DNA of 64,000 nt from Candidatus Peregrinibacteria bacterium. Lineage in GTDB: Bacteria > Patescibacteriota > Gracilibacteria > UBA1369 > PNNO01. Under the pieces are notes generated by a model, which was not told the origin of the DNA, did no database searches, and saw only the letters and a program-made list of their open reading frames with translations. Where the stretch lies: contig JAFGJT010000008.1 of NCBI GenBank assembly GCA_016928915.1, positions 1 through 64,000 of the forward strand, read 5' to 3'. The translations under genes were made by a program, and so were the position numbers. Positions 1 through 64,000 of this stretch are shown in pieces. Position 1 is the first letter of the stretch. The number at the start of each line of letters is the position of its first letter.

Positions 1-529
1 CTGCTCCGCTGCTTAAAAGATTAGCCCCCCAGTTTGCAACGGTATCTCCGTCCGATAAAGGGTCAATCCTTTCCATTGTGGTTTTTGTTGTTGAATTCCC
101 CGCAAACCACATTCCGCCCGTACTATTTACCGTATCAATAACCGCACCCAGATTATCCTTTAAAACTAGCGAATCACCGGTATTTGCAAGCGAGATGTTA
201 ATTACAGCATTGGCGGGTATTGAGGTCGTTTCTTCGCTGTCCTCAATTAAAAAATAACCGTTCCCCGCAACCATGCCGGAGGCAATCACGTACACAGCAT
301 CACCGTTGTCATCAACGATTGTCCAGCCGGTTAAATCAATCGGCGATGAAGTTGTGTTGTAAAGTTCAATCCATTCATCGGTTGAAGAATCCGCTGTTCC
401 CGCCCATGCTACTTCATTAATTACAACTGAACCCGGAGCGGCGGCAAGCGCTGTATTAAGGTCAAAAATAGGTAGATGATTCGTAAAAATAAGAGACATC
501 AAACACATACCGACCAAAAGTCGTTTCAT
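1..529 (-). CDS. Lamin-tail-domain (LTD) secreted protein, partial (C-terminus beyond window start)
   Basis: Reverse strand from ATG at 529 reads MKRLLVGMCLMSLIFTNHLPIFDLNTALAAAPGSVVINEVAWAGTADSSTDEWIELYNTTSSPIDLTGWTIVDD...: signal peptide plus the classic LTD motif (INEVAWAG..DEWIELYN). Open to the window edge; absent from the ORF track. Confidence 0.85.
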   Translation of the reverse strand, partial: MKRLLVGMCLMSLIFTNHLPIFDLNTALAAAPGSVVINEVAWAGTADSSTDEWIELYNTTSSPIDLTGWTIVDDNGDAVYVIASGMVAGNGYFLIEDSEETTSIPANAVINISLANTGDSLVLKDNLGAVIDTVNSTGGMWFAGNSTTKTTMERIDPLSDGDTVANWGANLLSSGA

Positions 530-679
530 AGTTCGGATTTGTTAAAAAATAAAAACTCAAATATTTTTTCGTTTCCGCGCGAAAATCAATCCCACCTTAG
601 CAGACACTTTTAAAAAAAGATTAAAAAAATTGTAAAAAAAACAGCGTCTGGTAAAATAGACCCGGTTTGTTTTACATAT

Positions 680-755
680 GCCGTTGTAGCTCAGTTGGTA
701 GAGCACGTCCATGGTAAGGACGGGGTCACGGGTTCAACTCCCGTCAACGGCTCCA
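680..755 (+). tRNA. tRNA-Thr (anticodon GGT), CCA encoded
   Basis: Acceptor GCCGTTG/CAACGGC, D-arm TAGCTCAGTTGGTAGAGC, anticodon stem CGTCC-ATGGTAA-GGACG (GGT), T-arm ACGGGTTCAACTCCCGT, discriminator T plus CCA. Confidence 0.95.
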
Positions 756-823
756 GTTTTGGTTTGAAGATCCGTAAATATTTTTTACTAATATATTAAG
801 CCCGGATTTGCATTTTTTAATAT

Positions 824-858
824 TAAAAAGGAGGCTTTTTTAGGGCCTCCTCTTTAAT
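824..858. terminator. Rho-independent terminator, likely bidirectional
   Basis: AAAAAGGAGGC-tttttta-GGGCCTCCTCTTT hairpin between tRNA-Thr (+) and the convergent lipoprotein gene (-). Confidence 0.7.
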
Positions 859-892
859 AATAATTTTTTTACTTCGAAATTTATTCCAGAGT

Positions 893-1525
893 TTATTTTT
901 CAAGCCCTAGATAATCGGCGAGTTCGTTTTGGACTTTTAAACAATTGGTGAAATCTTCATATAGTTCGGGCTGCAGTTCAGGGTCGGGCAATGCGCCTCC
1001 GGTGCAGCTCGGATATCCCCATAAAATATATTCATCGGTAACCTTTAACACCTGATTTGCACCAAGCTCGGCGCAAGGATCACTGATTGCTATAATTTTT
1101 TCTTTGCTTAATTTGCCCGGATTTACGGTTTTATAGATTAATAAACTGATTGTCTCCCCCTGGTAAACCTGAACCTCTTTTATACCGCCGGCAACCAATT
1201 TTTCATTTAAATCTTTGGCTTCATCATTGCAGTCGTTAATAAGAAGGCTTCCCTGAAACGTGTGAGAATATTTTTCAAAATTTTCAAGTTTTTCTTTAAC
1301 AGGAGCGACCATGTAATATTCCGTTTTTTCATCAGCAGCTACGCCGCCGCCTCCTTCAACTTCGGTTGTCTCAGTGTCGGCTGTAACTGTTTCATCGGTT
1401 GCTTCTTCCGTAATTTTAGTTTTTTCTTCAGGCTTTTTTTGCTCCGCCTGCGGGCTCTGAAAGCACCCTGTAAGAACTAGCGCGCAAGCTAAAATAAGCA
1501 TTAGCGCTATTAGAGATTTTTTCAT
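893..1525 (-). CDS. Putative lipoprotein of unknown function
   Basis: N-terminus MKKSLIALMLILACALVLTGCFQSP with a lipobox (LTGC); T/E-rich linker after it. Confidence 0.75.
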   Translation of the reverse strand: MKKSLIALMLILACALVLTGCFQSPQAEQKKPEEKTKITEEATDETVTADTETTEVEGGGGVAADEKTEYYMVAPVKEKLENFEKYSHTFQGSLLINDCNDEAKDLNEKLVAGGIKEVQVYQGETISLLIYKTVNPGKLSKEKIIAISDPCAELGANQVLKVTDEYILWGYPSCTGGALPDPELQPELYEDFTNCLKVQNELADYLGLEK

Positions 1526-1661
1526 ATTTATATGGTTAATAAATATTTTACATCTTGAAATCGTAATATAAATAAATTAAACTGCCCACCTTTTCATATT
1601 TACAAATAGAAAAAAATATTGTATAATATCAATGTTTGAATTAATAAATAACAAAAATAAA

Positions 1662-3596
1662 ATGGAAACACAAAACAAATTCAAAAAGTCCGTTATGGTT
1701 GTTCTCGGTTTAGCCGCAGTGGCGGTGATTGGTGTAGTTGCATATTTCGGCGCAACCGGGGAATGGTTTAAGGGGGCAATATTTGAAGGTGTCGCGCCTC
1801 AATCTTCAGATGGAACATTGAATCTTTATGTATCGAAGGATGGCCTTGCGAGTTCTTTTTGTGAGAAGGGTTACGCCGCAGATTGTCCTTTAAAAAGTAT
1901 TGCTGACGCCCTTGAATTAGCGCAAAAAGATGAAAATAAAAATTATACAACAGCTAATATTAATATTGCCGCTGGAATTTATGCTGAAACCAGCGGAACT
2001 GTAATACTTAAAGATAAAACATTTAACATTATTGGTCAAAATTCCAGAATTAATGGTTTTTTTGGATTAAAATTTATAAATACCGGCGGATCTGTAAAAG
2101 GATTGTCATTTATGGACGGAGAAATTCCTGAAAAAATGTTGATAATAGCAAGTTATGACGATGGTAGTGTAAACAAACTTTTACTTGAAGATTTAATATT
2201 TACTAATGTTGGATTTAAAAATATTATCGTGACAGATGGGACAAACAACAAAAGTGAGGTTACGGTAAAAAATGTTAAATTTACTAAAGTTAGAGGATAC
2301 GACAGCATAATTAAACAAACAAAAGCAGGTGTACATTTAAACATTGAAAACTGCTTATTTGACAGTTCTGTTGGAGGACAAGATGCAATAATATCAGCGA
2401 TTGACAATACCCGGATTTTAAATTCGTTGTTTGTTAATTCGTTGTCTGGAAATGTTTCAGTTATTAAATTATTATTTGGTAACAGTTCCTTAATTGCCAA
2501 TAATACTATTGTAAACAATAAAGTTCTTCCAAATCGTGCTGCTATTGAGATTAAAAGTAATTACAACAACATTGCCGAGGTGCGTAATAATATAGTTATT
2601 CATTCCGATATCTTAATTGATGTAGAGGATGACGTGCGAGTTCGTGGAAATGTTTTTAATTCAGGGGAGATTAGAACTTTAGGGAAAACAAGACAAGACT
2701 ATTTTACGGGGAATATAGATATCATAAATTATCAATGTATACCCGAATTTGTAGGCGGCGCAGCGCCGGATGGCTATAAACTTAAAGAAGGTTCAACTTG
2801 CGGGATTGACGTTGGAGTTGATTATCCTGACGGGGTTAAAAAGGATTATTTTGGCACATCAAGGCCGATTGGGACCAAATACGACGCGGGTTTTTATGAG
2901 GCGCCTTTTAAAGTGCAATTAGCAACTGATATTAAGCTCGAAGCTACTTATACTCTTCCTTCTTATACGGCTGAATCTGTCGAAAGTGTCCAGGAGGAGC
3001 CGGCGGCACAGGATCAACAGGAGCAGCAGCAGGAGCCAGCGGCACAGCAGCAGCCGGCAAAGGAGGCTGTCGGTACGTGCGGTCAATGGTCCGATCTTTC
3101 TTCAAGCCATCAGGAGCATTTTATTGCAAAAAAAATGTGCGAAGACGGTATTTTTAAGGGCAGTTCGGATGGGAAATTTTATCCGGATCAGATATTAAAC
3201 CGCGCTGAGGTTGTTGCTATCGCGCTTAGGAATGCAGGTGTGGAGCCTTTGCAAAGCGATGCGGCAAATTGTTTTAAGGATATTAGTACTGACACATGGT
3301 ATGCTCCTTATGTGTGTAAAGGTAAACAAATGGGAGTTGTTGCCGGCTTTACTGACGGGACTTTTAAACCCGGTAACGATGTAACTTTGTCAGAAGCGCT
3401 TAAGATGCTAATGGTCGCAAACAATAAACCAGTTGATACAAGCGGCACTCCATGGGATGCCAAGATTTTACAGCAGGCTAAAAACGAAGACTGGCTGCCG
3501 TATTCGGGCGATATAAGCAAACTGGGTTCTCTTAAACTGCCCAGAATCAAAGCCGCAAATATGAACTGGAGAATATTATACTGGGATCCAAATTAA
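1662..3596 (+). CDS. Secreted parallel beta-helix protein with C-terminal SLH domains
   Basis: TM/signal anchor, repetitive beta-helix-like segments (KTFNIIGQNSRINGFFGLKFINTGGSVKGLSF), Q/E-rich linker, then SLH-like repeats (MCEDGIFKGSSDGKFYPDQILNRAEVVAIALR; FKDISTDTWYAPYVCKGKQMGVVAGFTDGTFKPGNDVTLSEALKML). ORF opens at 1632; 1662 is an alternative start. Confidence 0.75.
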   Translation: METQNKFKKSVMVVLGLAAVAVIGVVAYFGATGEWFKGAIFEGVAPQSSDGTLNLYVSKDGLASSFCEKGYAADCPLKSIADALELAQKDENKNYTTANINIAAGIYAETSGTVILKDKTFNIIGQNSRINGFFGLKFINTGGSVKGLSFMDGEIPEKMLIIASYDDGSVNKLLLEDLIFTNVGFKNIIVTDGTNNKSEVTVKNVKFTKVRGYDSIIKQTKAGVHLNIENCLFDSSVGGQDAIISAIDNTRILNSLFVNSLSGNVSVIKLLFGNSSLIANNTIVNNKVLPNRAAIEIKSNYNNIAEVRNNIVIHSDILIDVEDDVRVRGNVFNSGEIRTLGKTRQDYFTGNIDIINYQCIPEFVGGAAPDGYKLKEGSTCGIDVGVDYPDGVKKDYFGTSRPIGTKYDAGFYEAPFKVQLATDIKLEATYTLPSYTAESVESVQEEPAAQDQQEQQQEPAAQQQPAKEAVGTCGQWSDLSSSHQEHFIAKKMCEDGIFKGSSDGKFYPDQILNRAEVVAIALRNAGVEPLQSDAANCFKDISTDTWYAPYVCKGKQMGVVAGFTDGTFKPGNDVTLSEALKMLMVANNKPVDTSGTPWDAKILQQAKNEDWLPYSGDISKLGSLKLPRIKAANMNWRILYWDPN

Positions 3597-3607
3597 GCTA
3601 TTACTAT

Positions 3608-3652
3608 AGAGGGGTATCGCGCTGATTATGTGCGGTTATCCCTCTTTTTTAA
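3608..3652 (+). terminator. Rho-independent terminator
   Basis: AGAGGGGTATCGC...GCGGTTATCCCTCTTTTTT hairpin after the SLH gene. Confidence 0.65.
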
Positions 3653-4153
3653 TATAAAAATTTTATTGTTTACGGATTTTAGACCGGCTTTTTTCATTAC
3701 GTGAGCCGAGGCTTTGTTTTTTGCGTCGCATGAACCCCAGATAACTTTTACATCGGGAATTTTTTGCGCCACTTCAATAATCGCCGCAAGAGCCTCCGAC
3801 ATGTAACCTTTACCCCATTTTTTTCTTGATAGAATATATGCGAAATTTGCTTTACGCCCCGCAAGTTTTAATGAAATATTGCCGATTGCTTTATCGGATT
3901 TTTTTGTTGTTATAAGCCATGTAAACCAGCCTCTGTTTGTATTTTCTTTCCATTCTTTTAGACAGTCTTTAATAAAATTTTTACTTGCCTCCATGTTTTT
4001 ATGTGGCTTCCATTTTATGAATTTTGTCGCCTCGGGGTCGGAGGAATATTCAAAAACCTGCGGCGCATCGTTAATGCGCGGTTTGCGCAAGATAAGACGT
4101 TTTGTTTTGATTGTTTTGGGGATTTTGAGCGGTATAAATTTTAATTTAAGAAT
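3626..4153 (-). CDS. GNAT-family N-acetyltransferase (RimJ/RimL-like); start uncertain
   Basis: TKRLILRKPRINDAPQVFEYSSDPEATKFIKWKPH..., GKGYMSEALAAIIEVAQ. Family-typical residues precede the track's TTG start (4090); see finding on the start codon. Confidence 0.75.
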   Translation of the reverse strand: MLKLKFIPLKIPKTIKTKRLILRKPRINDAPQVFEYSSDPEATKFIKWKPHKNMEASKNFIKDCLKEWKENTNRGWFTWLITTKKSDKAIGNISLKLAGRKANFAYILSRKKWGKGYMSEALAAIIEVAQKIPDVKVIWGSCDAKNKASAHVMKKAGLKSVNNKIFILKKRDNRT

Positions 4154-5403
4154 TTTTCAAACCTTCCCTTCTCATCGTAAGGTCCGATTATGCCGATTTT
4201 TAGATTTTCCGGAGCAAGGATTTGTGAAGCGACCCTGTGTATGTCTTCAACTGTAACTTTTTCGACTTCTTTTAAAATTTCTTCGGGGCGCATTATTTTT
4301 CCGTGCAAAAGTTCGTATTTCCCCAGTAAATGAGCGTATTCTTCACTGTCTTCGAGGTTAAGTATCATTTTGCCTTTCATAAAGTTTATTGCTTTTTCGA
4401 GCTCTGCCTGAGGAATTTTTTCTGCGCGTATTTTTTCGTATTCTGCAAGAATCGCCTGTACAGCCTCGTCAATTCGCGATACCTGAATGCCTGCTCCGGT
4501 TGAAAATATGCCGGTATCTTTAAAGTTGTCTGAAGATGTGTGAATGTAATAGCATAACCCGCGGGCTTCCCTTACGCTCATAAACATTCTTGAACTCATG
4601 TTGCCGCCTAAAATGATTGAAAGTAATTTTTCAGCCCAGTGGTTTTTGTGGGTTTCGGGATTTGACTGCCCGCCGATAACCAGATGCGCCTGTTCCGTTT
4701 TTTTGGAATGCAGATAAACGCGTTCTTTTGTGTCATGTTTTTTATACGGATTAAATTCAAATTTCTTTTTTTCGTCCCCGAATTTGAAATATTTTTCCGC
4801 AAGTTCAATGCCCTTTTTATCGCTTATATCTCCCGCTAAAGCAAGCACCATATTATCCGGCGAATACAGGGCCCCTTTATAATCCTGAAACTGTTTTTGC
4901 GTGACCGATTTGATAAGTTCGGGAGTTCCAACCTGGTCCCATCCCAGAGGTTGATCGTCAAAAACAAGTTTTTCAAAATCCCAGCCTATTTGATACATGG
5001 GCGTGTCCTGATACATATTATACTCTTCCATTATTACGCCGCGCTCTTTGTCAATTTCTTTCGGATCAAATTTTGCGTTCATGAGCATGTCCGAAATTAC
5101 ATCCATTGCTTTTTCAATATTTTCGGATGCGACTTTTACGTAATATCCCGCGTATTCTTTGCCCGTGAAAGCGTTGAATTCACCACCGACCCCGTCTATT
5201 GCCTCAGAAACCTCTCTTGCGTTTTTATATTTTTTGGCTCCTTTAAAAAACATATGCTCAAGAAAGTGCGAAATCCCGTTTATTTTTTTGTGTTCATAAC
5301 GGGATCCGGCTCCGGCAAGCAGTAAAACCGTAACGGCTTTTGTGCTCTCAAGTTTTTCTGTTATAATTCTAAGCCCGTTTTTGAATTGGTTCTTGTGATG
5401 CAT
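4141..5403 (-). CDS. M16-family zinc metallopeptidase (insulinase/processing-peptidase type)
   Basis: GISHFLEHMFFKG (HxxEH motif), RGVIMEEYNMYQDTP, GLCYYIHTSS. Confidence 0.93.
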   Translation of the reverse strand: MHHKNQFKNGLRIITEKLESTKAVTVLLLAGAGSRYEHKKINGISHFLEHMFFKGAKKYKNAREVSEAIDGVGGEFNAFTGKEYAGYYVKVASENIEKAMDVISDMLMNAKFDPKEIDKERGVIMEEYNMYQDTPMYQIGWDFEKLVFDDQPLGWDQVGTPELIKSVTQKQFQDYKGALYSPDNMVLALAGDISDKKGIELAEKYFKFGDEKKKFEFNPYKKHDTKERVYLHSKKTEQAHLVIGGQSNPETHKNHWAEKLLSIILGGNMSSRMFMSVREARGLCYYIHTSSDNFKDTGIFSTGAGIQVSRIDEAVQAILAEYEKIRAEKIPQAELEKAINFMKGKMILNLEDSEEYAHLLGKYELLHGKIMRPEEILKEVEKVTVEDIHRVASQILAPENLKIGIIGPYDEKGRFEKFLN

Positions 5404-5465
5404 GATTTAGTATTAAAAAATTGATAACCACGGGGTATTATACTACAAAAAAATAATTGATTAAC

Positions 5466-7772
5466 ATGCGTACTACGCTGGCACGCACATCCGGTTATAA
5501 ATCAGGCGGAGGAGGGTTTACCCCATCCAGAAAACTGCCCGTGAGTTCGGTTACGATACTTTTTGTTTTATTTGGAATTGTGGCGATTGTTATCTTTGGC
5601 AGACTTTTTTATTTGCAGATTGTAAAATATGATTTTTATCGCGAAGCGGCTTCACGCGAGCATCTGGGTTATACCGAATTGCCGGCGAAACGAGGTGAAA
5701 TTTTGGTTCAGGATTATACAAGCGGCGATCTTTTTACCGCAGCATCCAATACAACAATGGATCTTATTTATGTTGATCCGAAGCTGGTTGCCAATAAAAC
5801 ACTTGTTGCGCGCACTCTGGCCGATACCATTTTTGATCTTGATACGGAAAGAAAAAAGGACGATGACCGTATTGCTTCCGAAAAGCGCGAATTTAAAAGA
5901 ACGGGAAATATAGACGCGTATGACAGAGTTTCGGCGCGCACCGATGATGAACTAAAGGAAAATTTTTATCAGGAAATTTTAAAAAAAGTTACAAGCGATG
6001 TAAGAAGCGAAATTATTCTTGCAAACAATCTGCCTCAGGATGTTCTTGATATTGTTTTATCAAAAAGATTAAACGGCATTGAAGTTCAGGGGGCTTCGGT
6101 TATAGCGTATCCGCCAAAAATTTATGATAAAAGGCATACCGCTCTTGAACTTTCGGATGAACTGCAGATACCCGCGCCCCGGCTTGAACAATTGCTTATA
6201 GGTGAAAATCGTTATGAGATTGTTGCAAAAAAGGTTGATGCTGAAAAATCAAAAATTCTTAAAGAAATTATTAAAAAAGACAAAGATGAGCATCCCGATG
6301 AAAACAGATATGCGGGTATAGGTTTTCAGGAAGAGTATTACAGGTTCTATCCCGAAAAAAATCTTGCGGCCAATATTCTTGGATTTGTTGATTCATCAGG
6401 CAAAGGACAGTATGGCATTGAGGAGTCTTTTGAAAAACAGCTTCAGGGTAAAAAGGGAATTTTTAAAGCGCAAAAAGATTCAATAGGCAGGCAGATCACC
6501 GTTGGCGAAAGCGTAATTCAGCCCGCCATAAACGGAACCGACGTGATTCTTACGATTGACAGGAATATCCAGCTTGAGGTTGAAAGGCTTATAAAAAAGG
6601 GAGTGGATCAGTACAGGGCAACCGCCGGACAGGTGATTGTTATGGATCCGAAAACCGGAAAAATTATAGCTATGGCTCATTATCCAAGTTTCGATCCGAA
6701 TGATTACAGCGATGCTTATAAAAAAACAGATGTAAATTTTTCATCGGAGGAGATTACAAATCTTGTGCCCGCATCGGAAACCGCAACAGATCAGTTTTAT
6801 TTTTACCGCAATTATGACGCGCATGACCGCTATCTTGTTTTTAAGAATGAGGAAGAGGGCAAAGATGCCGTTTACCAGCGATACACAAACTGGTTCGGAC
6901 CCGAGGTATACAAAAACAAGCTGATAAATGAAGTTTACGAGCCCGGATCTGTATTTAAACCCATTGTTATGGCCGCGGCCATTGATGACGGTGATGTAAC
7001 TCCCGAAACAACATATTATGAATCCGGGCCAATTAAAGTTGATGAGTTTGAAATTCACAATTCAACTGAAACTTACAGAGGGCTTCAGACCATGACAAAC
7101 GTGCTTGAAGAATCGTCCAATATTGGTATGGCGTGGGTGGCAAAAAAAATCGGAAGAAATCTTTTTTATAGTTATGTTTTAAAATTTGGTTTTGCTGAAA
7201 GGCTTGGAATAGAGTTGGATAATGAGCAAAAAGGCTTTGTTGAATATTTTACCGAATGGGCCGAAAGTGAACTTGTAACCCGTGCATTCGGGCAGGGCTT
7301 AACCGTTACCCCGCTGCAGCTGGCATCCGCATATTCGGTTTTGGCAAATAAAGGTGTTCTTATGGAGCCTTATATTGTCGCCGCAACACGTGACCATACT
7401 GGTAAAGTGTTTTATACTGAACCGCAGATAATTAGGCAGGTAATTTCGGAGGAAACGGCAAACAAGATTACCGCGATGCTTGTTTCGGCGGTTGAAAACG
7501 GGGTTGCGCCTCTTTCAAAAGTTGACGGGCATTATGTGGCCGGGAAAAGCGGCACAGCGCAGACATATAAACATGGGCAGCCTCTTACGGGGGTCGGAAC
7601 GACAATAACAACATTTGCCGGTTACGCGCCTGTTGATGACCCTCTTTTTGTTGTGGTTGTAAAATTTGATTTCCCCAAAACCTCCGAGTGGTGTGCGCAG
7701 ACATCAGCTCCGCTTGCCGCTGAAATAGAAAAGTTTTTATTCAACTATTATAATATACCTCCTGATAAATAA
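5466..7772 (+). CDS. Class B penicillin-binding protein (FtsI/PBP2-type transpeptidase)
   Basis: N-terminal TM helix; EPGSVFKP (SxxK), ESSNIGM (SxN), AGKSGTAQ (KSGT). Confidence 0.93.
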   Translation: MRTTLARTSGYKSGGGGFTPSRKLPVSSVTILFVLFGIVAIVIFGRLFYLQIVKYDFYREAASREHLGYTELPAKRGEILVQDYTSGDLFTAASNTTMDLIYVDPKLVANKTLVARTLADTIFDLDTERKKDDDRIASEKREFKRTGNIDAYDRVSARTDDELKENFYQEILKKVTSDVRSEIILANNLPQDVLDIVLSKRLNGIEVQGASVIAYPPKIYDKRHTALELSDELQIPAPRLEQLLIGENRYEIVAKKVDAEKSKILKEIIKKDKDEHPDENRYAGIGFQEEYYRFYPEKNLAANILGFVDSSGKGQYGIEESFEKQLQGKKGIFKAQKDSIGRQITVGESVIQPAINGTDVILTIDRNIQLEVERLIKKGVDQYRATAGQVIVMDPKTGKIIAMAHYPSFDPNDYSDAYKKTDVNFSSEEITNLVPASETATDQFYFYRNYDAHDRYLVFKNEEEGKDAVYQRYTNWFGPEVYKNKLINEVYEPGSVFKPIVMAAAIDDGDVTPETTYYESGPIKVDEFEIHNSTETYRGLQTMTNVLEESSNIGMAWVAKKIGRNLFYSYVLKFGFAERLGIELDNEQKGFVEYFTEWAESELVTRAFGQGLTVTPLQLASAYSVLANKGVLMEPYIVAATRDHTGKVFYTEPQIIRQVISEETANKITAMLVSAVENGVAPLSKVDGHYVAGKSGTAQTYKHGQPLTGVGTTITTFAGYAPVDDPLFVVVVKFDFPKTSEWCAQTSAPLAAEIEKFLFNYYNIPPDK

Positions 7773-7777
7773 TTCTT

Positions 7778-9391
7778 ATGAAAAAAATTTTAACGACAAT
7801 ATTTAGCTTAGCTTTAATTTTTATTTTTTCAAATACGGCTTCAGCCGAATATAAGGTCGCAGCCTGGCTTGTTCCGTGGGACAATGCCGCGGGATTCGAC
7901 TCTTTGGAAAGGAACAAGGATTATATAGATGTTGTAAGTCCTTTTTGGTATCACGTTAATGCCGACGGCACCCTTTCAACCGTAACTAACGGCGAGGATA
8001 AAAAGATTATTGATTTTGCCCGCGCCAATAATATTGAAATTATTCCCACGATCAGCAATTCTTTTGACGGCAACAAAATAAAGGAAATTTTGAATAATCC
8101 GGATGAAAAGAAAAAGAACATTCAAATTATTGTTGATAAGGTTGTCGGGATGAAATATGACGGAATAGATATTGATTATGAGGGGATCAAAAGCGAGGAT
8201 ATTGATGCGTTCACGGCTTACATAAGGGGTTTAAGGGCAGCGCTTAACAAATATAATAAAAAACTCACAATAGCCATTCAGGCAAAAACTTTTGATTCTC
8301 TTGTGATTTACGGCAACCGCGGACAGGACTGGCCGGAGCTTGCCCAGTATGTTGATGAGTTTAGGATTATGGCTTATGACTACGGATGGAAAGGAAGCAT
8401 TCCCCGGCCGGTTGCGCCGCATTACTGGGTGGATGATATTCTTGAATACGCGGTCGCAAACGTGCCTAAGGAAAAAATTTATCTTGGCGTGCCTTATTAC
8501 GGATACGGATGGTCAAAAGATTTTTTTTCGAGTTATACTTATTCAACAATTTTACTGATTCTTGAAAAATACGGGGTAGATTTTCAGTATGATCCCGTAC
8601 AAAAAACAAACAGGCTTTTTTATATAAGTAACAACGACACGCGCGATCCTAAAATTGCGCATCAGGTCTGGTTTGAAAATCATATTTCTCTTGAGGCAAA
8701 ATTAGAGCTTGCAAAAAAGTACGGTATCGGCGGCATTGCAATTTGGCGTATTGGCAAAGAAGACAATGAAAATTGGAGAAGAATAAGAAAAGTTTTTTAT
8801 GAAGAAAATATAAGCGTTATTACTCCGTTTAAAGACGTGGATAAAACAACAAAATATTTTGCTTTTATAGCGCGCCTTTATGATCTCGGGATTATAAAAG
8901 GGCAGGGCGGTACAACAAATTTTGCACCTTACGACAAGGTTAACCGCGCCGAGATTTTAAAAATGTGCATGAACAGTTTTGCGCATGATGTGTCAAAATA
9001 TTCGTTTAAAGAAATTATGAGCGAGGATTTTATTAATCCTTTTACGGATATAAACAGCGACCAGTGGTTTTTTTCATATGTGCAGACAGCGGTTGAAAAA
9101 GGGATCGTTAAAGGATATTCGGACGGAACTTTTATGCCTGGCAGGAATATTTCGCGGGTCGAGGCCCTAAAAATGGCACTTGAATCGGCCGGAATTACAC
9201 TCGACTATGTGGCGGCTGCGGGTGCGGGAACGTCGGGCACGGTTGTACATGATCCCTGGTATAAGCCTTATTCGGACTGGGCAATCGCACACAATATGTA
9301 TGATATATATTCTTTTGAACCCGGCGAGCAGATCACAAGGGCTGAAGCGGCTTATATAATAGGCAAAGTTATATCGGAGGCGGAAAAATAA
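7778..9391 (+). CDS. Glycoside hydrolase family 18-type protein with C-terminal SLH domains
   Basis: MKYDGIDIDYEGI (DxxDxDxE-like GH18 motif), FRIMAYDYGW, GVPYYGYGW; two to three SLH-like repeats (FTDINSDQWFFSYVQTAVEKGIVKGYSDGTFMPGRNISRVEALKM). Confidence 0.88.
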   Translation: MKKILTTIFSLALIFIFSNTASAEYKVAAWLVPWDNAAGFDSLERNKDYIDVVSPFWYHVNADGTLSTVTNGEDKKIIDFARANNIEIIPTISNSFDGNKIKEILNNPDEKKKNIQIIVDKVVGMKYDGIDIDYEGIKSEDIDAFTAYIRGLRAALNKYNKKLTIAIQAKTFDSLVIYGNRGQDWPELAQYVDEFRIMAYDYGWKGSIPRPVAPHYWVDDILEYAVANVPKEKIYLGVPYYGYGWSKDFFSSYTYSTILLILEKYGVDFQYDPVQKTNRLFYISNNDTRDPKIAHQVWFENHISLEAKLELAKKYGIGGIAIWRIGKEDNENWRRIRKVFYEENISVITPFKDVDKTTKYFAFIARLYDLGIIKGQGGTTNFAPYDKVNRAEILKMCMNSFAHDVSKYSFKEIMSEDFINPFTDINSDQWFFSYVQTAVEKGIVKGYSDGTFMPGRNISRVEALKMALESAGITLDYVAAAGAGTSGTVVHDPWYKPYSDWAIAHNMYDIYSFEPGEQITRAEAAYIIGKVISEAEK

Positions 9392-9433
9392 ATTTATATG
9401 CTATGTTGACTTGGAAACAATATATATGCCATA

Positions 9434-9477
9434 ATATTAGTATGAGGAAATAATAATACTAATTAATCATACTAATA
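9434..9477. promoter_or_regulatory. Probable autoregulatory operator of the toxin-antitoxin pair
   Basis: Three ATACTAAT motifs: ATTAGTAT (9436-9443, inverted), ATACTAAT (9456-9463), ATACTAAT (9469-9476), directly upstream of the antitoxin ATG. Confidence 0.55.
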
Positions 9478-9711
9478 ATGCAGAAAAATATTAAATCCCG
9501 AATATCAATAACGATTTTTCCGGCGGTCAATGAAATGCTCGAAAAATTGAGCAAAAGAGAAAATGTGAGTAAAAGCGTGCTGGTTGAAAAAGCTGTAAAA
9601 GATTTTTTAAAAAAACAGCTTGAAAAAGATGCAAAAAAACTGGCAAAGCTAAAATTTAGCGATCTTCCGTCCGAAGATGACTGGATGCAGATTCAATCTA
9701 ACATAGATTAA
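9478..9711 (+). CDS. Ribbon-helix-helix antitoxin (CopG/MazE-like)
   Basis: RISITIFPAVNEMLEKLSKRENVSKSVLVEKAVKDFL, typical RHH fold; 1 bp upstream of the toxin gene. Confidence 0.75.
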   Translation: MQKNIKSRISITIFPAVNEMLEKLSKRENVSKSVLVEKAVKDFLKKQLEKDAKKLAKLKFSDLPSEDDWMQIQSNID

Positions 9712-9712
9712 T

Positions 9713-10051
9713 ATGAGAAAAATATCACAGGGGACCATTTATCTGGCCGATTTGAATCCTATAAAAGGTCATGAACAGGCCGGAAAAAGACCTGTTGTAG
9801 TTCTTCAGAATAATATTTTAAATAAAAATTTGAATACCGTTATAATCGCTCCTTTAACAAAAAATCTTAATGCAAAGGGATTATTAACCACATATTATTT
9901 GTCCTCAAAAACAACAAAATTAAAATACGACAGCGTTGTTTTACTCCATCAGATACGGGCTATTGATATTACAAGGCTCAAACAAAAAATTGTGGCTTTA
10001 AGTACATATGATTTTGCGAGCATAAGAGAACAGCTGTCTTTGCTTTTTTAG
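9713..10051 (+). CDS. MazF/PemK-family endoribonuclease toxin
   Basis: GTIYLADLNPIKGHEQAGKRPVVVLQNN..., VIIAPLTKN..., SVVLLHQIRAIDITRL: PemK/MazF signature. Confidence 0.88.
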   Translation: MRKISQGTIYLADLNPIKGHEQAGKRPVVVLQNNILNKNLNTVIIAPLTKNLNAKGLLTTYYLSSKTTKLKYDSVVLLHQIRAIDITRLKQKIVALSTYDFASIREQLSLLF

Positions 10052-10083
10052 AATAGAGCAATAGGTGTATTGGCTTTTTTATA

Positions 10084-10112
10084 TTGAAAAACCGGCGTTT
10101 TTTTGGTATAAT
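10084..10112 (+). promoter_or_regulatory. Sigma70-type promoter of giant-protein locus 1
   Basis: TTGAAA (10084-10089), 17 bp spacer, extended TGG-TATAAT (-10 at 10107-10112), 29 bp before the ATG at 10142. Confidence 0.65.
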
Positions 10113-10141
10113 AAATTAATATAAAAATAAAAAACAAAAAT

Positions 10142-10444
10142 ATGAAACCGGATGCCGGTGAAACGCTAAACACGTTCAGACAGATAGTGGATATGATGAT
10201 TGAAAATTCACTTCTGCTTTCTATTGATGAAAAACAGGAGTTTTTGGCCGAAACACCAACGCTTGGCATGGAAAGCCTTTTTGAACTTTTTAATCTTTTA
10301 ACGGGTGCAAAAAATAAAATAGACGACGTTCTAAAGGAGCTTGCCGAGAATTCTCCGGGAATTATGGAGAAACTTGATGAGTTTCAGATAGAAACTTTAA
10401 AAATTATTTTTAAAGAGCAGAGAGATGCTCTTATAACTTATTAA
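10142..10444 (+). CDS. Small helical protein of unknown function, first gene of giant-protein locus 1
   Basis: Complete ORF with promoter upstream, 4 bp before the giant ORF; resembles the 38798 and 52746 small ORFs in hydrophobic pattern. Confidence 0.7.
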   Translation: MKPDAGETLNTFRQIVDMMIENSLLLSIDEKQEFLAETPTLGMESLFELFNLLTGAKNKIDDVLKELAENSPGIMEKLDEFQIETLKIIFKEQRDALITY

Positions 10445-10448
10445 AAAT

Positions 10449-13400
10449 ATGGATAAAGGTCCCGGTTTTATTAAAAGAACTTTAAGTACTGCAACGGGAG
10501 TCGCAATCGCCCATGGGGCAATACGCGGAGCTGAACGTGCAGGCAAATATATTTATAAAAAAATTAAAAGATCTCCGAAAAAGTCAGCGGAAAAAACAGA
10601 GCCAAAACAGGGCGCAGCACCGCGGGGTTTTTTTGAAACAAGATTAGAAAAAGAAGCTGTAACAAAATATAAAGGTCCTGAAAGGCAGTTTGAGCAGGAG
10701 CTTTATTATCAGGCATACAGGGTTGACAATATTTTGGCAAACATGGACGCAAAAACAAAGCAGGATCTTTTAACGAAGGCTCCGGCTCTGTCGAAAGATC
10801 CCATGATTTTGCGTTTTTTAACGGCTCATTCAACAAGAACCATGAATGTTTTTGTGGGCGAGGCAATACAAAAAACGCAGGAGGAGCGTGAGAAACTTTT
10901 AAACGGAATAAGACTGGTTTTACATGAGGCAAAAACGGAACATGCGAAAAAAGAAGCTCAAAAGGCTGCAAAGAAAGAATTAACGAATGAAGAAAAAGAA
11001 CAAAAAGCCGAACAGGAAAAAGAAGCGAAAGAATTTGAAAGGATAATGAAAAAAGAATTAAATGAAAGCGAGCTTATGCATATTGAAGATGCGGTTTCAA
11101 AACCTTTGGATATACGCAAAGGCCAGCTTGACATGAATAAAATTCAGCATCATTACAAATCAATAATGATGGCGCAAAAAGCGCTTGGGCAGCACGCGAC
11201 TGCAATGCAGAAAAAATTTAATGAAGCCGAGACTTTAAGAAAGTCACTTTATAAAAATAAAAGCTGGATAAGAAAAAGATTTCAGAATAATTTTGGGGTT
11301 GTTGACTGGCTGGGCAGAAAGGCCGCATGGCTGGGAAGAAAGGTAAGTATAGTAAAAAACAGGTCGGATGAAGATATCATAAACGACAAAATCAAGCCTA
11401 TAAAAAAAGCTTTTGCCGCAAATCTTGACAGGATAAAAAAGCTGCAGGTGAATATTGACGCAAGGGCGAAAGAAATTAAAGACGGGCTTGGTGTGTTTAA
11501 AGGTGATATCCGGGAAAAACTTAAAGAACTTATTGCGCGTGAGGATTGGACTAAAGCCGAGGAAACTGCCCGCGAAGCCGCAAAAAAACAGCTTGAGAAC
11601 AAAAAAAAGGAACTTGGAGCCTCGCTTGATAAAGCAAAACAGGAAGGTGTAAAAATTAACAGCGCAAAAAATGCAACCGTAATTGCGGAACATACCCTTA
11701 AAGACAGAATCGCAAGAGCCCAGGGGGGCGAAACAGCGTTAAATGAACGCATTGAACTTGTTCAAAAAAGAATTTTAGAACTTGAAAAAGTTTTCGGTCC
11801 CAATGATCCGCGCGTTATTGCCATGAAAAAAGACGTTCTTAATCCATTGATTGACGGACAGGACACAATGATTCGCGTAAGGCAGGGCACAATGGAAAAA
11901 TTAACCGAGGTTCAGGAAAGAAACCAGAAGCTGGATATTATTAAATCCGATTTATATTTAAATCAAACCAAAGGTGTATCCGAAATTGAAAAACTTGAAT
12001 TGGTTATTAAAAACGAAGATAAAAGGATAGAGGTTATAAAAAGCAAACGCCGCGACCTTCATAAACTGATTGAGAATGTTGAAACCGCCAATATTGTTGT
12101 TGAACAGTTTAAAACAAATGTTTCAACAAATATTGATAAAATGACCAAAGGGAATGCCAAATTTACAGATGCCCTTTATAAACAAAATAAATATTTGCAG
12201 GCAATGCGGGCCAAGGAGCCGGGTTTTGGAACGAGTGTTTTAAAGAAAACTTTTATGATTGCATGGCCTTTGGCTTTTGCCGATTATACCATTAACAGGA
12301 TACCCGGATATGTTTGGGCGGGAATTCAATATTTACGGAAAGGGAAAGCCAGCTGGCAAGATACCAAAGATGGGTCCTTTACGGGGATTACGGCAGGTTT
12401 TTGGGGATTTCTAAACGAAAAATATGACAAACACTGGCTTAAAAAAGACGGATTTCACGGGGCTGTGAAACCGGAAAATTGGTTTACCAAAGCTCTTTGC
12501 AGTGTTGGTAATGCGGCTTCGGGGGCTGTGGGTACTGTTTTGGGGCTATTAAACGGTGCGGCTTTTTTAATACATCAGCCGGCTTTAACAATTGATTCAA
12601 TGGGTGAAATTATGACTTCGTGGACAAAATTAAAACAGGCCGGGGCTGAAATGATACATTATAATGATTTTAAAGAAGGGCGAATAAGCATTGGCGCGGG
12701 AAAACTAATAGGAGATATGATTATTTTATATTTTACAGCCGGAACTTCAGCTGGAGCCTCTGCTGCAAGCAAAGGCGCTTCTACGGCTGGTAAGGCTGCG
12801 CTTTATGCGTACGGCTTTTCAAAAGAAATTTTAAGAAAAGCTGTTTATCTGCCCATTAATCTGGGAAAAGGGCTTGTTAATATGGGTAAATGGGTTCTTG
12901 ATTGGACAATAGGATTAATGAAGGCGGGCAAAGGAAGCAGGTCGTTTTTAATTTATAAACATTTGGTTTTGACCGGCAAAAGGTTAACATCCGCAACGGA
13001 TGATTTGGCTGCAAAGATAAGCGAAAGAGGCCCTAAACTTGTAAGTGAACTGCCCGGGCAGTCCAATCTTTCAAAGGCGTTAAAATATATTGACAAAAAA
13101 GGCGGATTTAAAAAAATGGCTGAAAATGTTGGTAAAGAAGGCGGAATGACCGCAGAACAGTTTGAAAAATTTTTAAAGAGGTTTGGCAGGGAATTAAAAA
13201 ACGAAATGTATCATCCAACTTCAGGATGGCTGCGAAAACGCAGGATTGAACTTATTGGCAGAGAGTACCAGAAGTATATGCGGGCAAAAACCGCATGTGA
13301 ATACGGACAGAAATATTTGGTGGCAAGGGGATTAATACGAAATCCAAAGATTGGGATACCTAAAGTTAATGAAATTAAAAATAAAATAGTGACAAAAAAT

Positions 13401-14333
13401 ACAGAATTGGAAAGTTTGCAGAAAGAATTTGGGACCAAGCAAAAAGAGCTTTCTGATAAGAGGTCCAGATGCAAGGAGCTGGAGAAGCAACAATCTGACA
13501 AATTAAACGAAGCGGCCAAAAGCGAATTAGAGGTTTTAAGTGGTCAAGGGAATGGCAGCATTAAGGCTTTGCAAACCGAGTTTAATGGTCTTAGAGATTC
13601 TATAAAAAATGCAACAAAAGAACTAAATCAATTAAAAAACAAACTTGCTCTTGAAATTGAAAAAGGAGCACCTCTTGAAACAGCAAGGGATTTGATTGAG
13701 GCTATAAAAGATCCCACAACATACAGCATTTCGGAAAAACTTCGTATAAAAAGGCGACTCAAGTCAAGTATTGAAGATTTAAGCAGAATGAAAGTGCCTG
13801 AAGCAAAAACATTGTTAACAGAGCTTAACGACAAATTAAGCGGATTTGGAAAAGCCGCATCAACAAAAGCAAGGTTACAGGGTTTAAAAGAAACTGTATC
13901 AACAAGAGCACAGCGGTTAAAGGCTGTGACAGCTTCTAAAACCGAATTTGCGCAGGCTATAAAGGAAATACCCGGAAATGTAAAAGTATTGTGGCACAAT
14001 TACAGATACGGTCCCGAGGGGTCTAAGGTAATGGATCTTATTAATGCCGGCAAGGTAAGACAGGCATTGAATTTATACAACAAAAATATGTTATCGAGCA
14101 TGGGGCCTCTTGCAAAACAAACTGAAACGACATTGTACGGGTATATTGTGCGACTTTATCCTGGAATTGTTAACTATATAACACGTGCCGGCATGCTTGA
14201 GTCAAAGAGGGCGATTGATTCGCTTCCCGAACAATTGCCGCCCAAAAGCAAGGCGGAAGTTGCAAAAGTTGAAGCGGAATACTTAAAGGAGCTTGAAAAA
14301 ATATCCAAACAAAAAAATATTCATAATAATTAA
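10449..14333 (+). CDS. Giant uncharacterised coiled-coil/membrane protein, 1294 aa
   Basis: Long uninterrupted ORF; K/E-rich coiled coils, central hydrophobic Gly/Ala-rich region (NAASGAVGTVLGLLNGAAFLIHQP; LYFTAGTSAGASAASKGAS). Confidence 0.85.
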   Translation: MDKGPGFIKRTLSTATGVAIAHGAIRGAERAGKYIYKKIKRSPKKSAEKTEPKQGAAPRGFFETRLEKEAVTKYKGPERQFEQELYYQAYRVDNILANMDAKTKQDLLTKAPALSKDPMILRFLTAHSTRTMNVFVGEAIQKTQEEREKLLNGIRLVLHEAKTEHAKKEAQKAAKKELTNEEKEQKAEQEKEAKEFERIMKKELNESELMHIEDAVSKPLDIRKGQLDMNKIQHHYKSIMMAQKALGQHATAMQKKFNEAETLRKSLYKNKSWIRKRFQNNFGVVDWLGRKAAWLGRKVSIVKNRSDEDIINDKIKPIKKAFAANLDRIKKLQVNIDARAKEIKDGLGVFKGDIREKLKELIAREDWTKAEETAREAAKKQLENKKKELGASLDKAKQEGVKINSAKNATVIAEHTLKDRIARAQGGETALNERIELVQKRILELEKVFGPNDPRVIAMKKDVLNPLIDGQDTMIRVRQGTMEKLTEVQERNQKLDIIKSDLYLNQTKGVSEIEKLELVIKNEDKRIEVIKSKRRDLHKLIENVETANIVVEQFKTNVSTNIDKMTKGNAKFTDALYKQNKYLQAMRAKEPGFGTSVLKKTFMIAWPLAFADYTINRIPGYVWAGIQYLRKGKASWQDTKDGSFTGITAGFWGFLNEKYDKHWLKKDGFHGAVKPENWFTKALCSVGNAASGAVGTVLGLLNGAAFLIHQPALTIDSMGEIMTSWTKLKQAGAEMIHYNDFKEGRISIGAGKLIGDMIILYFTAGTSAGASAASKGASTAGKAALYAYGFSKEILRKAVYLPINLGKGLVNMGKWVLDWTIGLMKAGKGSRSFLIYKHLVLTGKRLTSATDDLAAKISERGPKLVSELPGQSNLSKALKYIDKKGGFKKMAENVGKEGGMTAEQFEKFLKRFGRELKNEMYHPTSGWLRKRRIELIGREYQKYMRAKTACEYGQKYLVARGLIRNPKIGIPKVNEIKNKIVTKNTELESLQKEFGTKQKELSDKRSRCKELEKQQSDKLNEAAKSELEVLSGQGNGSIKALQTEFNGLRDSIKNATKELNQLKNKLALEIEKGAPLETARDLIEAIKDPTTYSISEKLRIKRRLKSSIEDLSRMKVPEAKTLLTELNDKLSGFGKAASTKARLQGLKETVSTRAQRLKAVTASKTEFAQAIKEIPGNVKVLWHNYRYGPEGSKVMDLINAGKVRQALNLYNKNMLSSMGPLAKQTETTLYGYIVRLYPGIVNYITRAGMLESKRAIDSLPEQLPPKSKAEVAKVEAEYLKELEKISKQKNIHNN

Positions 14334-14339
14334 ATACAT

Positions 14340-16565
14340 ATGCAAACCATAGATCCACAAAGAGGTCCCGAAACAACGCCACCCGTGCAGCAGGGGCTTG
14401 ATAGTCAGGCAAGACAAAGCCGTCAATATGTTGATCAACAGAGATCCGAACGGGAACGTCTTATTGCCATGCGCGGAAAAACCAAAGAAGTTCTTTATAA
14501 GCAGTGGCTTAAAAATAATGAAAAAGGTGAGATTAAAAAGATTGACGAAGATCCGAAGTATCTGGCAAAAAAAGAAATTCTTTCAAAAATAGAGGCAGAA
14601 GAAGCTTTTGTTTTGCTTGGATTGGTTGAAAAGTTTATGGGTGGCAGAGAAAAGGCAATGCAGGTTTATGCATCATGCTGGCAGGGAAATAATTTTAAAA
14701 GAGATAAACTGTTTGCGGTTTTTAGCAAGGAAAACACGGATCGAAAACTCGGATTTTATTATGGGTCAAAAACGGTAACATGGGAACCTGACTGGACAAA
14801 AAGTTATGAATCTATAAAAAAAATAAAGGGAACCGGCATTAGTTATAAATTAGTAAACTATGCTATCCGTCAAAAGCGCGCACGAATAACTTTAAAAGGC
14901 TGGTGGGCGCATGATATTGATGACAAGTGGACTCCGAGAAATGAATGGAAAGATTGTGATTTTAAAGAAGGTAAAAATTTTCAGACTGCGGTAATAGATA
15001 AACTTAGTACAAAAAATACGCAAGGAGGCTATGGCGATGAATGGCTTGGCGGAAGTTTAGCCGAACTGCAGAAAAATATCGGAAATGAACTTTATCCGGA
15101 AAATGCAAACGTGGCGCCCGGTCAAAGGGACAGCGGTCTTACTCCCGCTCAGGAGGGTGCGGTTTTGCAGGCTTTTAAAGGGGGTGAAAAAGGTGAGGGT
15201 TCTTTAATTGCCGAAGGCAATGACGCGTATCCCGAGAAAATTAAAAAGACAATGTACGAGTGGTTTACCAAGCAGCAAAAAGAAAAATGGGTTGCTTTGC
15301 CGGAAGATAAAGTCGGTCCCATGTCTTTGCTTTTTGGCAAAGGATGCGGAAATTATTTGTACAGGTATTCCCCTGAAAATAAAAAGATTTTAATGATAAG
15401 GATTGACGGTGTTACTGTTCCTCCGGCCGAGTTTGGCGGGTATATTGCTCTTAAAGATGCTGAAAAAGAGCTTGGTGTAAGGATGATGCAGGATGAAAAA
15501 ACTTTTGAAAAAACATCAAAGCAAGCTATTGATAAAATGCACGATAAGGATATAACAAAGGAATTAATTGATGCGGGTAAAAAGGTTGAGGGTCTTAAAG
15601 ATTTGGATAGGACCAAAGGCATGCTGGTTGCACTTCCCGCAATGCGAAGAGGCATCCATCATAGTAAACTTGAAGACGATTTTTACAATGCAATACGCAA
15701 AGATCTTCACGCAAAACTGGAAAAAGAAGGTATTAAGGAAAAATCGGACAGGGACAGATATATTGACCTGCGCATACAGGATGTAAAAGCACAGGTTGAA
15801 AAAAAGATTGCGGATAATGAACTTTTAAGTAAAGCCGTTAAAGATAATCCCGAAACAAAGGTTAAATTTGAAATCAGCAATGATATCGTAAGTGTTGATT
15901 TTGCCGCATTTTTAGAAAAGAAAGCCGCTCAAACAAAAAAAGCCGCGGAAGCGGCGAAAGGCAAGGTTGAGGGTGTAGCTGAAGCCGTTAATTCAAAAAT
16001 GGCGTCTTTTGAAAGGCAGGTAAGAAAAAAGTTCGGACGTGCGGCGCCCATTGTTATGTGGATTGCAAACGTGGTGTTTAAACTTAAGGACGGGCTTGTT
16101 GATATGGCAAAAGGAGCCACAACCACTACGGCCGCAATAATGACAAGCATCGCAGCCGGGTTTTTGGGCATAAAAGGCATCAGATCAATAGCGGGGTTTA
16201 ACAAGCTGGACCAAAAAATTCTTGATGAAATTATTCCAAAAAACAAAAAGGAATTTGTTCTTAGAAAAAGATGCGTTTTTAAAGCTGAAACCGTTACAAA
16301 ACATAGAATTGTCATTCCAAAAGGAGTTGGAATTATCGGCTTTGGATTCCCCATATTGATAGACGGTCAAAGAGTTGAAGTAAAAAAGCCGACCGCAAAA
16401 GAAAAACAAACAGCGGCAAAAAAAGGAAAAGGGGCTTTAATGATGCTATTTAAACCCGCAAAAGAAATGACCCAGTATAAAGATCATGAAATTGTAATTG
16501 AACCCGGCACTAAAATAACAAAAGATACTGAGCTGGGCAAAGGCACAAAAATTATTCGCGTTTAA
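14340..16565 (+). CDS. Uncharacterised 741 aa protein, paralog of the downstream 804 aa protein
   Basis: Shares EDPKYLA, LVEKFMGGREKAMQVYASC, LKGWWAHDIDDK, GYGDEWLG, RDSGL, GCGNYLYRY and a C-terminal beta domain with ORF 16602-19016. Confidence 0.85.
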   Translation: MQTIDPQRGPETTPPVQQGLDSQARQSRQYVDQQRSERERLIAMRGKTKEVLYKQWLKNNEKGEIKKIDEDPKYLAKKEILSKIEAEEAFVLLGLVEKFMGGREKAMQVYASCWQGNNFKRDKLFAVFSKENTDRKLGFYYGSKTVTWEPDWTKSYESIKKIKGTGISYKLVNYAIRQKRARITLKGWWAHDIDDKWTPRNEWKDCDFKEGKNFQTAVIDKLSTKNTQGGYGDEWLGGSLAELQKNIGNELYPENANVAPGQRDSGLTPAQEGAVLQAFKGGEKGEGSLIAEGNDAYPEKIKKTMYEWFTKQQKEKWVALPEDKVGPMSLLFGKGCGNYLYRYSPENKKILMIRIDGVTVPPAEFGGYIALKDAEKELGVRMMQDEKTFEKTSKQAIDKMHDKDITKELIDAGKKVEGLKDLDRTKGMLVALPAMRRGIHHSKLEDDFYNAIRKDLHAKLEKEGIKEKSDRDRYIDLRIQDVKAQVEKKIADNELLSKAVKDNPETKVKFEISNDIVSVDFAAFLEKKAAQTKKAAEAAKGKVEGVAEAVNSKMASFERQVRKKFGRAAPIVMWIANVVFKLKDGLVDMAKGATTTTAAIMTSIAAGFLGIKGIRSIAGFNKLDQKILDEIIPKNKKEFVLRKRCVFKAETVTKHRIVIPKGVGIIGFGFPILIDGQRVEVKKPTAKEKQTAAKKGKGALMMLFKPAKEMTQYKDHEIVIEPGTKITKDTELGKGTKIIRV

Positions 16566-16601
16566 AATTTTAAATAAAAATAAACATTTAACAAAAAGAA
16601 T

Positions 16602-19016
16602 ATGACTACTATTGAAAAATTAACAAAGCGGGATGCTGAAAAAATTTCCCGCGAAACAATTATTGCGTGGTACAGAGCCCGCAGAATGGAGAAATTTCAG
16701 GATTTAAAAGAGATTATCAAAAGCTCAAGTTATGCCGAAAGGACGGCCCTGCGCGCAAAAATCGTGGAAAACACAAGGCTGGAACTGCAAAAACATCAGC
16801 ATTTAACCGAAGCGGAACGCAGGCGCCATGCCGAAGAGTTTGCGGATTCCGTTTTTAAAGCCGCTGAAGGACGGACAAGTATTGAAAGCGTTATAAAAAA
16901 ACACGAAGGTCTTTATAATCAAGCAAATAAAGAATCGCTTTTTAAAAATTGGAAAGAAAACAATCCAAACAAAAAGCATGAAATTTTGGAAGATGATCCG
17001 AAGTATTTAGCTTTAAGGTATATTTCCGAGCCGAAAGCGAGAGCCGAGGTATGCATGCTGCTGCATATGGTTGATAAGTTTATGGGCGGCAGAAAAAAAG
17101 CGTTGGAAATTTATCATGCGTGCATGAAGGCAAGTTCTTTTGATATGAAACAATTTAGATCATATTTTTCAAGGCAGAAAACCGAAGGCAGACTTGGTTT
17201 TTGGTACGGAACAAGAGTTATCAAATTTAAACCGAAACAGGGGATACTTGCAAAACTTAAAGCAGCGTCCGCATTTAATTCCTGGCTCAATGACAACTGG
17301 GAAATTTTGGAAGGCAATATTTGGTCGGGTTACCATAAAACCATTAAAACCACCGGCTGGTGGGCTCATGATATTGACGATAAAGATTCCAAGGGATCCG
17401 TTATAGGTGGGAGTCAGGTGACCATTACCAGTAAAGATGTGGTAAAACAACTTAGAGGAGCCGGAGCATATGGCGACGAATGGCTCGGTAAGAATTTAGT
17501 TGATGCTATCCCATATATTAAGCAGGAGTTAAAAGGTACAAGCCAAAGCGTAAAGATAGGAGAAAGGGACAGCGGTCTTGATGCGGGAGCCGAACAGAAA
17601 ATTCTTGAAGCAATAGAAGAAACAAAAGATTTATCCAATAAGGTTTATAAAGAAAAAACATCCGAAGAAATGTTTAAATGGTTTGCCGCAAATGCTGTTA
17701 ATAAATGGGTGCAGCTTAATGACAAGGAGAACGGTTTAATGGTGTTTTTATATGGCCAAGGCTGCGGAAATTATTTGTACAGATACGAACCGAAACAAAA
17801 AAAGATTTATATGGTGCCGATTCAGGGCGCAAAAACGGAGGCTAAATATTACGGAGGATATATTGAGATAAAAAACAATAGGCTTGATGATACTTGGAAC
17901 GGTTTAAACGAGGCCAATATGGATAAAATGTTAAAGGCCCTTATAGATACAATGTCTTCCGCGGAAATGAATGCGGAAGCCATGGATTATAAACTTAAAA
18001 CGGAGAAACCCGAGGCCATACCCGAAACCCATAAAGCGGCGCGAACTATGGGAATGGTTGCGTCTTTGATACGAAGCGGCAAATCGGGTATTCCGAAAAA
18101 TGTTGAATATAAAAATCTGCAAACCGGATATATTGATGTTGTTCAGGAAAAGTTGAAACGGGCTTTAATGCAGCGTGGACTTAAGGATGAAACCGCGAAT
18201 GAACTTGCGATGATCAGGGCGTATGATCTTAAAAAGAAAATACTTGCGAAAATCGAAGGAGATGAGGATTTAAAGAAAGCGCTTGAAGAAAACGATAAAG
18301 AAAAAATTGAAATTATTGTTGAACATAATGACGATGTTGATGTGAAGATTGTAAATACCGGATTTTTGACATCTTTAAGGGATAAAAGGAGAAAGGCGCG
18401 AGAAGCCGCCGAAAAGGCAAAAACAAGCCCCGACAGACTGCGCGAAGAAGCAATGGATAAACTTGAGGCAAAAGTTAGAAAATATGCGGGCCCCGCAACG
18501 CCTCTTGTTATGTTTATTTTAAGAGTATTTTTTAAAGCCGATAAAAAAGTTAAAGATTTTTTTACAGGTAAGGCGGGGCCCTTTTTTGGGGCAATATTCG
18601 GCGCGCTGGGCCTTAAAAAAATCAAGGAGAAAATCGGTTCAAGGCATATTAAGGCCCGTGATCTTGATAAGCTGCCGCCGAAAGGAAAAAGCTCCTATAC
18701 ATTTAAAAAGAAAACAACTTTTGAAAGTGATGTAACTTTAAAAAATAAGAAAATCATTATACCAAAAGGAAAAGGTTTTATTCCGGGCGGCAAAATTAAA
18801 ATTATGCTTAACAACTCTTATGAAGTTGAATGCAATCCCGCAAAAAAAGACCAAATTTTAAGTAAAGGCAAATTTAACGCCAAATCATTTTTTAGAATTT
18901 TTGACCGCGATAAAGCGCAGTACATGTATCGCGACAATGAAATTGTTATTGCGGATGGTACGCGTATACCCAAAAGCACCGTAATCCCAGCGGGCGCGAA
19001 AATCCAAACAATTTAA
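16602..19016 (+). CDS. Uncharacterised 804 aa protein, paralog of the upstream 741 aa protein
   Basis: Shares DDPKYLA, MVDKFMGGRKKALEIYHAC, TTGWWAHDIDDK, AYGDEWLG, RDSGL, GCGNYLYRY with ORF 14340; its N-terminal ~100 aa is instead shared with ORF 19046. Confidence 0.85.
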   Translation: MTTIEKLTKRDAEKISRETIIAWYRARRMEKFQDLKEIIKSSSYAERTALRAKIVENTRLELQKHQHLTEAERRRHAEEFADSVFKAAEGRTSIESVIKKHEGLYNQANKESLFKNWKENNPNKKHEILEDDPKYLALRYISEPKARAEVCMLLHMVDKFMGGRKKALEIYHACMKASSFDMKQFRSYFSRQKTEGRLGFWYGTRVIKFKPKQGILAKLKAASAFNSWLNDNWEILEGNIWSGYHKTIKTTGWWAHDIDDKDSKGSVIGGSQVTITSKDVVKQLRGAGAYGDEWLGKNLVDAIPYIKQELKGTSQSVKIGERDSGLDAGAEQKILEAIEETKDLSNKVYKEKTSEEMFKWFAANAVNKWVQLNDKENGLMVFLYGQGCGNYLYRYEPKQKKIYMVPIQGAKTEAKYYGGYIEIKNNRLDDTWNGLNEANMDKMLKALIDTMSSAEMNAEAMDYKLKTEKPEAIPETHKAARTMGMVASLIRSGKSGIPKNVEYKNLQTGYIDVVQEKLKRALMQRGLKDETANELAMIRAYDLKKKILAKIEGDEDLKKALEENDKEKIEIIVEHNDDVDVKIVNTGFLTSLRDKRRKAREAAEKAKTSPDRLREEAMDKLEAKVRKYAGPATPLVMFILRVFFKADKKVKDFFTGKAGPFFGAIFGALGLKKIKEKIGSRHIKARDLDKLPPKGKSSYTFKKKTTFESDVTLKNKKIIIPKGKGFIPGGKIKIMLNNSYEVECNPAKKDQILSKGKFNAKSFFRIFDRDKAQYMYRDNEIVIADGTRIPKSTVIPAGAKIQTI

Positions 19017-19045
19017 ATAATTTTAAATAAATAACCAAAACAAAT

Positions 19046-22000
19046 ATGTCTACGAAAGCAACAGTAAAAGAAAAAATCAAAAAAACATTTGAAAATGTTG
19101 ATGCCAAACCGCTTACCCGGATTGAAAGGGATAAACTTTCAAGAGAGGTGATTTTGGGATGGTATAAGGCGAACAGGCTTGAAAAATTAAAAGCCCTTCA
19201 GTATGAACTTATCGCCATGACTTTAAGCGAACGCGATAAAGTAAAGGAAAAAATTTTAGCGAACACAAAAAAAGAGCTCGCCAAAGAAAAAGAGCTTACA
19301 GCTGCGGAAAAAGAAAAAAGAGCCGAGCAGTTCGCGCAGGATGTAATTAACATTGCCGACGGAAAAGGACACATTGAAAAAATAGCTAAAAGGTATAACC
19401 AACAGGCGGAGCAGGAAAAAATGTTTTACGCGCATCTTAAGACTTTTGTCGGCAAAAACAAGGAACGAAAGCAGCTTCAGGGGCTTGCCAAACAAAAACA
19501 GGTTAAAGAACTTATAGATATCGTTAAGCAGAATAATCCCGCTTTGGGCAAGAACATTGATATGGCAATAAAAGACGGCAATATGGATGAATTTAAAAAA
19601 ATGCTTGCGCAAGGTTCGCAAATGGGTGGGATTTTTAAGTTTTCACCGGACGATGTTGAACAGTATCTTTCAGCGGCCGTGCTAGGGGACGGCTTTAAAA
19701 GTAAAATCGGGTGGGGGCCCGCTGATACTCTTTTAAATCACTGGGACAAATTTAGAAAAATCGGGCATTCATATGTTTTAAAAAAATGTGTTAAGCAGAT
19801 GAGTACACCCGAGGTGAAAATCCCGTTTATGCTTGTTTTACAGCTTTCCAACCTTACGCTTGCGAAGTTAAAAGAAATGGACGGATTAATGCAGTCAAAA
19901 AAATATCTTTTGGAAAATAAAGATAAAAAAACCGTCCTTGATTTGAAAAGGTTAAAATTTATTGAATTGCTGCATGTTTTTAGAGAAAAACTTGAACAAA
20001 GAATCGCAGAAAAGCAGATCGCGGAAAAGTATCAGCCCTTATTAAGGAAATATCTTGAGCAGAAAAATTTGCCTCAGCAGGAGGTTGATAAAATCGTTTT
20101 AAATTCAAAAATTGATGACTTAAGGGTTCTTCATATATTGGACATTGCATATGAGACCGAAGGAAGGGAGGGCGAATGGTTTATTCATGCGCTGTCACGT
20201 TCAAAAACAATGTGGCGTGCTTATAAAGTTATGTTCAGGGAGTCGGCAAGCGTACAGAGAACTTATGCGGCGTATCATTATAACCGTCTGGTTAACCGCG
20301 AAGTTATGAAGTTTAGAAGCCAGTCAAAAAAATGGGGTATGGAACAGATCGGCAAAGAAATTGATAAACTTGAAAAGAAAGCCGCTATAAGACCTCAGTC
20401 CGAAATGATCCATTACGAAAGCACAAAAGTTCTGGATCAAGAAATGCTCCATCACGACAATACCGTTAAGCAGTATCATCTGCTTTCCGTACGGACCAGC
20501 CAGATTATGACAAAACAGGCAAAAGAACTTTTAGGTATTACAAAATCCATTGAAGCCCTGCGAAATTCCGAAGGCGGCAAATTTTTAACATCTTCGCTGG
20601 AAAGCATGAAAACCGGGGATGTTGACGGAATTTTAAAAAAACTTCATCCGGAAAAAACAGCAGCCGAACTTGCAGGTTTTAAAAGAAAGATGACAGGTAT
20701 GGATTTGATAAGAGCTTATACCGAAAAAGCGGTTGAATTTAAAACAATGCAGGATACAACGCGTGCCAGATTCGCCGTTCTTTCAAACAATATTGAAAAA
20801 GGCATAGGCCAGTTTGACAGGCAGTGGGAAGCCACTGTTGAGGCGCATAAAGGCAAAAGAAAACTTCAGCAGATTGAAAAAGGCATTCAGGAAATCGGTG
20901 AAAGGCAGAGGCCGAGTGCATACTGGGCGAAAAAATTGGCATTGCCGGCCGTATTTTTGGGTTATGAAGGATACAGAGCCGTTACCGGGAAACAAAAGGC
21001 CCAGGAAATGGTATGGAACATGGGTGAAGCCATAGGCGGATTTGTTCCCGTACTGGGAACAGCTTTGGATTTTAGGGCCGCTATTAAAGGAACAACTTTA
21101 GCCGGGAAAAGGCTTTCATGGAAAGAAAGAGGCGTACATGTGCTGTTTGCCGGTGTGGGGCTTATTGCCGACGGAGCAATGATTCTTGGCGGGCTTGGCG
21201 CAGCGCTGCGTGCGGGTATCGGAGGTTTGCGTACGGGAAGAAGAGCACTTGAAATCGGGCGCAACGCAAAAACAATAAATCAGATTGCAAATATAAATCA
21301 GGGAGCTACATGGGTGCAGAGAATGGGAGGCAGAGTTGCTTCGTTTTTTAACAAAGCTCATAAAGCCGAGACCGCAACAGATGCCTTAATAACGGCCAGG
21401 GCTTACGGTCAGGCAAATATTGTAAGCAGATTAAAAAAACTGGATGCCGCTGCTTTTGGAAAACTGGATGATGTTGCTGATCTTAAAGGTCTTGATGCAA
21501 TAATTGACGCAGCCAAAATGCAGGGCAAATCATCAAGAGAAATTGAGCTCTTGATGCAGTACAGAAAAACTTTTGAGGCTGCCGGAGGAGTTAGTTATAT
21601 AAAAATGTTCAGAAAAACCGGCCGCACTCTTGAAGTACCCCAGAATATAATCGGCAGGACATGGCTTAGAACAAAACAGGCTTTTCAGGAAGCAAAATCG
21701 TGGTTTATGGGTATAGGCGTTCCCGCGGAAACTTTGCGTGAATACGAAAGAACGTTTGATGTTGTACAGACCGCACGAAATGCCAAAGAAAAGGCTGTAA
21801 CAAATCTTACTGAAACTCTCGGCAAACTTGGATCAAAAGAAAAAGAAGCATTAAGGCTTAAAAAACAAATCACGGATAAAGTTAAGGGAGGAGCCGGCGC
21901 GGATTATGTAAAGGCGGTTGATGAATTATCCGAAGCCACAAAGAAACATCAGGCTTTAACTGACCAGTATAAATTATATAATCAGCATAAAAAGATTTTG

Positions 22001-22921
22001 AAAAAGGCACTGGACGGTAAAAAGGTTAATCCCGTTGACCTTGAAGCCGCAAAAAGAGCATTTAATTTACCCGCTTTAAAAAGCCCAACTGTTTCAAGTG
22101 GTGATTTGAATCATGTTGAAACAATAATCAAGAATCACGGCAAAAAAACCGCAAGCGCAAATAAAACCGTTAAAACAACTAAAAGTGAGGTTGAGCGAAC
22201 AGGCAAATCCCTTGGGAATAAACCCGCGAATCAAAAATGGAAAAATGAATTTGATGAAGCAAACACGGAATTGCAAAAACTTCAGCACCAGAAAACTGCA
22301 AACAAAGATATTATAAGAGCCCAAAATCAGGTTATTGAAACCGCAAGTTCAACAAGGTCCATGATTGAAATGGAAATGATGGCCAAAGCGGACGCGTGGG
22401 TATCGCGCAGCCATTTAATGTCAACCGCGGCAAAATATCTGCAGATAGGCGGTATGGCGAGTGTTGGTTTGTGGGCCGTATCAGCGGGCAAATTCGGTGC
22501 GGCAGAACAAATTAAGGTTGCAGGTGCGGCAGCGGCTGCGGGCGGAACGGTAGTTGGTAAAGTTGGCGAAGAGATCTTTATTAAAGATCATTCTCCTTCT
22601 CCTGCAATTGACAACATAGTTGAAAATCATGTCGCAAACATTGCGCGAAAACAAAAATACAAGGGCATGCTTGATCAAATGACCAAAAAAGGCGAGGATG
22701 TTGATCAGTATTTTATAAGGCACTGGCAGGATGAGCAGGTGCAGGAACTTGCGCGGGAAAGAGGTCTTTATGAAAAGATTCAGGAAAAACTTTCAAAAAT
22801 GGGCGGTGCTGTAAAAGAAGGTGCTTACGGCGTGCGCGGCTTTTTAAAAGGCGCCGCAACAAAAATTGAGGTGACAGCCTCGGATGCGGCAAAAAAAGTT
22901 AAGGAAAAAATGGGCGGATAA
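19046..22921 (+). CDS. Giant uncharacterised protein, 1291 aa, with a hydrophobic segment resembling a pretoxin-TG region
   Basis: N-terminus LTRIERDKLSREVILGWYKANRLEKLKALQ... homologous to LTKRDAEKISRETIIAWYRARRMEKFQDLK of ORF 16602; internal GGFVPVLGTALDFRAAIKGTTLAGKRLSWKERG. Confidence 0.85.
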   Translation: MSTKATVKEKIKKTFENVDAKPLTRIERDKLSREVILGWYKANRLEKLKALQYELIAMTLSERDKVKEKILANTKKELAKEKELTAAEKEKRAEQFAQDVINIADGKGHIEKIAKRYNQQAEQEKMFYAHLKTFVGKNKERKQLQGLAKQKQVKELIDIVKQNNPALGKNIDMAIKDGNMDEFKKMLAQGSQMGGIFKFSPDDVEQYLSAAVLGDGFKSKIGWGPADTLLNHWDKFRKIGHSYVLKKCVKQMSTPEVKIPFMLVLQLSNLTLAKLKEMDGLMQSKKYLLENKDKKTVLDLKRLKFIELLHVFREKLEQRIAEKQIAEKYQPLLRKYLEQKNLPQQEVDKIVLNSKIDDLRVLHILDIAYETEGREGEWFIHALSRSKTMWRAYKVMFRESASVQRTYAAYHYNRLVNREVMKFRSQSKKWGMEQIGKEIDKLEKKAAIRPQSEMIHYESTKVLDQEMLHHDNTVKQYHLLSVRTSQIMTKQAKELLGITKSIEALRNSEGGKFLTSSLESMKTGDVDGILKKLHPEKTAAELAGFKRKMTGMDLIRAYTEKAVEFKTMQDTTRARFAVLSNNIEKGIGQFDRQWEATVEAHKGKRKLQQIEKGIQEIGERQRPSAYWAKKLALPAVFLGYEGYRAVTGKQKAQEMVWNMGEAIGGFVPVLGTALDFRAAIKGTTLAGKRLSWKERGVHVLFAGVGLIADGAMILGGLGAALRAGIGGLRTGRRALEIGRNAKTINQIANINQGATWVQRMGGRVASFFNKAHKAETATDALITARAYGQANIVSRLKKLDAAAFGKLDDVADLKGLDAIIDAAKMQGKSSREIELLMQYRKTFEAAGGVSYIKMFRKTGRTLEVPQNIIGRTWLRTKQAFQEAKSWFMGIGVPAETLREYERTFDVVQTARNAKEKAVTNLTETLGKLGSKEKEALRLKKQITDKVKGGAGADYVKAVDELSEATKKHQALTDQYKLYNQHKKILKKALDGKKVNPVDLEAAKRAFNLPALKSPTVSSGDLNHVETIIKNHGKKTASANKTVKTTKSEVERTGKSLGNKPANQKWKNEFDEANTELQKLQHQKTANKDIIRAQNQVIETASSTRSMIEMEMMAKADAWVSRSHLMSTAAKYLQIGGMASVGLWAVSAGKFGAAEQIKVAGAAAAAGGTVVGKVGEEIFIKDHSPSPAIDNIVENHVANIARKQKYKGMLDQMTKKGEDVDQYFIRHWQDEQVQELARERGLYEKIQEKLSKMGGAVKEGAYGVRGFLKGAATKIEVTASDAAKKVKEKMGG

Positions 22922-22947
22922 TTCTTTATTTTTTAACAACTACAAAT

Positions 22948-23184
22948 ATGTTTACACTATTACTCAAAAACAACATCGGCAAAATAATAATCATGGTTTT
23001 GGTGCGGGCAGTTGAAATCACGGTGCTTTATTTTTTAAGCTTATGGATATGGAGCAAAATGCCCGAACCTTACAGAATGATTACTATTGTGCTGTTGGCT
23101 GTTGCCTATGCGGCGTATTTTATTGTCGCGCTGATTAACGACTATAAATATATATATAACAACTACGATGAGCCGGTTGTGTAA
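22948..23184 (+). CDS. Small membrane protein of unknown function
   Basis: 78 aa with two predicted TM helices (ITVLYFLSLWIW; MITIVLLAVAYAAYFIVALI); co-directional with the giant genes. Confidence 0.6.
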   Translation: MFTLLLKNNIGKIIIMVLVRAVEITVLYFLSLWIWSKMPEPYRMITIVLLAVAYAAYFIVALINDYKYIYNNYDEPVV

Positions 23185-23245
23185 AACGACGCCTTAGCGG
23201 CGGAAGAGTTTAAGAAGGTACGGAAATTTTATTGCTTATAAAGAG

Positions 23246-23277
23246 TCCATCCCGTAAAATGCGGGGTGGATTTTTTA
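23246..23277 (+). terminator. Rho-independent terminator ending giant-protein locus 1
   Basis: TCCATCCCG-taaaatg-CGGGGTGGA-TTTTTT. Confidence 0.8.
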
Positions 23278-23289
23278 ACAAACAATAAT

Positions 23290-23769
23290 ATGATTTTTGA
23301 CGGTGTCCGCGAAAAAACCCTTGTGCTTGTAAAGCCCGACGCCATACAAAGAGGCTTAATCGGCGAAATTGTTGCCCGTTTTGAAAGAAAAGGTTTAAAG
23401 CTTGTTGGAATTAAAATGATGAACCTTAATGACGAAGTTTTAAAAGAACATTACGCCCATCTTGCCGACAAACCGTTTTTTGCAAGTCTGAAAAATTTTA
23501 TGAAAAGTTCGCCGGTAATCGCAATGTGCTGGGAAGGGCTTGAAGTTGTAAGCGCGGTGCGTTTGTTATGCGGCATCACCAAAGCACGGGCCGCCGAAGC
23601 CGGTTCAATCCGCGGAGATTTTGCAATGAGCGTTTCGTGCAATGTGGTGCATGCGTCCGATACCGTTGATAACGCGAAACGGGAAGTTGCAAGGTTTTTT
23701 ACGGAAGACGAATTGCAGGATTACAGAAAGTCGGAATATGAGCATGTTTATGCAGAGGACGAGAGATGA
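23290..23769 (+). CDS. ndk: Nucleoside diphosphate kinase
   Basis: EKTLVLVKPDAIQRGLIGEIVARFERKGLKLVGIKMM...; active-site NVVHASDT (NxxHxSD). Confidence 0.95.
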   Translation: MIFDGVREKTLVLVKPDAIQRGLIGEIVARFERKGLKLVGIKMMNLNDEVLKEHYAHLADKPFFASLKNFMKSSPVIAMCWEGLEVVSAVRLLCGITKARAAEAGSIRGDFAMSVSCNVVHASDTVDNAKREVARFFTEDELQDYRKSEYEHVYAEDER

Positions 23770-23780
23770 TTTTTAGTAGA

Positions 23781-23829
23781 ACCATCCGATGGTTTGCAAC
23801 CATCCGATGGTCTTTAACCATCCGATGGT
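23781..23829. repeat. Three 13-bp perfect palindromic iterons (ACCATCCGATGGT), 18 bp period
   Basis: Copies at 23781-23793, 23799-23811 and 23817-23829. Confidence 0.9.
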
Positions 23830-24664
23830 GCTTCAAAGCCGCAATAAAGTTTTGCCTTTAAATAAGCCGATTGTCATGGGCGTTCTTAATCTCACCCCGG
23901 ATTCTTTTTCGGACGGCGGCAGGTTTTTTGACAAACATAAAGCAGTTGCGCGCTTTGAGCAGATGATTGCCGAAGGAGCTGATATTATAGATTTAGGCGC
24001 CGAATCAACCGGCCCGGGATCAAAAGAAGTTTCGCAGGATGAAGAATCGGCAAGAATTATTCCTGTTATCAAAACGGTTCGTAAACTGTCGGATATCTGG
24101 ATTTCAATTGACACTTATAAATCCGAAGTTGCGGAAATGGCTCTTAAAGCCGGCGCCGATATGGTAAACGATGTCCTCGCTCTGCGCGGCGACAACCGGA
24201 TGGCTGAAGTTATCTCTAAACATAACGTGCCCGTTGTTCTGATGTATTCCAAAGACGCAACCGGCCGGACAACAGGCGCAAAAAAAGAGTATAAAGATGT
24301 AATTGGGTATATTAATAATTTTTTTGAGGAGAGAATAAAATTCGCACAGAGCAGCGGCATCAAAAAAGAACAGATAATTCTTGACCCGGGGCAGGGGGCT
24401 TTTGTAAGCGGCGAGCCAAAATATTCGTTTCAAATATTAAAACGTCTTAAAGAATTTAGTGATTTTAAACTCCCAATTTTAATCGGTCCCTCAAGAAAAT
24501 CTTTTATCGGGCTCACTTTAAACCTTCCGCTTCATGAAAGGCTTGAAGGTTCGCTTGCGTGCGCGGCGGTTGCTTTAATGAACGGCGCAAAAATAATCCG
24601 CGCGCATGATGTTAAAGCCACCCGAAGAGTTGTTGATATGGTGCATGCAATTATTTCAAGCTGA
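23789..24664 (+). CDS. folP: Dihydropteroate synthase (start ambiguous: 23789, 23807 or 23825)
   Basis: PIVMGVLNLTPDSFSDGGRFFD..., DIIDLGAESTGPGS, ILDPGQGAF, ILIGPSRKSFI. Confidence 0.95.
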   Translation: MVCNHPMVFNHPMVLQSRNKVLPLNKPIVMGVLNLTPDSFSDGGRFFDKHKAVARFEQMIAEGADIIDLGAESTGPGSKEVSQDEESARIIPVIKTVRKLSDIWISIDTYKSEVAEMALKAGADMVNDVLALRGDNRMAEVISKHNVPVVLMYSKDATGRTTGAKKEYKDVIGYINNFFEERIKFAQSSGIKKEQIILDPGQGAFVSGEPKYSFQILKRLKEFSDFKLPILIGPSRKSFIGLTLNLPLHERLEGSLACAAVALMNGAKIIRAHDVKATRRVVDMVHAIISS

Positions 24665-24735
24665 TAAATCCAAAGTTTTATTTGCATATTTATTATTTTT
24701 AGACCTATATTTAACCTGTAATAACAATTGGTTAA

Positions 24736-25089
24736 ATGTTTGTTACGAAAGAGTTTACATTTGATGCGGCGCACAAACTTATTGATTATCACGGCAAGTG
24801 CGAGCACCTGCACGGGCATACTTATAAACTGCACGTGACTGTTGAAGGCAAAATTAAGAAAAACGGGCTGGTTGTTGATTTCCTTGATCTTAAAAAATTT
24901 GTTAATGACAAAGTTCTTGCAAAACTTGATCATTCCTATTTAAATGATTTTTTTAAAAATCCGTCGGCTGAAAATATTGTTAAATGGATTTGGACCCGGC
25001 TTAAAGATATAAAAAAATATAATGTTAAATTGTATGAGATTGTTTTATGGGAAAATCCGACTTCGTTTGTAACTTACCGCGGCAAATAA
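24736..25089 (+). CDS. COG0720 6-pyruvoyl-tetrahydropterin synthase / QueD-like protein
   Basis: FTFDAAHKLIDYHGKCEHLHGHTYKLHVTVEG, LDHSYLND. Confidence 0.92.
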   Translation: MFVTKEFTFDAAHKLIDYHGKCEHLHGHTYKLHVTVEGKIKKNGLVVDFLDLKKFVNDKVLAKLDHSYLNDFFKNPSAENIVKWIWTRLKDIKKYNVKLYEIVLWENPTSFVTYRGK

Positions 25090-25098
25090 CGTAAATTT

Positions 25099-25653
25099 AT
25101 GAAAGAAATTGAACGAAAAATATTTGATATTGATACAAAAGCTGTTTCTTTGAAATTATTAAAAATGGGCGCAAAAATTTTATTTAAGGGGATTGTGCGC
25201 GTTAAATATTTTGACACGAAAAAAGGAGATATACGAAAAAAACACAACCTGCTGCGCGTCAGACAGCTTGGCGAAAAGAGGGTTGAGGTTTGTTTTAAAT
25301 GCAACAAAAGAGTAAAAGACGGGTGCAAGATTTATGATGAATGTGAGTTTTTTGCGTATGATTTTGATAGAGTTTCAAGATTTTTTGAAAAATTGGGATA
25401 TGTATGTACCTGTTATTATGAAAAAAAACGCACGGAGTTTAATCTTAAAAATATCAAAATTGAAATGGACGAATATCCCCGCATAAAACCGTTTATTGAG
25501 ATTGAAGCCTCTTCCGTAAAAAAGATCAATGACCTGATAAATGAGCTCGGTCTTGAAAAAAACGAAGCGTCATCCGAAACAATCAACGAAGTTTTAAAAA
25601 GAAAATATCCAAAAATATCTTTAAATAATCTAACGTTTAAAAAGAGCAAATGA
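25099..25653 (+). CDS. CYTH-domain protein (adenylate cyclase class IV / thiamine-triphosphatase-like)
   Basis: EIERKIFDID (ExExK), LLRVRQLGEKRVEVCFK, YEKKRTEF, IEMDEYPRIKPFIEIE. Confidence 0.85.
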   Translation: MKEIERKIFDIDTKAVSLKLLKMGAKILFKGIVRVKYFDTKKGDIRKKHNLLRVRQLGEKRVEVCFKCNKRVKDGCKIYDECEFFAYDFDRVSRFFEKLGYVCTCYYEKKRTEFNLKNIKIEMDEYPRIKPFIEIEASSVKKINDLINELGLEKNEASSETINEVLKRKYPKISLNNLTFKKSK

Positions 25654-26150
25654 TTTATACGGCTTATTTTTCTCTTGGATCCAATATTGGCAGAAGAAAA
25701 GATAATCTTAAGCATGCATTAAAATTATTGGATGAATGCGGAATAGAAATTACAAAAAAGTCCTTATTATACGAAACCAAGGCTATATCAAAAATCAAAC
25801 AGAGGGATTTTTTCAACATTTGTATAGAAGCAAAAACGGAAATTGCACCAGATAAATTATTAAAAATTTGCAAATCCATCGAGAAGCAGATGGGCAGGAA
25901 ACCGCACAAAACAAATAAAAACGGTTTTTATGAGCCGCGTATAATAGATATAGACATACTGCTGTACGGCCAAAAAATTATCAGAAAGAGAAATTTAATT
26001 ATTCCGCATAAAAATATGCATATGCGCCGCTTTGTTCTTGAGCCTTTAAATGAAATTGACCCGTACATCAATCATCCGGTGCTTCATAAGAGCGTGAAAG
26101 AGTTATTAAATGAATGTCAGGATAAGAGTGAGGTGACAAGGCATCTGTAG
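25650..26150 (+). CDS. folK: 2-amino-4-hydroxy-6-hydroxymethyldihydropteridine diphosphokinase
   Basis: AYFSLGSNIGRRKDNLKHALKLL, FYEPRIIDIDILLYGQ, LIIPHKNMHMRRFVLEPLNEI. Confidence 0.93.
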   Translation: MIYTAYFSLGSNIGRRKDNLKHALKLLDECGIEITKKSLLYETKAISKIKQRDFFNICIEAKTEIAPDKLLKICKSIEKQMGRKPHKTNKNGFYEPRIIDIDILLYGQKIIRKRNLIIPHKNMHMRRFVLEPLNEIDPYINHPVLHKSVKELLNECQDKSEVTRHL

Positions 26151-26151
26151 G

Positions 26152-26224
26152 AATTAAAGCAAATAATAAAAAAACAGATATATTCAACAGTAAAATTTTA
26201 TAGTAATCTGTTTTTGCTTAATTT
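26152..26224. repeat. Intergenic imperfect inverted repeat
   Basis: AATTAAAGCAAA(taataa)AAAAACAGAT ... ATCTGTTTTTGCTTAATTT, spanning the folK-transketolase gap. Confidence 0.65.
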
Positions 26225-26229
26225 AATAA

Positions 26230-27072
26230 ATGTCGGATCCAAAAGAACTCCACAAAAAGGCGACGCAGCTGCGCATTGAATGCCTTAAATCAATTCACAA
26301 GGCACAATCCGGGCATACCGGAGGCTCAATGTCGGCCATGGATATTCTTGTTACACTTTATTACGGCGATCTGGGCGGCGATCCGATTATGAAATATAAT
26401 CCGCAGAAGCCCGACTGGGAGGATCAGGATTATTTTATTCTTTCAAAGGGACATGCTGCACCGGCATTATATGCGATTCTCGCCGATATTGGTTATTTTG
26501 AGAAAAGCGAGCTTGATTATTTAAGGCAGGTAAACGCTCTTTTGCAGGGGCATCCTGTTATTAAAACCCCGGGAGTTACAATGACAACCGGATCGCTCGG
26601 TCAGGGTTTTGCGGCTGCGCACGGTCTTGCTTTGAGCCTTAAAATGGATCACAAGAAAAATATTGTTTTTACAATGCTCGGTGACGGTGAGCTTCAGGAA
26701 GGCATCGTATGGGAAACCGCAATGTCGGCTGCTCAGTTTAAATCTGAAAATTTTATTGCATTTATAGACAACAACGAAATCCAGCTGGACGGATTTACAA
26801 GAAGCATAATGAATGTTGAGCCGATTATTGATAAATTCGCGTCTTTTGGCTGGAGAACTATTCCGGTAAAAAACGGGCATGATTTTAACGAGCTGCTGAC
26901 AGCTGTAGAAAAAGCCCTTATTCCTTCAAGAAAACCAACCGTCATTGTATGCAATACCATTAAAGGCAAAGGAGTTGCGTTTGCCGAAAGAAATCCCAGT
27001 TATCACGGAGTCGCTTTAAGTAAAGAAGAAATGCAGGTTGCAATACCGGCCCTTGAAAAAGAACTTACCTGA
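26230..27072 (+). CDS. Transketolase, N-terminal (TPP-binding) subunit
   Basis: AQSGHTGGSMSAMDILVTLYYGDLGGDP..., FILSKGHAAPALYA, GSLGQGFAAAHGLALS, LGDGELQEGIVWE. Confidence 0.93.
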   Translation: MSDPKELHKKATQLRIECLKSIHKAQSGHTGGSMSAMDILVTLYYGDLGGDPIMKYNPQKPDWEDQDYFILSKGHAAPALYAILADIGYFEKSELDYLRQVNALLQGHPVIKTPGVTMTTGSLGQGFAAAHGLALSLKMDHKKNIVFTMLGDGELQEGIVWETAMSAAQFKSENFIAFIDNNEIQLDGFTRSIMNVEPIIDKFASFGWRTIPVKNGHDFNELLTAVEKALIPSRKPTVIVCNTIKGKGVAFAERNPSYHGVALSKEEMQVAIPALEKELT

Positions 27073-27078
27073 TAAATT

Positions 27079-27558
27079 ATGAAATCTTTTTTTTCCAGTA
27101 TTTTGATTTTGTTCTTTATGTCGCCGTTTAATATTTCAGGCGATTCAATGGAGCCTGTGTTTTCGGACGGAGATATTATTATGACGGAATCTTTAACATA
27201 TATGCTTGAAGATCCGGCAAGAGGAGATATTATTGTTTTTTTCGGTACGGATGAACCCGATAAGTATTTTGTTAAAAGGATTATCGGGCTGCCGGGCGAA
27301 ACGATCAAAATCAGCGAAGATAATGTTTATCTGATTAATGATAAAGGAGAACAGTCCAGGATAGAAGAATTTTATCTTAACAAACAAGCAAAAGCGTATT
27401 CGTTAAGGCAGATCGACGGCACGGTTTATGAGGTTCCCGCAGACTCTTATTTTGTTCTGGGAGACAACAGGGATTCAAGCTTTGATTCGCGAACCTGGCA
27501 CTCTCCGTTTGTTCCCAAAAATAATATTGTCGGCAAGTATTATTTTGTGCTATTTTAG
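27079..27558 (+). CDS. lepB: Signal peptidase I
   Basis: ISGDSMEPVFSDGDII (catalytic Ser), FVKRIIGLPGETI (catalytic Lys), FVLGDNRDSSFDSRTW. Confidence 0.9.
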   Translation: MKSFFSSILILFFMSPFNISGDSMEPVFSDGDIIMTESLTYMLEDPARGDIIVFFGTDEPDKYFVKRIIGLPGETIKISEDNVYLINDKGEQSRIEEFYLNKQAKAYSLRQIDGTVYEVPADSYFVLGDNRDSSFDSRTWHSPFVPKNNIVGKYYFVLF

Positions 27559-27582
27559 CTTCCTATATTTTAATCTACCAAT

Positions 27583-28041
27583 ATGCTTCGAAAAATTCTA
27601 AAATTCATACTGATAATCGTACTTATTATTATCGTATATCTTTTGATAGTAAATTATTGGCCAAAAGGAGAAAGCAAAGTTGTATTTAACACCGCTTCCG
27701 GAGCCCATGAATATACGGTGGAGATTTCCGACAATAAAGATACAAGAACAAAAGGTTTAATGGAAAGAGAAAGCCTTGAACAAGGTAAAGGCATGATCTT
27801 TATTTTTGAGGAGGAAAGAATACCCGCTTTTTGGATGCAGAACATGAAGTTCCCTCTGGATATAATTTTTTTGGACAAGAATTTTAAGGTTGTTGATTAT
27901 TTTGAAAATGTTCCGGCCTGCAAAGCTGATCCCTGTCCGCATTATCTGCCATCTACAAATTCACAGTATGTGGTTGAAGTTAACGCCGGCACAATCAAAG
28001 AAATCGGATTAACCAGAGGAGATATTGTTGAGTACAAATAG
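27583..28041 (+). CDS. DUF192-family membrane-anchored protein
   Basis: TM helix then RTKGLMERESLEQGKGMIFIFEEERIPAFWMQNMKFPLDIIFLD, typical DUF192. Confidence 0.88.
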   Translation: MLRKILKFILIIVLIIIVYLLIVNYWPKGESKVVFNTASGAHEYTVEISDNKDTRTKGLMERESLEQGKGMIFIFEEERIPAFWMQNMKFPLDIIFLDKNFKVVDYFENVPACKADPCPHYLPSTNSQYVVEVNAGTIKEIGLTRGDIVEYK

Positions 28042-28046
28042 CAGGT

Positions 28047-28072
28047 GTGTTAAATTGCACGTGCATTAACAC
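28047..28072. promoter_or_regulatory. Palindromic hairpin upstream of the transketolase C subunit
   Basis: GTGTTAA-at-TGCACGTGCA-TTAACAC, ending 5 nt before ATG 28078. Confidence 0.5.
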
Positions 28073-28077
28073 AGAGT

Positions 28078-29022
28078 ATGATTTATAAACTTAACGATAA
28101 AGTAGCCACGCGCGAGGCTTTTGGAGCGGCAATTTTAAAGTTCGGCGGTAAGTTTAAAAATGTTATCGTGCTGGATGCCGATCTTGCATCATCACTTAAA
28201 ACACAAAAATTCGCGCAGATTTATCCGGAGCGGTATTTGAATTTTGGCATTGCGGAATCTAATATGGTAACCGCGGCCGCCGGTATGGCTATACGAGGCA
28301 AAGTTCCTTTTGCGTGTTCTTTTGCAATTTTCGCCACCGGACGCGCCTGGGAATTTATTCGCAATGCAGTCTGCTACCCTAATCTTAATGTTAAAATTGT
28401 CGGTTCTCATGCGGGGGTTTTAACGGGCGAGGACGGAGCAACCCATCAGGCTCTTGAAGATATAGCAATAATGCGGGCAATTCCGAACATGAAGGTGATA
28501 TGCCCGGCTGATGCCAATGAGGCTTATTTGGCGGTTGAAGAAATAATCAAGGATTTTGGACCAACATATTTAAGGCTTGGGCGCGCATCCTTGCCTGTTA
28601 TTTATGATTCAAGCCATAAATTCAAGATAGGTTATGCGGATATTTTAACTTTCGGCGAGGATATTTGTATTTTCGCAACCGGTCCATTGGTTCACAGCTG
28701 CCTTGAAGCGGCAAAAAAATTAAAGGAAAGAGATATCCATACAACAGTGGTAAATATTTCAACAATAAAACCTTTAGACGAAAAACTCGTTATTGACTGC
28801 GCAAAAAAATGCAAAATTATTGTGACTGCCGAAGACCACCAAATAACCGGGGGACTTGGCAGCGCCGTTATGGAGGTATTAAGCGAAAATTATCCGAAGC
28901 AGGTACACAGAATCGGAATGGAAAAATTCGGTGAATCGGGAAAACCCGAAGATTTATACAAAAAATACGGCCTGGACGCGGAGGGCGTTTACAGCAGGCT
29001 AAGCGAATGGCTTACGAACTAA
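28078..29022 (+). CDS. Transketolase, C-terminal subunit
   Basis: ATREAFGAAILKFGGKFKNVIVLDADLASSLKT, FGIAESNMVTAAAGMAIRGKVPFACSFA, EDGATHQALEDIAIMRAIPNM. Confidence 0.93.
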   Translation: MIYKLNDKVATREAFGAAILKFGGKFKNVIVLDADLASSLKTQKFAQIYPERYLNFGIAESNMVTAAAGMAIRGKVPFACSFAIFATGRAWEFIRNAVCYPNLNVKIVGSHAGVLTGEDGATHQALEDIAIMRAIPNMKVICPADANEAYLAVEEIIKDFGPTYLRLGRASLPVIYDSSHKFKIGYADILTFGEDICIFATGPLVHSCLEAAKKLKERDIHTTVVNISTIKPLDEKLVIDCAKKCKIIVTAEDHQITGGLGSAVMEVLSENYPKQVHRIGMEKFGESGKPEDLYKKYGLDAEGVYSRLSEWLTN

Positions 29023-29348
29023 TTTGATAAAGATGTTATAGTTTTAATAACGCGAATTTTTATACACCCGGTAGGGATATCGTCCGCCTGAAAAACTATT
29101 TCGGGGTATGAAGGTTTAATACTGCCTTCCGGAGCTATCGTGTCCACACAGATAAAATTTTCAAAAAAATATTCGGAGTCAAGCTGAATGGTACCGCCGC
29201 AGTCAGCGTTTCTAAGGGTTACGTAATTTCGGTTGATATCCAGAATTTCAAAATATTCGGGTTTCATTCCGGGTATGGGTTTTTTTAAAACACGCATGCC
29301 TGGTTTAAAGTTATCAATCACGTTTTTGTTTGATGATTTCTCCACCAT
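29019..29348 (-). CDS. Conserved-looking hypothetical protein (109 aa)
   Basis: Complete ORF in a gap between + strand genes; overlaps the transketolase stop by 4 bp; no family recognised. Confidence 0.55.
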   Translation of the reverse strand: MVEKSSNKNVIDNFKPGMRVLKKPIPGMKPEYFEILDINRNYVTLRNADCGGTIQLDSEYFFENFICVDTIAPEGSIKPSYPEIVFQADDIPTGCIKIRVIKTITSLSN

Positions 29349-29458
29349 AATTTAAAAAATTAGACAGTCTGATTTAATTGTACGTAGTTTTTATATTTTG
29401 TCAACACTTCTTTTTTTTAATATTTGCTTTATAATGTTTTCTGCTAACCAAAAAAAAT

Positions 29459-30403
29459 ATGCCAAACGGTCCAATAAAACTTTTTTCAGGATCGTCACAT
29501 CCCGAACTTGCAGGTGAAATTGCCAGACATTTAAGAGTGCCGCTTGCAAAAATGCTTATCAAACGTTTTGCATGCGGCGAAATTTATGCAAAGCCGGTTG
29601 ATACCGTGCGCGGATGTGATGTGTTCCTCGTTCAGACATGCACCAACAATGTTAACGAAGACCTTATGGAACTTTTTGTTATGATTGATGCTTTTAAAAG
29701 GTCTTTTGCAGAAAAAATTCATGTTGTTATTCCTCATTACGGTTATGCGCGGCAGGATCGAGTTGCTTCACCGCGTGAGCCCATAAGCGCAAAACTTGTT
29801 GCAGATTTGATTTCAGCCGCGGGCGCGGATCATGTTATTACAATGGTTCTTCACTCCGACCAGGAGCAGGGATTTTTTAATTTTCCGGTTGATAACCTTT
29901 ATACAAAACATTTATTTGCAGATTATTTTAAAAAGAAAAAACTTAAAAATGTTGTTGTTGTATCCACCGATGCCGGCGGCGCGAAAGAGGTTAAACGTGT
30001 TGCTGATCTTATTGGCGCCGAAATAGCGCTTATTCATAAAACGCGTCCCGCGCATAATGTTGCCGAGGTTATGGAACTCGTGGGAGATGTGAAGGGCAAA
30101 ACCTGTATTATTTACGATGACATGATTGACACAGCGGGATCCGTTGTTAACGCTGTTGAGGAATTAAGAAATAAAGGTGCAAATAAAGATATTTATCTTG
30201 CCGCAACTCATGCAGTTTTTTCCGATCCTGCGGTTGAACGTTTAAAAAAAGCGGGATTTAAAGAGGTTGTTGTGACAAATTCAATTCCAATCCCAAAACA
30301 AAAGCAGTTTTCCGGGCTAAAAGTGTTGTCTGTTGCGCCTTTGCTTGCGCACATAATAAAGAATGTTCATGACGCAAAATCCGTTTCATCTGTATTCAAA
30401 TAA
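29459..30403 (+). CDS. prs: Ribose-phosphate pyrophosphokinase
   Basis: IKLFSGSSHPELAGEIARHLRVPLAK, VIPHYGYARQDRVASPREPISAKLVADL, VVSTDAGGAKEV, IIYDDMIDTAGSV. Confidence 0.95.
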   Translation: MPNGPIKLFSGSSHPELAGEIARHLRVPLAKMLIKRFACGEIYAKPVDTVRGCDVFLVQTCTNNVNEDLMELFVMIDAFKRSFAEKIHVVIPHYGYARQDRVASPREPISAKLVADLISAAGADHVITMVLHSDQEQGFFNFPVDNLYTKHLFADYFKKKKLKNVVVVSTDAGGAKEVKRVADLIGAEIALIHKTRPAHNVAEVMELVGDVKGKTCIIYDDMIDTAGSVVNAVEELRNKGANKDIYLAATHAVFSDPAVERLKKAGFKEVVVTNSIPIPKQKQFSGLKVLSVAPLLAHIIKNVHDAKSVSSVFK

Positions 30404-30414
30404 CTGAACTCAAT

Positions 30415-30858
30415 ATGGAAATTTTTATCGGATCCGATCATGCCGGATATGAAATGAAAAAAAACATCAAGGAATATCTGCAGGGTAAAGATTTTAAAGT
30501 AACCGATCTTGGCTCTTTCAGCGGTGAGGAGTCGGTTGATTATCCGGATCTCACACGCGAGGTCGCAGAAAAAGTCCTTGAATATCCGGGAAGTTTTGGG
30601 ATTATGATATGCGGAACCGGGCAGGGTTCGGCAATGGCTGCAAACCGTTTTAAAAAGATACGTGCTGCTCTATGCGACAGTGAATTTCTTGCCGAAATGG
30701 CGCGGGCGCATAATCACGCGAATATTCTTTGTTTAGGCGCGCGTGTAATCAAGAATGATCTTGCGATTAAAATAGTTGATAAGTTTTTAAACACCAAGCC
30801 CGACAAAGACCAGAGGCACAAAAGAAGGGTTGAAAAAATAGACAAAAACGTGGGATAA
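30415..30858 (+). CDS. rpiB: Ribose-5-phosphate isomerase B
   Basis: IFIGSDHAGYEMKKNIKEYL, DYPDLTREVAEKV, GIMICGTGQGSAMAANRFKKIRAALC. Confidence 0.95.
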   Translation: MEIFIGSDHAGYEMKKNIKEYLQGKDFKVTDLGSFSGEESVDYPDLTREVAEKVLEYPGSFGIMICGTGQGSAMAANRFKKIRAALCDSEFLAEMARAHNHANILCLGARVIKNDLAIKIVDKFLNTKPDKDQRHKRRVEKIDKNVG

Positions 30859-30886
30859 ATGTTTGATAGTAAATAAAACCGCTGCC

Positions 30887-31513
30887 ATGAAAATCAAAAT
30901 TTCGCCGTCCATTTTATCAGCTGATTTTGGAAAACTGAATGATGAAATAAAATCCGTTGAGAAATATTCGGATTATATTCATGTGGATGTGATGGATGGC
31001 CATTTTGTGCCGAATATAACCATAGGAGCTTGCGTTGTAAGTTCTATAAAAACACGTCTGCCGCTTGATGTGCACCTGATGATTGAGCATCCTGAAAAAT
31101 ATATTGAGGATTTTGCCGATGCGGGGGCAAAAGTATTAACCGTGCATTATGAAGCGTGCAAAAATTTAAAATCCGTTTTAGTTAAAATACGAAAATTACG
31201 AATAAAAGCCGGAGTTTCAATTAAACCAAAAACCAAAATCGAAGTTTTAAAGCCATATTTAAAATATCTGGACTGGGTTCTTATAATGTCCGTAGAACCG
31301 GGTTTCGGAGGCCAGAAATTTATTGAAAATTCTTTGGATAAAATCAAATGGCTGCGAAAAAACGCACCAAAACTTGATATAGCGGTTGACGGCGGAATAA
31401 ATGAAAAAACAGCAAAAGAATGCGTAAAAGCGGGTGCGAATGTACTGATTGCGGGGTCTTATATCTTTAAAGCAAAAATCAGAAAAAGTTCCATTTTAAG
31501 ATTAAAAGGCTGA
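30887..31513 (+). CDS. rpe: Ribulose-phosphate 3-epimerase
   Basis: MKIKISPSILSADFGKLNDEI, YIHVDVMDGHFVPNITIG, LIMSVEPGFGGQKFIENSLDKI, VDGGIN. Confidence 0.95.
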   Translation: MKIKISPSILSADFGKLNDEIKSVEKYSDYIHVDVMDGHFVPNITIGACVVSSIKTRLPLDVHLMIEHPEKYIEDFADAGAKVLTVHYEACKNLKSVLVKIRKLRIKAGVSIKPKTKIEVLKPYLKYLDWVLIMSVEPGFGGQKFIENSLDKIKWLRKNAPKLDIAVDGGINEKTAKECVKAGANVLIAGSYIFKAKIRKSSILRLKG

Positions 31514-31574
31514 TTTCTCTTGCCAAAACAAGGTTTTTCTTCTACAATCACTTCCACTAACGCAATTTTTATTT

Positions 31575-33899
31575 ATGAAAAGGCAAATTTGTCTACTTTC
31601 GGTTTTGATTCTTTCAATGTTCGGCAATTCTTTTGTGATGTCTTTTACCATTAAAGAGGAAGCAAGACAAGCGCAGGTTTTTGCAGAAGAAAAGCGCATT
31701 GAAGAGCAAAAACTTTTACTGGAAAAAATTAAGTTTGAAGCCATGCAGTCCGGCGATATTTTTAAAATTCCGGTGCTGGAATACCACAATATCGGAGAGG
31801 AAGAAGCAAGATGGACGCGTTCTTATGATAATTTTTATAATGACCTTTTATGGCTTTACAACAACGATTATCGCCCCGTTACGGTTCAGCAGTTCATCAC
31901 AATGGATTTTCAGCTGGAGATAGGCGAAAAACCGTTTTTGTTAACTTTTGACGATGCGAGCGCGTCGCAGTTCAGATACCTTGAGGACGGCACGATTGAT
32001 CCGAATTGCGCTGTTGGAATCATGGACGGATTTATTTCCGAATATCCGGATTTTGGTTCTTCTGCAACATTTTTTGTTTTGCCGTACAGCTTCGGCCAGT
32101 CGAATTCCATAGATAAAAAATTAAAATATCTTATTGAAACCGGGCGCGAAATCGGAAATCACACATTCGGGCATGAATCACTTGACGAACTTGACGCGGA
32201 GGGCATACAGAAAACTTTGGCCGAAAATCAAAAATATGTTCAGGAAATTTTGGGATCGGATTATAAAGTGCAAAGTCTGGCTTATCCGTTGGGTATTTAT
32301 CCTGACGGTGATTTGTTTGAATATATTAAAAAAGGAATTTATGACGGTAATTTATATGAAATTAATGCCGCGTTTTTAGTTGGGGCGCAGCCTTCGCTTC
32401 TGCCTGTTGATGCGAATTTTGACGCATATAAAATTCCGCGCATTCAGGCCATTGAAGATGAATGGAAAAGGCATTTTAACCGCGAACCAGGAGAAACGGA
32501 AAAGACGGAGAAAAAACCGAATTTTTCACCTTATGTCATCGGTGCGCCGGTTGATTTTATTCCTTCCGAAAATATTACGCAGCCGTCGGAGGAAGTTGTT
32601 CCGGAGGAGCCGAAATATCCATATGAATTATGCAACCCCGCTGATTTTACTCCGCGATCAAAATTTGCAAATTTCTGGAAATCATTTGAATTTAGAACAA
32701 AGATTGCCGAAAAAAATAATATTCCGTCCGAACTTGTTAAAAAACAAGGCAGATATTTTTATACGATTCAGGATGGCGACGGTTCTTTAGCTGAAAAGTT
32801 TTTGTCTTATTCGAGCCATTTTAGGGTCGGTGATTTTAAAAATGCAATTCTTGCCGCAAATTCCGGCAAAGATTTTGTTATAGGTGATGAAGTTGTAATT
32901 CCGGATATTCCGGAATATAAAATCAATTTTTTCGCACCGGAACATAATTTATGGGGAATTTATTTAACCGGTTATTATGCGGTTTCGGACGAGGGAATGC
33001 GGCTTGTTGATGAACTTAAAAGTCGCGGCGGAAGGCTTCTTGTTTTTGATGTAAAGGAAATTGACGGTGATGTTTACTATCCTTCAAATGTTCAGATGGT
33101 TAAGGATATAGGAGCCGATAAGCGCATCACTATACCGGATCTTGGCAATTATGTGCGCGCAATGCATGCAAAAGGGCTCTATCTTGCGGCCAGAATGGTG
33201 ATTTTTAAGGATATCAGACTTGCAAATGCGCGGCCGGATCTTGCGATACATGATATTAACGGAAATGTGTGGAATTCGTCCGAAGGCCAGACATGGCTTG
33301 ACCCTTCAAATGAAGAAACACAGAATTATATTATGGATTTGGCCGAGGAGGTGGCAAAATCGGGGGTTGATGAAATTCAGTTTGATTACATCAGATTTCC
33401 CACGCAGGGCAATGTAAATTCAACAAAATATAATTTTGACGAAACAGTGGTGGAAAAATATGAAGTGATTCGAAATTTTATGGCGCGTGTAAAAGACAGA
33501 ATCGCTCCATACGGCACAAAACTTTCAATGGATGTTTACGGAGTGATCGTGTGGAACAACGCATATGATTCGCAGTCAACGGGCCAGAGAATGGAATGTT
33601 TGGGGCAATATATTGATGTTGTATATCCAATGATTTATCCTTCGCACTTTGGTCCGGGTTTTGCGGGTTTCGCAAACCCCGCCGATTCGCCTGAATATTT
33701 TGTTTCCGAAAGCATACGGTTGTTTAATCAATATCTGGCCGGAACTTCCGTAAAAATACGACCGTGGCTTCAGGCGTTCGCATGGCGCGTGAGCGATTAC
33801 GGCTGGTGGTATGTGAATGCCCAGGTTAAAGCCGCGCATGAAACAGGTGTTGATGAATATGCTTTGTGGAACGCGGGAAATGTTTATTTTACGGAGTAG
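31575..33899 (+). CDS. Polysaccharide deacetylase fused to a DUF4015/COG1306-like glycosidase domain
   Basis: N-half PVLEYHNIGEEEARW, LLTFDDASASQ, EIGNHTFGHESL (NodB-like); C-half GIYLTGYYAVSDEGMRLVDELKSRGGRLLVFDVKEIDGDVYYPSNV, DEIQFDYIRFPTQG. Confidence 0.85.
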   Translation: MKRQICLLSVLILSMFGNSFVMSFTIKEEARQAQVFAEEKRIEEQKLLLEKIKFEAMQSGDIFKIPVLEYHNIGEEEARWTRSYDNFYNDLLWLYNNDYRPVTVQQFITMDFQLEIGEKPFLLTFDDASASQFRYLEDGTIDPNCAVGIMDGFISEYPDFGSSATFFVLPYSFGQSNSIDKKLKYLIETGREIGNHTFGHESLDELDAEGIQKTLAENQKYVQEILGSDYKVQSLAYPLGIYPDGDLFEYIKKGIYDGNLYEINAAFLVGAQPSLLPVDANFDAYKIPRIQAIEDEWKRHFNREPGETEKTEKKPNFSPYVIGAPVDFIPSENITQPSEEVVPEEPKYPYELCNPADFTPRSKFANFWKSFEFRTKIAEKNNIPSELVKKQGRYFYTIQDGDGSLAEKFLSYSSHFRVGDFKNAILAANSGKDFVIGDEVVIPDIPEYKINFFAPEHNLWGIYLTGYYAVSDEGMRLVDELKSRGGRLLVFDVKEIDGDVYYPSNVQMVKDIGADKRITIPDLGNYVRAMHAKGLYLAARMVIFKDIRLANARPDLAIHDINGNVWNSSEGQTWLDPSNEETQNYIMDLAEEVAKSGVDEIQFDYIRFPTQGNVNSTKYNFDETVVEKYEVIRNFMARVKDRIAPYGTKLSMDVYGVIVWNNAYDSQSTGQRMECLGQYIDVVYPMIYPSHFGPGFAGFANPADSPEYFVSESIRLFNQYLAGTSVKIRPWLQAFAWRVSDYGWWYVNAQVKAAHETGVDEYALWNAGNVYFTE

Positions 33900-34021
33900 G
33901 AATTATATTGATTTTTTATACACATTTCTAAATCTGTTCAAAATTTCTATTTGACAATATTTTGTTTCTTCTATATTATGAATATGTATTCATTATGAAG
34001 TTTATTCTTAACCCAAAATAT

Positions 34022-34204
34022 ATGCCAAATTTTGACGGAACAGGGCCTCAAGGAAAAGGTTCGATGACCGGCAGAAAAATGGGTCCATGCGCGAAAGGCC
34101 AAAACGCCTCTGCAAACCGACCAGGTTTGGGAAGAGGGCAAGGTGCCGTACGCGGAGCGGGCAGAGGAGCCGGACGCGGTCGGGGCAGAGGCAGAAATGC
34201 TTAA
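34022..34204 (+). CDS. DUF5320-like Gly/Arg-rich small protein
   Basis: MPNFDGTGPQGKGSMTGRKMGPCAKGQ...GRGAGRGRGRGRNA, typical MP.FDGTGP start. Confidence 0.75.
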   Translation: MPNFDGTGPQGKGSMTGRKMGPCAKGQNASANRPGLGRGQGAVRGAGRGAGRGRGRGRNA

Positions 34205-34381
34205 GCCCGAAGCGCCTGTAAATCCAGTGCATCAGCACTTAAGCTAAACTCTGTTTATCAGGGAACCAAAAACGGGGACTCGCCAACATACTCTTTAAAG
34301 TCCCCCCCTGCCGATATATAATTATTCGGCAATGTGTAGTTTTTTTGTATACTTAAGCATAGAAGTAAATTTAATTTAATT

Positions 34382-34669
34382 ATGCCAAGGCCGCGATTAC
34401 CCAGACATTTAAAGTTTCAGCCGAATGTGTATTATTTTAAGCCTCAGGGCATACCTATGCGTATGCTGGAGGAAATTATTCTTAATCCGGATGAGCTTGA
34501 AGCTGTGAAGCTTTATGAAATTGACTCGCTTGAACAGATTGCGGCCGCAAAAAAGATGAAAATTTCACAACCGACTTTTGCGCGAATCATTAAAAGCGCG
34601 TATAAAAAGATTTGTCATGCCATTGTTGAAGGCAAAGCCATTAGAATTGAACAAAATCATTATGAATAA
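34382..34669 (+). CDS. DUF134-family HTH protein (COG1342)
   Basis: MPRPRLPRHLKFQPNVYYFKPQGIP..., LNPDELEAVKLYEIDSLEQIAAAKKMKISQPTFARII. Confidence 0.9.
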   Translation: MPRPRLPRHLKFQPNVYYFKPQGIPMRMLEEIILNPDELEAVKLYEIDSLEQIAAAKKMKISQPTFARIIKSAYKKICHAIVEGKAIRIEQNHYE

Positions 34670-35975
34670 AATCAGATTTGCAAATGTTGTTTTACTTGTC
34701 GGGGTTTTAATGTATGGTTTTTGCTTTACTGTTTTTGCTCAGGCGGAAGACACAGCAGTGGCGGCCGAGGTTGATTTTTCTGATGTAAGGGCGGAAGCTG
34801 GAGCAGAAGTTCCGACTGCTGCAACTGGAACAGAGGCTGCTGCCAATGAAACGGAAGCAGAAGCGGAAACAGAAACGGAAGCAGTGGCCCCTGAAACAGA
34901 GACTGAACCGCAGGGTGAACGGGAATCGCAATTATCACCCGAGACCGCGGAAATTTTGCGTGCCAGGGTTTTGGGTGTTGCATCCGAAAAAGAAACAATC
35001 AGCCCGGGAGGCGAAAAAAAACTTATCAGAAATTTTGAATTTGAAGTAACGGCAGGTTCAATCAAGGGCGAAAAAATCCAGATCCAGATCGAACCTTCCT
35101 CGATGATAAGTAAGCCGGAACTTAAAAAAGGTGATGAACTATTGATCCATTTTGATAAAAACCCCGACGGTTCAAATAATTTTTATATTCTTGATTATGA
35201 GCGTACCGCTGCGCTTTACTGGCTTTTTGCGATATTTGTGATTATCACGATCGTTGTGGGAAGGTGGTATGGTTTAAGTTCAATAATCGGACTTGTGATT
35301 TCATTCGCGATTATTTTTATGATTATTTTACCGCTGATTGTTCAGGGATATGATCCTGTTGGAGTTTCTATAATGGGCTCCGCAATTATAATTCCCGCGA
35401 CTTTTTATCTTTCGCACGGGCTGAATAAAAAGACCTCCATAGCAATAACAGGCACTATAATTTCGCTTATCATCACGGGTATTTTGGCGGTAATTTTTGT
35501 GGGAATTACCAGACTCACCGGGCTTGCGTCCGAAGAATCCGGCTTTGTTATAACCGAAATCAGTTCGCTTATAAATATGAAAGGGCTGCTGCTTGCGGGA
35601 ATTATTATCGGCACACTTGGAGTTCTTGACGATATAACTATTTCGCAGTCTGCCATAGTAATGGAACTTAAAAAAGCAAATGCACAAATGGGGTTATGGG
35701 AAATGTACAAAAGCGCAATGCGTGTGGGTCGCGATCATATATCCTCTATGGTAAACACACTTGTACTTGTTTACACCGGTGCAGCTCTGCCTCTTTTAAT
35801 GCTCTTTATTAACACATCAGCCGAATTCACTGAGGTAATTAATTATGAAATTCTGGCAACCGAAATAATACGAACATTGGTTGGAAGCATCGGATTAATC
35901 CTTGCGGTGCCGATTACAACAATCATTGCGGCGATGACAGTTGAGAGACAAGCAAAAGTTATCGCAAAAAAATAA
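34662..35975 (+). CDS. YibE/F-family multi-TM membrane protein
   Basis: Signal peptide, acidic ETEAEAETETE linker, then YWLFAIFVIITIVVGRWYGLSSIIGLVISFAIIFMIILPLI... GTLGVLDDITISQSAIVMELKKAN, characteristic of YibE/F. Start ATG overlaps the DUF134 stop. Confidence 0.88.
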   Translation: MNKIRFANVVLLVGVLMYGFCFTVFAQAEDTAVAAEVDFSDVRAEAGAEVPTAATGTEAAANETEAEAETETEAVAPETETEPQGERESQLSPETAEILRARVLGVASEKETISPGGEKKLIRNFEFEVTAGSIKGEKIQIQIEPSSMISKPELKKGDELLIHFDKNPDGSNNFYILDYERTAALYWLFAIFVIITIVVGRWYGLSSIIGLVISFAIIFMIILPLIVQGYDPVGVSIMGSAIIIPATFYLSHGLNKKTSIAITGTIISLIITGILAVIFVGITRLTGLASEESGFVITEISSLINMKGLLLAGIIIGTLGVLDDITISQSAIVMELKKANAQMGLWEMYKSAMRVGRDHISSMVNTLVLVYTGAALPLLMLFINTSAEFTEVINYEILATEIIRTLVGSIGLILAVPITTIIAAMTVERQAKVIAKK

Positions 35976-36003
35976 CGCGGCTCTTGCTGGAACACGTCCA
36001 CTC

Positions 36004-36681
36004 CTAATACCTTCTTTTTTGATTTAGTACATCGCTGAACTTGTTATGCGCTTCTATCAGCTTTGCGCATGAGTTCTTAATTTCCGTTTTTTTATCTAAA
36101 GTAATTGGCGGCAGAATGATTTTTATTGCTGTGCCGATTTTTGTATATTTAGCCTGAGAAACTGCTTCTCCCACAATTTGGGATTTATCAATATTTTCAT
36201 TGATAGATGTATCGGGTTTAACTTCTGTATTCTCTTCTTTCTTGGCTTCTAACTGCGTTAAAAGGTAAGAAAGCTCTTCCAGGGCGGGTTTGTAATCATT
36301 TTTAAACGTATCTTCAATTATCTGTTTGTCATTTGTGTATGTATTGCCGTTAAAAAGTGCTGTTAAATTATTCAGCTTTTCCTGAAGACCTTCTCCTGCG
36401 GTTATGAATGATGTAATTATTGCTTCGTCGGTTATATCTCCCTCAACATTTATTGCGCTGTATAACCATTTAATTTTATTACCGATAAAGTGGATATCTT
36501 CAACAATTTGATTGTGAATTTCAAGCTCGTGTGAGCCGTGAAGTCCGATTCCTGCTCCTATTAAATTTGTTGTTCCTGATGAAAAATTGATTACGCCGAA
36601 AACAAAAAGGGCCGAAACGACCATTGTTAAAAGTGTTACTCCCAGGCTGTATAATAAAATCTTTTTCATATCTGGCCACAT
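36004..36681 (-). CDS. Membrane-anchored hypothetical protein
   Basis: N-terminal TM helix (ILLYSLGVTLLTMVVSALFVFGVI) followed by a helical extracytoplasmic domain. Confidence 0.6.
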   Translation of the reverse strand: MWPDMKKILLYSLGVTLLTMVVSALFVFGVINFSSGTTNLIGAGIGLHGSHELEIHNQIVEDIHFIGNKIKWLYSAINVEGDITDEAIITSFITAGEGLQEKLNNLTALFNGNTYTNDKQIIEDTFKNDYKPALEELSYLLTQLEAKKEENTEVKPDTSINENIDKSQIVGEAVSQAKYTKIGTAIKIILPPITLDKKTEIKNSCAKLIEAHNKFSDVLNQKRRY

Positions 36682-36770
36682 TATAGATATACGGAATAAG
36701 ATTGCAAATTTATTAATTTTTCATTAAACTTTTTAAACCGTGGGACTTATCCCATGAACCTAATTAATTT

Positions 36771-38741
36771 ATGTCAAATTCAAAATTCAAACTGGTCTCC
36801 GATTTTAAGCCAACGGGCGATCAGCCCATGGCTATTGAAAAGCTTGTTCTCGGGATTAAATCGAACAAGAAGCATCAGGTGCTTTTAGGCGCTACCGGTA
36901 CAGGAAAAACTTTTGTTATGGCGAATCTTGTTGAGCAAATACAGAAGCCCACTTTGGTGCTTGCGCATAATAAAACTTTGGCGGCGCAGCTCTGCAGCGA
37001 GTTTCAGCAGTTCTTCCCTGAGAATGCGGTGAATTATTTTGTTTCGTATTATGATTATTATCAGCCTGAAGCGTATATTGCGCGCACTGATACTTATATT
37101 GAAAAAGATTCTTCAATCAATGACGAAATTAATAAATACAGACATGCGGCAACAATGAATTTATTGACCAGAAAGGATGTTCTGATTGTGGCTTCGGTAT
37201 CATGTATTTACGGTCTCGGCTCTGTTGAGGAATACGGCGAGTTTGCGATTGAGCTTGAGAAAGGAAAAAGCTATAAACGCGACAAATTACTTCGGCATTT
37301 AACCGACATTCAGTACTCTCGCGCGCAGCTTGAATTCAGACGTTCGATGTTCCATGTTCTTGGTGATACTATTGAGGTTTATCCGCCTTCGGGAGATAAC
37401 ATTCTCAGGCTTGAATTTTTCGGAGATGAGCTTGAAAGAATTTCGGAAGCCGACGGATTTACCGGCGAGGAGCTTCGTGAGTTAGAGAAGGTTAAAATAT
37501 TTCCGGCAAAACATGATGTGACTTCAAACGAAAAAATTCAGAAAGCTGTTGAAATGATTCGCAGCGATTTAAAAGAGAGATATGAACAACTTAAAGGTAT
37601 CGGCAAAATTATCGAAGCTGAAAGAATAAAAACCCGCACGGAATATGATATTGAGATGATGCTTGAAACGGGATATTGCAGCGGAATTGAGAACTATACC
37701 CGGTACCTTAACGAGCGCGAAGCCGGAGAACAGCCCGCGACTTTAATCGATTATTTCCCCGATGATTTTTTGATGATTATTGATGAATCGCACATGACGG
37801 TACCTCAGCTTAACGGAATGCATAACGGCAATCATTCGCGAAAACAGGTTTTAGTTGAACACGGATTCAGGCTGCCTTCATCGCACGATAACAGACCGCT
37901 CAGGTTTGATGAATTTGAAAAACATATTAATAAAGCGATTTATGTTTCAGCTACTCCGGGTCCTTATGAAATAAAAAAGTGCAACGGAGAAATTGTTGAA
38001 CAGATAATAAGACCCACGGGTTTGATTGATCCGAAGGTAGAGGTGCATCCCACAAAAGGCCAGATTGATGATCTGTTAAAGGAAATTCGCACTCGCACAA
38101 AAGCAAAAGAAAGGGTTTTGATAACCACGCTTACAAAAAAATCTTCGGAACAGATGACGGATTACTTGGCCGAGCAGGGAATAAAAGTGAGGTATCTTCA
38201 TTCGGAAATTGACACGCTTGAAAGAATAGAAATTTTGCGCGATTTACGACTCGGAAAATTTGATGTACTTGTTGGAATTAATTTATTGCGTGAAGGACTT
38301 GATCTTCCGGAAGTGTCTTTTATAGGAATTTTGGATGCTGATAAAGAAGGGTTTTTGCGCTCATCGCAGGCGTTAATTCAGACGATAGGAAGATGCGCCA
38401 GAAACGTAAACGGGCTTGTAAGAATGTACGCTGACAGGATTACGGATTCCATGAAAAAAGCAATTGATGAAACCGAGAGACGGAGAAAAATTCAAGAAGC
38501 ATACAATAAAAAGCACGGAATTACTCCGGAGACAATTATAAAGGCGGTTCAGGATATTTCCATAGGAAAGAAAACAGAAGAAAAGCATTATGAGAAAGCC
38601 AAAGTGCCGCGCGAGGAGATGAAACATCTGATTAAGACGCTTGAAGACCAGATGGATTTGGCCGCGATGAACCTTGAATTCGAAAAAGCCGCGGAGCTGA
38701 GGGATGAAATTGAAATGCTACGTACGGAGCATGGGATTTAA
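36771..38741 (+). CDS. uvrB: UvrABC system protein B
   Basis: [67 protein letters not shown]-terminal UVR domain. Confidence 0.98.
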
Positions 38742-38797
38742 TATGGATAAAAAGGCGGGATAATGGTATAATTAAGGGAAAATTTTATAGTTATGCC

Positions 38798-39145
38798 ATG
38801 TTCGACGAAAACAAAAATAAAGTTTTAATAGATAAGCTAAAAAATTTAGTAAAATTTGCCGAGTTTTTACCTGATTCACAGCGCAATGACTGGATTTTTA
38901 TGGCTGATTCTTTGTCTGAAAAAGATTTGAAAACAGCGTGCAGATATTTTGAAAAAGCCAACACAGACCTTTCTAATAAAAAACTTGAAATCGTATTTAA
39001 ATCGGGATTATCAAGCGAATATTTGGCACAAATTAAAAAACTTGCCGACGATTACAGAAAACAAACAACACACAAAGAAGAAATGCATCTACAAAAAACA
39101 TCAGAAAATCCTGAAGAGGTTTTAAAACAATTAAATGATTTATAA
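38798..39145 (+). CDS. Small helical protein, first gene of giant-protein locus 2; paralog of ORF 52746
   Basis: FAEFLPDSQRNDWIFMADSL... EEMHLQKTSENPEEVLKQLNDL aligns with SADYLNDIQKKEWLIICEKL... DEAYLSKTEEKPEEILNKLQNI. Extended -10 TGGTATAAT upstream (-10 at 38767-38772). Confidence 0.85.
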   Translation: MFDENKNKVLIDKLKNLVKFAEFLPDSQRNDWIFMADSLSEKDLKTACRYFEKANTDLSNKKLEIVFKSGLSSEYLAQIKKLADDYRKQTTHKEEMHLQKTSENPEEVLKQLNDL

Positions 39146-39147
39146 AT

Positions 39148-42100
39148 ATGTCGTTTGAACAAGCCAAATCGGATTTTGAAGCAAAAACAAAAGCAGCACC
39201 CGAATCAGTGGAGGGCGGCGAGCAGAATTTTGCGCGGTTCAGGGACAACACAAAGAACTATTTAATTCAAAAGAAAAACGAGGTGATTTCTTTTCATACC
39301 ACTTATCCCGGCAGCGAGGAGGATAAAGCAAAGTATTTAAAAGCCATGAATTCGGCTCTTGACCGGGTGCTGGATAAGGCGAGCGGAAAAGAAAAATACG
39401 ATGTTACCAAAAGTGAAATCGGCATATATAAAGCGGAGCTTTTAAAAAATTCCGTTGCATTCAAAAACAAACTGGAGCGAAAAACCGTTGAAAAAAAATT
39501 TCAGGAAACAATAAGTGTGCTTTTGCAAAATGGTTTAATGATTAATGTAAATCAGTTTATTGATGATTATCTTTCACTTCCAAAAGATAAAAGACTGCCC
39601 GTTAATCAGATAGAAAGCGAAATTAAAGGCCTTATGAATTCCGCAGATACACCCCGGCTGAAAACCGAACTTTTTATTAACAGCAAACTTACGTTTAAAG
39701 CATTAAACAATTTGGTAAAAGGAAATTTACACAATGCAAGAGAAGTAATAAAAAATATAAATCAAAAATTGGATCTTGTGCGAAGTTTAAAGGCCATAAA
39801 AAATCATACTGATTTAAAGAATTTAAGCGACGATACCCTTTATAACGTTTTAAATTCATTGATTCTTTCCGGTATCAAATATGAAAATGTAATAAATTAT
39901 TTTGTTAAAGGTATTGAAAAATTAAGAAAATTTGACAAGGAAAATTTTGACAACTGCATTAAAAACATGCCGTCCGAGGAGCTCGCGCTTTTTTTAAAAG
40001 CCGCCATCATACAGTCGGCAAATGATAATTCGCGAAATAATATTGACGGCATAAAGCTAACGTTAATGGTTGAAGGCGAACTGGCAAAAGCCAGAAATGA
40101 GAATATGGCCGGACTGCAAAAATCTTCAAAAGATCTTAATGCAATCAAAAAGTCTTATGATAAATACAAAAAAGAAAATCCAAACGTTGAAATGGATAAA
40201 AAAACAGCGGAATTTGAAAAAGATATCGCCCAAAAAAACTGGGATGCCGGCGTTTATAACCATAATTTGATTTTAACGCAGGCGAAACATACGCTGTGTA
40301 ATTTAATTTTATCAAACAGGAACACAAATCCATCGTCCCCGAAAACACAAAAATTGTTAAAAGATATTATTTTATCCAAAAATTTTGATGAGTTTAAAAA
40401 ATGTGCTTCTTTAAGCTCTTTTCCGCGACCGCCCGGTTTAAACGCTCTGCAGGCGGCAAGTCTGCAGATTGAAGTTTTGGATCACGAGAAAACGGTTAAA
40501 AAATGGATTTCGGATAATGAGGCCATTCAAGTTCGGTATCAGGTAACAAGCCGGCGTTTTGAAACCGCAAAGATTTTCCCTTTGGATGTTCATAAAAAAT
40601 TTATTGAAACCGGCACGCTTTCCGAAACGCAAATCGCGATTTTGGGCAATAAGTATCATATTCATTCGGAAACTTTAACAAATACATTAATCGGGCATTA
40701 TCAGGGTGAGTTTGAGGCTAATAATGAATTTAATAAATTTTCAAAAAATAATACAAGAACTATTAACCAGCTTTCCGAAAGAGAGCGTCTTGAGGCTTCA
40801 TCAAGCAGCCAGGGGTATCTTGATTTGTTAGGTGCAATGCACGGATCCTGTATCCAGATAATCTCTCAGCTTGAAAGTCTTTTAATCTTACAGCAAAAAG
40901 CAAAAAATCCGGATAATCCCATAAAGGAATTTACCGGTTTAAAACAGAAGATCCGGGATTATAAAGAAAAGGCCGCAGAATTAAGAAAGAAAGCGGAAAA
41001 TGTTGCAAAATTTTTAAATAAAAAAATTGAAGGTAATACTGATGATATTGATAGTCTTGCAGCTTCTCCTTTATACGGACCTCTTTTAAAAAATCGTATT
41101 CAGCCGTTTGTAAACAGAATGAAGGTAAAGGAAGCAGCGATACAAAACGCATACGCCCCCCTAACAAACATTGACCCTTATATTAAGGAACAGATTCGGA
41201 AAGACGCGCATCCGTCATTAATTTCGCACGGTTTTGAAAGGGGAATAAGATTAATTTCCAGTTTTGCCGAAGCTATGAAAGATGCCAGACAAGAAGCTAT
41301 ATCTGTAAAAAATGATTTGGAAATGATGATTAAAGATCCGCAGCTCCCCAAAAATATGCCCGCTTCGGTTAAGAAAATGTATATTCAGATGTTAAAAAAT
41401 AAAATTGCACAGATTGACGAAAATCTCACAAATTCCAAAAGTCCGATTAGTGTAAAATCAATACTAAGAGCGCGTAATGCCGCCGCATATATTGCCGCAA
41501 AGCAGCGTGAATACAATATGAAAAAATTTAAGCGCGGCATAGCGATTGCGGTTTGCATTGCGGCGGCCGGATTTGCGGCCTGGGGAGCCGGTCTTGGAAT
41601 GGCGGCCGCCGGAGGAAAACTTTTTGGAACAGTTGCCGCCGGAGGAGCCTTTACCCCGGGAGCAATCACGGTAAGCGCCGGAGCATCAAAACTTCTTGTT
41701 GGAGGGATGATGTTAACCGGATCATCGGCGGGCGGCGTAGTTGGCTCAAGGCTGATAATGACAGGTTTTGACTTGACCGGATTTTCTGATTTTGGAGGAA
41801 TGCGGAAGATATGGAATCCTAAAAAAATGGGAAAAGAATTTATAATATCTTTTGGTTTGTCTGTACTGATGGTTGGCGCGGCTCATGGCGTTCTGCGTGG
41901 AGCTTCGTTTACTTCAAAATCAACATATTTTAATAACAGGTTTCCGGGTTTTGCGAATTTTTCCAGAAATATTGTTGCCAAAAACAATCTGAATAAAATA
42001 TTGGCGGGGCAAACGCCGGTTCTTGGAGCCAGGCCGCCGCAAATAACGGAATCTATGAGAAAAACTTCAGAGCAACATCATAGACTGCGTTTATTTTGGC

Positions 42101-43098
42101 ATAATAAGTTTAACCATGCGGTAGACAGGCAAATACTTAAAAATCCAATTTTAACCAGGACTCAGGCTGAAAAGGCTGTTTTAAAAGATACCAAAAATTT
42201 ACTTTTAAAGGAGCGTGTAAAAACGCTTAATCTGCGAAATTTTAATCCAAAAACGCTTGATTTAAGAACGCCATCGCCACATATTCCCAGGCCCGCTTCT
42301 CGACCTGCACAGACAGCTGTTACACGAAGGGAGATCACCCCCAGGCCTGCGGCTGAACAAGGAACTGTTGTTTCCAAATCCACTGTTCCAAAAACTCAGC
42401 CTTTATTAAAGACCACTACAGCAGCTGAAAGAGAACGTTTATATTGGTACAACAAGCTGCAGCGCGATACAACCAGATATATTAATGAAAAGCGCATTAA
42501 AGATACACCAAGAAACAGGTTCAGGGCTGAAGAAGTAGTAATGAAAAATGACGCAATATTAAAAACCAAAGTTAATACGCTTAATATACGCGGATGGAAG
42601 CCCGATATCCCCAATATAAGAACAGCCACTCCTCGTGTGCCTCAGGCTGTTCCAGCGGCTGCAAGGCCTGCGCGAATAACTTCGCCTCAGGAATCAACGT
42701 TGGTGACACAAAAATCTGGAGTTCAACAACCCCGCGTGACGTCTCCGCAGGAGCCAACCGTGGTAAAGCCAAAAGAAGGATTCGCTGCGCCAAAACCCGC
42801 AGCAGCCGAAAGCGGGGCTCAGACGGTTGTTGGTAAAAAAGTACCCGTATCAGAAAGCGCCCCCCAACAAGCTCCGCGACCCGCCGCAGCTGAGACCTCT
42901 ATTGGCAAAGCGCCAAAATTCGCTTTGGCAAAATCTAAAACAAAAGAATTAGGTAAACAAACTACAGGCAAAGCTGTGCATGAAGCTGTTTCTCCTACGG
43001 ATGCTTCAAGTATAAATCCTGATGTTAAGCCGGCTCCGGCCGCAAGTGTCAACAGAAGAGCCGGTACGCAGGTCTCTAAAAGAAAAAAAGCAATTTAG
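39148..43098 (+). CDS. Giant uncharacterised protein, 1316 aa; paralog of ORF 53109
   Basis: MSFEQAKSDFEAKTKAAPESVEGGEQNFARFRDNTKNYL aligns with MPFQEAKKTFETKTEKAPAKVEGNWTSFKTDTKNYF; similarity extends through the Gly/Ala-rich membrane segment and FSDFGGMRKIWNPKKM / FADFGGYKKIWGAKEM. Confidence 0.9.
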   Translation: MSFEQAKSDFEAKTKAAPESVEGGEQNFARFRDNTKNYLIQKKNEVISFHTTYPGSEEDKAKYLKAMNSALDRVLDKASGKEKYDVTKSEIGIYKAELLKNSVAFKNKLERKTVEKKFQETISVLLQNGLMINVNQFIDDYLSLPKDKRLPVNQIESEIKGLMNSADTPRLKTELFINSKLTFKALNNLVKGNLHNAREVIKNINQKLDLVRSLKAIKNHTDLKNLSDDTLYNVLNSLILSGIKYENVINYFVKGIEKLRKFDKENFDNCIKNMPSEELALFLKAAIIQSANDNSRNNIDGIKLTLMVEGELAKARNENMAGLQKSSKDLNAIKKSYDKYKKENPNVEMDKKTAEFEKDIAQKNWDAGVYNHNLILTQAKHTLCNLILSNRNTNPSSPKTQKLLKDIILSKNFDEFKKCASLSSFPRPPGLNALQAASLQIEVLDHEKTVKKWISDNEAIQVRYQVTSRRFETAKIFPLDVHKKFIETGTLSETQIAILGNKYHIHSETLTNTLIGHYQGEFEANNEFNKFSKNNTRTINQLSERERLEASSSSQGYLDLLGAMHGSCIQIISQLESLLILQQKAKNPDNPIKEFTGLKQKIRDYKEKAAELRKKAENVAKFLNKKIEGNTDDIDSLAASPLYGPLLKNRIQPFVNRMKVKEAAIQNAYAPLTNIDPYIKEQIRKDAHPSLISHGFERGIRLISSFAEAMKDARQEAISVKNDLEMMIKDPQLPKNMPASVKKMYIQMLKNKIAQIDENLTNSKSPISVKSILRARNAAAYIAAKQREYNMKKFKRGIAIAVCIAAAGFAAWGAGLGMAAAGGKLFGTVAAGGAFTPGAITVSAGASKLLVGGMMLTGSSAGGVVGSRLIMTGFDLTGFSDFGGMRKIWNPKKMGKEFIISFGLSVLMVGAAHGVLRGASFTSKSTYFNNRFPGFANFSRNIVAKNNLNKILAGQTPVLGARPPQITESMRKTSEQHHRLRLFWHNKFNHAVDRQILKNPILTRTQAEKAVLKDTKNLLLKERVKTLNLRNFNPKTLDLRTPSPHIPRPASRPAQTAVTRREITPRPAAEQGTVVSKSTVPKTQPLLKTTTAAERERLYWYNKLQRDTTRYINEKRIKDTPRNRFRAEEVVMKNDAILKTKVNTLNIRGWKPDIPNIRTATPRVPQAVPAAARPARITSPQESTLVTQKSGVQQPRVTSPQEPTVVKPKEGFAAPKPAAAESGAQTVVGKKVPVSESAPQQAPRPAAAETSIGKAPKFALAKSKTKELGKQTTGKAVHEAVSPTDASSINPDVKPAPAASVNRRAGTQVSKRKKAI

Positions 43099-43165
43099 AT
43101 TTAAGTTAAAGCGTATTGACAAAACCATTTAAACGCTTATAATATAAAACCTATGTTTTTTCAAC

Positions 43166-43855
43166 ATGTCTGAAAAAGATCCCTCATCTTTGGAAAACAC
43201 AGAAATGTATATGAAATCCTGCGAGCAGTTAACCAATATGCAGGCCGCTCTTGAAGATATTTTAAAATTTGCTTTGGAAATTAAGGATTACCCTGAGGAT
43301 GATATAAAAAGAAGTGTTGTTTTGCTAGAAATCAACGATAAACTTAAAGAGGTAATGATTTGTTATCAGGGGCTTGATCCGGCTGTTTTTAATACGCATG
43401 AATGTTCGGTTTTTGAACTATTAAATTATCAGAATTGTAAAAATTTGTCGGATTTGATTTTAAAAATTTCAAAAGCTTTGGGAATTGTTGAATTTAACCT
43501 TGAAAAATCCATATTGCCAAAAAATTATTTACAGGAAGGGATATATATAAAAATTACCAACCTGCTGGAGTGTTTTATCACGCAGCCTTCTTTGGAGCGG
43601 CTTATTGAGCTTTATAAAAAATCGTTTTCATATCTTATGACGGATCCTTTGTGCAGCTCGAATGCCGAACAAAAACAGAGACTGGAGTTTTGCATTACTT
43701 TTAATAATAAATTAAGAGAACATATAATTGGAACCCTAAACGAAGGTCCTGCATTTTTAGATAATAATACTGCATATATCATACAGGCTTTTTGGCGGAC
43801 TTTTAAAGCTTTTTTTGGTAATTCCAAGAATCAGAGGCATTACGGAGCGGATTAA
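43166..43855 (+). CDS. Hypothetical protein downstream of the giant ORF (229 aa)
   Basis: Complete co-directional ORF, mainly helical, no recognised family. Confidence 0.65.
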   Translation: MSEKDPSSLENTEMYMKSCEQLTNMQAALEDILKFALEIKDYPEDDIKRSVVLLEINDKLKEVMICYQGLDPAVFNTHECSVFELLNYQNCKNLSDLILKISKALGIVEFNLEKSILPKNYLQEGIYIKITNLLECFITQPSLERLIELYKKSFSYLMTDPLCSSNAEQKQRLEFCITFNNKLREHIIGTLNEGPAFLDNNTAYIIQAFWRTFKAFFGNSKNQRHYGAD

Positions 43856-43928
43856 TGAAAATATTTAGCTTCGTTCCTTTTAATTAAAGCTTTTTTATGG
43901 TATAATATTAAGATTTAACGGAATATGC

Positions 43929-44840
43929 ATGACATACGCGGATGCAACTAAAAATAGCAAAAATGAGCCAATTGATGAATTTGCAAGTTTTGCCGATGAA
44001 TTGCGGGAGCATGTCGGAGGGCTTGATTCCGTTGATATATGGGGAAATCCGGTGGGTCAGGCTTCCGACAGTATTCAAAGCCGCGTGCAGGAAACAGTTG
44101 AAGCGTTAACTCAGGACAAGCTTGATGAAAAGAAATGGAATGAGTTTAAAGGTCTTTTAAAGATTTTTGCCGAGCTGGATTCCATGCTTGAAAAAAAGCC
44201 GGAAGAACTTGATATGGCAGTTTTACATTCAAAAATAAAAGAAATTGAAATAAACATGCAGGATAAAACATATATCATCAGCCATTCCGCGGTTGCCCCT
44301 ATAAGAAAATTTTTAGATTTTTTGCTTGAAGGAGGAAAAGAAAAATTGGAAAAATTCAAGCAGTATTTTCATCAGTTAATACATTTATTAAGCGCTCTTA
44401 TAAACGATCCCAATGTTCACGGGCGCATTGAAAGGCCTTTTGAGAAAGAGCTTATACATAATACTATGGAAGCTTTTAAAATTCCGGCCTGCCCGCCGAC
44501 CCTGCTTGCAAAGCTTTATAAAAAATATCAAAACAATCAGACAATAATTCCGCAGGATTTTAAGGATTACAATATAGAATTAAATAAAGAACTTGAGCCG
44601 GATTTTAATATTTTTTACGACCTTAAAAAGAGCCGTACAGAGCATTTTTCAAAAAATCCATATTCAAAGGAATATGCATACTGGAGCAGAATTTCGGAAG
44701 TTGAGATGTATAAAGAATTACTTCAGTGGAAAACGCTTCAGCTGCTGTTTGAATCCGCGGGTGAAAAAAAACTTCCGTTTGAATTTTTATCACATGTTTA
44801 TGATGCTTTGGCAGAGTATGAAAAAAATTCCGGTAATTAG
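43929..44840 (+). CDS. Hypothetical protein (303 aa)
   Basis: Complete ORF with extended -10 TGGTATAAT (43898-43906) upstream; no recognised family. Confidence 0.65.
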   Translation: MTYADATKNSKNEPIDEFASFADELREHVGGLDSVDIWGNPVGQASDSIQSRVQETVEALTQDKLDEKKWNEFKGLLKIFAELDSMLEKKPEELDMAVLHSKIKEIEINMQDKTYIISHSAVAPIRKFLDFLLEGGKEKLEKFKQYFHQLIHLLSALINDPNVHGRIERPFEKELIHNTMEAFKIPACPPTLLAKLYKKYQNNQTIIPQDFKDYNIELNKELEPDFNIFYDLKKSRTEHFSKNPYSKEYAYWSRISEVEMYKELLQWKTLQLLFESAGEKKLPFEFLSHVYDALAEYEKNSGN

Positions 44841-44859
44841 CATGCGGGGAAAATGCGGT

Positions 44860-46614
44860 TTACCAGCCGCTTCCGCCGCCGCCGCCAAAACCGCCGCCCG
44901 AAAAGCCGCCTGAAAATCCGCTTCCTCCGCTCCAGGCCGAAGACCCTCCGGAGCTTCTTGGCGATGCCGCAAAAGCGGTGTTTGCCTGCGACGTAAAGTG
45001 ATTCAGCCGGTCAACAAGATAAACCGTATTAAACGTGTCCATCTGCCCTTCAAACCACTTCGGCTGTTCTTTTATTATATCTTTAAACGCCTGCGCCCAT
45101 TTTTCGGAAAGGCCCAGAACCATCGCGTAAGGCAGGAGTTTTTCAAAGAAAAGATTTTCTTTTTCCTGGAATTTTATACGGTCTTTTTCGGCTGTTCGTA
45201 TATATTCTTCAAGGCCTTTTATATGTATGTAAGCATCCGCGCCCTTTAGGGTTTTTCGCGGCATAAATTTTGAGAAGATTATAAACAAAGCGCCTGAAAC
45301 CGGCAGCGTAATAGCAAAAGTCAGTCCCATAAACACCACTATCCCTCCCATGAGCATAAAAGAAATTACACACACAGCTATTCCTATTCCCAGATAAAGA
45401 CCTCTGATTTTTTCGGGATTTCCGCTAAAATATCCCCCTTTTGCAAGGTTTTCATAAATTTCTTCTTTGATTTTGGGGATATGTTTATAAAATTTTAATT
45501 TAAGGTCTGAAATTTTTACTGAATTTTTTTCCTCAAACACTCCGTCAAGAATTTTTATTTCGTGCGACTGAATATTTGCCGCGTTTTTATAATCTTTTAA
45601 AAGCTCCAGTTCATAATCCGTTGAATCAAAAAACATCATTTTTTTTTCTTTTATTTCTTTGATTTTAATAAATCCTTTTACCGCAAAGTCAATTATTACG
45701 GTTGTTATGTCATGGATATCAACTTTTTCATCAATTATCGTGCCGACCTCGGTTGCCGTTAGGCCTTTGGGAGCGGTATATTGCGGAATAATAGTGTCTT
45801 TTGTTTTGGGGTCGCGGCCCGTATACCACCATTTTAGAAAAAGAAAAATGAATACAAAAACAGGTATCAGCAAACTCCAGTTGTCAAAAATGAACCATAA
45901 AATCTGCTGGAGCGCGTTTGGCGGTTCAACAATGCCTTTTGAAAAGCCCGCCACAATCGTAAATCCTTCAAAAGCGCCAAGCTCTGTTTGGGATTTGTAT
46001 TCATAAGTTTTTTCATCAATAATTTTTGCCGTACAGTCGGAGGCTGTCGAGTAATAAGCTCCCGTAAAACATGCCGCGCGCTGGTCTTGAGTTTTTGAAG
46101 ATGCGGGAAGTATAACCGTTGCCGAGCTTTCAACAACCGGAACGTCCCACTTGGTAAACAAGTTCCAGTATATTTCGTCATGTTCGGGAAAAAATCCCAC
46201 CGCGCGTGTTACTTCGTAAGTAATAACATAGGTAGTAATTTTATTTAAATAAACATCCGGATCACCGATTTTAATAAAATAATTGTCCCAGTCTTCAAAA
46301 TCCCGTCCCTGATCCGCTATCGGGTGAGGTTTGCCGTTTTCGTCTTTTACGCTTAATAATTTAAATCTTAAATTAAAAGGATTGCCGTATTTATCGCGGT
46401 AATTGGTAGGTATTGTTCTTATTATTCCGCGGTGCGGATCATCGGAGAAATCAGCGACAACGGTTTCTTCCACATGCAGCGTGCCGTTTTCAAAAATTTC
46501 AATTTTCTGATCGAAATTTTTTATATACCACGGTGTATAGGCAAATACTGCCTGCGATAAAAACAGCGCTGCAGTAAGGGCAATTAAGCCTGCAGAAAAT
46601 ATCCTTTTTTTCAT
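44860..46614 (-). CDS. DUF2207 membrane protein with Gly/Ser-rich C-terminus
   Basis: Signal peptide, YIKNFDQKIEIFENGTLHVEETVVADFSDDPHRGIIRTIP (DUF2207 start), TM segments, terminal GGSGFSGGFSGGGFGGGGGSGW. Confidence 0.9.
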   Translation of the reverse strand: MKKRIFSAGLIALTAALFLSQAVFAYTPWYIKNFDQKIEIFENGTLHVEETVVADFSDDPHRGIIRTIPTNYRDKYGNPFNLRFKLLSVKDENGKPHPIADQGRDFEDWDNYFIKIGDPDVYLNKITTYVITYEVTRAVGFFPEHDEIYWNLFTKWDVPVVESSATVILPASSKTQDQRAACFTGAYYSTASDCTAKIIDEKTYEYKSQTELGAFEGFTIVAGFSKGIVEPPNALQQILWFIFDNWSLLIPVFVFIFLFLKWWYTGRDPKTKDTIIPQYTAPKGLTATEVGTIIDEKVDIHDITTVIIDFAVKGFIKIKEIKEKKMMFFDSTDYELELLKDYKNAANIQSHEIKILDGVFEEKNSVKISDLKLKFYKHIPKIKEEIYENLAKGGYFSGNPEKIRGLYLGIGIAVCVISFMLMGGIVVFMGLTFAITLPVSGALFIIFSKFMPRKTLKGADAYIHIKGLEEYIRTAEKDRIKFQEKENLFFEKLLPYAMVLGLSEKWAQAFKDIIKEQPKWFEGQMDTFNTVYLVDRLNHFTSQANTAFAASPRSSGGSSAWSGGSGFSGGFSGGGFGGGGGSGW

Positions 46615-46641
46615 AGAGATTTTTGTAAAGGGCCTGATAGA

Positions 46642-47211
46642 TTATTTTTTTTCCTCGTCGGAAAAACTTACTTTAACATTCTGTTTTTCCTCTTCTCCAA
46701 TCTCAAAGAACTGTCTGTCTTTAAAACCAAGCATCCCTGCAATTATATTGTTCGGGAAAACCTGAAGTTTTGTGTTGAAATCGCGGACAGTCCCGTTGTA
46801 GTAGCGGCGTGACATCTGAATATGCTCCTCGATTTCCTTTAAGGTCTGCTGAAGGTGCATAAAGTTTTCATTTGCCTTAAGTTCGGGATAATTTTCAGCT
46901 ACCGCAAATAAAGTTTTTAATGTTCCGGTAAGCACATTCTCAGCCTGCGCTTTTTCTTCCGGAGTCTTTGCGTTCATAGCCATATTTCTGGCCTGGGTAA
47001 CCGCTTCAAAGGTTTTTGATTCGTGTTTTGCATAACCCTTTACAGCCTCGACCATATTAGGGATAAGGTCGTATCTTCGTTTTAGCTGCGTGTCAATATC
47101 GGACCATCCTTCGTCAACTTTGTTTTTAAGAACAATCAGCCCGTTGTACACACTGATCGCAAAAACCGCAACCACAGCCACAATCGCTAACAATACCAAT
47201 AAAACATCCAT
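46642..47211 (-). CDS. LemA family protein
   Basis: YNGLIVLKNKVDEGWSDIDTQLKRRYDLIPNMVEAVKGYAKHESKTFEAVTQARN, classic LemA. Confidence 0.95.
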   Translation of the reverse strand: MDVLLVLLAIVAVVAVFAISVYNGLIVLKNKVDEGWSDIDTQLKRRYDLIPNMVEAVKGYAKHESKTFEAVTQARNMAMNAKTPEEKAQAENVLTGTLKTLFAVAENYPELKANENFMHLQQTLKEIEEHIQMSRRYYNGTVRDFNTKLQVFPNNIIAGMLGFKDRQFFEIGEEEKQNVKVSFSDEEKK

Positions 47212-47297
47212 ATATTTTTTGTTAATTAATAATACGGTGTTATTTTACTATTATTTTGGCAATTTGAAAGAAAAAAAGGCATGCCGGATAGACACAT

Positions 47298-49913
47298 TTA
47301 GTTTATCATTTTGTAATTTACTTTTATACCTTCCGGCAGTGAGTCCAAAAAAACTTTTCCGTATGATTTTTGAATAATACGCGAGTCCAGTATAGCAACT
47401 TTTCCCGAATCTTGCGTGGATCTTATCAACCTGCCGAAGCCCTGTTTAAAAAGCAGAATTGCTCGGGGCGTCTGGTAGTCTTCAAAGGGCTTTGCGTAAA
47501 GTTCGCTGCGAGCTTTATGTATAGGGTCGTCCGGAGGGTCGAATGGCAGTTTTTGAATTATCACATAATTTAATGCTTTTCCTTTTATATCTATGCCCTC
47601 CCAAAAACTGTTGGTGCCGAATATTATTGAATTTTCAGGATCCTGTTTGAAAAGTTCGATGATTTTGCCTCTTCCGCCCGACATATTTTGAGCAAGGATT
47701 GTTATTCCTTTTTCTTTTAAAACCGGAGCAAGTTTTAAATATGTGGCTTCTATCGCTTTTTTAGAGGTGAATAAAACAAGCATTTTACCGTGGTTTTCAA
47801 GGGCCGTATTGTAAATTATATCCGCGGTTTGATTAAAATATCCCGGGGACTGGGGAGCTTTTAAATCGCTGTAAATAACTATTTCAACCTGGTCCGGAAA
47901 TGAAAAATGAGAGGGGAGAATCACTTCCTTGAATTTTTCTTCAAGCTTAAGCTGGTTTTTAATAAACGTGAATTCTTTGTTTACGGTTAAGGTTGCGGAA
48001 GTCATTATTATGCTGTTTTTTTCATGGAAAAGTGTGCCCGAAAGATGATTTCCTATATAAACAGGACAAGATTTTATACCCAGATGTCCGTCCGGCTTCT
48101 GATATATCCATGTAATCTGATTGCTGTATTCTTGTGAGCTGTTATTGGCAAGTATTATTGAAAGGTTTGCCATATGCTCTTTAAATTCCATGATTTCTCG
48201 TTCGATTTCCGGTTTGTTAACCGAAGGATCGGCCGCCAGGTTTATTTTTGTTATTATATTTTCAGCCATTGCCAGAATGTTTTCGGCTGACTGGCATGCT
48301 TTTTGCCATTCAAAAGAATTTATAAATTCTTTTTTTATTGTGAGAGAAAAAATGCTTGTTGCGTAATCCTTGAATTTTTCAAAGAAAATTCCGATTATTC
48401 CGAAAAAGATTTCTATTTTATTTTCAAGATTTTCGATTTCCGAAATAATTTCTTTGTTGGATTTTAAGAGTGATTTTATGCTTATTAAAGGATGGGTATA
48501 AATTTCATAGGTTGCGTTTATCGTAAAGGCGTTGGTGGCTTCTTCCTCAAGATGATGAGCCTCGTCAATAATTAAATATTTATATTCTGGCAGAACCTGC
48601 TGCGGAGTGATCGTGTCCGATAAAAGCAGAGAATGGTTTGTGATAATAATATCCGCTGTCTGCGCTTTCTCACGCGCTTTTGCGAGCCAGCAGCTGTTTT
48701 TATATTCAGGATCGTTGTGCGGGCATTTAATCATGTCGCATGAAATATCGTTCCAGCTATAATATTCCCTTCCCTGAAGTGAAAGCTCTTCTTTATCACC
48801 TGTTTTTGTTTTTTTGAGCCATATCAAAACCTTAATCAGCAAGGTGATTTCGTGATCCAGAAAGAAATTTTTCTGTTTGAAATTTTCAAGGCGTTTTTCT
48901 GAAAGATAATTGTTGCGGCCTTTTATAACCGCTGTTTTGAACTTAAGATCCTTGTTGTAAAGTTTTAAAGTTTTTTCAACCACCGGGATATCTTTATTTG
49001 CCAGCTGGTCCTGAAGGTTTTTTGTGTGGGTCGCTATAACAACCTGTTCTCGCTGTGAAACAGACCAGAAAACGGCAGGCAGAATATATGCTATTGATTT
49101 ACCGGTTCCTGTTCCGGCCTCGCACAAAAGGTTGCTGTTTTCATTGAATGCATCAATTATCAGTTCCGTCATTTTTTTCTGCGAGGGCCTTGCTTCGTAA
49201 TCTTTTTCACATTTTGAAAGCGGACCGTTTTCATCATACAGTTTTATAATTTCATCTTTATCAAAAGGAAGAATAAGAGCTTGTGCGGGTTTTGAATTTT
49301 TCTTTAAATTGTCTTTTGTTACAGCTGTTTGTGCATTTTTTGGTTCGGAGTTGTTAAAAATATCTTTTAATGCCCATTTTGAGCGTTGCGATAAAAATTT
49401 TATTTCATCCAGCACATCCGGATCAATCTCAGTAATTTTATTTATCAAAATATTAAAAAGATCCATTGATGCAACAGCATCATCATAAGCCCGATGTTTA
49501 TGTTTATGTTTTATTTTTAATTTTTTTGTTAAAAGTTCTAGAGAATATGAAGGTTCTCCCGGCATTAAAATAGCGGCAAGCTGCAGGGTATCATAAGAAA
49601 TATTCGTCAATGGAAAACCTTTTGTTTTTAAAAAATCCAGATCAAATGAAATATTATGGCCCACAATCGGCAGATCTTCGATAAAATCAAGAAAATGCTC
49701 GGCAACATCTTCCAGGCTTGGGGCATCTTTAAGGTCGTCGTCCGTTATTCCCGTAATATGTGTAATAAGCGGTTGAAGCGGCTGGGATGCTTTAATTAAA
49801 GTTTTATACTTTCCTGCTATACCTGTTTCGTCAAACTTAACGGCGCCAATCTCAATGATTTCGTCATTTTCATATGAAAGCCCGGTTGTTTCAATGTCTA
49901 AAGCAATATACAT
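47298..49913 (-). CDS. DinG-type ATP-dependent helicase with N-terminal DnaQ-like 3'-5' exonuclease
   Basis: N-term YIALDIETTGLSYENDEIIEIGAVKFD (ExoI), VGHNISFDLDFL; CEAGTGTGKSIAYILP (Walker A), Fe-S Cys set CDMIKCPHNDPEYKNSCWLAKAREKAQTADIIITNHSLLLSD, DEAHHLEE. Confidence 0.93.
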   Translation of the reverse strand: MYIALDIETTGLSYENDEIIEIGAVKFDETGIAGKYKTLIKASQPLQPLITHITGITDDDLKDAPSLEDVAEHFLDFIEDLPIVGHNISFDLDFLKTKGFPLTNISYDTLQLAAILMPGEPSYSLELLTKKLKIKHKHKHRAYDDAVASMDLFNILINKITEIDPDVLDEIKFLSQRSKWALKDIFNNSEPKNAQTAVTKDNLKKNSKPAQALILPFDKDEIIKLYDENGPLSKCEKDYEARPSQKKMTELIIDAFNENSNLLCEAGTGTGKSIAYILPAVFWSVSQREQVVIATHTKNLQDQLANKDIPVVEKTLKLYNKDLKFKTAVIKGRNNYLSEKRLENFKQKNFFLDHEITLLIKVLIWLKKTKTGDKEELSLQGREYYSWNDISCDMIKCPHNDPEYKNSCWLAKAREKAQTADIIITNHSLLLSDTITPQQVLPEYKYLIIDEAHHLEEEATNAFTINATYEIYTHPLISIKSLLKSNKEIISEIENLENKIEIFFGIIGIFFEKFKDYATSIFSLTIKKEFINSFEWQKACQSAENILAMAENIITKINLAADPSVNKPEIEREIMEFKEHMANLSIILANNSSQEYSNQITWIYQKPDGHLGIKSCPVYIGNHLSGTLFHEKNSIIMTSATLTVNKEFTFIKNQLKLEEKFKEVILPSHFSFPDQVEIVIYSDLKAPQSPGYFNQTADIIYNTALENHGKMLVLFTSKKAIEATYLKLAPVLKEKGITILAQNMSGGRGKIIELFKQDPENSIIFGTNSFWEGIDIKGKALNYVIIQKLPFDPPDDPIHKARSELYAKPFEDYQTPRAILLFKQGFGRLIRSTQDSGKVAILDSRIIQKSYGKVFLDSLPEGIKVNYKMIN

Positions 49914-49992
49914 GTTGATATATTAAATCGGCCGGACCATTTTTCCTAATTTAAATTATTCAATAAACTTTATATACGTCCATAGGATATTT

Positions 49993-50021
49993 TTGACAAA
50001 AATATATCATTCGAATATGAT
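49993..50021 (+). promoter_or_regulatory. Strong sigma70-type promoter of the non-coding RNA gene
   Basis: TTGACA (49993-49998), 17 bp spacer, TATGAT (50016-50021). Confidence 0.7.
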
Positions 50022-50027
50022 GATTTG

Positions 50028-50434
50028 AAACTTAGGTTTTGGAAACAAAAATTCAAACAAAAAAGTTCTTTAAAAAATTAAAAACAAAAAGAGATAAAGA
50101 AAGATGAGGGGGAGAAATAAAAACAAAAGCGCCAAAAACAATTGCGCATTGCATGTTCCCCTTCTCTCCTTCTTTAGCTCGACGATGACCCGGTAAGATG
50201 ACTTCTTGCCCCGTCGACCCATAAGTTGTCCGGTGGTTTCCATCTCGTCTAAAGACAGATGCAGGAACCACGTAAACGGACGGTCCGTGGCTGGACTGGA
50301 AAAATCAGCCGAAGTATGAGCCAAAAGAATTGAGTGAAAGTCGCACTCCCAAAAACAAAAATAAATCTTGAACTGCAAACAAAAACAAACCGCAGTCCAT
50401 AAGATTTCTGCCCCCCTTTACGGGGGGTTTTTTT
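50028..50434 (+). ncRNA. Candidate structured non-coding RNA, family not recognised
   Basis: Consensus promoter, no credible + strand ORF, multiple paired stems (TCGACG/CGTCGA with GGTAAGA/TCTTGCC; GTCCG/CGGAC with GTGGTTTCC/GGAACCAC; AAATCTT/AAGATTT with ACTGC/GCAGT), then an intrinsic terminator. Confidence 0.7.
50411..50434 (+). terminator. Rho-independent terminator of the ncRNA gene
   Basis: CCCCCC-tttac-GGGGGG-TTTTTTT. Confidence 0.9.
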
Positions 50435-50483
50435 GTGCATCAAAATCTGCTATTCTTTTTAAAGAATTTAATTCTTTGAACAT

Positions 50484-51074
50484 ATGCTTGAAGGAATAGA
50501 ATGGGCAACAATGATTGTGGGATGGACCATAATGTTTATTGTGTTATTTATTACAAAATACAAGACCGTTAAAGTGGGAGGGGGGATACAGAGTATAAGT
50601 ACGGAAAAAATGCAAAAAGAGACAATGATTGCAAATATTATTTTTATTTTGTATTTTTTTGCAGCCGGATTGATCGCACATATTGTTGTTTTTCCGGATT
50701 TTGTTCAGTATGAATTTCTTGCGCATTATTTTCATTATTTTCTGGGAGTTTTTATTTTCGCCATTGCGATATGGCTTTATATATACGCAAGAATAACCCT
50801 TGGCAGCAACTGGTCATGGAAAGGCGAACTGCTGAGGGACAAAACAAAATTGATTACATGCGGTCCTTATTGTGTAATACGGCATCCCACGTATACCGCG
50901 TTTATTCTTGCCGGATTTGCGAGTGGCGTCACGGTAGCGATTACAAGAATTCTGTTTTTTATGATTTTAATGCTGCCAATAATATATTGGCGCGCAAAAG
51001 TTGACGAGAAACATTTAAAAGCGCTTTTCCCGGAATATAAGGAATATATGAAAAGGACAAGAATGTTTTTTTAG
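50484..51074 (+). CDS. Isoprenylcysteine carboxyl methyltransferase (ICMT)-family membrane methyltransferase
   Basis: TM helices, ARITLGSNWSWKGELLRDKTKLITCGPYCVIRHPTYTAFILAGFASG (RHPxY motif), KVDEKHLKALFPEYKEYMKRT. Confidence 0.85.
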   Translation: MLEGIEWATMIVGWTIMFIVLFITKYKTVKVGGGIQSISTEKMQKETMIANIIFILYFFAAGLIAHIVVFPDFVQYEFLAHYFHYFLGVFIFAIAIWLYIYARITLGSNWSWKGELLRDKTKLITCGPYCVIRHPTYTAFILAGFASGVTVAITRILFFMILMLPIIYWRAKVDEKHLKALFPEYKEYMKRTRMFF

Positions 51075-51076
51075 CA

Positions 51077-51120
51077 GACCCCGCTCTGGCGGGGTCCCTC
51101 CCCGCATTCTTTTTTAGAGC
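51077..51120. terminator. Intrinsic terminator between convergent genes
   Basis: GACCCCGC-tctg-GCGGGGTC, T-tract following. Confidence 0.75.
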
Positions 51121-52196
51121 ATCTTCGTAAACTCATCAAACAAATACCCCGTATCATTCGGGCCCGGGGTTGCTTCGGGATGAAACTGAACGGCAAAGAA
51201 TGGTAAGGATTTATGGCGGATGCCTTCAACCGTTTTATCGTTGGCATTTATAAAAAGCGGCTTCCATTCGCGCGGAAGCGATTTGGCGTTGATGGCAAAA
51301 CCGTGGTTTTGCGAAGTTATATAGCACCTGTTGTTTTCAAGGTTGGTGCACGGCTGATTCTGCGCTCTGTGCCCGTATTTTAATTTGTAGGTTTTTGCAC
51401 CCGCGGCAATGGCCATTATCTGATTGCCAAGGCAAATTCCGAATGTGGGGATTTTTGCGGCAAAACATTTTTGCACAATTTCGTGCGTTTCGTGTAAAAT
51501 CGCGGGATCTCCGGGTCCGTTGGAAATAAACACTCCGTCGAATTTAATTTTATTCTTGAAAATATCATAGTTCCACGGAACGCGCGTAACCGTAATATCG
51601 CGTGAAAGTAGGCTTCTAAGTATGTTGTTTTTCATGCCGCAGTCAATAAGAGCGATTCGTTTTTTGCCGCGGTTGTAAACGATGGGTTTTTTGATGCTTA
51701 CATTTGCGACAAGATTTTCGTTGTTGGGGTCGTAAAATTTTTCGGATTTTTTTGATGTTTTTTCATCCGTAAAAACGATTTTTCCGAGCATAACTCCGTG
51801 GTCTCTTAATTTTTGTGTCAGTGCGCGTGTGTCAATTCCTGCCAAAGCTGCAATTTTGTTTTCTTTAAGCCAGCTTGCAAGTGTGCGAGAGGAGTTCCAG
51901 TGACTCGGTTTTTCGCAAAGTTCACTCACAATTAGTCCTTTAATATGAATTTTATCGCTTTCAAAATGCTTGCTGATTTTAAACTTGTCTTTTTCATCAT
52001 CCGGAACGCCGTAATTTCCGATTAACGGGTATGTTAAAGTTAAAATCTGTCCTTCGTAAGACGGATCCGTAAAACTTTCGGGATAACCCATCATTCCCGT
52101 ATTAAAAACAACCTCCCCCTCGGACATTTTATCCGCCCCGACAGAAATACCCTCTAAGATGGTGCCGTCCTCAAGGATGAGGTATCCTTTTTTCAT
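51114..52196 (-). CDS. carA: Carbamoyl-phosphate synthase small subunit
   Basis: GYLILEDGTILEGISVG, VFNTGMMGYPESFTDPSYEGQILTLTYPLIGNYG, PTFGICLGNQIMAIAAGAKTYKLKYGHRAQNQP, VQFHPEATPGPNDT. Confidence 0.97.
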   Translation of the reverse strand: MKKGYLILEDGTILEGISVGADKMSEGEVVFNTGMMGYPESFTDPSYEGQILTLTYPLIGNYGVPDDEKDKFKISKHFESDKIHIKGLIVSELCEKPSHWNSSRTLASWLKENKIAALAGIDTRALTQKLRDHGVMLGKIVFTDEKTSKKSEKFYDPNNENLVANVSIKKPIVYNRGKKRIALIDCGMKNNILRSLLSRDITVTRVPWNYDIFKNKIKFDGVFISNGPGDPAILHETHEIVQKCFAAKIPTFGICLGNQIMAIAAGAKTYKLKYGHRAQNQPCTNLENNRCYITSQNHGFAINAKSLPREWKPLFINANDKTVEGIRHKSLPFFAVQFHPEATPGPNDTGYLFDEFTKML

Positions 52197-52270
52197 TAAA
52201 ATTTCATTAAAATTTTCGCTTATTTCTTATACGATTTTACATATTTTAAAACGATAAAGCCAGAGAGAGT

Positions 52271-52606
52271 TTAACGTCTGAAAATAAAGTATTTAAGGCA
52301 AGTATCTATTTTGTCGTTAATCTGTTTTTTAATGCTTTTTAAGGCATCCGAAGCAGTGTTTATCACTGCTTCTGCAAGCTGAACCATGGCGGCCAGTCCC
52401 ACGCCAAAGCTTTCATCATTCAGCGAATCATCATCATCGTCATCATTTTTTGTTGAAAGCCTGTTAATTACATCTTCCCCCAATCTGCGGAATCGCGGGG
52501 TTTCAACCGAATTTTCGGTAGTTTTCTGGCGCGGATTTCGTCTTTTCCATTCATCCAAAGATATTAGATTTTCATCCTCGATACTGTCGGTATTTTTTGG
52601 CTCCAT
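52271..52606 (-). CDS. Hypothetical protein with acidic run
   Basis: MEPKNTDSIEDENLISLDEWKRRNPRQK...NDDDDDDSLND..., from the likely start at 52606; no family. Confidence 0.5.
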   Translation of the reverse strand: MEPKNTDSIEDENLISLDEWKRRNPRQKTTENSVETPRFRRLGEDVINRLSTKNDDDDDDSLNDESFGVGLAAMVQLAEAVINTASDALKSIKKQINDKIDTCLKYFIFRR

Positions 52607-52745
52607 GCATATTAAATTTAATTTACGCATTAATATTAACACAATTTATAAATTGGTCAATTTGCCAGAGAGCGTGAATCCTCCGTTCATCTCTTTAAAT
52701 AAACAAAATTTTATGATATAATATTTAGATTAAATAAAAAAATAA

Positions 52746-53105
52746 ATGACGTTAAAGGCGATATCAAAACCAACAAAAAGCAAAACAAAAGATGATTTAA
52801 TAAAACTGATTAAATCAGCCGATTATTTGAATGATATTCAGAAAAAAGAATGGCTGATAATTTGTGAAAAATTGGATATATCTCAACATAAACTTCTTTA
52901 TGACGCTTTTATCAATGCTGAAAATGAGGAAAAAGATTTTAAATTAAAATTAATTTTTAAATACAATTTAGCAGATACTTATAAATCAAAAATAAAAGAG
53001 ATTTCCGCAAAATATCAGATACAGTCAAGAAAAAAAGATGAAGCATATTTAAGTAAAACGGAAGAAAAACCCGAAGAAATATTAAATAAACTTCAAAATA
53101 TATAA
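52746..53105 (+). CDS. Small helical protein, first gene of giant-protein locus 3; paralog of ORF 38798
   Basis: Aligns along most of its length with ORF 38798; TATAAT at 52715-52720 upstream. Confidence 0.85.
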   Translation: MTLKAISKPTKSKTKDDLIKLIKSADYLNDIQKKEWLIICEKLDISQHKLLYDAFINAENEEKDFKLKLIFKYNLADTYKSKIKEISAKYQIQSRKKDEAYLSKTEEKPEEILNKLQNI

Positions 53106-53108
53106 ATT

Positions 53109-56100
53109 ATGCCTTTTCAGGAAGCAAAAAAAACATTTGAAACAAAAACAGAAAAAGCTCCCGCAAAAGTTGAAGGGAATTGGACCTCTTTTAAAACCGA
53201 TACAAAGAACTATTTTGATAAAAAACAACAAGAAGTAGCGGATTATATAGATAAAACAAATTATCCGGATAAAAATAAAGATAAATCCGATTATCTTTCG
53301 GCAATGAAAACTGCAATTGACGACGTAATTGACGGAAATGAAGCAACAAAGAATGAAATAGCACAATATAAAAGCACACTGCGTTCAAAATCCGAGAAAC
53401 TCAAACAGAAATTTGCAGCGGAATATGAGCGGCAAGTTGTGGAGAGCGAATTTAAAAAAACCGACAAAATTTTTTCCGGGTTTGGATTTAAGATAAATGT
53501 AAAAGATAATGCAAAGACGTATCTTTCGGTGGCCAAAGATCAAAGAATACCCGTTAAGGAGATTACACAATGGATGCAGAATATATCTTCCAAAATCACT
53601 TCTCCCGAATTAAAAAAGGCATTAGTTGCTAATAAAAACACTATTTACACAATATTCAATCATTTATGCTGGGGCAATAAAACCGCGGCGGAAAACGAAA
53701 CAAAGCCGCTCCTTGAAACCCTTAAATTTTTAAATTCCGCAGCAGAAATAAAAGAAAAAACGGGGATAAAGAATATTCATAATGTAGATTTAATCAGGGT
53801 TTTATATGCTCTTGAAAAAACCGGGGTAAAAAAGGAACGGGTTATTGATTATTTTATTGATGGTGTAGCTAAATTAAGGCAAACCGACAAAGATTCTTTT
53901 GAAACAATTCTTAAGGGTAATGATTCAAAAGATCTGGCCGCCTTTTTACTTGCATCCATTATTGCAATAAAAGAAGGTAAAACATCTCGGTCTTTAGAGG
54001 GGATTAAGCTTACAATGCAAATTGAGTCCGCAACATTAAAAGAAAAATCAGAGTTAAAAAGTAAATCCAATGCGGTATCTAAAATGCTGGTAGAACAGAT
54101 ATGGGAGTTGCATGGTGTTGAATTTCAAGGTTTAAAAGTTGAAAAAAAGACTAAGACGGAAGCAGACAGAACAAGGCTGGAAAAAGAAATTGCGCATTCC
54201 AATTACAGCCTTGTGCATTACAGAAAAGACATTATTCTTGCGGAGGTTAAACAGGCTTTTGCAAATACTTATATAAATAAAAAAGGTGTTAATCCGGTTC
54301 TTAAGCGGACAAAAGAAGTTATTAACGAAATTTTAACCGCCAAAGACGGTGATAAATTAAAGATATTGTCTTTACAGCATAAAATAGCATTGCCGCCTCA
54401 AAACGGCCTTTTAACAGCCTGTGAAATTGAAACTGAGATTGCCGAAAAGGATTATAATATTAAAAAATGGCAGGACAGCGAAGATGTGCGCAGGATACTG
54501 TCGGGTTATTATAAAAACGGTAAACTTGATTCCGATTCAAAGAATGTTTTAAAGCTTCAGCTTAAGTACAGGGCCGAAGAGATGATGATGCTGATAGAAA
54601 ACAAAAAAACAAATATTGAAGAGGCTGTTTCAAATACAAAAGCAATATTTTCAAAATATCCGACAATTAAAAATATTCCGCCAAACCAGCGGCAGGTAAT
54701 TATTCAGCAGCTTATAGGGAATATGCTTGTATTAAAAAATATTCATAATGCGAGCGTTCAGCTTGTGAGCAACAGCCAGGCGTATGCCATGCTTTTGCCT
54801 GAGGGTAAAGAAAAACAGGACATATTAAAGAAAACAGCCGGATATAAAAAAGAAGCAAACAGTTACGGGGCGGAAATTAATAAAATTGCAGTTTATCTGG
54901 GGCATAAAGAAGATAAAAATTTAACCGATGTTGATAATTTGGCCGCCGATCCGATTTTAACGCCGATGCTGCAAAGGGAAATGGCGCCGCATTTAAAACC
55001 AATCAATGAAAATTTTCAAAGCATTGTTAATATGTTTGAGCCGATTTCAAATATCGGGAAAACAATAGACGCCCAGATGAAGCAATATCCCGGCCTTGTC
55101 AGCCACAGCTTTGAACAGGGAATTGCAATGCTGGACAACTGTGCAAGTAAAATGGTGGCGGGAAGGTATTCTATAGTAAAAACTATACAAACTTTAACCG
55201 ATGAAGCAAATAAGGGTTCAGCCGATAAAACCAATATGCCGGAATTTTTTAGAATTCAGAGAAATAAATATATTAAGCAGTTGGCGGCTAATTTGACCGC
55301 TTTGTTAAATAAACCGCCGTACAGTACGGAGGCAATTAAAAATATGCGTTCTCAAAGGGAGAAAATAGCTAAACAATATAGTAAATATATTAAATACGGT
55401 TTTCTAAAAGGGGTGGTGATAGCGGCAATTTTTGCTGCAGCCGTTGCTACGGCGGTTGGCGGGGGCTGGGCTTTGGGAGCTTTAGGTGGAAAGCTGATGG
55501 CGAGCGGAATGGCCGCCGGAGCTCTGACATCAAAGATTGCGGTTGGAGGTATGGCTTTGGTTGGTGCCTCTGCGGGCGGGGTGCTGGGCGCCAGAGGAGC
55601 AATGTCCGGACTCCAGGCTTTGGATTTCGCGGATTTCGGGGGGTACAAAAAAATATGGGGCGCAAAAGAGATGTGGAAAGATTTTTCCAAAGGATATTTA
55701 TTATCAATAGCTACGGTCGGGACTGCCAATGCATTGGTAAAATCTTTAAGCTGGGCCGGAAGGCGCGAAGGCTATGTTGCGTTAAGATGGCCGGGATTGG
55801 CAAAACATTCACGGCATGCATTGGCGAAACTTGAAAATGTCGCAAAATTTGCAGATCCCGCTACATGGTTTAAAGGAGGTGAGGGCGGAGAAGCGGCAAC
55901 CAGACAGGCTTTTTTAAAGCAGTTTGCAAATGAGGCAAAACAGGAAATTGCACAGGAAACTTTTGAAGAAACTGCGGAAAAAGCAAATCCGGTACTGGGA
56001 TTTTTAGTATCAGTTGCAGGATCATTGAAATCCCCCAAAGGTAAACTCGCCATACATGGATTACGCCCTAAAAAAATCGGAATATCAATTGAAGGAGACA

Positions 56101-58925
56101 GTATGGTATTTACAACAAAAACACCTCAGGAATTTGTTGCAAACTTTAATAAAGAAAATATCGGGCAGCCCGGACTTGATTACAAACTGGAAATAAATCC
56201 TGACAATTCGGTTACTTTAACATTAAATTCGGAAGGGAAATGGTCGGTTATAGATATAAATCCGGCTATGCAGTCCAGCAATTTAACGCCGGAAATTGAA
56301 ATTGCACGGGTTCCGGGACTTTTGCCTGTGAATATCACAGCCGGCAAATATAAAGTTAAAAATCCCGAACAGGGTATGGCCGCGCTTGCAGATTTTTATA
56401 ACCGCGGCTTTAACATTGTTAAAACCGATACAGGAACAATAAAGGTGTCCAAAGGCGATAAATCAATAGAAATTCAGATGTCTGCCGAAACAATGACGCA
56501 GATGAACATTAACAGTGATGCCGCTCTTACAACCCAGGTTAAAAAAAGGTCGGTTTTGCAGTATTTAAGAGATAATGCGGCAAAAATAAAACAATATTTT
56601 TCTAAATTGCAAATAAGGCGGGCATTTGAAGAATATGTAAATAAATGGAAGGGAAATTATGCAAAATTTCTTGAGAATAATCCAAGGCTTGCAAAACTGA
56701 TGCCCAAAGATTTACAGCAAGTCGCGCTTCTCGGCATGGCGGTTATTTCATCCGCTATCGGAGTGCCTCTTGCTTTAGGGCTTGTTCAGAGAACGCAGGA
56801 TTTTGAATATTCCGAGGGGCAAAGATTATATGTCAGATTAGCTCCCGGTGATTTTAGATATCTTGATGTCAGATATACGGATCCTGCGAATAAGCTAGTA
56901 TATGTTTATGACTGGACATATAAAGGCGAGGTTCCTTATTATATGGAATCTCTAAATCAAGCAATGGCACAACAGGCACAAGACCAGCAAACTGCGCAGG
57001 ATTTAGCAATGAGACTAAAAAAAATCGGGATGGATGATATAGCTCTGGATATAGCCAGTTTAGAAAATGACACAATTAAATCCGAAGTTTTAGAACAAGG
57101 CACGCCCCCTATTTTGACAATTGATGAAAGAAAATTGTGGGTTGAATATTTTGAACAAGCACATAAAGAAATTACCGATATTGCTCAAGAAATGCATAGA
57201 TATGGATATAAACAAGAAGCTTCTTCTTTAATGAATTATAATGACCGTTCAAGATATCCAAATGTTCAAACCAGACTGGATGATGGGAGATTATATATGA
57301 CAAATATTAATGATATGGTGAAAAAATTAGGATTAGAAAAAATTGATTATCAAATACAAAATACTAGAAAAATATTAGAAATTTTAAGAGATAATTTTGT
57401 TATTAAATTTATTAAAGAACTCTCCGTAAAATTCAACAATAATATAAATAATATGAAGTTGTGGGCAAAAAAAAATTGGGATAAGTTAGTTTTAAAATTT
57501 AGAGGTTTGTTAAGTTTGTCGGCGGTTGAAAAATTAGTATCAAACGAAGCTGTTAACTTGGAATTAAATGAATATAAAACTCTTTCTGAAAATACAGCTT
57601 TGGAATCTCAAGATGCATATGAAGCAAGTCTTGATAAAGTCTTGGAAGCATTAAAAGGCCAGAACGGTATTGTCCAATTAAGAAAAGATATTCCGACAAT
57701 ACTTGTTCAGGACTTGCATGGCAGAAGGGAAGCATTGGTTCATATACTTTTACAGAAAGGACCCGATGGAAGAACCAATTTAGAGAAAATGCAGAATGGT
57801 GAATTGCAAATTGTATTAATGGGGGATGCTATGCATGTTGAAGGAAGTGCAAAGGACAGATGGCAAAAAGCTCAAAATGATATGTTTGATAATAAACCTT
57901 CGCAAGCTATGACACAAGAAATGGTTGATTCATTAAATACAATGAAAATTGTAATGGATTTAACAGCAAAATACCCAAATGCTTTTTATTATTTAAAAGG
58001 TAATCATGATAATATTGATGGTCGTTCATCGGGAGGAGACAGTCCATTTGAGAAATACAATGTTATGATTTCACATTGTGTTAAACACTGGATTGTACAG
58101 AATTATGGACAAGAATTTCTTAGTAAGTGGGCACAATTTGAAAAAAACCTTCCACTATTAGCAATAGGAAATAATTTTGTTGCATCACATTCGGAACCCG
58201 GGAATACAGGTCAGGGTGGGAAGAATGCATATGAAATACGTTCATTAAATGAAATTGCAAATCGTGATGCCGATGCGGTATGGGCTCTTACATGGTCAAG
58301 AACCGAGCAGGGTGGGAATCAGGCAAGGAGGGTTTTAGAATTAGCTGGTCTTGATCCTTCAACAGCACATTATATCGTAGGTCACACTCATACAGATGGT
58401 AAATATGAAAAAGTAGCTAATCGTGTTATTCGTATAAATAATCATGATGAGGTTCATTATGGTATTATACCCTCCAATGGTCTTTTTAATCCGGATCTGC
58501 ATATTTATAAGGCTGAAAAACCTTCTGCGCCGGATGTAAAAAATACTCCCACAGTCACTCCGCAGGATCAAGCCAGCCTGTCTAAAGTATTGGAAAATTA
58601 TGAATATAATTTATCCGAAAATACTTATATAGATATTTCAAATCCGCAAGGTATTGTTGAGTTAAAATTACAAGATTTTCCTTTACATATAAGCCCAAAT
58701 TCCCAATACGGCTTTATGATAACCAATCCAAATGATCCGGCAAACCAATTTCAAGCTTTAAGGGACGGAGAGACTGTTGTTTTAGGTCGTGAAAATCCAG
58801 GTAGATTCAATTTCCCCGAAACCGTTTCAAGGCCACATATACAAATAACCAGGCAGGGAGATAATATTCAAGTGAGAAATATAAGCACTTTTGGCAGCAC
58901 TATCAGATATGCACAGGAAAAATAA
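53109..58925 (+). CDS. Giant multidomain protein, 1938 aa: locus-2-like N-half, Gly/Ala membrane segment, calcineurin-like metallophosphatase and C-terminal FHA-like domain
   Basis: N-half paralogous to ORF 39148; C-half IPTILVQDLHGRREALVHIL, VLMGDAMHVEG, FYYLKGNHDNID, VASHSEPGN, YIVGHTHTDG; final VVLGRENPGRFNFPETVSRPHIQITRQGDNIQVRNISTFGSTIRY. Confidence 0.9.
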   Translation: MPFQEAKKTFETKTEKAPAKVEGNWTSFKTDTKNYFDKKQQEVADYIDKTNYPDKNKDKSDYLSAMKTAIDDVIDGNEATKNEIAQYKSTLRSKSEKLKQKFAAEYERQVVESEFKKTDKIFSGFGFKINVKDNAKTYLSVAKDQRIPVKEITQWMQNISSKITSPELKKALVANKNTIYTIFNHLCWGNKTAAENETKPLLETLKFLNSAAEIKEKTGIKNIHNVDLIRVLYALEKTGVKKERVIDYFIDGVAKLRQTDKDSFETILKGNDSKDLAAFLLASIIAIKEGKTSRSLEGIKLTMQIESATLKEKSELKSKSNAVSKMLVEQIWELHGVEFQGLKVEKKTKTEADRTRLEKEIAHSNYSLVHYRKDIILAEVKQAFANTYINKKGVNPVLKRTKEVINEILTAKDGDKLKILSLQHKIALPPQNGLLTACEIETEIAEKDYNIKKWQDSEDVRRILSGYYKNGKLDSDSKNVLKLQLKYRAEEMMMLIENKKTNIEEAVSNTKAIFSKYPTIKNIPPNQRQVIIQQLIGNMLVLKNIHNASVQLVSNSQAYAMLLPEGKEKQDILKKTAGYKKEANSYGAEINKIAVYLGHKEDKNLTDVDNLAADPILTPMLQREMAPHLKPINENFQSIVNMFEPISNIGKTIDAQMKQYPGLVSHSFEQGIAMLDNCASKMVAGRYSIVKTIQTLTDEANKGSADKTNMPEFFRIQRNKYIKQLAANLTALLNKPPYSTEAIKNMRSQREKIAKQYSKYIKYGFLKGVVIAAIFAAAVATAVGGGWALGALGGKLMASGMAAGALTSKIAVGGMALVGASAGGVLGARGAMSGLQALDFADFGGYKKIWGAKEMWKDFSKGYLLSIATVGTANALVKSLSWAGRREGYVALRWPGLAKHSRHALAKLENVAKFADPATWFKGGEGGEAATRQAFLKQFANEAKQEIAQETFEETAEKANPVLGFLVSVAGSLKSPKGKLAIHGLRPKKIGISIEGDSMVFTTKTPQEFVANFNKENIGQPGLDYKLEINPDNSVTLTLNSEGKWSVIDINPAMQSSNLTPEIEIARVPGLLPVNITAGKYKVKNPEQGMAALADFYNRGFNIVKTDTGTIKVSKGDKSIEIQMSAETMTQMNINSDAALTTQVKKRSVLQYLRDNAAKIKQYFSKLQIRRAFEEYVNKWKGNYAKFLENNPRLAKLMPKDLQQVALLGMAVISSAIGVPLALGLVQRTQDFEYSEGQRLYVRLAPGDFRYLDVRYTDPANKLVYVYDWTYKGEVPYYMESLNQAMAQQAQDQQTAQDLAMRLKKIGMDDIALDIASLENDTIKSEVLEQGTPPILTIDERKLWVEYFEQAHKEITDIAQEMHRYGYKQEASSLMNYNDRSRYPNVQTRLDDGRLYMTNINDMVKKLGLEKIDYQIQNTRKILEILRDNFVIKFIKELSVKFNNNINNMKLWAKKNWDKLVLKFRGLLSLSAVEKLVSNEAVNLELNEYKTLSENTALESQDAYEASLDKVLEALKGQNGIVQLRKDIPTILVQDLHGRREALVHILLQKGPDGRTNLEKMQNGELQIVLMGDAMHVEGSAKDRWQKAQNDMFDNKPSQAMTQEMVDSLNTMKIVMDLTAKYPNAFYYLKGNHDNIDGRSSGGDSPFEKYNVMISHCVKHWIVQNYGQEFLSKWAQFEKNLPLLAIGNNFVASHSEPGNTGQGGKNAYEIRSLNEIANRDADAVWALTWSRTEQGGNQARRVLELAGLDPSTAHYIVGHTHTDGKYEKVANRVIRINNHDEVHYGIIPSNGLFNPDLHIYKAEKPSAPDVKNTPTVTPQDQASLSKVLENYEYNLSENTYIDISNPQGIVELKLQDFPLHISPNSQYGFMITNPNDPANQFQALRDGETVVLGRENPGRFNFPETVSRPHIQITRQGDNIQVRNISTFGSTIRYAQEK

Positions 58926-58929
58926 TTAT

Positions 58930-59337
58930 TTATTTTTCCATAGCAACCCGGTATTCCGTTATATTACCGGCTTTATTTAAGTCTCCGACAACAAGAAATT
59001 TTGCGCCGCTTCTTACATCAATTACTTTAAAATAAATAATATCTTTTTCCGGAGCAAGCCACGGAGACTGAAAATCAAAAACCAAATTAGGAATTTTTAC
59101 GTTGTAATACTCAAAAACGGCTTTTAAAATCCAATCTTTAAATTTATTTTGTATTTTGCGGCCTTCGGATTTTAATTTTTCAATTTCATTAGCATTATTC
59201 TCGGTTCCACCAATATTAATTCTATGTTCGATTTCCATACGCTGGTAATCAACCTCATCCATATCTGCTATTGGCATAGCAGGTTCAGATTTTAATTTCT
59301 TTGGTTTTCGTGGAATCTTTGTGTCTATTTCATTCAT
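58930..59337 (-). CDS. Hypothetical protein (135 aa)
   Basis: Complete ORF convergent with the giant gene; no recognised family. Confidence 0.6.
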   Translation of the reverse strand: MNEIDTKIPRKPKKLKSEPAMPIADMDEVDYQRMEIEHRINIGGTENNANEIEKLKSEGRKIQNKFKDWILKAVFEYYNVKIPNLVFDFQSPWLAPEKDIIYFKVIDVRSGAKFLVVGDLNKAGNITEYRVAMEK

Positions 59338-59452
59338 AATTTTAATGTTTATATTTATATTATAACATAAATTTTATGATTTTCGTAGTGCTTCATTGTT
59401 AAAAAATCAAGTTTATAGTATAAATATAGATGCTTGAATATGAACATATTTT

Positions 59453-60373
59453 ATGCCCCCAAAGCCCAAACATCTTCTTTCAACCCAGTCTTTAAAAAAA
59501 TCTGAAATAGAAGAGATTTTGGCTTTGGCAAAAGAAATGGAGCCGTACGCGCGCAAAGAAAAACAGGGGACCCGGATGAAAGGCAAAATTTTGGCGGCTT
59601 TATTTTACGAGCCTTCAACCAGAACACGGCTTTCTTTTGAAACGGCAATGAAAAGACTGGGCGGGGAAACGCTTTCGGTGACTGATGCTTCGACCTCATC
59701 AATTTCAAAGGGCGAAAGTATATCGGATACGGCTAAAGTTATTTCGCAGTTTGCGGATATTGTCGCGATAAGGCACAGCCAGAACGGCGCTGCAAAAGAG
59801 TTTTCTTTAGGTTCGGAGGTGCCGGTTATTAATGCGGGGGACGGGGTGTCTCAGCATCCTTCACAGGCTTTGCTTGATGCTTATACCATAAAAAAAGAAC
59901 TGGGGAAAATTAACGGTCTTACTGTTGCCATAAGCGGCGACCTTAAATACGGAAGAACTCCGAATTCTTTGGCGTTTTTGCTGTCTAATTATAATGTTAA
60001 ATTCAGATTTATTTCGCCTAAAGAGCTTAAGATGAAGCCCGATGTTATTGTTCATTTGAATCGTATGAAAATTCCTTATGAGGAAACGACAAAATTTGAG
60101 GAGGGAATGCGCGGCGTAGATGTGCTCTACATGACAAGAGTTCAGAAAGAAAGATTCAAAAATTACCGCGAATATGAACGTTTGAAAAATGTTTATGTGC
60201 TCAATAAAAAACTTGTGCAGAAAGTTAATCCGAAAATGCTTATTATGCATCCGCTGCCGAGGGTTAATGAGATTGCTCAGGATGTTGACGGGCTTAAAAA
60301 TGCCGCTTATTTTAGGCAGGTTGAAAACGGGATTGCGGTAAGAATGGCAATAATTTTAACCAGACTTTTATGA
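59453..60373 (+). CDS. pyrB: Aspartate carbamoyltransferase catalytic subunit
   Basis: LAALFYEPSTRTRLSFETAMKRLGGE, GDGVSQHPSQALLDAYTIKKELG, MHPLPRVNEIAQDVD. TTGTTA-17-TATAAA promoter-like sequence upstream. Confidence 0.97.
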   Translation: MPPKPKHLLSTQSLKKSEIEEILALAKEMEPYARKEKQGTRMKGKILAALFYEPSTRTRLSFETAMKRLGGETLSVTDASTSSISKGESISDTAKVISQFADIVAIRHSQNGAAKEFSLGSEVPVINAGDGVSQHPSQALLDAYTIKKELGKINGLTVAISGDLKYGRTPNSLAFLLSNYNVKFRFISPKELKMKPDVIVHLNRMKIPYEETTKFEEGMRGVDVLYMTRVQKERFKNYREYERLKNVYVLNKKLVQKVNPKMLIMHPLPRVNEIAQDVDGLKNAAYFRQVENGIAVRMAIILTRLL

Positions 60374-61689
60374 AAATTTTGTTTAAAAACGCAAAGATTG
60401 TTTCATCAAAAAAGATTGAGACAAAAGATGTTTTTGTTAAAAACGGGGTTATTGAAAAAATCGCAAGTTCGCTGAATGTTAAGGCGGATAAGGAATATGA
60501 TCTTACGGGTAAATATTTAATGCCCGGCGTTATTGACGCGCATGTGCATTTTCGCTGTCCGGGATATGAAAAAAAAGAAGACTGGGAAAGCGGTTCGTCG
60601 GCAGCTCTTTCGGGCGGTGTTACAACGGTTTTTGACATGCCGAATACAAAGCCGCATACGACAACCGTTGAGGCTCTTGAACAAAAACGCGATATTGCGC
60701 GCGCGCATTCAAAGGTTAATTTTGGCTTTTTTTTCGGGGCGGAGCCTGCAAATTTAGAACAGGTTAAAAAAGCGCGCGGAATCGTGGGAGTTAAGGTATT
60801 TATGGCCGAAACAACGGGCCATATGATCATGGAAAAAGAAGTGCGCCTGGAAAAACTGCTTGAGGCGTTGTTTACCGATAATCAATATATTATTGCCGTT
60901 CACGCGGAAAACGAGGATATGTTTAAAAGACGCGTTGAAGTTTATAAAGACGAGCACAAGCCGGAAATTCATTCTTTAATCAGAAGCGATGCGATAGCTC
61001 TTGAGGCCGCAAAAACCGCGGTTCATCTTGCGAAAAAATTTAACGGAAGGCTGCATCTTTGCCATGTAAGCACAAAAAAAGAAATGGAACTGCTGGTAAA
61101 ATTTCACGGAAAAAACGTTACATGCGAGGCGGCGCCGCATCATTTGTTTTTAAGCGTGAGTGATTATATGAAGCAGGAAAATTTTGTAAAAATTAATCCG
61201 CCTTTGCGTTCAATAAAAGACCAAAAAGCTTTGTGGGGCGGGATAAAACTTGAGATTGTGGATATGATCGCTTCAGACCACGCGCCGCATCTTAAAGCCG
61301 AAAAGCGTAAAGACTACTGGGAAGCGCCCGCCGGAGTTCCCGGAGTTGAAACATCTTTGCCGCTTATGCTTAACGCGGTTAATGACGATATGCTTGAACT
61401 TAAGGATGTATGCGCATTAATGTGCGAAAATCCCGCAGATATTTTCGGGCTTGCCGGGAAGGGGTATATTCGCGAAGGGTTTGATGCGGATCTTGTTGTT
61501 GTTGATATGAATATGGAGAAACCCGTTGAAAACAGAAAGCTTTATACAAAATGCGGATGGTCGCCTTATGCCGGAAGAGTTTTAAAGGGATGGCCGGTTA
61601 TGACGTTTGTGAACGGAATTGTTGGTATGGTTAACGGCAGGGTTGTTATTGAAAAAGTTATTGGCAGAGAGGTTGTTATAGAAAGGTAG
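60370..61689 (+). CDS. pyrC: Dihydroorotase
   Basis: LMPGVIDAHVHFRCPGYEKKEDWESGSSAALSGGVTTVFDMPNTKP, LHLCHVSTKKEM, CEAAPHHLFL, IASDHAPH. Confidence 0.96.
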   Translation: MKILFKNAKIVSSKKIETKDVFVKNGVIEKIASSLNVKADKEYDLTGKYLMPGVIDAHVHFRCPGYEKKEDWESGSSAALSGGVTTVFDMPNTKPHTTTVEALEQKRDIARAHSKVNFGFFFGAEPANLEQVKKARGIVGVKVFMAETTGHMIMEKEVRLEKLLEALFTDNQYIIAVHAENEDMFKRRVEVYKDEHKPEIHSLIRSDAIALEAAKTAVHLAKKFNGRLHLCHVSTKKEMELLVKFHGKNVTCEAAPHHLFLSVSDYMKQENFVKINPPLRSIKDQKALWGGIKLEIVDMIASDHAPHLKAEKRKDYWEAPAGVPGVETSLPLMLNAVNDDMLELKDVCALMCENPADIFGLAGKGYIREGFDADLVVVDMNMEKPVENRKLYTKCGWSPYAGRVLKGWPVMTFVNGIVGMVNGRVVIEKVIGREVVIER

Positions 61690-61764
61690 GTGTGCGATAC
61701 ACCCTTTTTTTTAAAATTAAATTTATTCTTTAGAAAATTGTATTTTTGTGCTTAAATAGTGGAG

Positions 61765-62697
61765 ATGGCAGACCTAAAAGTAAAATTTTGCGGAAAAGAA
61801 TTTTCGAACCCCACGGTTCTTGCTTCCGGTGTTTTGGGCGTAACCGCGGCTTCGTGGAAGAATGTTGTCTCAAGCGGAGCGGGCGGAATTACCACAAAAT
61901 CGGTCTGGTTTAATGAACATAAAGGTCATCCGAATCCAACTATTATTACAACCCCGAGTTACATGATGAATGCGGTGGGTCTGCCGGATGCTGGTGTTGA
62001 AAAAGCGAAAAGCGAAATTAATGAATATTTAAAAGCAAAACCAGCGCCTTTAATCGTGAGCATCGTGGGCGGAAGAACCGATGAATTTGTAAAAATAGCG
62101 GAGCAGATCGCACAGCTTGATATTGATATTATCGAAGTGAATATTTCATGTCCGAATGTTGAAAGCGAGTTCGGAAAGCCTTTTGCGTGTGTTGCTGATG
62201 ATGCAAAAACTGTAACGGCGAAAGTGAAAGCGGCGGTAAAAAAGCTGAATCCGAATATATCCGTTATTGTTAAGCTTTCTCCGAACACCGAAGATATTGT
62301 AAAAATTGCGAATTCATGCGCACAGGCCGGAGCCGATGGATTTTGTTTGATAAACACTCTTGGTCCGGGTCTTGCGATAAATCTTGAAACAAGAATGCCG
62401 ATTTTGGCCAATAAAGTGGGAGGAATTTCCGGACCCGCGATTAAACCTTTGGCCGTAAAACTTGTTAATGATGTTTTTCGAGCTGTGAAACTTCCCATAA
62501 TCGGAACGGGCGGAGTAACAACGGGCGAAGACGCGCTTGAAATGATGATGGCGGGAGCAATTTTGGTTGGTGTCGGTTCTGCTGTATATTATCGCGGAAT
62601 AGACTGCTTTAGCAAAATCACAAATGAAATGAACGAATGGTGCGATAAAAACGGAGTAAAATCATTAACCGAAATAATAGGTTCGGTAAAACGATAA
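61765..62697 (+). CDS. pyrD: Dihydroorotate dehydrogenase, class 1B catalytic subunit
   Basis: FSNPTVLASGVLG, GAGGITTKSV, IIEVNISCPNV (catalytic Cys), IGTGGVTTGEDALEMMMAGA. GTG at 61759 is an alternative start. Confidence 0.95.
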   Translation: MADLKVKFCGKEFSNPTVLASGVLGVTAASWKNVVSSGAGGITTKSVWFNEHKGHPNPTIITTPSYMMNAVGLPDAGVEKAKSEINEYLKAKPAPLIVSIVGGRTDEFVKIAEQIAQLDIDIIEVNISCPNVESEFGKPFACVADDAKTVTAKVKAAVKKLNPNISVIVKLSPNTEDIVKIANSCAQAGADGFCLINTLGPGLAINLETRMPILANKVGGISGPAIKPLAVKLVNDVFRAVKLPIIGTGGVTTGEDALEMMMAGAILVGVGSAVYYRGIDCFSKITNEMNEWCDKNGVKSLTEIIGSVKR

Positions 62698-62710
62698 TTA
62701 TCAAAAATTT

Positions 62711-63541
62711 ATGACACACGCCAATTTAACGGAACTGCCGGTAGCTCTTAAGATAAAAAAAGTTGTTGATGAAACACCGATTATTAAAACTTTATATTTT
62801 CATTATGCTTTAAATTCGAGGCCCGGGCAGTTTGTTATGGTATGGCTTCCGGGTGTGGATGAAAAACCCATGTCAATTTCGGAGGATATTGGGGATGGAT
62901 TTGCGGTGACAATTTGCGCGCGCGGGGATACAACAAAAAAAATTACTGAACTTAAAGAAGGTGATCAGCTGGGTATAAGAGGTCCTTACGGGACTTCTTA
63001 TCATTTTGAACAGAATGAGAATATTGTTTTGATTGCCGGGGGTTATGGTGCGGCACCGCTTTATTATACAGCTTTAGAAGCGGCAAAACTGAATTGCAAA
63101 ATTGATTTTATTATAAGCGCGCATAAGAAAGAGAACCTTGTTTTTCTTGATAAACTTAAAAAATTTAAAGGGCTTACTTTGCATGTTGCCACGCACGATG
63201 GTTCGGTTGGCATAAAAGGCAGAGGCACGGATATTCTTAAAAAAATAGTTGAGCAAAAAGAGATTCACAGGATTATGACGTGCGGTCCGGAAATGATGAT
63301 GAAAGCGGTTTGCGATATCGGAGACGCCAAGAATATTAACACGCAGGTTTCGGTTGAAAGATATATGAAGTGCGGATTTGGCGTATGCGGCCAGTGCGTT
63401 CTTGACCCCATGGGAATTAGATCGTGTGTGTCGGGACCGATTATGAACAGCAAAGTGCTGAAAATGCTTGATGAATTTGGGAATTATCAGCGCGATGAAA
63501 ACGGAAATAAAATATATTTTGATAACCCTTCAATGAAATGA
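62711..63541 (+). CDS. pyrK: Dihydroorotate dehydrogenase electron-transfer subunit (FAD/2Fe-2S)
   Basis: RPGQFVMVWLPGVDEKPMSIS, RGPYGTSY, AGGYGAAPLYY, ERYMKCGFGVCGQCVLDPMGIRSC. Confidence 0.95.
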   Translation: MTHANLTELPVALKIKKVVDETPIIKTLYFHYALNSRPGQFVMVWLPGVDEKPMSISEDIGDGFAVTICARGDTTKKITELKEGDQLGIRGPYGTSYHFEQNENIVLIAGGYGAAPLYYTALEAAKLNCKIDFIISAHKKENLVFLDKLKKFKGLTLHVATHDGSVGIKGRGTDILKKIVEQKEIHRIMTCGPEMMMKAVCDIGDAKNINTQVSVERYMKCGFGVCGQCVLDPMGIRSCVSGPIMNSKVLKMLDEFGNYQRDENGNKIYFDNPSMK

Positions 63542-64000
63542 CAGCTGAAAAAATAGCTGAAATATTGCTTTCGTGTAATGCGGTAAAATTAAATGTTAAA
63601 AATCCTTTTACTTATACATCGGGCTTAAAAGGGCCGATTTATACGGATAATCGCGTTTTGATTTCTTATCCCCAGGAGAGAGAAATTATTGTTGACGGGT
63701 TTTTAAATATGCTTAAAGAACGTGGTTTAAAGCCGGATTATCTTGCAGGCACAGCAACCGCCGGAATTCCCTGGGCGGCATTTTTAGCGCACGAATCAAG
63801 TTTGCCCATGGTTTATGTAAGATCAAAACCAAAAGAGCACGGAGCTGGAAGACAGATTGAAGGAATGTTAAAAAAATCACAGAATGTTCTTGTGATTGAA
63901 GACCTAGTTACAACCGGAGGAAGCGCGATAAATACTGTTAAAGTTTTACGCGCGGAAGGCGAGTGCATGGTGCATGATGTGTTCGCGATTTTTTCTTACG
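63538..64000 (+). CDS. pyrE: Orotate phosphoribosyltransferase, partial (runs off window end)
   Basis: ATGA overlap with pyrK; MTAEKIAEILLSCNAVKLNVKNPFTYTSGLKGPIYTDNR..., TATAGIPWAAFLA, VLVIEDLVTTGGSAINTV. Absent from the ORF track. Confidence 0.95.
   Translation, partial: MTAEKIAEILLSCNAVKLNVKNPFTYTSGLKGPIYTDNRVLISYPQEREIIVDGFLNMLKERGLKPDYLAGTATAGIPWAAFLAHESSLPMVYVRSKPKEHGAGRQIEGMLKKSQNVLVIEDLVTTGGSAINTVKVLRAEGECMVHDVFAIFSY

What the first reader, a model, noticed from the sequence alone, without database searches (positions are those of the whole stretch)
38798..58925. Duplicated two-gene cassette: ~115 aa helical protein followed by a 1.3-1.9k-residue membrane/coiled-coil protein
ORF pairs 38798+39148 and 52746+53109 are paralogous for both partners. 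Small partners: EFLPDSQRNDWIFMADSL...KPEEx... pattern, both ending PEE(V/I)L(K/N)xL. Giants: (S/P)F(E/Q)xAK..FE(A/T)KT..AP..VEG...NY(L/F) at the N-terminus and a shared Gly/Ala-rich segment followed by DFGGxxKIW. The small and giant genes are separated by only 2-3 bp, so a co-translated, functionally coupled pair is likely. I recognise no named family for either partner.
Basis: partly seen in the sequence, partly recalled or inferred. Interest (0 to 1): 0.88.

Follow-up and report, generated by a model that had tools for sequence, protein, structure and literature searches.

The report
Adaptor gene leading polymorphic giant proteins
In Peregrinibacteria (tiny, mostly uncultured bacteria), a ~110-residue helical protein gene sits directly in front of very large, mix-and-match proteins whose tail ends carry swapped enzyme domains, which looks like a previously undescribed adaptor-plus-cargo system, possibly for delivering effectors to other cells.

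Summary
The duplicated cassette is real. S1/S2 are homologous (33%, E 4e-16), G1/G2 over ~945 N-terminal residues (31%, E 1e-110), with 2 and 3 bp between small and giant gene. It is also part of something larger. The organism is a Ca. Peregrinibacterium. In its order (89 genomes), 43 of 46 stand-alone S-type genes examined are followed within -15..+40 nt by a same-strand ORF of at least 180 aa (median 1147 aa; 31 of 33 in the subset fetched on S alone, against 19 of 78 for other small ORFs). A third, divergent pair (10142-14333) lies in the same window. In the closest family the cargo is modular: S-coupled N-domain, helical region, Gly/Ala-rich membrane segment, conserved junction, then a swapped C-terminus. 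Cargo tails across the order include GGDEF, HD, PPP phosphatase, FHA, calpain, transglutaminase and NlpC/P60. G2 ends in a PPP-like phosphatase with all metal ligands; the convergent gene after it recurs only beside the one close relative of that domain. Best reading: S is a co-translated adaptor for polymorphic, probably exported, effectors. It resembles LXG/Lap toxins, but no T7SS ATPase was found. Interaction, export and toxicity are untested.

The parts
38798..39145 (+). S1, small adaptor-like helical protein, 115 aa, C-terminal NPEEVLKQLNDL
   Evidence: Homologous to S2 and to the order-wide S family; 2 bp before G1
39148..43098 (+). G1, giant cargo, 1316 aa: N-domain, helical region, membrane segment, DFGGMRKIW; no enzymatic tail, instead a repeated ~70 aa helical/proline unit and a Pro/Ala/Lys-rich tail
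   Evidence: Homologous to G2 over residues 1-945; no junction module; repeat read directly from the translation
39148..39522 (+). G1 N-domain (aa 1-125), present in every family giant that has an S gene and an intact N-terminus
41533..41898 (+). G1 hydrophobic, Gly/Ala-rich segments (aa 796-917), DFGGMRKIW at 41788-41814
   Evidence: Hydropathy scan, alignments
52746..53105 (+). S2, small adaptor-like helical protein, 119 aa, C-terminal KPEEILNKLQNI
   Evidence: AlphaFold2 all-helical, mean pLDDT 79
53109..58925 (+). G2, giant cargo, 1938 aa
53109..53483 (+). G2 N-domain (aa 1-125)
55386..55688 (+). G2 Gly/Ala-rich hydrophobic segment (about aa 760-860) including DFGGYKKIW (55632-55658)
56076..56483 (+). 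G2 predicted alpha/beta domain (about aa 990-1125)
   Evidence: AlphaFold2 secondary structure (moderate confidence); conserved in alignment A3
56562..56822 (+). G2 junction module (aa 1152-1238), the conserved linker before the swapped tail
   Evidence: Profile hits in 7 giants of the family, E 6e-32 to 8e-38 (those sequences built the profile)
57621..58508 (+). G2 PPP-like metallophosphatase domain (about aa 1505-1800): DLHG...GDAMH...GNHDN...SH...GHTH
   Evidence: 56% identity to L096 with the ligand positions of all motifs conserved; 41 of 42 weak PDB profile hits are PPP-type Ser/Thr phosphatases or similar; the relative L067 passes Pfam PF00149
58626..58913 (+). G2 FHA-like region (about aa 1840-1935), below the family threshold
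   Evidence: PF00498 E 0.06, sub-threshold; GR...VSRPH motif; direct comparison with the L024 FHA inconclusive
58930..59337 (-). Convergent 135 aa gene, candidate cognate (immunity or regulatory) partner of the G2 phosphatase tail
   Evidence: Homologue in exactly 2 of 89 genomes, the same two that hold this phosphatase domain, same convergent position
10142..10444 (+). s0, divergent S-family protein, 100 aa
   Evidence: 43% identical to L043 S (E 2e-22); S profile E 5e-4 against best of 500 shuffles 0.018
10449..14333 (+). Giant 'a' (1294 aa) led by s0, 4 bp gap; unrelated in sequence to G1/G2
   Evidence: same arrangement in L043 and L044

Best explanation
S is a dedicated adaptor or chaperone, made just before and coupled to the translation of its giant, that binds the giant's N-terminal domain. 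The giant is a modular, polymorphic effector: N-domain, helical region, Gly/Ala-rich membrane hairpin, alpha/beta domain, junction, and an exchangeable C-terminal tail (in G2 a PPP-like phosphatase plus an FHA-like region; in G1 no enzyme). The giants have no recognisable N-terminal signal peptide, and I infer that S and its C-terminal (E)xILxxLxx motif deliver them to an export or membrane-insertion machine, so that the tail acts outside the cell or in a contacted cell. A tail-specific neighbouring gene (58930-59337 for G2) would protect the producer or regulate the tail. Shown here: gene linkage, modularity, tail swapping, ligand conservation. Inferred: binding, export, targets, immunity.
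For: Linkage: 43 of 46 stand-alone S genes lead a larger gene within -15..+40 nt; 31 of 33 in the subset fetched on S alone against 19 of 78 controls, Fisher p 3e-12. S follows the N-domain: L037 and L038 keep the N-domain (E 9e-11, 2e-6), S and junction although the middle of the protein is unrelated. At the syntenic alaS/miaB/eno locus of another family, S-led giants (L070; L071 beside eno) have an N-terminus that S-less ones (L020, L021) lack. Tail swapping: L018 and L038 share GGDEF (45%) and junction (53%) but not the core; the G2 phosphatase is 56% identical to that of a genome of another family. Cargo Pfam domains: GGDEF, HD, PPP, FHA, calpain, transglutaminase, NlpC/P60, weak peptidoglycan-binding. 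The 58930-59337 gene tracks the phosphatase, 2 of 2 in 89 genomes. C-terminal S motif in 31 of 45 S against 44 of 467 other ORFs, p 1e-18. Precedent for small helical targeting factors with polymorphic toxins: PMC9600955.
Against: No exporter is identified; the own genome has only one clear FtsK/SpoIIIE ATPase (766 aa), so no EssC. Family genomes have an ordinary GGDEF protein of their own, so GGDEF tails could act internally. The 58930-59337 co-occurrence rests on two genomes. Some cargo is small (249-350 aa) and one follower is an ordinary-looking Nudix gene (L162). G1 has no enzymatic tail. A housekeeping-like S relative of about 125-200 aa exists class-wide without giants, so the S domain is not exclusively a cargo leader. 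No physical evidence exists.
Confidence: 0.5

Rival explanations
1. Intracellular membrane signalling hubs. The giants stay in the producer's membrane, the helical N-part senses or scaffolds, and the C-terminal GGDEF, HD, PPP or FHA domain is the output; S is a stable regulatory subunit.
For: GGDEF motif residues are intact in L018/L016/L038; these genomes have other GGDEF proteins and, except G000, Hanks-type kinases; no signal peptide; membrane segment; 1-2 copies per genome in the family.
Against: Cargo also carries NlpC/P60, calpain and weak peptidoglycan-binding hits, which make little sense as internal outputs. Genomes with PPP-tail giants (G000, G069, G082, G088) have no protein kinase above cut-off, 0 of 4 against 6 of 6 others, p 0.005 but confounded by taxonomy and completeness.
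Confidence: 0.27
2. Surface or cell-wall scaffold proteins. The giants build the cell surface or attachment structures, S is an assembly factor, and tail domains process the wall or act locally.
For: Giant membrane proteins are proposed to build the fibrous surface of the related CPR bacterium Vampirococcus (PMC8080830); Ca. Peregrinibacteria are enriched in huge proteins (PMC11573180); weak peptidoglycan-binding hits in several cargo proteins; the S relative lies near a sortase-like gene in several genomes (assigned by eye).
Against: No repeat-rich adhesin architecture or sorting signal was recognised in G1/G2; GGDEF, HD, PPP and FHA tails do not fit a structural role; the tails are exchanged.
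Confidence: 0.16
3. S and the giant are merely neighbours in an operon and S has an independent role like the class-wide S relative.
For: S homologues exist without a giant (the housekeeping-like copy, L040, L157); the f1 and f14 N-domains are not detectably homologous to each other.
Against: 43 of 46 linkage across many genera and unrelated giants, with gaps or overlaps of a few bases; tandem duplicated S before one giant (L018); S retained when the giant's core is replaced.
Confidence: 0.07

Closest known systems
T7SSb LXG toxins with Lap1/Lap2 (DUF3130/DUF3958) targeting factors (PMC9600955)
   Same: Small all-helical protein encoded with a large toxin that has a conserved helical N-part and a variable C-terminal effector; glycine-zipper segments are known in LXG toxins (TelE, PMC10434224)
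   Different: No LXG or DUF3130/3958 match, no structural hit of S to WXG100 proteins, no EssC ATPase found, much larger cargo with a different core
Polymorphic toxin systems (PMC3482391)
   Same: Conserved N-part, junction before the tail, exchanged C-terminal domains, candidate cognate downstream gene for one tail
   Different: None of the known trafficking or pretoxin domains recognised; immunity and toxicity not shown; several tails (GGDEF, HD, FHA) are signalling domains
PPP-family metallophosphatases (PF00149; PP1/PP5-like)
   Same: Metal-ligand motif positions (DxH, GD, GNH, H, GH) conserved in G2 and L096
   Different: Sub-threshold for Pfam, the DRG of GDxxDRG is replaced (GDAMHVEG), placed at the end of a membrane giant
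Giant membrane proteins of Vampirococcus and other CPR (PMC8080830)
   Same: Very large predicted membrane proteins in a related CPR clade
   Different: No S-type leader gene or C-terminal polymorphism is described in the passages read

Membership tests
T7SSb LXG/Lap effector system | EssC-type FtsK/SpoIIIE ATPase in the genome | tested here: not met
   Own genome: one clear PF01580 protein of 766 aa, as expected for FtsK, plus one sub-threshold fragment (assembly 95.6% complete)
T7SSb LXG/Lap effector system | LXG (PF04740) or DUF3130/DUF3958 domain | tested here: not met
   Pfam scans of S, the giants and 31 cargo proteins returned none
T7SSb LXG/Lap effector system | Partner with WXG100-like helical hairpin fold | tested here: inconclusive
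   S2 model is all-helical with two long helices, but no PDB match with E <= 0.001
Polymorphic toxin system | Conserved N-terminal part with exchanged C-terminal effector domains | tested here: met
Polymorphic toxin system | Known trafficking or pretoxin domain | tested here: not met
   No such Pfam/NCBIfam family in G1, G2 or relatives
Polymorphic toxin system | Downstream immunity gene specific to the C-terminal domain | tested here: inconclusive
   58930-59337 homologue tracks the phosphatase tail in 2 of 2 genomes; GGDEF giants in G003/G005/G006 share a 176-180 aa follower; protection not testable
Polymorphic toxin system | Toxicity of the C-terminal domain | not testable with these tools
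   Needs expression
PPP metallophosphatase | Metal-ligand motifs DxH, GD, GNH, H, H | tested here: met
   All present in G2 and conserved in L096
PPP metallophosphatase | Passes the curated Pfam threshold (PF00149) | tested here: not met
   G2 and L096: no hit; related giant L067 passes, E 4e-11
FHA domain | Passes the curated Pfam threshold (PF00498) | tested here: not met
   G2 E 0.06; giant L024 passes, E 1e-8

The most novel reading that the evidence does not exclude
Peregrinibacteria possess a dedicated, previously undescribed effector-delivery pathway whose universal targeting adaptor is the S family, recruited from a class-wide housekeeping protein, and whose substrates are giant polymorphic proteins with exchangeable catalytic tails and tail-specific cognate genes.
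Probability: 0.35. Interest if true: 0.88.

Novelty: new variant of a known kind. Interest (0 to 1): 0.76.

Why it matters
CPR bacteria are thought to live on or off other cells, but how Peregrinibacteria act on partners is largely unknown, and their many huge proteins are essentially unannotated (PMC11573180). A single small marker gene that leads these proteins gives a handle to find and classify them across an order, a testable adaptor hypothesis, and a list of candidate effectors (phosphatase, calpain, NlpC/P60, transglutaminase, GGDEF) for work in model bacteria.

Tried and rejected
Genome-contig scan with G1 alone found nothing; alignments A3 and A4 were too divergent for that scan; viral contigs hold no relative of the G2 phosphatase. 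PDB fold searches of the S2 and G2-core models gave nothing significant, so a fold-based function was dropped; PDB sequence search of S gave only an implausible odorant-binding-protein hit. Weak Pfam hits of S1 (XendoU, Nup120 HEAT) and G2 (Ig-like_KY) are sub-threshold and were not used. A T7SSb system was considered and rejected for lack of EssC and LXG. Anti-phage defence: only scattered weak PADLOC hits. Homology of the f1 and f14 N-domains was tested and not found. A first ORF clean-up hid the S gene of L073 behind an antisense ORF and was corrected. The phosphatase alignment began too late and was redone.
Full report
Observation. S1 and S2 align over 104 residues at 33% (E 4e-16) and G1 and G2 over ~945 residues at 31% (E about 1e-110); the rest of the giants is unrelated. 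Spacing is 2 and 3 bp. The host genome (1.13 Mb, 20 contigs, 95.6% complete) holds only these two full copies.

Organism. Scanning named genomes with the GGDEF tails of relatives returned contigs matching the unnamed relatives by length: WJKT01000066 'Candidatus Peregrinibacteria' (G006), PNNO01000002 (G003), JAGGUZ010000006 (G005) and JAHJMX010000117 'Patescibacteria group' (G001). The window is therefore taken to be from a Peregrinibacteria-type CPR genome; its own name is not given.

Relatives of the giant. The core profile hits 18 of 89 genomes of the order and none outside it among 380 genomes sampled from the phylum. In the family the small gene always leads the giant: G000 twice, G001 (two tandem S genes), G003, G004, G005, and G006, where the S gene is frameshifted at a contig end; in G002 the giant runs off the contig. 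The G2 locus is syntenic with G001 (dinG, methyltransferase, carA, then S-giant), and in G010 a related giant also lies beside pyrC/pyrB/carA (gene names assigned by eye).

S family. S proteins of another family of the order (f14) are homologous to those of f1 (hhalign probability 95%, E 2e-8; most exceed shuffled decoys). A combined profile (A10) hits 84 of 89 genomes. Two kinds exist: a single-copy relative of about 125-250 aa found class-wide in housekeeping surroundings (beside greA or a sortase-like gene), and stand-alone ~100-130 aa genes leading a larger gene, which I found only in the order. Of 45 stand-alone S genes tabulated, 43 are followed within -15..+40 nt on the same strand by an ORF of at least 180 aa, 34 of at least 500 and 23 of at least 1000 aa (median 1147); other ORFs of 85-135 aa in the same loci do so in 19 of 78 cases. 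Twelve of the 45 were found through a giant or in the family search; in the 33 fetched by S alone the figure is 31 (Fisher p 3e-12 against controls). L040 adds one exception. The C-terminal motif (E..ILxxL) is present in 31 of 45 S and 44 of 467 other ORFs (p 1e-18). The S2 model is all-helical (mean pLDDT 79) with no significant PDB match.

Modularity. In the family an ~85-residue junction module occurs in all seven giants that reach that far, whatever the core, and is missing in G1. L037 and L038 share only the N-domain (first ~125 residues), S and junction with the other family members; their middle is different. L018 and L038 share a GGDEF tail (45%) and junction (53%) but not the core. 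In f14 the S-led giants share their own N-domain type, not detectably homologous to that of f1, while S-less giants at the same alaS/miaB/eno locus (L020, L021) have another N-terminus. I infer that S pairs with the N-domain. Binding was not tested.

Tails. G2 carries a PPP-like phosphatase (aa ~1505-1800) with all metal-ligand motifs, 56% identical to a domain in G088, a genome of another family, against ~25-30% for giant cores. The profile of the two weakly hits PP1/PP5-type structures (best E 0.025); a more typical PPP tail is in L067 (PF00149 E 4e-11). An FHA-like stretch follows, below threshold. Elsewhere in the cargo set: GGDEF, HD, FHA, calpain, transglutaminase, NlpC/P60, metallophosphatase and weak peptidoglycan-binding hits, and by eye HExxH-like motifs (L024, L037, L038, L067, L070) and an ART-like LHHGT motif (L022), unconfirmed.

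Cognate gene. The 135 aa gene converging on G2 (58930-59337) has one homologue in 89 genomes, in G088, next to the related phosphatase and in the same orientation. This is suggestive of an immunity or regulatory partner but rests on two cases. GGDEF-tailed giants of genus g4 share a 176-180 aa follower, within one genus only.

Mechanism. Best reading: S is a co-translated adaptor for polymorphic, membrane-active or exported giants. For export: no signal peptide is apparent, S-led cargo includes NlpC/P60, calpain and peptidoglycan-binding-like domains, tails are exchanged, and genomes with PPP-tailed giants lack a kinase above cut-off (0 of 4 against 6 of 6; p 0.005, confounded by taxonomy and by an incomplete G088). 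Against: no exporter was identified, and the genomes have GGDEF signalling of their own. The LXG/Lap system (PMC9600955) is the closest analogue; membership fails on EssC and LXG. A T4SS reported across Patescibacteria (PMC12102498) is a possible route, untested here.

Limits. ORFs are mechanical calls on draft MAGs, several cut at contig ends. Short helical proteins invite compositional similarity; shuffles, synteny and linkage were used as controls. Hydropathy calls are simple Kyte-Doolittle scans. The low GC3 of S2 (0.18), the G2 tail (0.25) and the 58930-59337 gene (0.26) against neighbours (0.35-0.46) fits rapid or lateral evolution but is not proof.

Noticed in passing
10142-22921: Cluster of s0, giant 'a' (1294 aa) and three more large proteins (741, 804, 1291 aa) without Pfam hits; the 741 and 804 aa proteins are paralogues (31%) and the 1291 aa one shares the N-terminal ~110 aa of the 804 aa one. 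Conserved in L043/L044.
   Followed up: partly
L040:7188-7538 (own genome C9): Stand-alone S-family gene directly after a type IV pseudopilin-like gene, with no large gene downstream.
   Followed up: no
L041:7225-7818, L163:10892-11362, L164:1279-1692: Housekeeping-like S relative lies beside or near a sortase-like gene in several genomes, and beside greA in other families of the class (L167, L169).
   Followed up: partly
L023:5668-6375, L069:4485-5105: Some f14 giants without a typical S gene are instead preceded by a 206-235 aa gene beginning MGDGP, possibly an alternative partner family.
   Followed up: no
L022:4101-5036: C-terminus of the HD-tailed giant has an LHHGT motif that resembles ADP-ribosyltransferases by eye; no Pfam support.
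   Followed up: partly
L142, L143, L154: Small S-led cargo (249-304 aa) with beta-rich, barrel-like C-termini by eye, two of them ending in phenylalanine, unusual for a supposedly single-membrane lineage.
   Followed up: no
1632-9391: Cell-surface cluster: SLH protein, penicillin-binding protein, GH18 glycosidase with SLH domains.
   Followed up: no
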